40,584 bases of DNA from a virus. The DNA lies in the IMG/VR virus record IMGVR_UViG_3300033182_000270, positions 1 through 40,584 of that record; one strand, given 5' to 3'. Both the position numbers and the translations under genes were made by a program. Below are positions 1 through 40,584 of this stretch, one piece after another (the stretch's first letter is position 1; each line of letters begins with the position of its first letter). Under the pieces are notes generated by a model. The model saw nothing but the letters and a program-made list of their open reading frames with translations. It was not told where the DNA came from and did no database searches.

Positions 1-1
1 A

Positions 2-85
2 CTTGGTCCAAGCAGCCAATTAAAAGTTCAAGCAAACACAGATGATAGTTTAGACTGCGTTATTAGTTACGTAGAAATAGTATAA
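2..85 (+). CDS. 3' end of an unidentified beta-rich phage protein (partial)
   Basis: Reading frame 2 is open from the window edge and ends LDCVISYVEIV then TAA at 83-85, 12 bases before the next ATG. Only 27 residues are visible. The tail (GPSSQLKVQANTDDSLD, then ISYVEI) resembles the end of the 106-aa protein at 20501-20821, where an AGLNLVVYSSAANVGC stretch is followed by a YGIE ending. This suggests a short beta-sandwich structural protein of the same kind. The orientation and close spacing fit the plus-strand fibre operon. Family membership is inferred from a short stretch, and the start lies outside the window. Confidence 0.55.
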   Translation, partial: LGPSSQLKVQANTDDSLDCVISYVEIV

Positions 86-97
86 GGAGAGAGTACA

Positions 98-466
98 ATG
101 ACATATTTTGTTGGTACAAGTCAAATGGATTTAGATGGCGGAGCAAACGCCCGCTATTTTTACGGACTACGCAGAGATGAAGGTGGCATGCTTTATTTTG
201 TTAAAGTAGACCAATTAAAAGATGATGATACAATTATGATAAATCATCCTGGTTTAACAGAAAACGATTTTACAGAATTTGAGTATAGTGTAGACTTCTT
301 TGATGGACGCCTAGAAGAAGACCATTCAAGACCATACACTAATCTAGCATGGGACCAATATCGTTGGGATAGTAGAAACATGTTTTATTTTATAAACGAC
401 TACGGTGAATTCGTTGTTAGAGTTAATAAAGAATATGTTTATCCACCAGAAAGCCAAGTTAGTTAA
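98..466 (+). CDS. Small phage structural-module protein (hypothetical, 122 aa)
   Basis: This is a 122-residue acidic, aromatic-rich protein with no signal peptide or membrane segment. Motifs such as FYGLRRDEGGMLYFVKVDQL (residues 22-41) and the later stretches VDFFDGR and YRWDSRNMFYFI look like a conserved small protein that, from memory, sits just upstream of giant fibre genes in marine T4-like phages. The ATG is preceded by a good ribosome site (AAGGAGAGAG at 84-93). It ends 33 bases before the 2718-codon gene, so the two are probably co-transcribed. It is likely a virion or fibre-assembly component, but no catalytic motif is visible and the exact role is unknown. Confidence 0.7.
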   Translation: MTYFVGTSQMDLDGGANARYFYGLRRDEGGMLYFVKVDQLKDDDTIMINHPGLTENDFTEFEYSVDFFDGRLEEDHSRPYTNLAWDQYRWDSRNMFYFINDYGEFVVRVNKEYVYPPESQVS

Positions 467-499
467 AGATAAGTATACTAATATTTAAGGAATTAAGAA

Positions 500-3400
500 A
501 TGCCATTAGAATTTAAAATAGGTCGATTAAGATATACATGGAAAGGTCAGTGGAGTACTGGTTCTTTCTATAATAGAGATGCTGTAATACAATACGAAGG
601 AAAATGTTTTGTGTGTTTAGAACCGCACACAAGTTCAGCAACAGATTTCTATGATGATTTATATTATATAACACCTGGTGGTGCAAATCAACCTCGATGG
701 GATTTAATGGTTGACGGCCGTGCATGGAAACAAGATTGGCAACCTAATACAGCGTATTCTATTGGTAACATTGTTAAATATGGCGGCATTGTTTATGTTT
801 GTACAGTTGCGCATACTAGCGGTGCAGAACAAATAGATCAAGCAAATTGGGACTATTATACTAAATTCGATAACTGGAATAGCAATTGGGAAATTGATAC
901 TGTATACGGCGAAGGCGATATAGTTAAGTATGGTGGCATTGTCTATCGCTGTATCGAAAATCATAAATCTGCAAATAATCTAGATGATGGATTAGAATTA
1001 GATCAACTCAAATGGGAAATTCTAAATGCAGGTATTGATTATAAGAACGACTGGGCAGACGGCACACGATATAAAGTTAACGATATTGTAAAAAATGGGT
1101 CGGACGCCTATATTTGTACAGCAGGTCACATAGCAGATACACTTTTTGATCCGACAAAGTTCTCATTATGGTTGCCTGGTGCAGAATACTATAACACATG
1201 GAGTAGTGTAGAAATATACCAACCTGGTGACATTGTTAAGTACGGTGGTTACTCTTACTTCAGTTTAACAATTAATAATACAAACAACATTCCAAGCAGT
1301 AGTGCATTAGAATGGGAGTTGTTAACTAAAGGTTTTGATGTTCGCGATGATTGGGACGGAAGCGCATACGAAGTCGGTGACTTAGTTCGTCGCGGTGGAC
1401 AGTTATTTGTAGCAATTATTGATAATGCCGGACAAGATCCTACAGCAATATCGATCGATGCAACATACGCAGCGACAGGTAGTTTAGGCACAACAGTAAA
1501 AGTTGATAGTACTACTGGCATAGTTCCTGGTATGATTCTTATAGGTGATGGTTTTAATTTAGGTCAAACAGTAGTAAGTGTTGCAGATGCAACTACAGTT
1601 ATTACTGATAGAGGTCCAGACGGTGTTTTGCAAGATATGCAGATGTTGTCGTTTGTTGGTGTTAATTATACCTATTGGAAATTAGTAGTACCTAGCATCT
1701 TGTGGTTAGGTTTTTGGGAGTCAGAAAGATTATATGTAATAGGCGAAACAGTATTGTGGCAAAATGGCACTTATCGCTGTATTCAAACTATACCTAATTC
1801 AACATCAGCAGTTCGCCCTGACTTAGATATTACAAATACTTATTGGACACCTTTATCATTGCACGATAGATTTAATGCAGGTAGCACTCAAGGTGATATA
1901 GTTACACGCAACTCGAACGAAACAAATATTCCGTTAGCAATCGGTACTGATGATTATGTATTACAAGTTAATGTTGATATGCCAAATTGGGCTAAGATAC
2001 AAACAGCTAATGATGTGTATTATGTTGCTACTGACGGTGTAGATGATGTTGATAGAGGGGACACTGTAGACAAGCCTTGGCAATCTATTAAGTATGCTTG
2101 TGAAACTATCGAAAAAGGTAGTTTACTTCAAAATGCTAATACACTACTAGTTAATAACAAAGATTTCCTAGTAGAAGAAATGTATCAATGGATGTTGTAC
2201 CAAAAAACAAATAGTATTGCACCGTTTTCGCCAACATCTGTATTTGATGAATTTTCAACTAAGCGTGATGCAAAACTATTAATTGATGCATTGTCTTATG
2301 ATATTACAAGAGGAAGTAACAGTAGAATAGTATATGCAACAGAAGCATACTTTGCTGACGGGTCTGATACTACATTTAGGAGTGAAGAAACTGATGCAGC
2401 CCAACCTTATATAGTTGCTTCATTAAATTATTTGTTAAGTATCGTGTTAAACGCAATTAACAACCAAGAACCGTCCGACAACTACCAAGCAATAAACGGT
2501 GTTGACGAAGGTGAAAGATATATCCAATTTATTGATCAGGGTATATCTTCAGAGTTGACAGCAGCAACAGAGATTACTAGCTTACTTTCAATAACTATTA
2601 GTGCAATAGAGAATGTAGATAAATCAAGTTTGCCTTTACCAAATTACGGTATAACATCTACAATTGTTGTAAAGACAGGTACATATTCGGAAACATTACC
2701 AATTGTTGTTCCTGATAATACTGCAATAATTGGGGACGAATTAAGAAGCACTGTAATTCAACCAGCAACAAGGGTATCGACTTTTGCAACTAATGTTTAC
2801 GCCGACACAGATGAAATTAAAGTACACAGCGTAAAAGGAATGGCAGTAAATATGCCCATCCAACTTAAAGCACCAAGTATTAACGATCAGTTTAGTAACA
2901 TTACTGAAGCTACGACCTACTATATTAAAAGTATTGATGTTGACACTAATAGAATTACTATCTCGGAAACAGTTGACGGTGATACCTATGATTTAGATGA
3001 CAATAGTTCAGGTTTAATGACAGTGTATGCAGGAGACTGTTTAAAAGACATGTTCTACATGAGGAACGCAACTGGATTACGTAATTGTACACTAGTTGGC
3101 TTGTGTGGTTTCTTAAGCGATTTAAATGAGTTTGCTACAAGACGCCCAACAGGAGGTGCATATACTAGTTTAGATCCTGGTACTGGTCCTGACGATACTC
3201 GCGCATGGATTATGCGCAGAAGTCCATATGTACAGAATGTAACTAACTTTGGTACAGGCTGTGCAGGAATGAAAATTGATGGTTTATTGCACAACGGCGG
3301 AAACAAATCAATGGTTGCAAACGACTATACACAGATTGTTTCTGATGGTATCGGTATATGGTGTACTGGTCCTGCTTCGCTAACAGAATGTGTATCAGTG

Positions 3401-6400
3401 TTTACATATTATAACTATGCAGGTTATTTTGCAGAAGATGGCGGTAGAATCCGTGCTACTAACGGTAACAGCTCGTATGGTACATATGGTGTTATTGCAG
3501 AAGGGTATGACGACACTGAAGTACCAATATCAGGACAGATTAATAATAGATCTTCACAAGTACAAGCAAGTGTACAAAGTGCATTTGGTACATCTGCTGA
3601 ACTGCTATCTATGCAATATGATAATGCAGGTTCAAACTATTTTGAAGAAACAACTAATTTATTAGCATACAGTAATCATTTAGATGAGCCGGTTTGGCAA
3701 CAAGACGGTAATTTAATTGTTCAACAGAATAACTCAGCTCCAAACGGTGAGCCTATAGCATGGACACTAACTGCAACTACATCGAGTAGCGATTCAAGTT
3801 ACTTATATCAAACTATTACAATCCCTAAAGCAGGGTTTGAATACACAGGTTTAAGTAGTTTAAATGTGTCTGGTTCAGGAACAAATTCAACATTTGACAT
3901 AACTGTTGGCGCTGATAGTTATAGTGCTATAGTTAATGATGGCGGCACCGGTTACGTTGTCGGAAACGTATTAAGAATACTAGGAAGTCAGTTAGGGGGC
4001 ATAGATGGCACAAATGACTGTTTCCTAGAAGTAACATCGTTAACCGGTAGTGCTGTTTTGGCAGTAACAGTTACAGGTACAGTGCCTCAAGGTTCTGCAC
4101 AAAAGTACACATTGAGCATATATGCTAAAGAAGGAACTAGTAACTCGTTTGATATGAGTGCAATATTCTCAGGGTATTCAGACTGTACAGCAAATGCTAA
4201 TTTTAATTTTAGTAGCGAAACATTTACAACATTTATTGCAGGTAGTTTAAATGGTAATGGAACCATTACTACAGGAAAGTTAGACTTACCTAACGGATGG
4301 TGGAGAATATGGATAACTGTGTACGACTATAATGCACTTAATGATTCTTTAGAATTTAGAATTTACCCTAGAGGACGTACAGGCAATGCTGGATATACAA
4401 GGTATTACGGTCCACAGGTACAGATAGCTACAAGCCCAACATTCTATTTAGATACAAGAAGCGACAAGTACTCAGCTAAAGCAGACTTTTATATAACAGG
4501 TGCAGGTACAGATGCAGAACTTGTAGGCGACGAAATTAGATCTGGTTCAGTATTCCAAACTAGATTAACTGACGAAGGTGTAGGTACAGGCGGTCGTGGA
4601 TACATGATTGCTAGTAATAATGCACAAGCAGGCGATTACCGATCAGTTGTATTATCAGGCTCAGACACTGCGATTGAAAGTGAATATATTAGAATGAGAT
4701 GTTTCTTACAAAGCGGTACAGGAGCAGGACAATATGGTTATATTGCTTCATATGACGATGCTATTACTAAAACAGCAATAATATTAAAAGAATCATTTGT
4801 CCCATTAAATGTAGTATCAACCGATAACGCAACAGGGGAATTATCGATTGCCGGGTCAACAACTGATACGTTGTTTATTGATCAAGAAATACAATTTATT
4901 CCAACCTATTATAATACTGAATTACAAGAAATTTCAACTGCGTTCTTAAAAGTTGAAGCAACATTAGGCGGTGTTGATAATATTATTACAGTATCGAGTA
5001 CTGCTAAATTGTTAGCAAATATGACTATTAAGTTTAGAGGTAACATTTATGGTGGTCTAACTGAGAGTTATACTTATTATATTAAAGAAGTGGTTAACGG
5101 AACACAATTTTCTGTTTCAACAGAACCATTTGGTAATCAACAAAATCTTGTTGACGGGTACGACGATCCTCAATCAGATCCAATGGAAGTTATTTTTCCG
5201 TCGTACGATAACTTTATTAAAGTTGCATCTACAAACAACATGCTAGTTAACATGCCAATAACCTTTACAGGAACATCGATTGGTGAACTTGATGTAGGCA
5301 CAACTTATTATATTAGCGATATTATAGATGCTGAAAAACTTACAATCAGCGAAACGCTGAATAGTTTTACAGCGACCAACACGCAAGCATCAACTAACTA
5401 TGTAACAACAACTACTACTGCTACGCTTAGTTCTCTAAATCCGATTGTTTTTTCAGGAGTAACTTTTGGCAATATAGTAGCTAAAACAAAATATTATATT
5501 AATAAAATTGCAAGTGCGACAGAATTTACAATAACTGATACAATAATAGAAACCACAGCAACAGCAACCGAATCTGTTTCAAACTTGATTACTTGTAGTG
5601 ATACTACTGGATTTATCCCAAATAACCCGATTAAGTTTACAGGTTTAAGTTTTGGCGGTATAGTAAATGAAACTATATATTATATTCTTGCTGTAAATGA
5701 TGGCACTACTTTTACAATTAGTGCAACTCCTGGAGGTTCTGCATTGATTTTATCAGACGGCGCAGGCGAAATTGGGGTATCAACATCCGGAAACGACTTT
5801 GTGTTAACTACAGCGGCTGGATCTATGATATCAGAAACTACAACACAGAGAGAATCGCTGTCGTTTGGTCAAGGAAGCATGAGTGCAACATTCTCAACTA
5901 AAGTGTTTGGTGATGTAGTTAGAGGTACTTCATATTTTGTAACATCAAAACCATCAGCATCAACATTTACTGTAAGTACTACTCTGGGTGGTGCAAATAT
6001 AACTTTAGAAAGCGATACAGGTTCGATGAACGTTGGCGCAGTAGGTTGGGACCATATTAATCCAGGTACTCCTATTGTTTCTGCATTAGATAATTCAACA
6101 GTTTACTATGTTGAACCTAGAGTTAAATATTCTGAACCAACATTCAATCAAACAGCAACAACTTTGCCTACACTTTCGCAAGGTGTAGAGTGGGCTTCGT
6201 TTAAATATGGTAATGGTGTGTTTATTGGAATACCAAGCCTATATGCAACTGGAGCAAAGAGTACAGACGGTAATACATGGACTCCAATTACCTTACCAAA
6301 AACTACTTCATGGATAGATATAGCATACGGTAATCAATATTGGGTAGCTATTTCATCAGAAGTATCGTTAGATGCTTCGCCTAATATTGCAGGTTATTCA

Positions 6401-8656
6401 AATTCAAACGGATCAGGCTGGAGAATATCAACTCTACCTGCTGCGTCATTGTGGAGACATTTAGTATATGGTAACGGAAAATTTGTTTCTATTGCAAACA
6501 ATAACACACATGTTATTCGAGGAGAAACTGGTACAAACGTATCCGGAAGTGGTGTAGGTGCTTCATTTAACGTAACTAATACAGGTGGTATATACACTGT
6601 GCAATTATATACTAGCGGAACAGGATACCAAGTAGGTAACGTTATTAGAATACCTGGAACAAGTTTATTTGGCACAAGCCCGACAAACGACCTAGATATT
6701 ACTGTAGCAACCCTTACAACAGATCCTCTTGCACCTGATCCAACAGCGATTGAAAGTGTTACTATTTCAGGTACTGGGACCAGTATTACAGTGTCTGGTT
6801 ATTCAACAACTGGCGGATCAAGTTGGATTGCTGGCGGAGCACTACCACCAGCAGCATATAGCGGGATAACATACGGTGCTGGAACATTTGTATGTGTTTC
6901 GTCAGGAAGTTATTATTTTGGTTTATCAGGTTCTAATATAAGCTCGGCAGGTAACAGTGCGTTGTTTGATGTAGAAACTAATGGAGTGAATTATACAGTT
7001 ACTATTCAATCCGGCGGTACTGGATACGGAATTGGAGATACTATTGGAATACCTGGTACGTCCGTTGGTGGTACTAGTCCAGAAAATGACATTGTAATAA
7101 CAGTTGATGTTTTAGATAGCAGCCCAGGTGGCGACCCAACAGCAATATCTCAAGTTTCGGCTACAGGTGTAGCAGTATCAAGAACTGCGGCGTATAGTGC
7201 AGATGGTATTAGTTGGATAGAAACTGCTTTACCAACAACCGCAGCATGGAGTGATGTTAAATTTGGTAACGGTTTATTTGTTGCTGTAAGTGCAACTGAT
7301 AGTAAAGCGGCATATTCTAGAGACGGAATTAATTGGTCACTTAGCAACATTGAAATAACTCCAATTACATCATTAGAATATGGCCAGGGTGTATTCTTAG
7401 GAATAAGTAATACCTCCGGAACAGCATGGACAACAGAAGACGGCCAGAACTGGAAAGAAAGGTTAATAAACAATGACGGTTATAGTGCATTAGCATTTGG
7501 CTATGATGACAATGGAAATGGTATCTTTATTACCGGAGCCGGACAAGATACAGGAAGTTATATTTCTGCTGGTTGCCAGACTAAAGGTAGAGTAACAATA
7601 GCATCTAGTAGGATTACAGGTGTTAACTTATGGGAACCTGGATCAGGATATGAAACGGCGCCAACTGTAGAGTTTATAGATCCTAATCAGACAATATCAG
7701 CAAGCTATCTAAACAGAATAAGCAACGGCACTTTAGGTAATCCAAGCTTCTTTAATAGAGGTCAAAACTATAATACCAATTCAACAAGAATATTAATTAA
7801 CGGTGGCGGTTATGCGGATACATTCCAAGTTGGCTTAACTATAATTGTTAAAAATCTAACTAAACTTCCTGCACCAGGTGACAACTTAATTATCGACGGT
7901 GTGGATCAAGTTTACAAAGTAACTAGTGCAGAAACAGTTTACGGAACAGTTGCACCGAACATCCAAGCAAACGTGCAGATTGCGCCAGAAATGAGTGTGG
8001 CAAATAGTCCAGCGCATGAAGCAGCAATAACAATTAGAACACAATATAGTCAAGCACGTTTAAGTAATCATGACTTCTTAAATGTAGGTTATGGAAATGC
8101 TATTCAGTCAAACTATCCGGGTGTGCCAGAAGATACAGTTCTTTCACCACAAGACCAAGCTGTTGAAGTTAACTTTGGTAGAGTATTCTATTCAAGTACT
8201 GACCAAGATGGTAACTTTAAAGTTGGCGATTTGTTTGGTGTTGAACAAGCAACGGGTATTGTTACGCTAAGTGCTTCGCAATTTGGTTTGCAAGGACTAG
8301 AAACATTATCACTAGGTGGTATTGCTGTAGGTAATGCTAGTGTAGTTATTAGACAGTTTAGTACAGATGAAACTATGATTGCTAATAGTAACGAGATTAT
8401 TCCAACACAACGAGCAATTAAAGCATATCTAGAAGCAAGATTATCGCAAGGTGGTTCGAACACATTTACTGGTCAGCTTATTGCTGGTACAGTTTTAGTA
8501 GGTGGACCAAATAAAATTAGTAGTACTATACCAGAAGGTGTAGCAGGGGCAGTAGTAAACATGCCAAACATGGTAAGGGTTTTTGGAGAATTTGCGGGTT
8601 GGGACGGAGACGGAATGGCATTGCAGTACTTCATTAAATGTGGATCTCGTCGATGA
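500..8656 (+). CDS. Giant modular tail-fibre/adhesin protein 1 (2718 aa)
   Basis: This is probably an exterior virion protein that contacts the host surface. Residues 11-455 hold about seven repeats with a W-x(3-4)-W...Y..GDIVKYGG.VY.C...H pattern, like chitin-binding-type carbohydrate modules. From residue about 507 (VYYVATDGVDD, DKPWQSIKYACE) to about 1050 it looks like a pectin-lyase-like right-handed beta-helix; markers are VKTGTYSETLPIVVPDNTAI near 724 and GLRNCTLVGL near 856. Next come a jelly-roll-like domain (about 1055-1325), several modules built on NMPI.FTGT...G.TYYI...F.IS, and beta-propeller-like repeats (YGNG.FV.I, then S.DG..W; about 1890-2350). The C-terminus (DQDGNF.VGDLFGVEQATG, then PTQRAIKAYL) is shared with protein 2. 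The ATG follows AAGGAATTAAG. It is unusually long for a phage gene. The structural assignment is strong; receptor specificity is unknown. Confidence 0.85.
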   Translation: MPLEFKIGRLRYTWKGQWSTGSFYNRDAVIQYEGKCFVCLEPHTSSATDFYDDLYYITPGGANQPRWDLMVDGRAWKQDWQPNTAYSIGNIVKYGGIVYVCTVAHTSGAEQIDQANWDYYTKFDNWNSNWEIDTVYGEGDIVKYGGIVYRCIENHKSANNLDDGLELDQLKWEILNAGIDYKNDWADGTRYKVNDIVKNGSDAYICTAGHIADTLFDPTKFSLWLPGAEYYNTWSSVEIYQPGDIVKYGGYSYFSLTINNTNNIPSSSALEWELLTKGFDVRDDWDGSAYEVGDLVRRGGQLFVAIIDNAGQDPTAISIDATYAATGSLGTTVKVDSTTGIVPGMILIGDGFNLGQTVVSVADATTVITDRGPDGVLQDMQMLSFVGVNYTYWKLVVPSILWLGFWESERLYVIGETVLWQNGTYRCIQTIPNSTSAVRPDLDITNTYWTPLSLHDRFNAGSTQGDIVTRNSNETNIPLAIGTDDYVLQVNVDMPNWAKIQTANDVYYVATDGVDDVDRGDTVDKPWQSIKYACETIEKGSLLQNANTLLVNNKDFLVEEMYQWMLYQKTNSIAPFSPTSVFDEFSTKRDAKLLIDALSYDITRGSNSRIVYATEAYFADGSDTTFRSEETDAAQPYIVASLNYLLSIVLNAINNQEPSDNYQAINGVDEGERYIQFIDQGISSELTAATEITSLLSITISAIENVDKSSLPLPNYGITSTIVVKTGTYSETLPIVVPDNTAIIGDELRSTVIQPATRVSTFATNVYADTDEIKVHSVKGMAVNMPIQLKAPSINDQFSNITEATTYYIKSIDVDTNRITISETVDGDTYDLDDNSSGLMTVYAGDCLKDMFYMRNATGLRNCTLVGLCGFLSDLNEFATRRPTGGAYTSLDPGTGPDDTRAWIMRRSPYVQNVTNFGTGCAGMKIDGLLHNGGNKSMVANDYTQIVSDGIGIWCTGPASLTECVSVFTYYNYAGYFAEDGGRIRATNGNSSYGTYGVIAEGYDDTEVPISGQINNRSSQVQASVQSAFGTSAELLSMQYDNAGSNYFEETTNLLAYSNHLDEPVWQQDGNLIVQQNNSAPNGEPIAWTLTATTSSSDSSYLYQTITIPKAGFEYTGLSSLNVSGSGTNSTFDITVGADSYSAIVNDGGTGYVVGNVLRILGSQLGGIDGTNDCFLEVTSLTGSAVLAVTVTGTVPQGSAQKYTLSIYAKEGTSNSFDMSAIFSGYSDCTANANFNFSSETFTTFIAGSLNGNGTITTGKLDLPNGWWRIWITVYDYNALNDSLEFRIYPRGRTGNAGYTRYYGPQVQIATSPTFYLDTRSDKYSAKADFYITGAGTDAELVGDEIRSGSVFQTRLTDEGVGTGGRGYMIASNNAQAGDYRSVVLSGSDTAIESEYIRMRCFLQSGTGAGQYGYIASYDDAITKTAIILKESFVPLNVVSTDNATGELSIAGSTTDTLFIDQEIQFIPTYYNTELQEISTAFLKVEATLGGVDNIITVSSTAKLLANMTIKFRGNIYGGLTESYTYYIKEVVNGTQFSVSTEPFGNQQNLVDGYDDPQSDPMEVIFPSYDNFIKVASTNNMLVNMPITFTGTSIGELDVGTTYYISDIIDAEKLTISETLNSFTATNTQASTNYVTTTTTATLSSLNPIVFSGVTFGNIVAKTKYYINKIASATEFTITDTIIETTATATESVSNLITCSDTTGFIPNNPIKFTGLSFGGIVNETIYYILAVNDGTTFTISATPGGSALILSDGAGEIGVSTSGNDFVLTTAAGSMISETTTQRESLSFGQGSMSATFSTKVFGDVVRGTSYFVTSKPSASTFTVSTTLGGANITLESDTGSMNVGAVGWDHINPGTPIVSALDNSTVYYVEPRVKYSEPTFNQTATTLPTLSQGVEWASFKYGNGVFIGIPSLYATGAKSTDGNTWTPITLPKTTSWIDIAYGNQYWVAISSEVSLDASPNIAGYSNSNGSGWRISTLPAASLWRHLVYGNGKFVSIANNNTHVIRGETGTNVSGSGVGASFNVTNTGGIYTVQLYTSGTGYQVGNVIRIPGTSLFGTSPTNDLDITVATLTTDPLAPDPTAIESVTISGTGTSITVSGYSTTGGSSWIAGGALPPAAYSGITYGAGTFVCVSSGSYYFGLSGSNISSAGNSALFDVETNGVNYTVTIQSGGTGYGIGDTIGIPGTSVGGTSPENDIVITVDVLDSSPGGDPTAISQVSATGVAVSRTAAYSADGISWIETALPTTAAWSDVKFGNGLFVAVSATDSKAAYSRDGINWSLSNIEITPITSLEYGQGVFLGISNTSGTAWTTEDGQNWKERLINNDGYSALAFGYDDNGNGIFITGAGQDTGSYISAGCQTKGRVTIASSRITGVNLWEPGSGYETAPTVEFIDPNQTISASYLNRISNGTLGNPSFFNRGQNYNTNSTRILINGGGYADTFQVGLTIIVKNLTKLPAPGDNLIIDGVDQVYKVTSAETVYGTVAPNIQANVQIAPEMSVANSPAHEAAITIRTQYSQARLSNHDFLNVGYGNAIQSNYPGVPEDTVLSPQDQAVEVNFGRVFYSSTDQDGNFKVGDLFGVEQATGIVTLSASQFGLQGLETLSLGGIAVGNASVVIRQFSTDETMIANSNEIIPTQRAIKAYLEARLSQGGSNTFTGQLIAGTVLVGGPNKISSTIPEGVAGAVVNMPNMVRVFGEFAGWDGDGMALQYFIKCGSRR
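530..1860 (+). repeat. N-terminal aromatic carbohydrate-binding-like repeats of fibre protein 1
   Basis: There are seven in-frame copies starting near residues 12, 75, 125, 180, 230, 280 and 403. Each has a Trp pair, then Y..GD.V.(K/R).GG..Y.C and usually a closing W. Copies 1-5 lie about 50-63 residues apart. Copy 6 is separated from copy 7 by an extra Thr/Val-rich stretch (about 307-395). Cysteine in the Y.C position is lost in copies 5 and 6. The pattern resembles chitin-binding-type modules, but binding is inferred. Confidence 0.7.
3844..4090 (+). repeat. Nested GTGY-type module, copy 1 (fibre protein 1)
   Basis: A module of about 80 residues (SGSGTNSTFDITV, GGTGYVVGNVLRILG, then LGGIDGTNDC) interrupts a jelly-roll-like domain. 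The sequence before it (YLYQTITIP) and after it (QKYTLSIYAKEGT) reads as one continuous beta-sheet domain if the module is removed. Boundaries are approximate. Confidence 0.6.
6529..6795 (+). repeat. Nested GTGY-type module, copy 2 (fibre protein 1)
   Basis: The same module type (SGSGVGASFNVTNTGG, SGTGYQVGNVIRIPGTS, SPTNDLDITV) lies between a YGNGKFVSIANN propeller strand and the next STTGGSSWI strand, so it appears inserted into a beta-propeller blade. Boundaries are approximate. Confidence 0.6.
6926..7160 (+). repeat. Nested GTGY-type module, copy 3 (fibre protein 1)
   Basis: The third copy (SAGNSALFDVETNG, GGTGYGIGDTIGIPGTS, SPENDIVITV) again sits between a YGAGTFVCVSSG strand and a YSADGISWIE strand of the propeller-like region. 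It is the copy closest to copy 2 at the protein level. Boundaries are approximate. Confidence 0.6.
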
Positions 8657-8663
8657 TTAAATA

Positions 8664-8677
8664 GACTTTTTAAAGTC
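8664..8677. other. Short inverted repeat between the two giant genes
   Basis: GACTT and AAGTC arms flank a four-base loop just after the stop of fibre gene 1 and just before an ATAAATA box. It could be a weak terminator or a processing hairpin. The stem is only five to six pairs and no T-run follows, so the role is uncertain. Confidence 0.3.
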
Positions 8678-8679
8678 CG

Positions 8680-8688
8680 GATAAATAA
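8680..8688 (+). promoter_or_regulatory. Candidate T4-type late promoter for fibre gene 2
   Basis: GATAAATAA in the 58-base gap before the 3922-codon gene matches the T4 late box (TATAAATA) in its ATAAATA core. It lies 27 bases upstream of the ATG, leaving room for a short leader containing TTGGAGC as ribosome site. A late promoter fits a structural gene. It was found by eye and not tested. Confidence 0.5.
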
Positions 8689-8714
8689 CATAAAGCAAAG
8701 CATTGGAGCATTAA

Positions 8715-11700
8715 ATGGCTGAATTTAAACTAGGTAGAATCAAATTTGTATGGCAAGGTGATTGGACACCAGCCACGTCATATGTAGTTGACGATGTTGT
8801 TAAGGTAAGCGGAAATAGTTATATTTGCGTTAGAAACCATACTTCAGCAGCATTGTTTGAAACTGATTTAGACTTTAATCCAACATATTGGAATTTAGTA
8901 GCTGGAGGCCTTGAATGGAAAGGAGACTGGCAGACTAGTACATATTACGAAGAAGGCGATCAAGTTAAATACGGCGGAACAGTATATGTTTGTATAGATG
9001 CACATACATCAGCAGCTGATTTAACACTAGGATTAGAAGCAGACCTAGCAAAGTGGGATGTTCTTGCAGAAACATTTAGTTGGGAAGGTGCTTGGACCAC
9101 AGCAAAGCGTTATAAATTAAATGATTTAATAACATATGGTGGTATTACTTATGTTTGTAACACAGCACACACTTCAGTTTCAGCAACCGGCGACTTAAAT
9201 GTTACAGGTGCATCAGGTGATGGTGCAGAAGCAACTCTAACATTCAGTGCTCAAGTTATACCTCCGTTTGAAGTTGGTTCAACTATTGCTATTGCAGGTT
9301 GCGATCCTGCAACATTAAACGATGCAGCAGCAGTCGTAACTGCATGTACTACAACATCAGTTTCTTATAGTAACTTAACTGATACGGCAGTTACTCCTTA
9401 TGTGTCTGGCGGAGTTATTACCGGTGACTATCAGGTAAAATTAGAAAATGACCAAGCTAAATGGACACCTTTTAATGAGGGTTTTGTTTATGTTGGTTCT
9501 TATACCGACGGCGTTCGCTATAGAGTTAATGACATTGTTAAGTATGGTGCAGGTACATGGATTTGTACAAACGCACATTCTTCAACTACTGCATTTGATT
9601 TAGCTAATTGGGATACATTTGTTGAAGGTTTACAGTTTGAAGACAACTGGGACGCTCTAGTAACTTATCAAGAAGGCGATGTAGTTACATATGGCGGTTA
9701 TTCTTATATTGCAAAACAAAACCATATTAATCAAAACCCAAGTACTGCAACAGCATACTGGGACGTTTATACTACTGGTTTTAACTTTAACGGTGATTGG
9801 AACAGTGCAACTCAATATAAGGTAGGAGACGTTGTACGTTTAGGCGGCTATACTTATGTTGCTAAACTAGATAATGTTGGTACAACCCCACCTGAAGCTG
9901 CTAACTGGAGTAGATTAAACCAAGGTTTACGCTGGATGGATGTTAGTGGTACGTATACCGCAGTGTCGGCAGCTACATTAACTGGAAATGGTATTAGTGC
10001 AACATTTGATGTAACTCGTACTAAAACAATTTATACCTTAGCAGTTAATAATGGCGGAAGCGGATTTGCAGACGGTGACACATTAAAGATATTAGGTACC
10101 GATGTTGGCGGATTGAGTCCGGTTAACGATATTACTATTACAGTAACTGGCAACGCATCTGGAGTAATATCGAGTGTTAGTTCAACAGGCAACTCAGTAA
10201 CATGGACAGACAGTACAACGTATGTAGAAGGCGACTTAGTATTTTGGGGAGCAAGCACATATATTTGTATACTTGCTCACGTTGCTGTAACTGGTAATAG
10301 ACCAGACAATGACACAAGTGCAACTTATTGGAACTTGTTCTCAGCAGGTACTGAAAGTTCTGTTCTTACAGTAGCAGGCGACACATATTATTACGGACCA
10401 ACAGGCCCAACACGTTTGCCAATTGGTCCAGATGGTTCAGTATTAAGATCAAAGAATGGATATCCTGAGTGGGCATACTATGGTATTATTAATAACTTAG
10501 TGTATGTTGCACCAACTGGTATAAACGACTTAACTGAAGGTAGAGGTTTGTCTGCAGACAAACCTTGGGGAAGTGTGCGTTTTGCATGCGAACAAATTGA
10601 AAAAGGTTATTGGAATTCTGCAGCAGTTTCGTTATTAAAGAAAAATAAACTTTATATAATGAAAGAAGTAACAAACTGGATATTGTATACATACACTGTT
10701 AACATCTCAGGTAGTGATGCAAGTTCAAATCAATTTATTTGTGATTCAACAGCAAATTTAATTGAAAATATGCCAATTGAATTTACTGGCACAGTTGGCG
10801 GTGTTACAGCAGGTACTAAGTATTTTGTTAGTTCTATAATTGACGACACACATTTTACTATATCAGCAACCGCAGGGGGCTTAGTCTTACCAGTAACTAC
10901 ACAAACAGCAGACATGCAAGGCGTATTGTCATATGATCGTGCTATATGTGAACGTGACACTGGTCTATTAACAGAGGCATTAATATTTGATATCGGCCAC
11001 GGCGGCAACGAAGAAACTACTAAAGCAGCGAGAGAATACTATACAGAATCGGGTTATAATTTTATTACATCTAACTTTGGCCAACAAACAATTCAGACAG
11101 TAGCCGCATATGAATTTATGAAAGGTTTGGTTGAAAAAGTACTCAATGGTACAGCAACATCAGCAACATATCAAGGGTTGTACAATGTTGCTGAAAATGA
11201 AATAGTACTTCCAGTAGTAGACAGTTCAATAGAAGCAGAAGCAGGAGTTGTTGCAAATGCGCAGTCACTAATAAATCTAGTAATTGACGCAATTAATGCT
11301 GGTACTGCATCTGCTATTTCAGCAGCAGTATATTCAAACACTACAATCAGTGTTAAAACTGGCACGTATTTTGAAGTGTTACCAATAGTAATTCCAAAAA
11401 ATACTGCGGTAGTAGGCGACGAATTGAGATCTAGTGTTATTAGTCCTCAACCAGCAATTGAAAATTTAGCATTTGATAAACCAAAGACTACTAGTGCTCT
11501 TAATAGAATCAAAGCAGTACTACCAAATCTTTTAACTAACAATGCAGTGGTACCAACAACAGGTAACGATGCAACACAATCGTACTTATATAATATAAAC
11601 AGTAGCATTGCAACTAGATCTGTTATACAAAATACAGATATAATGAAAGATATCATTGAAAACGACACTGCAACTACTATTGTAATGTCTCAGCCAGTTG

Positions 11701-14700
11701 ATTTTGATGCTGGATTTAAAAACGGTGTAAATCAAATATCTGCAAACATTGCATTTTTACAGACAGAAATGACAGATTGGATAGCAGCACAAGTTGGCGC
11801 TGCAACACCACCATTTGATGGGTCTTTTATATACGATACTGCAAAATGTGAAAGAGATGTTGCATACTTACTTCAAGCAATTCAGTATGACTTAACATAC
11901 GGCGGCAACTTAGCGTCTATTGAAGCAGGTAGAGCGTATTTTTCAAAAGGCGCAGCAGTGTACGGCACTGGCGAAAAAGAAGAAACTCTTGCTACATATG
12001 CATACTTAAAAACAATTATAGGTTACATAATTACTGCTGACGCAATTAGTTGGACTCCAGTAACAGGTTCGGCAACACAAGATACAGCAACGTACTCTGC
12101 AGGTAGTGCAGCAGCAGCGACCGCAGCTGAAAATCTTGTACAAGTAATATATGATATCATTGATGTTGACGGCGATACAAATGATGTAGGCTATCCAGCA
12201 GACACTACTCCGGATACATCATGGGTCAATCCGTCGTTAGTAGCTGTAAAAGATTTAATTCAAACTGCTAAACCTACAATTCAAACAAACGCAATTAATT
12301 GGGTAACAACTAATTATCCAACACTAGACTTTGATCAAGCACTATGCTCGCGAGATGTAGGGTATATTGTTGATGCAATTTGTTGGGACATACTGTTTAG
12401 ATCTAACTATCGCAGCATTAAATCAGGAATGGCATATAGACGTGGTTTAGTTTCGACAACTTTAGTTCTTACAAATCAACTAGATCCGACGCTCGGTATT
12501 ATTAACTTTATTAAAGAATCTGTAGTTAGTGAAACAGCAGGTACAGATAGTTTAACTTCTAATATCAATGTAATGACAGATGTACTAGCAAACGGCATAT
12601 CGTCTACACCAAGTTTTGTTTATACTATTCCAACAAGCGGATCAGCAAACGGGTCAGATAGCGGTTATTACAATGCTGCTCGTTTAATATCGGCTAATAA
12701 AGAATTCTTAAAAGCAGAAGTTACAGCATGGATTAATGCACAAATTACAGGAGCAGTTCCTCCGTTTAATGGATTTGTATACGATGCAACAACATGCGAA
12801 CGAGATGTTGGTTACATTGTTGACGCTCTATATTACGATATTATCTACGGCGGCAATTTTGCTACACACATTGCAGCACGTTCTTATTACAGTAACGGTG
12901 TACTAGTCGAAGTTGGTGAAGAAGAACAGGCAAAAGCACTATGGGCTTACGTACAAACTATTATTGGATATATTGCGCAAGGCGATGACGGCAGCTGGAC
13001 TAAAACACCAGCAAACGGGCAAGCTCAGATAGTAAGCGGTAATGCAGGTAGTGCAGCAGCAGCGACCGCAGCAGAGGATCTAATTCAAGATCTTTACGAT
13101 ACTATTGATACAGGAGTTAGCCCGACATTAGTTGAACCAACAGTTACCTGGGTATCAGATATGGCTTCTGAGACTGTAACTGCGAATACAAACATTGTGG
13201 CAGCTAAATCGCATATTCAAGCAGCAGCAGTAGCATGGGTTAATAACACATACAGCGAGCTAGTGTACGATATGGATACATGCAGTAGAGATGTTGGTTA
13301 CATTGTTGATGCACTGCGTTTAGATATGTTGTTTGAAAGCAACTTCCTATCTTCATGGGCAGGGATGAGTTATCATAGAAACATAACTTCGACAAATGTT
13401 GTGTTGAATGAACAATTAAATCCGTCATTAGGTATAGTAGGATATACTGGTGCAGCAGTAAAAGAAATAGCAAATAATACAACTGGTGTTGTTGGTAATG
13501 CATTAGCTTTAGAAAGAACAGAAAGAAGTACAAACGTAATGTACGATATTCTTGAAAATGGTCTAAACGGCGCTCCGGCAGAACTAATAACAGATCCGGA
13601 TGGTTTTGATGTTAATCTGTTCAATGCTAGATCACAAATTACTAATAACTACGCATTTGTTATAGCAGACGTATCACAATATCTAATTAATAACCATAGC
13701 GGTGTCTGGACAGCACTAGGTGCAACAGGCCAGGCCGCATGCCAACGAGATATTGGTTATATCTTAGATGCATTACGTTATGATTTAACATATGGTGGAA
13801 ACACACAATCACTAAATGTCGGTAGTGCGTATTATTCAGGCCTAGACCTAACTATTGACTCGACAGAACTAACTGCAACTTTAGCAGCATACAATCATTT
13901 AAAATCAATAATTGATGATATTGCTACACGTAACGGTGTTACAGCACAGTCTGGAAACTTAGTTAGTCAAGACTTATCAGGGACAGGCGGCGATGCTGCA
14001 TCTGGTGTATTTGCACAAGATCGTATACAAGATATTATTGATTGGATTACTGATGGTATTGCACCTGCTACAATTAATCCAGACACATCGTGGTGTGATG
14101 TAGATTTGTTAGCAGGATTTAACGAATTACAAAATAGAAAATCTGAAATACAGTTAGACAGTTTAGCATACGTTCGTAAGTTCTTCCAAGCTCTAACATT
14201 TGACGAAGCAACATGCAGTAGAGATGTTGGCTATATTGTTGATGCTGTAGGATACGATATTCTGTTTAACAGTAACTTTGCTTCAGGAATTGCTGGAAAG
14301 AGTTATCACAGAGCTATCGAATCAACTCAAGTAGTTATTGCACAACAAAAAGATGCAAGTTTAGGATTAATTAATTTCTTAAAATACAAAATTAAGGGAA
14401 TTGTTGCTGGCGGCGCAGTAGTACAAGCTAACGGCATTGTTGATGACATTGTTAATACAATTAATGGTGGAGCAGTTCCAAGATTCTTATGGCCTGTAAC
14501 AACTGTTACTGCTGATTACACAGCAGCTAAGAGAATTTGGGAAAATACAGAATTCTTAGCAGCAGAAACATTGCAGTACATTTATAATAATTACCCAGCA
14601 ATCGAATACAGTAGAACAACATGTGCTAGAGATGTTGGTTACATTGTAGATGCATTAAGATATGACTTAACATATGGCGGAAACTTTGCAAGTAAACAAG

Positions 14701-17700
14701 CAGGTATTGCTTATTATTCTAGACTGACAACAACATTACAGATAGACAGTGCAGATAAAGCAGCGACTTTAGCAGCATATGGAAATCTAAAAACAATATT
14801 ACAAGATATTGCAGATACTGGTTTAAGTTCTTATACTCCGTTGCAAAATATGGTTGACTATGTAAGTGGAGATTCGGGCGATGCAAACTCGGCAACTCGT
14901 GTTGGCGCATTAGTTGATGTAATCACTGATATTGTTGACACTGGTTTAACTAGTGGAGTTCCAACTATAACCATTACTGATATTTCTGGAAGTAATACTT
15001 TAACAACTGGATCAGCACATGGATTAGCAGTAGGTGACGAAGTTATTCCTCAAGCTGATGCAAACGGGTTAACAGGTGGAGTAACTTATTATGTGTTAAC
15101 TACTCCGTCTAGTACAGATTTTACACTAGCAGAAACATATGACGGGGCAGAAATAATAACTCTAACAGATGGTACAGGATTATCTATCGTTGCTGAATAT
15201 ACACTTCTACCTAGTGTTTCAGGAGTCACTGCTACAAAGATTGCACAAAACAAGTTACTATCTGCAAATAAAGCAATTATTCAAGCAACTATAATTAATT
15301 ATATTAATCAAAAATATCCTAATCTAAACTATAACTCTTCGGTATGTAGTAGAGATGTTGGATACATTCTTGATGCATTGCGCTACGATTTAATGTTCAA
15401 TACTAACTTTAGAAGTATCAAAGCAGGTATGAGTTATTATCAAGCTCAAGCAAGTCTAGTTGTTGGTGCACAAAAACGTGCAACATTACAAGCATTTAGA
15501 GAAATGAAACGTGTAGTTAGTGAAACACTAAATGATGCAGCAACTATTGCATATGCTAAGAAGATGATGTTAAATGTGATTAATATTATTGACAAAGGTG
15601 TTGGTGCAACTTTAGAAGTTTGTGGTACGTTAAGTTATTATAATAACATTGGTATTGCTCGTTCAGCAGAACTACTGCGAGCTAATGTGTCTTTCTTAGA
15701 AAACGAGTCAACTGCTTGGATTAAGAGTCAGTTTGGCGGACAAGTTACTGAGACATCATCAACAGGAAATGTTATTACTACAGCAGCATCGCATAACTTA
15801 AACGTTGGCGACCCTGTTGCATTCAGTAGCCCTGTTATCCAAACAATTATCGAAGAAGTTTCAAACACAGGAAATATTGTTACTGTTAGAACTACAGAAA
15901 ACGTTGTTCCTAACATGAAATTTGAAATAACAGGAAGTGGATTAGGTGCATTAACAGCAGGTGTGTACTATGTTAAAACTGTTGAAAGCACAACAACGTT
16001 AACTATCAGCGCAACTGTTGGTGGCGCAGTTGTTGCACCTGGAGATGCTACTGGATTAGCTTCAGTTACAATTGGCGGAGTTTGGGGTTCACTATCTCCA
16101 TCTATACAGTATTATGTTAAAACGACTCCTAGCACTAGTACATTGACAATAGCAAGTGACAACGATTTAACTAGTGAAGTTAGTGTGGCTGATGAATTAG
16201 GTGTGATGACTATTGCTTATTCGTTTGATGAAGAAGCATGTAAACGAGACATGGCAGCATACGTAAACGGTATAGTTGACGATTTAACGTTGCCAGGAAA
16301 TTATATGTCATATAGAGCAGCAGAGCTTTATAACAATGCTGTTGCAGGTTCAGAAATGAGTGACATGTTCCAGGTAAGTAATGCTTCTGGTTTACGTAAT
16401 TGTACATTAAGAGGTTTAGAAGGTGACTTATCGGATGAAAACGATTATGGAACTAAACGTCCAACCGCAGGCGCATTCGTTGCATTGAATCCAGGCTTTG
16501 GACCAAACGACGATAGAGTCTGGGTATGGACTAGATCTCACTATTCGCAAAACGTGACAATGTTTGGTTTTGGTTGTTCAGGTGCTAAGATTGATTCTGC
16601 ACTACACACCGGTGGTAACAAATCAATGGTTAAAAACGACTTTACAACTATTATTTCAGACGGACTTGGTGTATGGTGTACAGGTGCTGACTCGTTAACA
16701 GAGTTAGTATCAGTGTTTAACTATTACGGTTACGCAGGCTACATGGCTGAAAAAGGCGGACGTATTCGTGCTACAAACGGTAACAGCTCATACGGTACCT
16801 ACGGAGTAATTGCTGAAGGCGTTGACAGTAAAGAAGTTCCAATTTACGGTTACGTAAACAATAGAGGTGCTCAGGCACAAATTACTAATACTGTAACCGA
16901 CGCAGTAATGGAAATTTTAAGATTTGAATACGGCAATGCCGGATCTAATTACACAAACACTGTACATACTATTAACGGTTCAGGTTATAATGCAAATGCA
17001 ATAGCAGACGAATTCCGTGATGGAGCAGTTTTTGAGACTAGAATTGTTGATCTAGATAACGGTGAAGATGTAGGCGGCTCTAGTTATCTTACAGCAGCAA
17101 ATGCTGGTCAAGGTGGCGATGCGACAAGTATTACTATATCTGCTACTGACCAAGCATTAAGTGCAGCATACAAAGGTATGAGAGTACAAATAACAGCTGG
17201 TACTGGTGTCGGACAGTATGCAAATATACTAGTGTACGAAACTGGCAGTAAAGTTGCTAAAGTGTTTAAAGATAGTGCAGATCCGCTAACCGTAACAAAT
17301 ACTACAGCAACTACAAACGTAGTCACAGTTTCTAGTACAGCATCCTTATACACAGACATGCCAGTTTGGTTTAGTGGAACAACATTTGGTGGCATAACTG
17401 AAGAAACATTATATTATGTGTTAAATGTGTCTAGTTCAACTCAGTTCACAATAAGCACAACTCAAGGTGGTTCAGCAGAAACGTTAACAACTGCATCGGG
17501 TTCAATGACATTATTAGCAGCTGGTTGGGACCATGTTGTTCCAGGGACTGCTATCGAAAATGCATTAGACTTAACGACTACCTATATTATTGAACCAAGA
17601 ATAGAGTACACTGCTCCTGGATTTACAGCAGCAAGTGCTACGATGTCAGCAACAGCAACTTGGGAAGATATTACGTTTGGCGACTCTAAATATCTTGCAA

Positions 17701-20483
17701 TTGCAACAGGGTCAACTGACTCATCTTATAGTGACGACGGCACAACATGGACCGATGCAGGTGCACTTCCAGCAGCAAATAGCTGGATTGGCGTTGAATA
17801 CGGAGGCGGCACTGATGCTAAAGCAACAGTGATACTTGGCGGTGTTGGCGGTCGCGGAGCAATACTTGAAGCAGTACTAGGTGTACCTAACACTACTGGC
17901 GCAGCTACAGAAGATCAGGTAGCTAGTGTTAACATTATTAGTGGCGGTCAAGGATTTGACACACCGCCAACAATAGTATTTGAACCAGTTGCCGGTGGTG
18001 CTGGCGCTGTTGCAACGTGTTCGGTATTAGATGGTGCTATTCATACAGTAACAGTAACCGTTCCAGGATCAGGTTACAACGCTGTGCCTAATGTTATAAC
18101 AGCAACAGACAGAGTAACTGACATTATTGCAGATGATTGGGGAAGAGATTACTTTAGTAACCCTCAAGTAACTATTGATGACCCATTTGCAGGAACAGCA
18201 TGGTCAAGTGGTGGTAGTGTAAATTTAAATGATATAATTTACTACACAAATACAACCGTTACACCTAACAGAAAGAACTGGTATCAAGTTAGTACAGCTG
18301 GTACTTTAACAACTACTGGCCCAGTGCATACAAGTGGTTCTGTAGCTAACGGAACAGCAATATTAGACTTTATAGGAACTACTGCGGTAGCAGCGCCTGT
18401 TAGAACTAATAATGGTGTTAGTAGCTACACAATTCAGTATAATGGTGAAGGCTATGTAACTACTCCAAATATTACTATATTAGATACTGGTGCTAGATAT
18501 GTAGCAGTTGACAGTGCAGGTAATAACTGCTACCAAACAAGAGGCGGTATAGCAGGTTCTAGTGCATGGACTTCTGGCACTGCAATGGCAGGATCGCCAA
18601 CTATTAGCGGAGTGGCTTACGGTAACGGAACATATGTTGCTATAGGCGGAACAGCTAGTGCATTTTCAAGTACTAATGGTAACTTGTGGACTACACGTTC
18701 TATACCGTCATTAGGCAGCGGAACTTATTCTAATGTAGCATACGGTAACCAAACCTTTGTAGCAATTACTACAGGTAATGTAGTTACAGCAGTTTCATCT
18801 AATGGTAATAGTTGGAGTGCAGGCGGAAACTTACCGGCTAGTTCAACATGGGATAGCATTGCTTACGGTAATGGACGATTTGTTGTATTAGCAAGTGGCA
18901 CTAGAAATGTAGCTGTAAGTACTAATAAAGGAACGTCTTGGACACTAAGTGATACACAACTACCAGCTAGTTTAAACTGGTCAAAAGTATCGTACGGACA
19001 AGGTTTGTTTATTGCAATCGCAACAGGAACAGCATCTTGTGCAACTAGTCCAGATGGACTTAACTGGACTATACAATCGTTACCTGCTTCGTCTAACTGG
19101 ACTGCAATTAAATTTGGTAACATTGATAGACGCCCACTGTGGGTTGCTGCATCAGGTACCTCTGGTACTACTGCTGCATCTATAAGAACTGGCTCTAAAG
19201 CACTTGGTCGTGTTAAGGTAAGTTCAGACACTAATCTAGAAGAAGTACGCATGATTGAACCTGGTTCGGGCTATCCATACGGTGTGGTAACATCGCTAGT
19301 TAGTTCAACTAATACAGTTAATGTAGATAACACAGTAAACTTAGTTGATGGACAACCTGTAGAATTCCTTAATGTAAGTGCTGGACGTTTAGAACGAGAA
19401 GTTACCTACTATGTGATTGGATCAACAATTACATCAACATCGTTTAAAGTTAGTCTTGTTCAATACGACACTACACCAGTAACTATTGAAGATGCTACAC
19501 CGATTGGAATGACGTATAGAGCAGGTCCAATATTTACAGTTACTGATCCTAACAAAGTTTCAACAGCAGCCTTTAGAGTTCGAGTTGGGGACGGCGCACT
19601 AGGTAACCCGTCGTTTACAAATAGAGGTGCAGACAATGCAACTGCTACTAGTGAAACAGTTGGTGACGGATACTCAGATCTGTATCAAGTAAGTACATTT
19701 GTTAATGTATACGGACTAAGTGAAGCACCAAGCCCAGGTGCAAACGTTGAGTTTGAAAGTATACCGGGTGTTTACTATAAGCTAGTTACTATTACTAACT
19801 ATGTTGAAAACCAAGATAATCTTGGAACTTACACAGCAACATTCCAGATTAATCCAGGGTTAACACCCCTTAACGCTCCACTACACGGAGATAAGATTAC
19901 AACTCGAATTAAGTATAGTCAGGTACGCTTAACAGGACATGACTACTTATACATTGGAACTGGTAATCAAACAGACACTAACTATCCGTATGTAGATATT
20001 AGTGCTGCAAAACAAGAGAACCAAGAACTATTTACTAACGGTGGTCGTGTGTTCTTTACAGCAACAGACCAAGACGGTAACTTTAATGTAGGTGACTTGT
20101 TCGGAGTACAACAGGCAACTGGTACAGCAACTTTGAATGCTAGTGCATTTAACTTGTCAGGTTTGAATAGTTTGCAACTTGGATCAGTTGAGTTAGGCAT
20201 TGGATCAGCAATTATTACACAGTTTAGTACAGACCCGTTCTTTACAGCTGACAGTGATAATATTGTTCCAACACAGAGAGCAATCAGAGCTTATATTACT
20301 GCACAAATTGGTGGCGGTCAGAGTTCATTGAATGTAAATACATTAACTTCAGGTGTAGTCTACATTGCAGGAAATAGCATAAGTACTACAACAGGCGAAG
20401 GAATAAACATTACTAGCAGAATGAATTTCACAGGTGGCATAGACGGAGCACCGGTAGCACTTGCGTACTTCATGCAGAGATAA
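8715..20483 (+). CDS. Giant modular tail-fibre/adhesin protein 2 (3922 aa)
   Basis: This is the largest gene in the window and shares its architecture with fibre protein 1. Residues about 8-545 hold seven or eight W...Y..GD.V.YGG..Y.C repeats. The beta-helix begins near residue 594 (LVYVAPTGIND, ADKPWGSVRFACE). Ten Cys-Arg-Asp repeats follow between residues about 739 and 2540. The helix resumes with DMFQVSNASGLRNCTLRGL (about 2550) and SYGTYGVIAEG. There are then NMPI.F.GT-type modules, GGSGY/PGSGY-type modules (about 3030-3140), propeller-like YGNG.F / S.DG..W repeats (about 3260-3490) and the shared C-terminal domain (DQDGNFNVGDLFGVQQATG, PTQRAIRAYI). No signal peptide or protease motif was seen. 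It probably forms a long fibre or adhesin; assembly state and receptor are unknown. Confidence 0.85.
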   Translation: MAEFKLGRIKFVWQGDWTPATSYVVDDVVKVSGNSYICVRNHTSAALFETDLDFNPTYWNLVAGGLEWKGDWQTSTYYEEGDQVKYGGTVYVCIDAHTSAADLTLGLEADLAKWDVLAETFSWEGAWTTAKRYKLNDLITYGGITYVCNTAHTSVSATGDLNVTGASGDGAEATLTFSAQVIPPFEVGSTIAIAGCDPATLNDAAAVVTACTTTSVSYSNLTDTAVTPYVSGGVITGDYQVKLENDQAKWTPFNEGFVYVGSYTDGVRYRVNDIVKYGAGTWICTNAHSSTTAFDLANWDTFVEGLQFEDNWDALVTYQEGDVVTYGGYSYIAKQNHINQNPSTATAYWDVYTTGFNFNGDWNSATQYKVGDVVRLGGYTYVAKLDNVGTTPPEAANWSRLNQGLRWMDVSGTYTAVSAATLTGNGISATFDVTRTKTIYTLAVNNGGSGFADGDTLKILGTDVGGLSPVNDITITVTGNASGVISSVSSTGNSVTWTDSTTYVEGDLVFWGASTYICILAHVAVTGNRPDNDTSATYWNLFSAGTESSVLTVAGDTYYYGPTGPTRLPIGPDGSVLRSKNGYPEWAYYGIINNLVYVAPTGINDLTEGRGLSADKPWGSVRFACEQIEKGYWNSAAVSLLKKNKLYIMKEVTNWILYTYTVNISGSDASSNQFICDSTANLIENMPIEFTGTVGGVTAGTKYFVSSIIDDTHFTISATAGGLVLPVTTQTADMQGVLSYDRAICERDTGLLTEALIFDIGHGGNEETTKAAREYYTESGYNFITSNFGQQTIQTVAAYEFMKGLVEKVLNGTATSATYQGLYNVAENEIVLPVVDSSIEAEAGVVANAQSLINLVIDAINAGTASAISAAVYSNTTISVKTGTYFEVLPIVIPKNTAVVGDELRSSVISPQPAIENLAFDKPKTTSALNRIKAVLPNLLTNNAVVPTTGNDATQSYLYNINSSIATRSVIQNTDIMKDIIENDTATTIVMSQPVDFDAGFKNGVNQISANIAFLQTEMTDWIAAQVGAATPPFDGSFIYDTAKCERDVAYLLQAIQYDLTYGGNLASIEAGRAYFSKGAAVYGTGEKEETLATYAYLKTIIGYIITADAISWTPVTGSATQDTATYSAGSAAAATAAENLVQVIYDIIDVDGDTNDVGYPADTTPDTSWVNPSLVAVKDLIQTAKPTIQTNAINWVTTNYPTLDFDQALCSRDVGYIVDAICWDILFRSNYRSIKSGMAYRRGLVSTTLVLTNQLDPTLGIINFIKESVVSETAGTDSLTSNINVMTDVLANGISSTPSFVYTIPTSGSANGSDSGYYNAARLISANKEFLKAEVTAWINAQITGAVPPFNGFVYDATTCERDVGYIVDALYYDIIYGGNFATHIAARSYYSNGVLVEVGEEEQAKALWAYVQTIIGYIAQGDDGSWTKTPANGQAQIVSGNAGSAAAATAAEDLIQDLYDTIDTGVSPTLVEPTVTWVSDMASETVTANTNIVAAKSHIQAAAVAWVNNTYSELVYDMDTCSRDVGYIVDALRLDMLFESNFLSSWAGMSYHRNITSTNVVLNEQLNPSLGIVGYTGAAVKEIANNTTGVVGNALALERTERSTNVMYDILENGLNGAPAELITDPDGFDVNLFNARSQITNNYAFVIADVSQYLINNHSGVWTALGATGQAACQRDIGYILDALRYDLTYGGNTQSLNVGSAYYSGLDLTIDSTELTATLAAYNHLKSIIDDIATRNGVTAQSGNLVSQDLSGTGGDAASGVFAQDRIQDIIDWITDGIAPATINPDTSWCDVDLLAGFNELQNRKSEIQLDSLAYVRKFFQALTFDEATCSRDVGYIVDAVGYDILFNSNFASGIAGKSYHRAIESTQVVIAQQKDASLGLINFLKYKIKGIVAGGAVVQANGIVDDIVNTINGGAVPRFLWPVTTVTADYTAAKRIWENTEFLAAETLQYIYNNYPAIEYSRTTCARDVGYIVDALRYDLTYGGNFASKQAGIAYYSRLTTTLQIDSADKAATLAAYGNLKTILQDIADTGLSSYTPLQNMVDYVSGDSGDANSATRVGALVDVITDIVDTGLTSGVPTITITDISGSNTLTTGSAHGLAVGDEVIPQADANGLTGGVTYYVLTTPSSTDFTLAETYDGAEIITLTDGTGLSIVAEYTLLPSVSGVTATKIAQNKLLSANKAIIQATIINYINQKYPNLNYNSSVCSRDVGYILDALRYDLMFNTNFRSIKAGMSYYQAQASLVVGAQKRATLQAFREMKRVVSETLNDAATIAYAKKMMLNVINIIDKGVGATLEVCGTLSYYNNIGIARSAELLRANVSFLENESTAWIKSQFGGQVTETSSTGNVITTAASHNLNVGDPVAFSSPVIQTIIEEVSNTGNIVTVRTTENVVPNMKFEITGSGLGALTAGVYYVKTVESTTTLTISATVGGAVVAPGDATGLASVTIGGVWGSLSPSIQYYVKTTPSTSTLTIASDNDLTSEVSVADELGVMTIAYSFDEEACKRDMAAYVNGIVDDLTLPGNYMSYRAAELYNNAVAGSEMSDMFQVSNASGLRNCTLRGLEGDLSDENDYGTKRPTAGAFVALNPGFGPNDDRVWVWTRSHYSQNVTMFGFGCSGAKIDSALHTGGNKSMVKNDFTTIISDGLGVWCTGADSLTELVSVFNYYGYAGYMAEKGGRIRATNGNSSYGTYGVIAEGVDSKEVPIYGYVNNRGAQAQITNTVTDAVMEILRFEYGNAGSNYTNTVHTINGSGYNANAIADEFRDGAVFETRIVDLDNGEDVGGSSYLTAANAGQGGDATSITISATDQALSAAYKGMRVQITAGTGVGQYANILVYETGSKVAKVFKDSADPLTVTNTTATTNVVTVSSTASLYTDMPVWFSGTTFGGITEETLYYVLNVSSSTQFTISTTQGGSAETLTTASGSMTLLAAGWDHVVPGTAIENALDLTTTYIIEPRIEYTAPGFTAASATMSATATWEDITFGDSKYLAIATGSTDSSYSDDGTTWTDAGALPAANSWIGVEYGGGTDAKATVILGGVGGRGAILEAVLGVPNTTGAATEDQVASVNIISGGQGFDTPPTIVFEPVAGGAGAVATCSVLDGAIHTVTVTVPGSGYNAVPNVITATDRVTDIIADDWGRDYFSNPQVTIDDPFAGTAWSSGGSVNLNDIIYYTNTTVTPNRKNWYQVSTAGTLTTTGPVHTSGSVANGTAILDFIGTTAVAAPVRTNNGVSSYTIQYNGEGYVTTPNITILDTGARYVAVDSAGNNCYQTRGGIAGSSAWTSGTAMAGSPTISGVAYGNGTYVAIGGTASAFSSTNGNLWTTRSIPSLGSGTYSNVAYGNQTFVAITTGNVVTAVSSNGNSWSAGGNLPASSTWDSIAYGNGRFVVLASGTRNVAVSTNKGTSWTLSDTQLPASLNWSKVSYGQGLFIAIATGTASCATSPDGLNWTIQSLPASSNWTAIKFGNIDRRPLWVAASGTSGTTAASIRTGSKALGRVKVSSDTNLEEVRMIEPGSGYPYGVVTSLVSSTNTVNVDNTVNLVDGQPVEFLNVSAGRLEREVTYYVIGSTITSTSFKVSLVQYDTTPVTIEDATPIGMTYRAGPIFTVTDPNKVSTAAFRVRVGDGALGNPSFTNRGADNATATSETVGDGYSDLYQVSTFVNVYGLSEAPSPGANVEFESIPGVYYKLVTITNYVENQDNLGTYTATFQINPGLTPLNAPLHGDKITTRIKYSQVRLTGHDYLYIGTGNQTDTNYPYVDISAAKQENQELFTNGGRVFFTATDQDGNFNVGDLFGVQQATGTATLNASAFNLSGLNSLQLGSVELGIGSAIITQFSTDPFFTADSDNIVPTQRAIRAYITAQIGGGQSSLNVNTLTSGVVYIAGNSISTTTGEGINITSRMNFTGGIDGAPVALAYFMQR
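8742..10345 (+). repeat. N-terminal aromatic carbohydrate-binding-like repeats of fibre protein 2
   Basis: Copies begin near nt 8745, 8907, 9078, 9486, 9631, 9783 and 9930/10200. They carry the same Trp pair and Y..GD.V.YGG..Y.C pattern as fibre protein 1. Two copies are interrupted: one by an insert at about 9174-9440, and one (9930-10340) by a GTGY-type module. Confidence 0.7.
9976..10200 (+). repeat. Nested GTGY-type module, copy 4 (fibre protein 2)
   Basis: This module (TGNGISATFDVTRTK, GGSGFADGDTLKILGTD, SPVNDITITV) splits an aromatic repeat: RWMDVSGTY lies before it and WTDSTTYVEGDLVFWGAS after it. It matches the three copies in fibre protein 1 and so links the two giants through a shared, separately moving module. 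Confidence 0.6.
12098..12127 (+). repeat. 30-nt exact direct repeat, copy 1
   Basis: A 30-base stretch coding for AGSAAAATAA is identical to 13043-13072. The copies are exactly 945 bases (315 codons) apart, in the same frame and at the same place in successive type-A repeats. This points to fairly recent duplication or conversion of one A+B unit. Confidence 0.85.
13043..13072 (+). repeat. 30-nt exact direct repeat, copy 2
   Basis: This is the second copy of the 30-base repeat at 12098-12127, in frame, in the next type-A unit. Flanking sequence has diverged, so only this Ala-rich core remains identical. Confidence 0.85.
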
Positions 20484-20500
20484 CAAACGGAGATTAAAAA

Positions 20501-20821
20501 ATGGCAACAGGAAGATTAGGAGTAGTAAATGTACCAGCAACGACAAATACTACAATATACACAGTTCCAGTAGGAAACTATGCAGTGTTCAACGTTTCTA
20601 TTACTAATAGAAATTCGTCATCTATTTCAATTAGAATGGCATTATCGGCAACTGGAACTCCAAACGTTGAAGATTGGATAGAATACGATACAATCGTAGT
20701 ACCAAATGGCGTGTTTGAAAGAACTGGTTTAGTAGCACAAGCAGGATTAAACCTTGTAGTGTACTCTAGTGCAGCAAATGTTGGATGCACAGCCTACGGT
20801 ATTGAAACACCAACAACTTAA
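20501..20821 (+). CDS. Small beta-rich fibre-associated protein (106 aa)
   Basis: This is a 106-residue Thr/Val/Asn-rich protein without signal peptide or membrane segment. Its alternating polar/hydrophobic pattern (YTVPVGNYAVFNVSITNR near 19-36, and an AGLNLVVYSS stretch near 89-98) suggests a single beta-sandwich domain of the sort found as small decoration or fibre-connector proteins in marine phages. The ending resembles the partial gene at the left edge. It lies 17 bases after fibre gene 2 with an ACGGAGATTAAAAA ribosome site, so it belongs to the same operon. The role is inferred from composition and place only. Confidence 0.7.
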   Translation: MATGRLGVVNVPATTNTTIYTVPVGNYAVFNVSITNRNSSSISIRMALSATGTPNVEDWIEYDTIVVPNGVFERTGLVAQAGLNLVVYSSAANVGCTAYGIETPTT

Positions 20822-20835
20822 AGAGTGAGATAACT

Positions 20836-21447
20836 ATGGCAAGATATAATACAGTAGCACCAGTAAACACACAAACAGGAACAGTAACAATTGGTACTCC
20901 TAATGAAGGTTTGTTTACAACACTTACCGGAACACCACCGTACACAGTAACATTGTCAAGTCCAGCAGTAGCAAATGGTATACAACATGGATTTTATAAT
21001 AATACAGGAGGACAGGTAACTTTACAATCTCCGTCCGGTAATATTAAAGGACCAGGTTCAAACGTAGCTAGTACATTTATAATGGAAAATGCAACCGTTG
21101 TGTTTTTAACATCTGATGGTACTGATTTTATCTTAACAGGACAAATATCAGGCGGATTTATTAACGTTGATCTAACAAGTTCTTATACAGCATCAGCAAG
21201 TCAAACATTATGGTGCAATACGTCGGGCGGCGCATTTAACGTTACATTACCTGCTAGTCCGTCAAAAGGCGATACAATTAAATTCTTTGATGTTGGAAAT
21301 ACATTTGATACACAGAATTTAACTGTAGTAAGAAACGGACAAAACATTATGGGAGCGGCTGATAACTTAACGGTAAATACAGAGGGAGCAGCGTTTGAAT
21401 TAGTATATTACGATTCAACATATGGGTGGAGATTGTTCTCAATCTAA
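20836..21447 (+). CDS. Tail-fibre-like protein with two beta domains (203 aa)
   Basis: Residues about 30-105 and 110-203 look like two related beta domains. The second (FNVTLPASPSKGDTIKFFDV, then NLTVVRNGQNIMG, then ending YDSTYGWRLFSI) is a widespread phage fibre domain recognised by its TLPASP..GD, NGxNIMG and YGWRLF signatures. The first (YTVTLSSP, FYNNTGGQVTL, DGTDFILTG) appears to be a more diverged version. No enzyme motif is seen. It starts 14 bases after the preceding stop with a GAGTGAGA ribosome site. It is most likely a minor fibre or baseplate-associated structural protein. Confidence 0.75.
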   Translation: MARYNTVAPVNTQTGTVTIGTPNEGLFTTLTGTPPYTVTLSSPAVANGIQHGFYNNTGGQVTLQSPSGNIKGPGSNVASTFIMENATVVFLTSDGTDFILTGQISGGFINVDLTSSYTASASQTLWCNTSGGAFNVTLPASPSKGDTIKFFDVGNTFDTQNLTVVRNGQNIMGAADNLTVNTEGAAFELVYYDSTYGWRLFSI

Positions 21448-21462
21448 TTTTAAGGATGTTAA

Positions 21463-22410
21463 ATGGCTACGTATTCAAGTTTTAAAAAGGTCGATTCGGC
21501 TGCTATTATCGACGGTCAGGTTACAAGCAGCGACATAGCTGGATCTACAATTACAAATGCTAATTTAAATGATCAAGCAGTAGATGCTTCAAAAATGAGC
21601 GGAGTTGTTACCTCTGCAAAATTAGCCAGCTCGATCAATTTAAGCGGAAAAACGGTAACATATAGACCAATAGTTAACAGTGATTTTTCAAACAGTGCAG
21701 GGTTAACAGGAGCAAAATTAGCAAGCGGTGCTGCTGTAGCAAATATGGGTTATACACCTGTTAATGCCGGTGGCGATACAATGACTGGAAATTTAACTCT
21801 TTCTTCAGGCAGTACAAGTGCTCCTAGTTTAACTAGAAGCGGCGACACAAATACTGGAATCAATTTTGCTTCAAATGAAATAAGATTAGTTACTGGAGGA
21901 ACAACCCACACTATTATGGATAACAACGGTCGCGTTAGACGCCCAGAGCAGCCGGCATTTGCTGTCTCAGCAACCAGAGGTTGGTTATATGCTAACAGTT
22001 ATGGCGGTAGAGGAACCTACGAATGCGGCAGTGTAATGAGCTGGAACAACGCAGCACACCAAACTGGCGGATCCAATTGGAATCCAAGCAATGGACGATA
22101 TACTGCTCCAGTAAGTGGTTATTATGTGTTCCATACATGTTGGTATTTCCTTAACAATAATAACTCAACACCTAGTTATATTCATGCATGGATTGCACGT
22201 AACGGCAACGTTAATTGGACACCAGGTGGAAGAACTCCGTACACTATTAACATGCACGGAAACAGAAATAACTATGACGACGGATCTAATTATAGTGCAG
22301 TAATGCAATTAAATGCAGGTCAATATGCAAGTGTATGGATTCGCTGGCACAATTATAATAGTAGACACCATGCAGGGCATCATATTTTTAGCGGACATTT
22401 AATAGGATAA
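21463..22410 (+). CDS. Fibre protein with C1q-like tip, paralogue 1 (315 aa)
   Basis: This is the first of three tandem paralogues. Residues 1-60 form a low-complexity shaft-like start (MATYSSFKK, IIDG, then SAKLASSINLSGKTVTYRPI). A GYTPVNAGGDTMTGNL motif near 95-111 is the usual fibre connector. The C-terminal half (from about 165: PEQPAFAVSATRGW, NGRYTAPVSGYYVFHT, FLNNNNSTPSY) looks like a C1q/TNF-like trimeric jelly-roll tip. It ends in a His-rich stretch (RHHAGHHIFSG) and HLIG. AAGGA precedes the ATG. By analogy it forms trimers whose tips contact the host; receptor unknown. Confidence 0.75.
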   Translation: MATYSSFKKVDSAAIIDGQVTSSDIAGSTITNANLNDQAVDASKMSGVVTSAKLASSINLSGKTVTYRPIVNSDFSNSAGLTGAKLASGAAVANMGYTPVNAGGDTMTGNLTLSSGSTSAPSLTRSGDTNTGINFASNEIRLVTGGTTHTIMDNNGRVRRPEQPAFAVSATRGWLYANSYGGRGTYECGSVMSWNNAAHQTGGSNWNPSNGRYTAPVSGYYVFHTCWYFLNNNNSTPSYIHAWIARNGNVNWTPGGRTPYTINMHGNRNNYDDGSNYSAVMQLNAGQYASVWIRWHNYNSRHHAGHHIFSGHLIG

Positions 22411-22414
22411 AACG

Positions 22415-23350
22415 ATGGCAACTTATTCAAGTTTTAAAAAGATAGATAGTTCGGGAATAATCGATGGTGCAGTTACTGGTGGCAAAATAGCAAGTTCGGC
22501 AGTAACAACAGCAAAAATACAAAACAATGCAGTTGCAACAGGAGACATATCTGACGGTTCAGTAGGAACTACGCAACTAGCGAGCAGCGTTAATTTAAGT
22601 GGAAAAACGGTAACATATAGAGCAATAGTCAACAATGATGTTGCAAATGCAGCTATAACTGGTTCTAAACTAGCAAGCGGAGCAGCAATATCAAACTTAG
22701 GATTTACTCCTTTAAATAAGGGCGGCGGCACAGTAAGCGGCACACTAAAGCTACCTGCAGGAAGTGCAGGCGCACCGGCAATTGCGTTTGGTAATGACAC
22801 TAATACAGGTATACACTTTCCGGGCGGTGATCAAGTAACTCTATCTACAGGCGGTGGCGACAGACTTATAATTGACGGTTCGGGACGAGGAAGAGAGCCT
22901 AATAGACCAGCATTCTACGCATCTGGAAACGGAGGTTGGAGATACTGGAACTCATTCGGCGGTGCCGGCTGGAGAGAAATGAACTTTAGTTGGAATGTAA
23001 CCCAACAAGGCGGAAGTAACTGTGCTTCAAATGGCAGATTTACTGCGCCTGTTGCAGGATATTATTGGTTTTATATTCAATCTTATTACTATAATGATAA
23101 TAACTCAACTAGCGGTTATACACACTGGAATATTGGTAGAAACGGTAATAATAGTACTTCAGTAAGCGGTCGTCGCCCTCACACAATATTTGCACACGGC
23201 TTACCAAATAACCATGCTCCGGGGATTATGACTGCTTCAGAATTTTACATGAGTGCAGGAGAATATGCATGTCCTCAATCTTACGGTCCAAACGGCCCTG
23301 GTAGAGTACACGGCGACCATGCGCTATGGTGCGGATTTTTAATAGGATAA
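22415..23350 (+). CDS. Fibre protein with C1q-like tip, paralogue 2 (311 aa)
   Basis: This is the second of the triplet, starting four bases after paralogue 1, with GGATAAAACG as ribosome site and the preceding TAA inside it. The N-terminus (MATYSSFKKIDSSGIIDGAV, SSVNLSGKTVTYR) is close to its neighbours. The connector reads LGFTPLNKGGGTVSG. The C1q-like part keeps NGRFTAPVAGYYWFYI, an Asn-rich YYNDNNSTSGY loop and a GFLIG ending. The internal tip sequence differs strongly from paralogues 1 and 3. This fits diversification of the receptor-facing part on a constant shaft. Confidence 0.75.
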   Translation: MATYSSFKKIDSSGIIDGAVTGGKIASSAVTTAKIQNNAVATGDISDGSVGTTQLASSVNLSGKTVTYRAIVNNDVANAAITGSKLASGAAISNLGFTPLNKGGGTVSGTLKLPAGSAGAPAIAFGNDTNTGIHFPGGDQVTLSTGGGDRLIIDGSGRGREPNRPAFYASGNGGWRYWNSFGGAGWREMNFSWNVTQQGGSNCASNGRFTAPVAGYYWFYIQSYYYNDNNSTSGYTHWNIGRNGNNSTSVSGRRPHTIFAHGLPNNHAPGIMTASEFYMSAGEYACPQSYGPNGPGRVHGDHALWCGFLIG

Positions 23351-23354
23351 CCTA

Positions 23355-24314
23355 ATGGCAAATTACTCAAGTTTTAAAAAAATAGCAAACGATTCAATTA
23401 TTAACACTACTATTGCATCAGCAGATATAGCAGATTTGGCAGTCACTAGTGGAAAGTTTCAATCAGGTGCTATTAATGCTAGTAAAATTGCAAATAGTAG
23501 TGTAGGTGCTGACGAATTAGCAAGTTCAGTAGACCTAAGTGGCAAAACAGTAACATATAGAACAATTGTTGACGGTGATATTGCAAATAATGCTGCAATT
23601 GCTGCTAATAAATTAGCCTCTGGAGCCGCTGCAAGTAACATTGGCTACACGCCGTTAGATGCCGCAGGCGGCACAATGACCGGTGCATTAAGAGTACCAT
23701 CGGGCAGTGCAGGAACAGGCGGTGTAAATTTAAGTGGGCAAACAAATACCGGTATATACACTGACAGTGGAGACAACATTGTATTCAGCGTAGCTGGAAC
23801 TTCAAGAATGCGAATTAATGCAAATGGTCATAGAACTGTTGGTAATAGTAGTACTAACGGATCGATTATGTGGCAGGCAGCACCGACTACAGGATGGACA
23901 TACGCTAACAGTTATGGCGGGTACGGTTGGAGAGAAATAGGTAGTGGAATTGGTTGGGATAGTTACCAACGTGGAGGGTCTAACTTTTCAAATTCAAATG
24001 GTAGATTTACTGCTCCTGTTTCTGGCTTTTATCATTTAAATTGGCAAAGTTATAACTATAATAACAATAACAACACAAACAATTATGTCCATTTATCGTT
24101 TACGCGAAGCGGAGGTTTAGGTGCTTGGTCAGGAAGAACACCTCACGGAATATGGATGCACGGAACACGTAATAATCACGCAAACGGAGTAACTATGAAC
24201 TTAGACTTGTATCTATCAGCAGGACAATATACAAGTATGATGTTCTACTGGGCAGGCGGCCCGAGTCGTATTCACGGGAATCATTCAATCTTTAATGGAT
24301 TTTTAATAGGATAA
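23355..24314 (+). CDS. Fibre protein with C1q-like tip, paralogue 3 (319 aa)
   Basis: This is the third of the triplet, four bases after paralogue 2, again with GGATAA as ribosome site. The shaft contains SSVDLSGKTVTYRTIVDG, and IGYTPLDAAGGTMTGAL serves as connector. The tip has WTYANSYGGYGWREIG, NGRFTAPVSGFYHLNW, the Asn-rich NYNNNNNTNNY loop, MHGTRNNHANG and the shared GFLIG end. No chaperone or protease domain is visible. All three genes may be made together or used alternatively; the sequence shows no inversion or switching element between them. Confidence 0.75.
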   Translation: MANYSSFKKIANDSIINTTIASADIADLAVTSGKFQSGAINASKIANSSVGADELASSVDLSGKTVTYRTIVDGDIANNAAIAANKLASGAAASNIGYTPLDAAGGTMTGALRVPSGSAGTGGVNLSGQTNTGIYTDSGDNIVFSVAGTSRMRINANGHRTVGNSSTNGSIMWQAAPTTGWTYANSYGGYGWREIGSGIGWDSYQRGGSNFSNSNGRFTAPVSGFYHLNWQSYNYNNNNNTNNYVHLSFTRSGGLGAWSGRTPHGIWMHGTRNNHANGVTMNLDLYLSAGQYTSMMFYWAGGPSRIHGNHSIFNGFLIG

Positions 24315-24316
24315 CA

Positions 24317-24323
24317 CTAAATA
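24317..24323 (+). promoter_or_regulatory. Possible late promoter box (CTAAATA)
   Basis: CTAAATA resembles the late box but lacks the exact ATAAATA core. It lies only 15 bases before the 87-aa gene, so transcripts would have a very short leader holding TTGGGGAA. Weak candidate. Confidence 0.25.
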
Positions 24324-24338
24324 TATTGGGGAATAAAT

Positions 24339-24602
24339 ATGCCTAAAATTACATTTGAATTAACAGATACAGAAGCAATGGTACTAGCACATACAGCCTT
24401 AGATCCATTAGACTTCATTGAAAACATCGTAACTTGGCAAGCACGTATTGCTATGGATGAAATTGCTGATGCAGAAATACAACGAATGATAGATGATCCT
24501 AATACTACATCTATCCCTGCAACTAAAGAAGAAATTGTTACAGCGGCAATTGCGAATAACACTTTAACACCATTAGGAACAGCATCAATTTTAAGGAATT
24601 AA
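24339..24602 (+). CDS. Small helical protein downstream of fibre genes, paralogue A (87 aa)
   Basis: This is an 87-residue acidic, mainly helical protein. It aligns by eye with the next gene: ITFELTDTEAMVL, then IAMDEIADAEIQRMIDDPN, then SIPATKEEIV. A similar T(D/E)xE...ARIA..EI pattern is, from memory, common in small proteins next to tail-fibre genes of marine T4-like phages, where the function is not known. A TTGGGGAA ribosome site precedes the ATG. It may be a fibre-assembly helper or attachment adaptor, but this is position-based inference. Confidence 0.65.
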   Translation: MPKITFELTDTEAMVLAHTALDPLDFIENIVTWQARIAMDEIADAEIQRMIDDPNTTSIPATKEEIVTAAIANNTLTPLGTASILRN

Positions 24603-24605
24603 ACA

Positions 24606-24947
24606 ATGGCAAAGAAATATAATATAGACGTTACAGACGAAGAATTTGCAGCACTAAGCTGGAAATTTGCAGATCCTCATCAGGCAATCGATGATTTTGT
24701 AACAGCTTCGATACACGAATCTATGGAAAGAATTGCCGAAGAAGAAATTCGTAAAAGATTAGCAGATCCTAATTGGACTAGTCCAATTCCTGCTAATAAG
24801 ATGGAAGTGTTTGAAGATTTAGAGCTTAAATCTGCATTGCAGCTTAGAGATGAAGATGTGGCAAGAATGCAAAAAATGTATGACAATCCTGACGATCCCG
24901 AAGGCTTAATAATGCCAGAAGAAAGAATTTCTAAGAGTGCTACATAA
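24606..24947 (+). CDS. Small helical protein downstream of fibre genes, paralogue B (113 aa)
   Basis: This 113-residue acidic protein starts three bases after paralogue A. The first 70 residues match A in layout: NIDVTDEEFAAL, then IAEEEIRKRLADPN, then SPIPANKMEVF. A unique charged C-terminal extension (LRDEDVARMQKMYDNPDDPE) follows. No enzyme or membrane motif is seen. The tandem arrangement suggests an old duplication and perhaps a hetero-oligomer. The function is not recognised. Confidence 0.65.
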   Translation: MAKKYNIDVTDEEFAALSWKFADPHQAIDDFVTASIHESMERIAEEEIRKRLADPNWTSPIPANKMEVFEDLELKSALQLRDEDVARMQKMYDNPDDPEGLIMPEERISKSAT

Positions 24948-24961
24948 AAGGAGATAATGAT

Positions 24962-25117
24962 ATGATTTTAGAATTTACAGTTTCCCTACCGGATGGTGAT
25001 AACTTTAAAGAACGAGTTGAAGATGTTGCCGACGAAGCAGAAGGTAAAGCAATATTAGAAGCAAAATACGGCGAAGGAACTGTTCCTTACCCTTGTAAAG
25101 TTATCTTCGAAGATTAA
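24962..25117 (+). CDS. Small acidic protein (51 aa)
   Basis: A short gene encodes 51 residues (MILEFTVSLPDGDNFKERVE ... PCKVIFED). The ATG follows AAAGGAGATAATGAT, an excellent ribosome site, and the stop lies 20 bases before a strong terminator, so it is the last gene of the fibre operon. The predicted pattern is strand, helix (about 15-35), strand. It has a single Cys near residue 45. The function is not recognised. Confidence 0.6.
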   Translation: MILEFTVSLPDGDNFKERVEDVADEAEGKAILEAKYGEGTVPYPCKVIFED

Positions 25118-25136
25118 AGTTGGTTATTCTTAGTAT

Positions 25137-25161
25137 AAAAAGCGCCATATGGCGCTTTTTT
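25137..25161 (+). terminator. Rho-independent terminator of the fibre operon
   Basis: This is a perfect inverted repeat: AAAAAGCGCC and GGCGCTTTTT flank a four-base ATAT loop and are followed by one more T. It sits just after the last plus-strand fibre-operon gene. The A-run on the other side means it could also stop minus-strand transcription. Confidence 0.9.
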
Positions 25162-25207
25162 ATTCAGTATCTATTTAAACTTAACATAGGTTTAGATAAT
25201 TATTTGT

Positions 25208-25717
25208 ATGAATTATACTGTCATTGATAATTTTCTTTCTAGAGAAGAATTCGTAACACTAAAATCGCATTTTTTTGATCAAAACTTATTATGGCAATAT
25301 CAGAACCAAACTAATTACGGAAAAATAGAATGTGACGACCGATTTAACTTTCAAATGATTCATATGTTCTACCAATCACCTGATATAGTAAGCGATCACC
25401 TTCCTATAGTTTACCCAATCTTAAAAAAATTAAATCTTGAAGTACTGTTACGAGTAAAAGCAAACTTAACAACCTGTTCAGATTCTATACAGACGTATGG
25501 GTATCACATTGATATACCTGAAAAAATATCAAAGATAGCTAAAACAGCAGTATTTTATATTAACACTAATGACGGATATACTGTATTTAAAGATTCGCAA
25601 GAACGTGTTGCAAGCATTGAAAACAGATTAGTTATATTTGATGCAGATATGCATCATAGTGGTACTAATTGCACTAACGAAAAAGTAAGAGCTGTAATAA
25701 ACTTTAATTATATTTAA
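25208..25717 (+). CDS. 2-oxoglutarate/Fe(II)-dependent oxygenase-like protein (169 aa)
   Basis: This compact double-stranded beta-helix oxygenase carries the classic ligand set: H100-x-D102 in GYHIDIP, a distal histidine at 149 or 150 (DADMHHSG) and R161 for the 2-oxoglutarate carboxylate (VRAVINFNY). The length is typical for small phage members of the prolyl-hydroxylase-like superfamily. It is on the plus strand, after the terminator, with no clear ribosome site and no strong promoter visible. It converges with the minus-strand operon. The substrate is unknown; hydroxylation of a protein or small molecule is assumed from the family only. Confidence 0.8.
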   Translation: MNYTVIDNFLSREEFVTLKSHFFDQNLLWQYQNQTNYGKIECDDRFNFQMIHMFYQSPDIVSDHLPIVYPILKKLNLEVLLRVKANLTTCSDSIQTYGYHIDIPEKISKIAKTAVFYINTNDGYTVFKDSQERVASIENRLVIFDADMHHSGTNCTNEKVRAVINFNYI

Positions 25718-25729
25718 AATACTGGAATA

Positions 25730-25749
25730 AATGCAGTAAATCCTGCATT
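25730..25749. terminator. Hairpin between convergent genes (possible weak terminator)
   Basis: Perfect arms AATGCAG and CTGCATT flank a six-base loop in the 30-base gap between convergent genes. It overlaps the stop codon of the 81-aa gene. It lacks a clear T-run, so termination efficiency is doubtful, but the position at the end of the long minus-strand operon is right. Confidence 0.4.
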
Positions 25750-25993
25750 AATATGGTCGATCGTCTCCAACATGCTGCCTAATAATAATATTAAGTTCTT
25801 TCCGTACTCTATAAAATGCTATACTAGAAGCAGATAACGAAAAGAAATTGTATCTCCAATACGACGTAGTAGTATTAGGGTCTTGCAAAAAAGTAGTCAG
25901 TGCCTGGTGCATTCCAAGACACTGACTTACAAAAAGGTCTTTATTTTTGTCTACTAAATCAATCTGATAAAGTTTATAGTCATTCTCAATCAT
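25748..25993 (-). CDS. Small protein coupled to halogenase 1 (81 aa, unknown)
   Basis: This is the last gene of the minus-strand operon. Its ATG overlaps the end of halogenase 1 by eight bases, so translation is probably coupled. The 81 residues include a single Cys (about 25), several aromatic residues (TTSYWRYNFFSLSASSIAFY about 42-61) and a basic stretch before the C-terminus (RVRKELNIIIRQHVG). There is no flavin-binding, metal-binding or membrane signature. It might be a small partner or substrate peptide of halogenase 1, but no homologue is recognised, and it could also be an unrelated small phage protein. Confidence 0.6.
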   Translation of the reverse strand: MIENDYKLYQIDLVDKNKDLFVSQCLGMHQALTTFLQDPNTTTSYWRYNFFSLSASSIAFYRVRKELNIIIRQHVGDDRPY

Positions 25994-27644
25994 TATTATT
26001 AAATGACGAAATATTAAATTCTCTATCTTCGTTATCGTAAACTTTATCTTTTAGATAAGAGTAGTGACTTGGAGCAGTCTCTGACAAACTCTCAATATAC
26101 TCTTTCTTTTGATTCCAGTAGTCTTGAGTTTGATCGTTAAAATACTCAGGAACTGAACCATTGCGTCCAAGTAATATACTACTAACCACTTTTAGTTGAG
26201 TTTGATTTACAGGACTAGTGTGCATACCGACAACAATGTCAGGCATGCCGCCCATAGAAAAATCTCCTGGTAAATGGTGACTATTTAAAAGCCTAACAGC
26301 CATTTCAGTAACTTGACTTCCGGCTCTTGATATCTTATTAACATCAGTCATGTCTGGATCCATAGTAATTTCTTCAGTTACATATCTCCAGTACGGTGTA
26401 TCTCTTCTAGAAGATAGTGTATAATGATAACCTACAAAATATTTAAATCCAGTCATTATTCCATTTACGATGTAGTTGAAATTATCCTTATGGATCTTAT
26501 TAACTGTTTCGTTTCGTAAAGTTTCGCTAAGGCGTAAAAGAATTTCTTGAACACTCAATAAACCAGTTGATTCTAAAGGTTCGATAAATCCATAACTTAA
26601 CCCTACACCGACTACATTTTTATTCCAGCATTTTTCATGAATGCCGTTTTTAATTTCAATATTTTTAAATGACCACGATTCAACTTGCTCTCTAGTCCTT
26701 GGTGCTTTTAGTTGTGTCATTAGATGATTTTTAAATTCTTCTAATGCATCTTCGTCAGAAACAAACTTATCTGAGTATACGTAACCGGTTCCAATTCTGT
26801 TATAGAGAGGAATATTCCATACCCACCCGTTGTCAATTGCAGTGCAGTTTGTAACATTTTCCATTTCTAATTCTTTATCTTCATAAGGAATTTGTACTGC
26901 CCATGCTTTATTGTTAGGTAATACGTCACTAAATGAATGGAACTTAACTCCCATAGTTTGTTCTAAAAGTAATGATCTAAATCCAGTGCAATCTAAATAT
27001 AAGTCAGCTTCTAACACATCGCCATTTCTTAGTTTTAAGCCATTAATCGAGCCGTCTTCATTTGTAAATATTTCGTCAATATGTTCAGGAACGTGAACTA
27101 CACCCCTCGGGATACAATATTGATCTTTTAGAAAGTTTCCAAACGCAATAGCATCCATGTGATACGCAACATCGTTTTTAAAACTAAATCCCGGTAATTG
27201 ACCATCTACATTGTCGTAAATCTTTCCTTTCTTAATAAAAGGCATAGTACTGTAGAAGCTTTCGTAAAAATCGCTAATTGGTGTTTCAGGGTTTTGTGCT
27301 TTCTTTATAAACCAATCCATAATTCCTTGTTGAGTGTTCTGTTCATCTTTAAGGCCAAATGGATAATAAAATTCTTCACCTTTTTGATAGAAATCAGTGA
27401 ATTTTATTGATTTTTTATATGTAGCATTACATGCTGGCATCCAATCCTTATCTTCTAAATCTAACATGGCTAGATATTGGTTGATAGTACCTAATGTAGA
27501 TTCACCAACTCCGATAACTGGAATATCTGGTGATTCAACTAACGCAATTTCAAGGTCTGAAAATTCGTTTGATAACATAGCGGCGCTCATCCAGCCTGCA
27601 CTGCCTCCGCCAACGATAATTATTTTTTTAATGCTGTTTGCCAT
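25986..27644 (-). CDS. FAD-dependent tryptophan-halogenase-like protein 1 (552 aa)
   Basis: The N-terminal Rossmann motif GGGSAGW (12-18) binds FAD, followed by GVGEST (45-50). K77 in CNATYK aligns with the catalytic lysine (K79) of PrnA-type halogenases. The halogenase-specific WxWxIP motif is W274-V-W-N-I-P279. E358-S359 in FIEPLESTG matches the PrnA Glu-Ser pair. The full length (552) matches the family. These enzymes turn FADH2, O2 and halide into hypohalous acid and halogenate an electron-rich ring. A free-standing marine viral halogenase (VirX1 of cyanophage Syn10) is known, so activity is plausible. AAAGGAAC precedes the ATG. No flavin reductase is in the window; the host may supply FADH2. 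The substrate is unknown. Confidence 0.9.
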   Translation of the reverse strand: MANSIKKIIIVGGGSAGWMSAAMLSNEFSDLEIALVESPDIPVIGVGESTLGTINQYLAMLDLEDKDWMPACNATYKKSIKFTDFYQKGEEFYYPFGLKDEQNTQQGIMDWFIKKAQNPETPISDFYESFYSTMPFIKKGKIYDNVDGQLPGFSFKNDVAYHMDAIAFGNFLKDQYCIPRGVVHVPEHIDEIFTNEDGSINGLKLRNGDVLEADLYLDCTGFRSLLLEQTMGVKFHSFSDVLPNNKAWAVQIPYEDKELEMENVTNCTAIDNGWVWNIPLYNRIGTGYVYSDKFVSDEDALEEFKNHLMTQLKAPRTREQVESWSFKNIEIKNGIHEKCWNKNVVGVGLSYGFIEPLESTGLLSVQEILLRLSETLRNETVNKIHKDNFNYIVNGIMTGFKYFVGYHYTLSSRRDTPYWRYVTEEITMDPDMTDVNKISRAGSQVTEMAVRLLNSHHLPGDFSMGGMPDIVVGMHTSPVNQTQLKVVSSILLGRNGSVPEYFNDQTQDYWNQKKEYIESLSETAPSHYSYLKDKVYDNEDREFNISSFNNND

Positions 27645-27670
27645 AGGTGTTCCTTTTAATAATCTGTAAA

Positions 27671-27677
27671 TATTTAA
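27671..27677 (-). promoter_or_regulatory. Possible internal late promoter before halogenase 1
   Basis: TTAAATA on the minus strand lies in the 29-base gap before halogenase 1, one of the few gaps in the operon, with about 20 bases of leader that includes the ribosome site. It departs from ATAAATA by one base and is a weak call. Confidence 0.25.
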
Positions 27678-28312
27678 TGTTCTACTGGCGTCGAAGCTAG
27701 TAGTTCTGAGTTAAGGTTATCTCTATATAAATTGAATGCTATAGAGATTCGTGTAGTGTCTGTTGGATTTAAATTTACTTTGTGCTCCATCCAACTCGGA
27801 AATAGCACAATCTTACCAACTGCTGGAGATGCAGAATAGTATTTTTGTGTATGCCCGCCAAACGGAAAAAGTTCTAAATGTGTAAACGGGTTTGGATTTT
27901 TAAACACAATATCCCCGTCTGCGCCTGACGTCTGATAGTAGTAGCAGCCTGAAATAGTCGAATCCTGATGTTGGTGCCAATCTTGACCTTCATTATGTGT
28001 AGTGAGATTAAACCAGCTATGAATAAGGACTACAGGTGCAGGCATCCATGCATTGATTCGCGATGTGTACTTGTCAACATGAGTCATTATATACTTTTCT
28101 AAATTCTTTAACTTATAATCCTTTATAGAATTATATCGCGCCTTAATATTAGTTTTAACCCCGTCATTCCACCCTTCAGGATTTTCAAAACTATCATTTG
28201 CATAGACAATGTCTAATACATCTTTAATTTCTTTCTGTACAAGAAATACTTCGTCAAACGATGGAGTGTGCTGATATATTGGCGTATCGAATAATGATAA
28301 TACTTCACTCAT
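27674..28312 (-). CDS. 2OG-Fe(II) oxygenase, TIGR02466-like (212 aa)
   Basis: The protein begins with the LFDTPIY segment usual for this family. It has SWFN near 99, then WHQHQDSTISGCYYY (H113, H115), KIVLFPSWMEHKV (H177) and RISIAFN (R188). These give the metal ligands and the 2-oxoglutarate arginine of a putative Fe(II) oxygenase of the TIGR02466 / PF13759 type. It starts by an ATGA overlap with the upstream gene and is followed by halogenase 1. Three relatives occur in the window (28956, 32420, 39808). The family is common in marine phages, and the substrate is not established. Confidence 0.85.
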   Translation of the reverse strand: MSEVLSLFDTPIYQHTPSFDEVFLVQKEIKDVLDIVYANDSFENPEGWNDGVKTNIKARYNSIKDYKLKNLEKYIMTHVDKYTSRINAWMPAPVVLIHSWFNLTTHNEGQDWHQHQDSTISGCYYYQTSGADGDIVFKNPNPFTHLELFPFGGHTQKYYSASPAVGKIVLFPSWMEHKVNLNPTDTTRISIAFNLYRDNLNSELLASTPVEH

Positions 28313-28959
28313 GAGTTATCTGCTACTAGTTCTAAATTTCCAGCAATTGATATTCTTGTTTTTTCCGTACTATAAAAAGGATGCACCATATGATGTAAAT
28401 CTGCCGGAAATAATAAAATATTACCCTCATATGTTTTGTCAGCTAATACAGATTCGCCTGTAATTCTACCTAATATATCTGTATACACAAATTCAAACAT
28501 TCCTGATCTATTAGTATAAGATTTATTACCAGGACTTATCTTTTGTTCAAAATTTAAAAAATATGGGATATCTACCCATACTACAAAACTATATACCCCG
28601 CCATGCCGATGTAAAGGATTAAACTCGTATCTTTCTTGGAAGTTAACCCAGAGACTTTCTAATCTGAATTTAAATTTTTTAGTTGTATTATTAGTGTACA
28701 GTGTATTAATATAATTGTATTTTTTGTTATGCTCAACTGCTAAACTTACTGCTTCTTGCTCAACAACGTCACAACATTTTGACAGTAAGTATTCTTTTCT
28801 AATATGTCCTGCTAAGTCAATATTATGCGGTACTGCTTTAGAATAGTCATTTTGTATTTCTACAACTTCGTCTTTAATCGCAGATAGCACATCGTTACTA
28901 ACTTTGCCGCGAATAACGCCAATGTTAACTAAGTCAACTGTTTCTACACCTGTAATCAT
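28309..28959 (-). CDS. 2OG-Fe(II) oxygenase-like, SFVVW type, copy 1 (216 aa)
   Basis: The core motifs are NPLHRHGGVYSFVVWVDIPY (H117, H119), NILLFPADLHHMVHP (H189/H190) and TRISIAGN (R202), i.e. a jelly-roll 2OG oxygenase layout. The first 100 residues are helical and carry KCC (61-63). It is clearly paralogous to the gene at 33647: HRHGGVYSFVVW versus HNHSGVYSFVVW, both followed by an (F/Y)T.S/ILG strand and a long loop. It is joined to both neighbours by ATGA overlaps. It is probably an Fe(II) oxygenase. No specific substrate is known. Confidence 0.8.
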   Translation of the reverse strand: MITGVETVDLVNIGVIRGKVSNDVLSAIKDEVVEIQNDYSKAVPHNIDLAGHIRKEYLLSKCCDVVEQEAVSLAVEHNKKYNYINTLYTNNTTKKFKFRLESLWVNFQERYEFNPLHRHGGVYSFVVWVDIPYFLNFEQKISPGNKSYTNRSGMFEFVYTDILGRITGESVLADKTYEGNILLFPADLHHMVHPFYSTEKTRISIAGNLELVADNS

Positions 28960-29597
28960 AATACCAACTTTGTTAAACCTTCTTCACTGCCTATATCACC
29001 CTTAAACCAAGTGTTAAACGCTAAACTAATTCTATCTTTATCATCCGTTGCTTGTATACGTTCAACACCGTGCTCAATGTTGCTATTAAAAATAACAAGA
29101 TCTCCGGGAACAACAGGCATGCCAATTCTACGCATATTCCACCAATTAGGTTTATTCATAATATGAATTTCATCGCGTCTGTCGCCGTAAAATGTAATAC
29201 TATCATTTTCAAAAGTATCAAAGTAGAAAGAACCACTAATAATACTATTAGAATGGAAATGCTTATGGTGCTGCTCACCAAGTCTATTATAATTAATCCA
29301 ACTTTGAGTAATATATAATTTAAAATCATTTTCCCAAGGTTCTATAATATTAGTAACATAATCTTGTATAGCGTTTGATATAAAGTTTCTAATATTAAAC
29401 AATGCAGGTGTCGATAATACATCTGTACTATGAGATCTCCTGTTATCGCTACCCGGGCGAACACGCCAAAAATCTGGTGATGCGGCTTTTAATTCAGCTT
29501 CAGTAAAAGGTCTTCCGATATTAATTTTATACACAGGGACCGGAAACAATCCGTTTACTGTTCCGCCTGATGAAAGTAACTTTACAAATTCTTGCAT
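28956..29597 (-). CDS. 2OG-Fe(II) oxygenase, TIGR02466-like (213 aa)
   Basis: Family landmarks are LFPVPVYKINI (18-28), TQSWINYNRLGEQHHKHFH (98-116), SIISGSFYF, GDLVIFNSNIEHGV (H176) and DRISLAFNTW (R189). The His cluster H110, H111, H113 and H115 is richer than usual for the first ligand pair. The distal part has a loop (HIMNKPNWWNM) that may shape the substrate pocket. The start is TAATG-coupled to the upstream paralogue-family gene at 29597. The substrate is unknown. Confidence 0.82.
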   Translation of the reverse strand: MQEFVKLLSSGGTVNGLFPVPVYKINIGRPFTEAELKAASPDFWRVRPGSDNRRSHSTDVLSTPALFNIRNFISNAIQDYVTNIIEPWENDFKLYITQSWINYNRLGEQHHKHFHSNSIISGSFYFDTFENDSITFYGDRRDEIHIMNKPNWWNMRRIGMPVVPGDLVIFNSNIEHGVERIQATDDKDRISLAFNTWFKGDIGSEEGLTKLVL

Positions 29598-30289
29598 TAC
29601 TTTTTCTCCTGATCCATTAATGCTTTCTTTCTTTTAAAGTAACTTCCACTAAATGTAAACACATAAGGGTCCATCTTCAAATATTCTTGATCAGTAATAA
29701 CATGCATTTTAAATTCTACATCTTTTTCGCTTAATGGAATTATTTGCGCCAATGGCTTTCCTGCTGGTATTGTAAATGATTTGGGAAATATATTATTTGG
29801 CACCATCATATTAGTACTTGTAGTATTTTGATATTTGTACTCAACAATGCCGTTAACAACAACAGGCTTAAAGTTCTCATCATGCCAAAAAGTGTTAGTG
29901 TATAAAAACTTAACTCCAGTTTTCTCTACAAATCGCCAAGGACTTACTATTTTTATATGTTGATGATTCTTAAAATGCCCGCCATGTTGTAAGGAATTAT
30001 GCGACTCGCATGCAGTCTTTGGTTCCCAAGATAGCTGTCCGTCAACGCTGATAAAAATATCGTGCCATGCCTGTAATATTAATCCAGTCCTATATAAATC
30101 ACCCACCCCTGGGCATAGTTTCATAGTACCACGTGTAGGACCAGCAAACTCAACAGTTGGCGGCAGCTTTTGCCAGAAGCTTGGAATAGCATCTTTAGCA
30201 TGTAATATAGGAAAAAGTTTAGGAAGCTCTTCGACAGAAGTGAAACAATCGATATGAATTTTTGATCTTTTGTTAAAAATTGAAAACAT
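29597..30289 (-). CDS. Unrecognised beta-rich paralogue D1 of a tandem set (230 aa)
   Basis: This is one of four tandem paralogues. Shared layout: LFPI..A....P.(F/W) near 25-39, KLCPGV.D....G near 57-69, then SPWRF.EKTG.KFLYTN.FW (116-135), NGI.EYKYQN.T, FPKSFTIPAGKPLAQIIPLS (168-187) and a basic SYFKRKKA end. The P.GY/EKTG block followed by an I.AG.PLAQI.P strand vaguely recalls DUF6065 proteins. No HxD pair is evident, so it is not an obvious 2OG oxygenase. It is closest to the next gene (D2). Joined by TAATG on both sides. The function is unknown; a jelly-roll/cupin-like fold is a guess. Confidence 0.7.
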   Translation of the reverse strand: MFSIFNKRSKIHIDCFTSVEELPKLFPILHAKDAIPSFWQKLPPTVEFAGPTRGTMKLCPGVGDLYRTGLILQAWHDIFISVDGQLSWEPKTACESHNSLQHGGHFKNHQHIKIVSPWRFVEKTGVKFLYTNTFWHDENFKPVVVNGIVEYKYQNTTSTNMMVPNNIFPKSFTIPAGKPLAQIIPLSEKDVEFKMHVITDQEYLKMDPYVFTFSGSYFKRKKALMDQEKK

Positions 30290-31011
30290 TACTTGTCCTT
30301 CTTATGATACGGGCATTTACTTTCTAATATTTTTTTACGCTTGTAATATTGACCTGCTTGTGAAAACATATACGACAAGTTATCATCATCCCACTCTTCT
30401 TTAGAAACTTCATGCATATGAACTTTTATCTTTTTATTCTCTAACGATACTATTTGAGCCAATGGTGTACCTGCATTAATAGTAAGATTTTTTGGAAATC
30501 CGTTCTTTGGTATCCACAAATTAATATTAGTTGAATTTTGATACTTGTATTCAGTTATTCCATTTGGAGTAAAGTATTTTAGTGTAGGAACATTCCAAAA
30601 CGGGTTGGTAAACATAAACTTAGAACCAGTTTTCTCTCGAAATTTCCAAGGACTACCAATTTTTAAATGATGATATTCTTTAAATGTTTGAGAACTATTC
30701 CATTGCCAGTCTGGATGAGATTGGCCCATTTCATCAGGCTCCCAATAAAGATTAGGTTTAGACCAATCAATATATAAATCACACCAGTTAGGTATTATTA
30801 TACCTTCTTTAAATATTTCAACTACACCAGGGCAAGTCCTAATAGTTGCAACAGTAGACCCTGACGGTGACTTAGTTGTTCCAGGAACTGCTTTAAACCA
30901 ACTTGGAGTAAATTTTTCTGCATCTTCAATAGGAAATAAATCTGTAATTCCCTTAAAGAAACTAAATGCATCTATGTGAACAACTGGTTTTTTAAAGAAA
31001 AACGTAAACAT
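30289..31011 (-). CDS. Unrecognised beta-rich paralogue D2 of a tandem set (240 aa)
   Basis: Nearest relative of D1: VHIDAFSFFKGITDLFPIED versus IHIDCFTSVEELPKLFPILH, then GSPWKFREKTGSKFMFTNPF, NGITEYKYQNSTNINLWIPK, INAGTPLAQIVSLENKKIKV and QYYKRKKILE. The conserved Lys/Arg in the EKTG block and the C-terminal KRKK suggest a shared surface. No signal peptide, membrane helix or recognised catalytic triad is present. Its stop shares the A of the D1 start (TAATG), which points to coupled synthesis. The four proteins may form a complex or act on related substrates. Confidence 0.7.
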   Translation of the reverse strand: MFTFFFKKPVVHIDAFSFFKGITDLFPIEDAEKFTPSWFKAVPGTTKSPSGSTVATIRTCPGVVEIFKEGIIIPNWCDLYIDWSKPNLYWEPDEMGQSHPDWQWNSSQTFKEYHHLKIGSPWKFREKTGSKFMFTNPFWNVPTLKYFTPNGITEYKYQNSTNINLWIPKNGFPKNLTINAGTPLAQIVSLENKKIKVHMHEVSKEEWDDDNLSYMFSQAGQYYKRKKILESKCPYHKKDK

Positions 31012-31018
31012 AATCTAT

Positions 31019-31726
31019 TTAACGATACCCCTTCTTTCTGTGTAGGAATTTTGAATACGTACCGTGCCACGGACCATTAATAAAATATTTAAAACTAGAA
31101 TGCTTGCCTACATTTTCGTCGTATTTTGTTTCCATTTTCCATGATTCTCTCTTAAATGGAAAAACAGTAACTAACGGGTCGCCAGGCTGTATTGTAAAAG
31201 GCTCTTCGGTATTAATGATACCGATCATGCCAATAAAGTCGTCGTGCGTATCTGTATCAACAATAGCTGGCAAAAATGTAAAGTTTTCATTAAACATATA
31301 GTGTGGTTGATAAATCAAACAACTGTATCCTGGCGGTGTTTTAATTACCCATCTTTGTTGAATTTTAAAGTAATGATTTCTCTTTCCATTTATTTCAATA
31401 GGGGCTTGCACCCAGGGGTGAGCTGCTACGTAATCATCACGATTACAGTGCATCTCAAATCCTTTGATGCCGTCTTCGTAAACTGGTTTAATATCTACTT
31501 CGTACGAATTTCTTAATATGTAACCAGATGTTAAATAATCTAAAACAGGTACGCATCTTTTAATTGACGGTGTGCCTTCTTTTTCAACGTATTGTGAAAT
31601 TATATCTAGTTCGTTCGGTACAGACTTGTACCAGTCTGGAATTTGCTTAGTTGCAGGAACTGGCGGAAATAACTCTAATGTGTCTTTATCCTCAGTGATA
31701 AATTTTATGATAGAATCTTTTCTCAT
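31019..31726 (-). CDS. Unrecognised beta-rich paralogue D3 of a tandem set (235 aa)
   Basis: D3 and D4 form a second subgroup. Landmarks are LFPPVPATKQIPDWYKSVP (19-37), SIKRCVPVLDYLTSGYIL (54-71), W..KTPPGYSCLIYQPHYMF (126-145), LPAIVDTD (152-159), FTIQPGDPLVTVFPFKRESW (177-196). The TPPGYS...VDTD...GDP...PF.R order is the strongest similarity to DUF6065-type proteins that I can see. Cys59 lies in the same place as Cys59 of D1. No metal site is obvious. A seven-base gap follows toward D2. Confidence 0.7.
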   Translation of the reverse strand: MRKDSIIKFITEDKDTLELFPPVPATKQIPDWYKSVPNELDIISQYVEKEGTPSIKRCVPVLDYLTSGYILRNSYEVDIKPVYEDGIKGFEMHCNRDDYVAAHPWVQAPIEINGKRNHYFKIQQRWVIKTPPGYSCLIYQPHYMFNENFTFLPAIVDTDTHDDFIGMIGIINTEEPFTIQPGDPLVTVFPFKRESWKMETKYDENVGKHSSFKYFINGPWHGTYSKFLHRKKGYR

Positions 31727-32418
31727 ATGAATTTTTTTACCTTATGATAAAGTCTTTTATAAACATCTTTTACATAAAACTTTGATCGATTTTGCGGAGT
31801 TGGATTATGAGTTATTTTCATATTCCAATCTTCTCTTTTAAAAGGAATAACTTGCACTACATATTCACCGGGTCGCAAGATTAATTTTTCTAAATTAGTA
31901 TAGCCAACAACAGGAATTGGAGAATCGTAGGTGTCTGTATCTACGATAGCAGGAATAACTGAAAATCTATCTTCAAACAGCATAAAAGGCTGAACTACTA
32001 AACAACTGTATCCGGGAGGTGTTTTAACAATCCAGTCAGTACTATATTTGAAATAGTAATCTTGTTTTTTACCATTAATAACCATAGGACATGACTCATG
32101 CTTGTATACAGCCATTACCTTTTTAGAACGAATGTCAGGATCTTCTAAGTCATTAATTCTAGCTGATTCTAATTTTAAATTTTTCTTAAAATTTTCAAAT
32201 GTTGACTCAGCAATCATCTCAATAGACACTGGCAATACATATCCTGCTGTTGCCATATCCATTGCTGGCATACATCCTTTTATATTCTCAACAGTATTAT
32301 CTGCCCACAATGTCTTATCAGGCATTTTTTTTATTTTATCAGGAATAATATCAGCAGCAGGCACCGGGTGCCAGTACTTGACTATATTCTTATCCCTGCA
32401 TATAAATTCAATATCCAT
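31723..32418 (-). CDS. Unrecognised beta-rich paralogue D4 of a tandem set (231 aa)
   Basis: This is the first-transcribed of the four paralogues. I use the ATG at 32418 (MDIEFICRDKNIVKYWHPVP), which leaves a one-base gap after the upstream stop; a longer TTG start at 32430 would overlap it. It shares with D3 WIVKTPPGYSCLVVQPF, IPAIVDTDTYDS, LRPGEYVVQVIPFKREDWNM and a basic C-terminus. The ATGA overlap with D3 suggests translational coupling. The function is unknown. Confidence 0.7.
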   Translation of the reverse strand: MDIEFICRDKNIVKYWHPVPAADIIPDKIKKMPDKTLWADNTVENIKGCMPAMDMATAGYVLPVSIEMIAESTFENFKKNLKLESARINDLEDPDIRSKKVMAVYKHESCPMVINGKKQDYYFKYSTDWIVKTPPGYSCLVVQPFMLFEDRFSVIPAIVDTDTYDSPIPVVGYTNLEKLILRPGEYVVQVIPFKREDWNMKITHNPTPQNRSKFYVKDVYKRLYHKVKKFI

Positions 32419-32419
32419 A

Positions 32420-33049
32420 CTATCTTTCAAACGTCACATTAAATGCAACATTAACCCTTTCTTTATCTAACGGATTTGGCTCAACCCTGTGCATCAGATA
32501 CGATGGAAAAATTAAAACATCGCCGTCGTCTGGATAATACTTTGATACTCCGTTATACACCCAGGCTGGGTGATATAATTTATACGTATGATTAAATGGT
32601 TCAAACTCTATAGAACCAGTGCCTGATGCCTGCAAGTAGATCACTCCGCTAATAAAACTACCAAAATGGGTGTGATTGGTATTAAACCCGTGCTTGCTAT
32701 TTACGTTAGTCCACGTATTAATTATTGGATTATTGGCAAATGACATAAAATTATTTTCAGGATCTCCGTACAAGTTTGTTGGTAATATTAGATTGTTTAT
32801 ATATAGATTATAACACTCTAATATAGTTTCGTCAACAAATTTGATATTATCTAATGAAAAATTTGTCGAATCTAATTTCCCCCGCCAACAGTGCTGTTCG
32901 CTTCCGGAAGAATCATTTGTAACTTTACGATCGTTTAAAACTTCTGCTAATAGTTGTGTTCTAACAGATTCAGGTATTGCATTTTTAATATGCAATATTG
33001 GTGACATTTCTAAAACATTAGAGCTAACTTTCCAATTAAACGTATTCAT
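32420..33049 (-). CDS. 2OG-Fe(II) oxygenase, TIGR02466-like (209 aa)
   Basis: The ATG at 33049 starts MNTFNWKVSS one base after the upstream stop; an earlier TTG would force a 47-base overlap. Motifs are NTWTNVNSKHGFNTNHTHFG (H126, H128), SFISGVIYL, GDVLIFPSYLMHRV (H187) and KERVNVAFN (R198). The N-terminal ILHIKNAIP segment resembles the D-family LFPI.HAK..IP segment, a curious local likeness. It separates the four D paralogues from the second halogenase block. The substrate is unknown. Confidence 0.82.
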   Translation of the reverse strand: MNTFNWKVSSNVLEMSPILHIKNAIPESVRTQLLAEVLNDRKVTNDSSGSEQHCWRGKLDSTNFSLDNIKFVDETILECYNLYINNLILPTNLYGDPENNFMSFANNPIINTWTNVNSKHGFNTNHTHFGSFISGVIYLQASGTGSIEFEPFNHTYKLYHPAWVYNGVSKYYPDDGDVLIFPSYLMHRVEPNPLDKERVNVAFNVTFER

Positions 33050-33050
33050 A

Positions 33051-33647
33051 TCATCTATGTCTTTGAAATTGTTTTGATAATGTTGTGTGCCATTCAAATG
33101 TTATTCCTACAGTTATCCTCCAATCTGTTTTGGGTGCTAGTGCTTGATGTGCAAAACATGCAGGGAACAACACTATTTTTCCTCTTTTAAATTTTGACCT
33201 AAATACTTCTGTTAAATCATTAATTGAGTTAAAAAATAAAGTGTCCCCGCTACTATCGTTAGCATAGTAAACTATAGTCCATAGAGAAGGGTCAGTATTG
33301 GTGTCAATGTGTGCTGCTGGTGTCTGTGTTTCAGTCTGGCCGTTAACAGCAATACGTTGAACTTCGATAAATTTTCCGTCCGGGTCAACTGTAGGAAGAA
33401 TCTCAACCTGCAAACAGTCTAGTAGATTTTGAATTATTGTTGGAACTCCTAAACTTACATTCTCTTCACGTAAGTATAGCATCTTACCAAAATAAGGACA
33501 ACCGTCGTCGATAGTTGCAGCATGGTGACCGTACTCGAAAGTAAAAGTTTTAAATGCGACTTCGCCTGAACGTACAGCCCATTCAGGTATATTGTTATCA
33601 AACTCGTAAATTAAGTTAGTGTTGGTTTTAATATTAGAAAACATCAT
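33051..33647 (-). CDS. Prolyl-4-hydroxylase-type 2OG-Fe(II) oxygenase (198 aa)
   Basis: The ligand set is textbook: AAHIDTN (H113-x-D115), LFPACFAHQAL (H167) and DWRITVGITF (R177). The RIAVNGQTETQTPAAHID strand before the HxD resembles small marine-phage P4H-like enzymes. The first 80 residues include a Cys (50) and a (Y/F)EYGHH segment. The stop is 1 base before the next start; its own ATG shares the A of the upstream TAA (TAATG). The family hydroxylates prolyl or other residues or small molecules; which applies here cannot be told. Confidence 0.85.
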   Translation of the reverse strand: MMFSNIKTNTNLIYEFDNNIPEWAVRSGEVAFKTFTFEYGHHAATIDDGCPYFGKMLYLREENVSLGVPTIIQNLLDCLQVEILPTVDPDGKFIEVQRIAVNGQTETQTPAAHIDTNTDPSLWTIVYYANDSSGDTLFFNSINDLTEVFRSKFKRGKIVLFPACFAHQALAPKTDWRITVGITFEWHTTLSKQFQRHR

Positions 33648-34306
33648 TATACTTTTACCCTAAAGTTACCAGCAATTGAGATTCTATACTCATTTGAACT
33701 ATAGTAAGGATAGACTTGATGATGCAAATCCGATGGAAATAGACATATTTTCCCTTCCCAACTTTTATCTACTGGTAAATCAAGTGTACTCATTTTTCCT
33801 AAAGAATCAGTATAGATAAATTGAAAATATCCAGCTCGATATTTTATTGTTGTCGGATTTGGGCACATTCTTTCTTCTTCAAGTAAACTAAATGGAATAT
33901 CAGCCCACACTACAAAGCTATATACACCGGAGTGATTATGTATAGGTAAAAAATCTCCCGGTTTTTGTAAATTAACCCACATTCTTTCTAATTCAAATTC
34001 TATAGTATCTTCCGTTTTAACCATGTAATTAAACATTTTATTAAAGTAACTGTACTTTGCTTCGTGGATATCGATTAGTTTGCGAGCTTCCTTTTCAATA
34101 GTATCTCTCAAGTCATTAGGGAGATCAAAGTCGTAATTATAACCTTCTAATCTTTGATGGAACTGATGTAATACATCATGACTTTTACTTTCATATTGAA
34201 CTACATCCAACTTCACATCGTTACAAAAATTTTTTAATCTAGCTTTAATAAAAGGATTTAAATCTTCTATTAGAATCCCAACGCTAGACAGATCGTTAGC
34301 CTGCAT
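33647..34306 (-). CDS. 2OG-Fe(II) oxygenase-like, SFVVW type, copy 2 (219 aa)
   Basis: This is the second member of the SFVVW pair (see 28309). It has FLPIHNHSGVYSFVVWADIP (H123, H125), KICLFPSDLHHQVYPYYSSN (H195/H196) and YRISIAGNF (R208). The N-terminal half is helical (about 18-95). It lies directly after halogenase 2 (one-base gap), whereas copy 1 lies two genes upstream of halogenase 1. The paired occurrence suggests each halogenase block carries its own member. The substrate is unknown. Confidence 0.8.
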   Translation of the reverse strand: MQANDLSSVGILIEDLNPFIKARLKNFCNDVKLDVVQYESKSHDVLHQFHQRLEGYNYDFDLPNDLRDTIEKEARKLIDIHEAKYSYFNKMFNYMVKTEDTIEFELERMWVNLQKPGDFLPIHNHSGVYSFVVWADIPFSLLEEERMCPNPTTIKYRAGYFQFIYTDSLGKMSTLDLPVDKSWEGKICLFPSDLHHQVYPYYSSNEYRISIAGNFRVKV

Positions 34307-34307
34307 G

Positions 34308-35819
34308 TTATTTCCTTAAAAACTCAATAAATTTATCGTAATTTAATTTATTTTTCATTGACGATAGTGATTCTTCTTTATACTCATTTAATACTGATTG
34401 CGAAAATTCTCGATAACCTTCGTCGTTGATTGAGTCTAATGACGAAGACAACACACTAGTAGAAAGATTACCTGTTCCAAATAATATGTAACTGTATAAT
34501 CCCCAATCGACACCACCTGTATATAAATCAAAATCTTTATTAGATGGCATTTTACATTTTGCCATTTCTAGCAAATCTTTAGTCTTTTCAGTTTGAGTTG
34601 CACCGGTATGTATATACTCCCAAAACTTGCTATCTGTACGGCCGCCCATATAATGTACGTTTAAAAAGTCTTTAAAATCGTCGTACATCTTTGAGGTTCT
34701 TTTATTATAAAAGTTAATTGAACCATTATTGCATGTTGACTGCTGATCGTCTTTCAAATACTCAAAAACAAAAGTTAGTAACTGTATTATTGTGCTGTGT
34801 ATTGATGTAGCTTCTAATGGTTCGGCAAATGCCGATGCTAACCCTATAGCAAGACAGTTCTTAACCCATGCTTTGTCTAATCTTCCAGTTTCAAATTTTA
34901 ATACTCTAATAGGGTCTATACTGTGCCCAAGAGTTTTTTCAATTTCGTCTTGTGCTTGTTCTGGAGTTATAAAATCGTCGCAAAAAACATAGCCGCAGCC
35001 TTTTCGTTCTAATGTAGGAATTTGCCACATCCAACCTGAACTTTGTGCCCATGCAGTAGTCCACGGCTCGGGCGTTTCGTTATCGTTATAAGGTATTAAA
35101 AACGGCATTGCAGAGTTAACAGGTAAATGCTCTTGATAACTTACCCATGAATTACCAAGTGCAATCATTAGTACTTTTGAGAATCCACTAGCATCGATAA
35201 AAAAATCACCTTTAAGATCTTTTCCTGATTTAAGTTTAAGGCTTTTAATAAATCCTGTCTCGTTATCTAAATTAACTGTAGTAACTTCATCGTCGACCCA
35301 GCTAGTGTTATTGTGCTTCAATACAACTTTTTTAAAATATCTACCTACATCGAATGCATCGAAGTGTAAGGCAAACCCTATATTCTCAAAAGAAAAGTCA
35401 TTTATTGAAAATGGAGATTTATTGCTTTCAGCATACGCTCCGGTTCTATGCAATAAATGCATATTGTTAGGATTAATTTCCGACTGAGTACAGAACGTAA
35501 AGTCAATAATTGATGTGCTAGTAGGACTTCCAGCAAGCGGCGCAAAATAACTTTCACCAACAGTTTTCCAATCCTTATGATGAATTCCATATTTAATAGT
35601 TGCGTTAGATTCTTTCATAAACTCTAACATATCGCAACCAAAGTCAAACAAATCGCCTCTAATGATATTTGTTAAAACGCCTGTACTTCCTTCACCTGCA
35701 CCAACTATACTAATCTTACTAGATTCTATAACCGTAACAGTGTTCTTAGGAGCAGCTTTTGAAATCATTAATGCTGCTAACCAGCCAGCAGTTCCTCCAC
35801 CTACAATTACGATATTCAA
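34308..35819 (-). CDS. FAD-dependent tryptophan-halogenase-like protein 2 (503 aa)
   Basis: The FAD motif GGGTAGW (7-13) and VGAGEGST (39-46) are followed by K76 in SNATIK (PrnA K79 position), W263-M-W-Q-I-P268 (WxWxIP) and FAEPLEATS (E336), so the key halogenase residues are present; the Ser after the Glu in PrnA is Ala here. It starts at TTG (35819): the in-frame codons upstream are GGC-rich up to a TAA at 35832-35834, a GGAGA ribosome site is well placed, and TTGA overlaps the upstream stop. It is about 50 residues shorter than halogenase 1 and quite diverged from it. The substrate and halide are unknown. Confidence 0.88.
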   Translation of the reverse strand: MNIVIVGGGTAGWLAALMISKAAPKNTVTVIESSKISIVGAGEGSTGVLTNIIRGDLFDFGCDMLEFMKESNATIKYGIHHKDWKTVGESYFAPLAGSPTSTSIIDFTFCTQSEINPNNMHLLHRTGAYAESNKSPFSINDFSFENIGFALHFDAFDVGRYFKKVVLKHNNTSWVDDEVTTVNLDNETGFIKSLKLKSGKDLKGDFFIDASGFSKVLMIALGNSWVSYQEHLPVNSAMPFLIPYNDNETPEPWTTAWAQSSGWMWQIPTLERKGCGYVFCDDFITPEQAQDEIEKTLGHSIDPIRVLKFETGRLDKAWVKNCLAIGLASAFAEPLEATSIHSTIIQLLTFVFEYLKDDQQSTCNNGSINFYNKRTSKMYDDFKDFLNVHYMGGRTDSKFWEYIHTGATQTEKTKDLLEMAKCKMPSNKDFDLYTGGVDWGLYSYILFGTGNLSTSVLSSSLDSINDEGYREFSQSVLNEYKEESLSSMKNKLNYDKFIEFLRK

Positions 35820-36460
35820 TTGCCGTCTCCGTTATCAACACGCATCATTATGTTTAACGCATTAGTGATCCTCAGTGTACCATTAGTATGTTTTGGTACA
35901 TAATGATCTAACCAACTTGGGAACAACACAATGTCGCCTTCTTTAGCATCAGGTAACCGATCAAAGTCATAAAAATATGAAGGAATATAATCTATATTTT
36001 TAGTTGGAATTGATGCCTTAATGTACTTCCAAAGCGGATTCTTAAATGCTGTTGGATACGAGTTTTCAGCTAATTTAACATAATGTACAGCAGCAAATTG
36101 TATAGTCGACGGCCCTCCAGTGTGATCATGGAGAAACTCTGCTTCATTATTATACGAAAGGTTATACCAACCTTTCATCTTAATATCCCATTGGTGTTTG
36201 TTTAGATCAAACCCCATGCCTGTTATTAAGGCACGAACATCATCTTCGTATAATTTATATAGGTACGGCCAATGACAGAATGCTGCTCCGGCATGCATTC
36301 CATAGTCCGTAAAAGTATTTTGAACAGGGTCATTTGGTCCATTTTTTTCAAAATACGGAAAGACATGCTCCATAATATAATCCTGGATCTTATCATGATG
36401 TGTTGCTCTAGTTTTTATTACATCGATTCCAAATAACGGAACTTGTTCAACTTCTTTCAT
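35816..36460 (-). CDS. 2OG-Fe(II) oxygenase-like, HDH type, copy 1 (214 aa)
   Basis: The ATG at 36460 (MKEVEQVPLFGID) has GAGAGTGG upstream; a TTG at 36475 is less likely. Motifs are KGWYNLSYNNEAEFLHDHTG (H111, D112, H113), VHYVKL, GDIVLFPSWLDHYVPKH (H186) and LRITNALN (R197). Together with the next gene it forms a paralogous pair sharing the VPL(F/Y) start, WYN(L/Y), (A/L)HDH and FPS(W/Y)...H. It is linked by TTGA overlap to halogenase 2, so this oxygenase is made just before the halogenase. The substrate is unknown. Confidence 0.8.
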   Translation of the reverse strand: MKEVEQVPLFGIDVIKTRATHHDKIQDYIMEHVFPYFEKNGPNDPVQNTFTDYGMHAGAAFCHWPYLYKLYEDDVRALITGMGFDLNKHQWDIKMKGWYNLSYNNEAEFLHDHTGGPSTIQFAAVHYVKLAENSYPTAFKNPLWKYIKASIPTKNIDYIPSYFYDFDRLPDAKEGDIVLFPSWLDHYVPKHTNGTLRITNALNIMMRVDNGDGN

Positions 36461-37082
36461 ATATGCCACTCTCAAAAATACTTAAATTTATTGCAACTGT
36501 TAATCTTTCTTCGTCGCTATCTTGCGTTATAACAGAATGCGGTACATATGAAGGGAAAAATATCATATCTCCTTCATTTACATCTACTATGTGTTGCAAT
36601 TTCTGATAATCATTAGGTCTTAAATGATCTTTAGTCGTTGGTTGTGTACTTTTTAATACGCCTTCGAGGGGGTTATAAAATACTGTACCTTTATGAACAT
36701 CTTTATTAAACTTTACAAAATGTATAGCGGCGTAATTAACAGGTAACGGCCCGTTTAAATGATCATGTGCTTCTTGATATGCACCACGTTTACCGTAGTT
36801 ATACCAATACTTTTTACGCACTTCCCATTGTTGATGTGTGTTAAATCCAGCCTTTATTAAAAACTCATCAAAATTTGTTTTGTAAAATTGATCAAACAAC
36901 GTTTTATCTAATTTAGGAGCACCCGGAAAGTAACTACTAAAGATACTTCTTTCGGTATCGTTGTTTCCAGTTTGTTCGTACACTGGATGAATGTAATTTT
37001 CAAACCATGCAGATATTTCACTGTGTTTGTGTGCAGTAGTTTTATATAAAGGAACTTCAAATAATGATGTTTTAAAAATCAT
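36447..37082 (-). CDS. 2OG-Fe(II) oxygenase-like, HDH type, copy 2 (211 aa)
   Basis: Paralogue of the gene at 35816: FEVPLYKTTAHKH start, KKYWYNYGKRGAYQEAHDH (H106, D107, H108), IHFVKFNKD, GDMIFFPSYVPHSVI (H182) and ERLTVAIN (R193). It has a loop (NPLEGVLKSTQPTTKDHLRP) of the same length class as its partner. It is joined by ATGA to the upstream DUF6445-like gene. A tandem duplication within the operon explains the pair; the two have diverged enough to have different targets. Confidence 0.8.
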   Translation of the reverse strand: MIFKTSLFEVPLYKTTAHKHSEISAWFENYIHPVYEQTGNNDTERSIFSSYFPGAPKLDKTLFDQFYKTNFDEFLIKAGFNTHQQWEVRKKYWYNYGKRGAYQEAHDHLNGPLPVNYAAIHFVKFNKDVHKGTVFYNPLEGVLKSTQPTTKDHLRPNDYQKLQHIVDVNEGDMIFFPSYVPHSVITQDSDEERLTVAINLSIFESGIYERS

Positions 37083-37759
37083 TCGTCTTCCCAGGTGTAA
37101 TTAAGATTAACTTTTGTGCAGTGCTCTTGTTTTATATCTTTAATAAAAAATACAACACTTTTTCTCGGTTCACCACAATCTAAATTGTACTTGTTTGGTC
37201 TATGATAAATCTCACCGTCATAAGATATAAGTCTGTTAAACATGTTACCAACTTTTAATGTTTCTGTAAATGTATTATGGTTTTGACGTAAATCTTTGAG
37301 ATACTCATCAGTAGATATTCCTGTGAGATTAAATTCTTGTCTAGAAACAAAATCGTCAGTTTTAAACTGTTCTTTAGTTTTCTTTTCAAATAAAGAAGTT
37401 CCTGTTTCTAACGACTGTTCATTGGGGGTTAGATATATAACTCCCGCTATGTCAATACTATCAGAATGAATCCAACCTTCGTTTACTTCGGTGTTATCAT
37501 ATACTGTGTTAATATGGAATCTTATATCCATAATAAATCCGTAAATACCTGGATATACTTCTGTAGAAACTTTTTGCGCTAAAAACAGTGCAAAATTTTT
37601 TGTCTCGTTATCAGTAGACATTAAAAGATTATCAGTTCGAAGTCCTGGGTATGTCTGATGTTGTTTAAATTCTTGACGATCAAATAGCTTGAGAACTTTA
37701 TAAGGATTTTTAAAGAAGTTATTCTTCGCTATAATAAAATCAGAATATGCATGTGCCAT
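37079..37759 (-). CDS. 2OG-oxygenase-like protein, DUF6445-like (226 aa)
   Basis: The pattern is GWIHSDSIDIAGVIYLTP (H98-x-D100), ETGTSLFEKK (119-127), NRLISYDGEIYHRPN (H186) and PRKSVVFFIKDI (R199). The H-x-D ... H ... R order fits a 2OG-Fe(II) oxygenase. The IAGVIYLTP followed by GTSLF and a YDG...H block recalls proteins grouped as DUF6445. A long charged loop (about 126-165) separates the two metal-ligand halves. The one-base gap toward the next pair and ATGA junction on the other side place it firmly in the operon. The substrate is unknown. Confidence 0.72.
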   Translation of the reverse strand: MAHAYSDFIIAKNNFFKNPYKVLKLFDRQEFKQHQTYPGLRTDNLLMSTDNETKNFALFLAQKVSTEVYPGIYGFIMDIRFHINTVYDNTEVNEGWIHSDSIDIAGVIYLTPNEQSLETGTSLFEKKTKEQFKTDDFVSRQEFNLTGISTDEYLKDLRQNHNTFTETLKVGNMFNRLISYDGEIYHRPNKYNLDCGEPRKSVVFFIKDIKQEHCTKVNLNYTWEDE

Positions 37760-37760
37760 G

Positions 37761-38339
37761 TTAATATGCCCACGTTACAAAACTATAACGACTTCCTTTA
37801 GTAACAGTGCTTACGCTATGAGGATACAGAAATGTTGAAGGGAAAATAATTATATCTCCTTTCTTTAAATCTGGGTCGAAATCAGTGCCAAATGTAAATT
37901 TGCCACCATCAAAATCGTTGTTTAGAAGACCAACAATAGATAATAACGGAACACCTTGATCACCCTCGCCAAACAATCCTTTAACATGATCATGATGAGT
38001 TTCAATTTTTGAACCTTCGTTGCATCTATTAAATCTTATTGGTGAGCATGACTGCACACCGGAGAAAGAAATATACTTGTCAAAACTCATCGTTTCTGCA
38101 AGCATTTTATTATAGTTTGAAACAGTGTTAATTAAGAATTGTTGCAATACTATTGCTTCATGTTCAAATGAATACTTAATTTCAAATAAGTTATCTTTAT
38201 CTAACGCATAGTTTCCATCCTTAGCATATTCGTGCGGAATCCATTCTGCTTTATTTTTAGAAATCATTGTAACTAACGTATCGCAAGTATCTAACGGAAT
38301 TGCTGCTTCTTTATAGATAAAATCTTCTAAATTTCTCAT
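37761..38339 (-). CDS. Prolyl-hydroxylase-type 2OG-Fe(II) oxygenase, paired copy 1 (192 aa)
   Basis: Start at 38339: this ATG forms TAATG with the upstream stop and matches the paralogue's N-terminus (MRNLEDFIYKEAAIP versus KQLKDYIFVKNIIP); ATG at 38345 and TTG at 38351 are alternatives. Ligands are H115-x-D117 in THHDH, H174 in LYPHSV and R184 in GSRYSFVTW. SPIRFNRCNEG precedes the HxD, and GLLNNDFDGGKFTF is the classic P4H (L/N)N..F.GG.. strand. This is a typical small phage P4H-like enzyme. The substrate is unknown. Confidence 0.87.
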   Translation of the reverse strand: MRNLEDFIYKEAAIPLDTCDTLVTMISKNKAEWIPHEYAKDGNYALDKDNLFEIKYSFEHEAIVLQQFLINTVSNYNKMLAETMSFDKYISFSGVQSCSPIRFNRCNEGSKIETHHDHVKGLFGEGDQGVPLLSIVGLLNNDFDGGKFTFGTDFDPDLKKGDIIIFPSTFLYPHSVSTVTKGSRYSFVTWAY

Positions 38340-38929
38340 TACCATGCCCAACTTACAAATGTATAACGTGTACCTTTTGTTACAGGATCAACTCTGTGAG
38401 GGTACATAAAAACTGACGGAAACACTAATATGTCCCCTTCCTTTAACTCGATTTTGTAGTCTTCGAAGAATACAAACTCTCCACCTTCGTAGTCATCATT
38501 TAAATGCCCTAATAGTGTTAAAATTGGTATACCTTTTCGTTCACCGTCAAATAAACTATGTATGTGATCGTGATGTGCATGCATTATGGTATGAACCCCG
38601 TAACGATTAAACCTAACAGGACATGCCATATGAATACCGCAGTTGCCAACATAATCACCGTATGTGTTTTCCTTATTGATAAAATCTTCGTATTCTTTTA
38701 AAACTTCACCAACATAAGGATACAGTAAGTCGTTCTGGTTTGGAAAAGACTCTGCGACTTCAAGTTCTTTTAAAGGATACTTAATTTTTCTAGAATGCAT
38801 TTCTCCATAATTTTGCCATTGATGCTGCTCCCAGTGATTTTTTATTTGTACTTCGTTAACTAACTGTTTACAAACATTGCTAGGAATTATATTTTTTACA
38901 AATATGTAATCTTTTAATTGCTTTAACAT
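38339..38929 (-). CDS. Prolyl-hydroxylase-type 2OG-Fe(II) oxygenase, paired copy 2 (196 aa)
   Basis: Closest paralogue of the next gene: CPVRFNRYGVHTIMHAHHDH (H119-x-D121), LGHLNDDYEGGEFVFFEDY, GDILVFPSVFMYPHRV (H178) and GTRYTFVSWAW (R188). All four P4H-type residues are intact in both copies, so the duplication has been kept functional. It begins exactly where the JmjC-like gene ends (zero gap). The pair sits early in the operon, after GroES and the cupin-like gene. Confidence 0.87.
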   Translation of the reverse strand: MLKQLKDYIFVKNIIPSNVCKQLVNEVQIKNHWEQHQWQNYGEMHSRKIKYPLKELEVAESFPNQNDLLYPYVGEVLKEYEDFINKENTYGDYVGNCGIHMACPVRFNRYGVHTIMHAHHDHIHSLFDGERKGIPILTLLGHLNDDYEGGEFVFFEDYKIELKEGDILVFPSVFMYPHRVDPVTKGTRYTFVSWAW

Positions 38930-39424
38930 TTAATAATAATCCAATCCAAACGAAACTCCAACTCGCGGAGTTAATGGAATAACTTCGTGGTACATAGACT
39001 TTGGTACATACACAAAATCATTTGGTTTTAACTCGTATATTGACGTGTCGTTTCCATCTTCTATAGTCCATCTAGTTGAACCTTGTATTTGCCAATATAA
39101 TACGTCCGAATCGTCGTTATGTCTCCCAAACGAATCTGCTATTTCTAAAAATGAAATATAACAGTGTGCAGTTGCGGGAAGTGTATCTAATTTTTTATAT
39201 TCTTCAAGCAGGTCACCAACATACCGGATATTATGACCAGTAAAAAGTCCGTAGCCCATATTGTTAAAGAATTTTAATTTTTCTCCAGATACAACAATAC
39301 GATTGAACTCCTTTAGGATCTCGTCCCAGGTTGGTCGTTCAATCGTAACATTACGAAAAACAAAGTGATGTTTCGATTCCCTTGATTCTAAAAAACTTAA
39401 ATCTTTAAGAAAATCGTAACTCAT
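38930..39424 (-). CDS. JmjC/cupin-like putative oxygenase (164 aa)
   Basis: I choose the ATG at 39424 (MSYDFLKDL), which overlaps the GroES stop as TAATG; the longer TTG frame adds only an Arg-rich tail that overlaps GroES. H102-x-D104 (RHNDDSDVLYWQIQGSTRW), then LKPNDFVYVPKSMYHEVIPL (H146) form the cupin metal motif seen in JmjC-type Fe(II)/2OG hydroxylases. WQIQGSTRW is the usual strand after the HxD in that group. At 164 residues it is a minimal domain without the dimerisation region of ribosomal-protein hydroxylases. A protein-hydroxylase role is possible but not shown. Confidence 0.75.
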   Translation of the reverse strand: MSYDFLKDLSFLESRESKHHFVFRNVTIERPTWDEILKEFNRIVVSGEKLKFFNNMGYGLFTGHNIRYVGDLLEEYKKLDTLPATAHCYISFLEIADSFGRHNDDSDVLYWQIQGSTRWTIEDGNDTSIYELKPNDFVYVPKSMYHEVIPLTPRVGVSFGLDYY

Positions 39425-39729
39425 TACTGATCGTCTTCTTCTTCGATAACAGCCCAAACATCGCCTTCAGGCATATTGTAGTAACTCTCTCCACTAACTT
39501 GTAGTTCGGTTCCTGCGCAAGGATGAAACAGTACACGAGTGCCAACAGTTAAGGTAGTTGGGATAAAGACACCAGTTTTAGTAGCATGTTTACCTGGGCC
39601 AACTGCAAGAACTGTTCCTTTAGTTGCAGCTTCTTGGGCTTGGTCTGGTATAACAATACCTCCTGAAGTTTCTTTAAGAGGGTCATCTTTTTTAACAATT
39701 ATACGATCAAATACAGGTTTTAACAGCAT
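39424..39729 (-). CDS. groES: Co-chaperonin GroES (Cpn10)
   Basis: The 101 residues contain LLKPVFDRIIVKK (2-14), the mobile loop with GGIVIPD (23-29, the IVI contact for GroEL), GTVLAVGPG (38-46), GTRVLFHPCAG (63-73) and the DVWAVIEEE end. This matches full-length bacterial GroES rather than the divergent T4 gp31, which has the same job of serving host GroEL in phage protein folding. It is the first gene of the minus-strand operon, with a perfect AGGAGGT ribosome site (39735-39741) and a late-type promoter box. The likely role is folding of phage proteins, perhaps including giant fibres or oxygenases; which client it serves is inference. Confidence 0.95.
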   Translation of the reverse strand: MLLKPVFDRIIVKKDDPLKETSGGIVIPDQAQEAATKGTVLAVGPGKHATKTGVFIPTTLTVGTRVLFHPCAGTELQVSGESYYNMPEGDVWAVIEEEDDQ

Positions 39730-39752
39730 ATATTACCTCCTTTTATGCGAGG

Positions 39753-39759
39753 TATTTAT
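39753..39759 (-). promoter_or_regulatory. Candidate T4-type late promoter of the GroES/oxygenase operon
   Basis: ATAAATA on the minus strand (within CATAAATACC) lies 23 bases upstream of the GroES ATG, with the AGGAGGT site between. The gap (39730-39807) is the only sizeable one ahead of the whole operon, so this box is the best candidate for its main promoter and implies late expression. Confidence 0.55.
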
Positions 39760-39807
39760 GAATTCGTATTTGTAATTTTAGGTATTCTTGAGTACTAAAT
39801 ATTCTGC

Positions 39808-40428
39808 ATGGAACATCTACTATTTCCAACCCGAATTGATACTTTTGACTTGTCAGATCATCCCGATCTTATAACAGCATGTAACATTGTTAGGCGCCAA
39901 GAGAGACAAACTAGTCCGCATGTGTTAGTTAGTAATGCTGCGAGTTCTTATCCAACTAATATGCCATCGATATTAAATCACATAGCGTTGTATCGATTAA
40001 AACAAACAATTCAGTCGCACATCTCAAAAATAGCAAATGAACTACAACTAGCACCTGTTGAAATAACTAATAGTTGGTTTAATGTTATGAATAAAGGTCA
40101 TTCAGTAAAACCACATAGACATGAACGCAGCATTATATCGGGTGCATTATACATCGAAGCAGAGTCTAATTCGGTAGGATTAAAATTTCATAGTCCGTTA
40201 GCGCAATGTAGAATGGCTGAATTTTTATTTGGCAGTAATCATCTTAACGAAAATTATCATGAAGTTGAATGTAAAGTTGGGCAGTTAATACTATTCCCTG
40301 GATGGTTAGAGCATTCAACTGACGAGAATCGTAGCGATAGGCGAGTCGTAATTAGTTTTAATTCTGAACACGGACCGTTAGGTAAAGTACAAGAAGCCCA
40401 TGCTAAATGGGTCAATAATCAATATTAA
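39808..40428 (+). CDS. 2OG-Fe(II) oxygenase, TIGR02466-like (206 aa)
   Basis: The family start LLFPTRIDTF is followed by TNSWFNVMNKGHSVKPHRHE (H103, H105), SIISGALYI, GQLILFPGWLEHSTD (H169) and RRVVISFN (R178/R179). All putative Fe and 2OG residues are present. It is on the plus strand, divergent from GroES, with no convincing ribosome site; a CTAAATA box just six bases before the ATG is too close to be a confident promoter. It converges with the partial gene at the right edge (four-base overlap). The substrate is unknown. Confidence 0.82.
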   Translation: MEHLLFPTRIDTFDLSDHPDLITACNIVRRQERQTSPHVLVSNAASSYPTNMPSILNHIALYRLKQTIQSHISKIANELQLAPVEITNSWFNVMNKGHSVKPHRHERSIISGALYIEAESNSVGLKFHSPLAQCRMAEFLFGSNHLNENYHEVECKVGQLILFPGWLEHSTDENRSDRRVVISFNSEHGPLGKVQEAHAKWVNNQY

Positions 40429-40584
40429 AGTAACTCAATAACGTCAAAAACTGTTTGTAATTTAGTTTTAATTGTACGATTCTGAACACTAGTCCTCAAA
40501 CCGTTATGTAAAGGCTTAGGTGGCATATCTAGTGTAGCCCACGCCCACCCAGCATGCTCATCGCTTAATACTGGCACAAACTCG
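40425..40584 (-). CDS. C-terminus of a NUDIX-hydrolase-like protein (partial)
   Basis: The minus strand is open from the right edge for 52 codons and ends with TAA at 40425-40427. The residues include EFVPVLSDEHAGWAWATLDM, then PPKPLHNGLR, which match the usual end of NUDIX enzymes (EH.G..W......LHPGL). The NUDIX box itself would lie outside the window, so catalysis cannot be judged. Phage NUDIX proteins act on nucleotide or RNA-cap pyrophosphates. The identification is tentative. Confidence 0.5.
   Translation of the reverse strand, partial: EFVPVLSDEHAGWAWATLDMPPKPLHNGLRTSVQNRTIKTKLQTVFDVIELL

Follow-up and report, generated by a model that had tools for sequence, protein, structure and literature searches.

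Halogenase and oxygenase genes next to tail-tip genes

A 19-gene block of putative oxygen- and halogen-adding enzymes adjoins tail-tip genes in a water-borne T4-like phage. We analysed the window, a 40,584-nucleotide stretch of IMG/VR virus record IMGVR_UViG_3300033182_000270. Between positions 25,208 and 40,428 lie two flavin halogenases, 13 genes of the 2-oxoglutarate (2OG) oxygenase superfamily, one JmjC_2 gene, four paralogues, and a GroES, most of them packed tightly on the minus strand as one unit. Two 2OG-type genes, starting at 25208 and 39808, are on the opposite (plus) strand, outside the operon. The features are as follows:

500..8656, plus: giant tail-fibre-like protein, CBM_5_12 repeats (PF02839 9.8e-36; the fibre adjoins the block in relatives)
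8715..20483, plus: second giant fibre protein, 3922 aa, CBM_5_12 repeats (PF02839 4.3e-39)
20501..21447, plus: a pair of small fibre-associated proteins (106 and 203 aa; homologues in L006-L008, L012, and freshwater T4-like loci)
21463..24314, plus: three tandem C1q-domain tail-tip proteins, 315, 311, and 319 aa, proposed substrates (PF00386 1.1e-6 for the first, others marginal)
25208..25717, plus: 2OG-type oxygenase (HxD..H..R), weak profile (PF13640 7.7e-5, 24 bits, below cut-off; motif)
25748..25993, minus: truncated 2OG-type remnant, 81 aa (over the N-terminal 75-77 aa, 33-39% identical to intact homologues of 175-192 aa)
25986..27644, minus: flavin halogenase 1, VirX1 type (PF04820 3e-110; VirX1 6qgm 3e-121)
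27674..28312, minus: 2OG-FeII_Oxy_5 oxygenase, HxH (PF13759 2e-20; TIGR02466 1e-19; PDB 3bvc, 2rg4)
28309..28959, minus: 2OG-FeII_Oxy_5 oxygenase, HxH (PF13759 4.5e-9)
28956..29597, minus: 2OG-FeII_Oxy_5 oxygenase, HxH (PF13759 3.2e-14)
29597-30289, 30289-31011, 31019-31726, and 31723-32430, minus: four phrog_7084 paralogues, dUTPase-like fold (PHROG matches, Foldseek)
32420..33097, minus: 2OG-FeII_Oxy_5 oxygenase, HxH (PF13759 7.2e-18)
33051..33647, minus: 2OG-type oxygenase (HxD..H..R), weak profile (phrog_81 2OG 1.6e-4; 14.9 bits by profile; motif)
33647..34306, minus: 2OG-FeII_Oxy_5 oxygenase, HxH (PF13759 7.6e-10)
34308..35819, minus: flavin halogenase 2, distinct ancient clade (PF04820 7.4e-92; tree)
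35816..36475, minus: 2OG-FeII_Oxy_5 oxygenase, HxH (PF13759 2.4e-9)
36447..37082, minus: 2OG-FeII_Oxy_5 oxygenase, HxH (PF13759 1.8e-12)
37079..37759, minus: DUF6445, 2OG protein-hydroxylase-like fold (PF20043 1.6e-8)
37761..38351, minus: 2OG-FeII_Oxy_3 oxygenase (PF13640 1e-10)
38339..38929, minus: 2OG-FeII_Oxy_3 oxygenase, PKHD/YbiX-like (PF13640 2e-13; NF003974 1.3e-11)
38930..39457, minus: JmjC_2/cupin-like oxygenase (PF08007 1.3e-8)
39424..39729, minus: GroES co-chaperonin, opening the operon (phrog_3188 2e-18)
39808..40428, plus: 2OG-FeII_Oxy_5 oxygenase, HxH, oriented divergently to the operon (PF13759 2.6e-21; TIGR02466 2.3e-24)

Every gene that a first-pass annotation of this DNA had called here is present at the coordinates given, with its frame intact, including the JmjC/cupin-like gene, the four paralogues (all matching phrog_7084), and the co-chaperonin. 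The 81-aa remnant of another 2OG gene had been overlooked. At about 13 2OG-type genes in 15.2 kb, the density is roughly ten-fold that of cyanophage genomes (6-21 per 150-250 kb). All block genes are conserved relative to their relatives (dN 0.2-0.55, with dS saturated or at about 1.5 and above), and no near DNA match to the block was found among phage records. Neither tRNAs nor Rfam RNAs were found in the window. The T4 late promoter TATAAATA is absent from it (0 observed versus 7 expected), and the promoter-like sites by the divergent start are confined to weak CATAAATAC/CTAAATA ones.

Two halogenase clades

Both halogenases score far above the PF04820 cut-off of 21 bits (369.6 and 309 bits for halogenases 1 and 2, respectively). 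As had been claimed, their catalytic residues are intact: both carry the FAD motif GGGxAGW (GxGxxG), NATxK with the catalytic Lys, WxWxIP, and EPLE[SA]T with the catalytic Glu. The best PDB match of halogenase 1 is VirX1 (3e-121; next best 2e-80), with which it shares 43.0% identity and the same motifs, and in the tree it groups with Syn9/VirX1-type sequences. Halogenase 2, which is 30.9% identical to halogenase 1, falls outside the VirX1 type; its best matches are Thal-like, VirX1 reaches just 1e-38, and it forms a separate supported clade. By sequence and tree, the two halogenases of the block belong to separate clades, and the tree rules out a single recent duplication as the source of both. 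No flavin reductase was seen among the annotated genes of the window. In NCBIfam, the halogenases match LodB, GoxB, and QhpG weakly, far below the family cut-offs. These three and MibH, which act on protein or peptide residues, belong to the same flavoprotein superfamily as the window halogenases; unlike those systems, the window has no precursor or partner oxidase.

Oxygenases, dUTPase-like proteins, and GroES

The count of 13 2OG-type genes stands, comprising ten above the Pfam cut-off (starting at 27674, 28309, 28956, 32420, 33647, 35816, 36447, 37761, 38339, and 39808), DUF6445 assigned by fold, and two assigned by motif. The ligand pattern that had been ascribed to them needs amending, as 8 of the 13, candidate 2OG enzymes of the PF13759 type, have HxH rather than HxD/E at the first metal motif. 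The H and R are conserved, and HxH is the rule in the PF13759 family (327/332 distinct proteins). DUF6445 has an invariant H98xD100..H186..R199, and its predicted structure (pLDDT 93) has a 2OG fold, with Foldseek matches to PHD2, OGFOD1, and P4H; the DUF6445 and JmjC_2 proteins resemble such protein hydroxylases.

The phrog_7084 family is remotely related to DUF6065, which matched 6 of 17 family members. Its AF2 model (pLDDT 80.7) returned only dUTPases or dCTP deaminases among the top 50 Foldseek matches (prob 0.97-1.0, best E 4.6e-4), with low TM by query length. Neither Pfam nor NCBIfam gave a dUTPase profile match to the paralogues, and because of this we describe them as dUTPase-like by fold and do not class them as dUTPases. 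Distant relatives were reached with narrower alignments; one broad four-paralogue alignment was short of conserved stretches. Six matches were in bacterial genome contigs, and the three examined (L028, L030, and L033) have phage or prophage genes around them, which leaves the idea of a bacterial parent cluster unsupported. An exclusive link to tips is ruled out for this family, as it adjoins DNA ligase or DnaB helicase genes in other phages, an observation that we count against a role in tip maturation.

The window's GroES scores 83 bits in NCBIfam, which is below the curated cut-offs of those models; among 12 relatives from the window's clade, Pfam Cpn10 recognises a GroES in 8. Its proposed coupling to the block holds within that clade and nowhere else among the loci examined, which excludes it as a core component.

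The arrangement recurs beside tip adhesins

We found the same arrangement, namely fibre, tip adhesins, halogenase(s), dUTPase-like protein, and then a run of 2OG/JmjC genes, in Kyanoviridae, in freshwater T4-like phages, and in the window's own clade, in either orientation to the fibre genes. Contrary to what had been supposed, the block is not special to this phage: the deposited cyanophages Syn9, Syn10, S-CREM1, S-RIM44, P-RSM6, and P-TIM40 also have it. Nor are its genes scattered among relatives: their order is conserved in many phages, in keeping with the earlier idea of one coupled modification system, here a co-inherited multi-enzyme unit. The position of the two small fibre-associated genes before the tip genes is likewise conserved.

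VirX1, previously regarded as free-standing, sits inside such a block, the solved chain being the halogenase of Syn9/Syn10. Like the window, the VirX1 locus (cyanophage Syn10, PDB 6QGM) has a VirX1-type and a second halogenase, phrog_7084, and a 2OG/DUF6445/JmjC_2 run by tip genes. The window differs in that its second halogenase belongs to another clade, phrog_7084 is present in four copies, GroES is included, the tips are C1q instead of Gly-rich, and the strand is opposite.

Among loci found by their tip adhesin alone, all 78 that were assessable carry a halogenase, at a median distance of 2.1 kb, versus 4 of 50 loci with a different Gly-rich adhesin family that served as control. All 20 phage records with a Syn9-type adhesin are halogenase phages, and the dUTPase-like gene directly follows the halogenase in 79 of 80 cyanophage-type cases. 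At two loci (L090 and L093), the halogenase and dUTPase-like genes lie within an adhesin gene array without any 2OG gene. As counter-examples, some halogenases are distant from tip genes (S-B64, P-SSM2, and S-MbCM6); a scan with the S-B64 adhesin found one relative only, identical to it.

Composition of the tips

The C-terminal 140 aa of the C1q tips are 29-36% W/Y/H/N with zero lysine. These tips are the proteins of the window richest in those four residues, but a control C1q domain (DC33) is likewise rich in W and Y. Among the Gly-rich tips, of which the 27 non-redundant ones are non-independent, His and Trp were about 8-fold higher in halogenase-linked than in control tips (His 3.9 versus 0.46%, Trp 1.30 versus 0.16%), and Tyr was 4.5 versus 2.9%. 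Asn, Asp, Lys, and Gln were the same in both, which rules out absence of lysine or richness in Asn as a signature specific to halogenase-linked tips. Family history accounts for part of the composition signal, as the two adhesin families differ in F, R, E, and M too, with P depleted. In five control-family loci that do carry a halogenase, the tips are low in His as usual.

Discussion

Based on linkage and composition, we consider it somewhat more probable than not that the block serves as a cassette that chemically matures the receptor-binding tail tips of the phage itself. The substrates would be the three C1q-domain tips here and glycine-rich gp38-like adhesins in cyanophages. We infer that the flavin halogenases would add halogens to exposed aromatic side chains (His, Tyr, and Trp) of finished tip proteins, that the 2OG, DUF6445, and JmjC_2 oxygenases would hydroxylate side chains of the same proteins, and that the dUTPase-like proteins may be partners of the halogenases. 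Such modification could tune tip stability or receptor binding. Of the targets envisaged by the first-pass annotation, phage surface proteins fit best, and we narrow them to tail-tip adhesins; nothing that we found points to glycans or a metabolite pathway. Linkage alone is no proof of function, because neighbouring genes travel together.

Tail-fibre regions are variable, and the block could be a cargo hot-spot whose enzymes have unrelated substrates and share only an address and late expression. Cyanophage genomes do carry many 2OG genes elsewhere, and in 41 of the 50 control loci 2OG genes adjoin adhesins without a halogenase. We regard this as unlikely, given that distant phages keep these same families in one order in both orientations, that a dUTPase-like gene follows the halogenase almost without exception, and that the halogenase tracks one adhesin type. 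That tracking, together with the protein-hydroxylase likeness of DUF6445, also argues against an action on the host surface (O-antigen, capsule, or S-layer) or envelope, for example to block superinfection or release progeny from debris. Surface-changing genes are common in phages, and the CBM_5_12 repeats of the giant fibres make the surface the contact point, but Pfam and PHROG profile searches found no glycosyltransferase or transporter in the block, and we hold this explanation to be quite unlikely.

Halogenases with 2OG enzymes are typical of natural-product clusters, and a halogenated, hydroxylated small molecule made in infection would accord with the published proposal that the phage halogenase prnA gives host antibiotic protection (PMC2984593, PMC9964418). 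This is improbable here: the same profile searches found no scaffold-building enzyme, carrier protein, or exporter in the block, the tail-tip neighbours are constant, and the VirX1 type falls with halogenases of the MibH/BrvH type, not with those that act on free tryptophan (PMC8269204). For cyanophage 2OG genes, DNA repair or a lowering of 2-oxoglutarate to steer host nitrogen control (NtcA) has been proposed (PMC3037559, PMC9146016). Such roles seem very improbable for the block, which lacks repair-gene neighbours in the window and occurs in T4-like records without psbA (absent from 15 of the 16 records of relatives, many of which are partial); they also leave the halogenases and the tip linkage unexplained.

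Other phages show parts of this picture. Cyanophages S-SCSM1 (24 2OG oxygenases) and S-CREM1 (10) have the same PF13759 and PF13640 subfamilies in high copy number; the papers on them treat these genes as separate auxiliary metabolic genes, whereas the window has one operon with halogenases. Pelagiphage 2OG-ferrochelatase clusters also bring several non-orthologous 2OG genes close together, but these are non-adjacent, with a ferrochelatase partner and no halogenase (PMC9599517). VirX1 forms a trimer, its active site is large and open, and it accepts a broad range of aromatics with a preference of I>Br>Cl (PMC8407142). This iodinating enzyme has been much studied, and the review consulted gives no native substrate for it. 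We tentatively suggest, with less confidence than for tip maturation in general, that covalent I, Br, or Cl on His/Tyr/Trp plus hydroxyls, placed on the phage's own tips by a dedicated cassette, may constitute a viral system for protein halogenation and be what VirX1 does in nature. We found no proposal of tip maturation in the literature examined.

Placing VirX1 in a conserved, tip-adhesin-linked cassette provides a concrete and testable candidate substrate, also in harmless phages that are in culture. If tip maturation is true, sequence would be joined by post-translational chemistry in determining how phages bind their receptors, host-range prediction and the use of recombinant phage tips would be affected, and many unexplained cyanophage 2OG genes would gain a non-metabolic job.

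Gene content of the block

The window is a 40,584-base IMG/VR virus record. On its left half lie the genes for two giant fibre proteins with CBM_5_12 repeats, which bind carbohydrate, along with those for two small proteins and for three C1q-domain tip proteins in tandem; the C1q match is clear in the first tip protein (1.1e-6) and marginal in the second and third. The block itself is a minus-strand run of closely packed frames, from 39,729 to 25,748, most of which overlap their neighbour by 1, 4 or slightly more bases, with one plus-strand 2OG-type gene on each flank. By searches against Pfam, PHROGs and NCBIfam, ten genes are clear 2OG oxygenases and two encode Trp-halogenase proteins; a JmjC_2 protein, DUF6445, a GroES and four phrog_7084 paralogues were also identified. 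Two more genes carry HxD..H..R, with weak profile scores. The first-pass annotation had described such a block, and profiles, folds and motifs show it to be real; it is also conserved. Its 13 oxygenases can be accounted for (ten by profile, DUF6445 by fold, two by HxD..H..R), but eight have HxH in place of the pattern it assigned them.

For all block genes, dN against relatives is 0.2-0.55 while dS is about 1.5 or more, or saturated, and therefore these genes are kept by selection. An 81-aa frame (25748-25993, minus strand) aligns only to the first ~77 residues of intact 175-192-aa 2OG-type proteins in relatives; it is thus an N-terminal remnant, and the window phage has lost one oxygenase. 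In public phage records (PHROG/RefSeq), apparently through name transfer errors, 2OG-type proteins of such blocks are called minor coat protein, DNA endonuclease V or ferrochelatase.

The whole window lacks TATAAATA (0 sites, against 7.0 in shuffles), and CTAAATA is under-represented (6 vs 14). Two of the six CTAAATA sites lie immediately upstream of gene starts (24339 and 39808), which suggests possible avoidance of the motif outside promoters.

Halogenases, oxygenases and small proteins

Both window halogenases retain the FAD motif, lysine, WxWxIP and EPLE. Halogenase 1 (25986-27644, minus strand) is nearest to VirX1 (6qgm, 3e-121; 43% identity), whose trimeric active site is open and accepts a wide range of aromatics (PMC8407142); halogenase 2 (34308-35819, minus strand) is nearest to tryptophan 6-halogenases. 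The two fall in separate, well supported clades in a tree of 89 representatives, built by a quick method and with some long branches. Halogenase genes appear split or broken (internal stop codon, family fragments) in the S-PM2, S-ShM2, S-SSM5 and P-TIM40 records, hinting at repeated loss outside the tip-linked block.

Eight of the 13 window oxygenases are of the PF13759 (HxH) kind, located within 27674-36475 and at 39808-40428. Among 332 distinct PF13759-type proteins from phages with such loci, His-x-His is the first metal motif in 327, standing where the canonical His-x-Asp/Glu would be, and the distal His is kept in 331 and the Arg in 323. HxH also occurs in 3bvc and 2rg4, the two matching solved PF13759 structures. 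This conservation points to a possible three-His site, in which all three would bind metal, and we infer that the enzymes use 2OG. In DUF6445, H98xD100..H186..R199 is invariant across 24 homologues, and the model (pLDDT 93) has PHD2, OGFOD1 and prolyl-4-hydroxylase as structural neighbours.

The phrog_7084 family is remotely related to DUF6065 (6/17 members match, best 2e-4). All listed structure matches to its model (pLDDT 80.7) are dUTPase or dCTP deaminase folds, at modest E-values (best 4.6e-4). In cyanophage-type loci, the gene immediately follows a halogenase in 79/80. The family has a second context, since in other phages (L041-L047, L055-L059) its neighbour is an ATP-dependent DNA ligase or DnaB helicase gene and there is no halogenase. 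Matches in bacterial MAG or single-cell contigs (L028, L030 and L033; Devosia, Alphaproteobacteria, Sphingobacteriales) are surrounded by phage or prophage tail genes, and those of L030 and L033 are flanked by oxygenase genes. Two small conserved proteins, without Pfam match, are common to most cyanophage and related blocks:

L005 12914-13408 and equivalents: ~165 aa, before halogenase
L005 17299-17520 and equivalents: ~73-83 aa, after phrog_7084

Distribution among phages

We looked for the same block in other phages and found it in deposited cyanophages and, within IMG/VR, in the window's own clade (68-73% identity, same gene order) and in T4-like contigs of up to 278 kb, presumed freshwater-type from sample numbers. 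The order in the latter is fibre, three tips, ~165-aa protein, halogenase, phrog_7084, ~80-aa protein, oxygenases, JmjC_2 and DUF6445. Among 16 records of relatives, many of them fragments, T4 capsid gene Gp23 is present in eight and psbA in one.

Relatives of halogenase 1 are encoded in 80 phage records, mostly cyanophages. In Syn9, S-RIM44, S-CREM1, S-WAM1, P-RSM6, P-TIM40 and Sf-CH11, halogenases are placed between fibre/tip and oxygenase genes or next to them. Seven of the ten 2OG genes of Syn9 are within 10 kb of a halogenase, above the whole-genome expectation (P 5e-5). The excess extends to S-CREM1 (P 0.003), P-RSM6 (0.003), P-TIM40 (0.01) and S-WAM1 (0.03), is marginal in S-RIM44 (0.1), and within the same distance is absent from Sf-CH11 (0.4) and around the unlinked halogenases of S-B64, P-SSM2 and S-MbCM6; the phages are related, hence these tests are not independent. 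VirX1, called free-standing in the first-pass annotation, does not fit that description: the solved chain matches the second Syn9 halogenase with 100% identity, and the equivalent Syn10 gene sits between another halogenase and a phrog_7084 gene, just after gp38-like tip genes. The window is an enlarged variant of a block already present in deposited cyanophages, and hence not a one-off.

Linkage to receptor-binding tips

The Syn9-type Gly-rich adhesin occurs in 20/50,697 phage records, every one from a phage also carrying halogenase. Scanning IMG/VR by adhesin alone recovered a halogenase in 78/78 assessable loci, at a median of 2.1 kb. A control scan with the Gly-rich adhesin of S-SM1, a phage without halogenase, recovered one in 4/50 loci, and a 2OG gene in 41/50. 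Halogenase and phrog_7084 also lie inside long adhesin-gene arrays in two loci (L090 and L093), with no 2OG gene in either array.

We compared the composition of non-redundant Gly-rich tips, 27 within 6 kb of a halogenase and 52 controls without one. His (3.9 vs 0.46%), Trp (1.30 vs 0.16%) and Tyr (4.5 vs 2.9%) are higher in the linked tips, whereas Asn, Gln, Asp, Lys and Ser are the same. Phe, Arg, Glu and Met are also higher and Pro lower, so family history adds to this signal. The S-B64 adhesin is His-rich (5.0%) even though ~86 kb separate it from the halogenase. Among window proteins, W/Y/H/N content is highest in the three C1q tips; W and Y are abundant in the single control C1q tip (DC33) too, but its His content is lower.

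In published work, the prnA and 2OG genes of phages count as auxiliary metabolic genes, with suggested roles in host antibiotic protection, DNA repair and 2OG/NtcA effects (PMC3037559, PMC2984593, PMC9964418, PMC9602691, PMC9146016). Mostly open-access full-text literature on halogenase and tail fibre, or on 2OG, tail fibre and hydroxylation, contained no proposal of tail-tip modification. From gene content, folds and linkage, we consider that the block most likely modifies the tips. The halogenases, like VirX1, would act on exposed aromatic residues of trimeric tips, and the oxygenases, several of protein-hydroxylase type, would hydroxylate other tip side chains. The dUTPase-like proteins would aid the halogenase, and the GroES of the window's clade may help tip or capsid folding. 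The tie to receptor-binding tips is the new, testable part, and the outcome would be a change in how the tip binds its receptor or in how stable it is.
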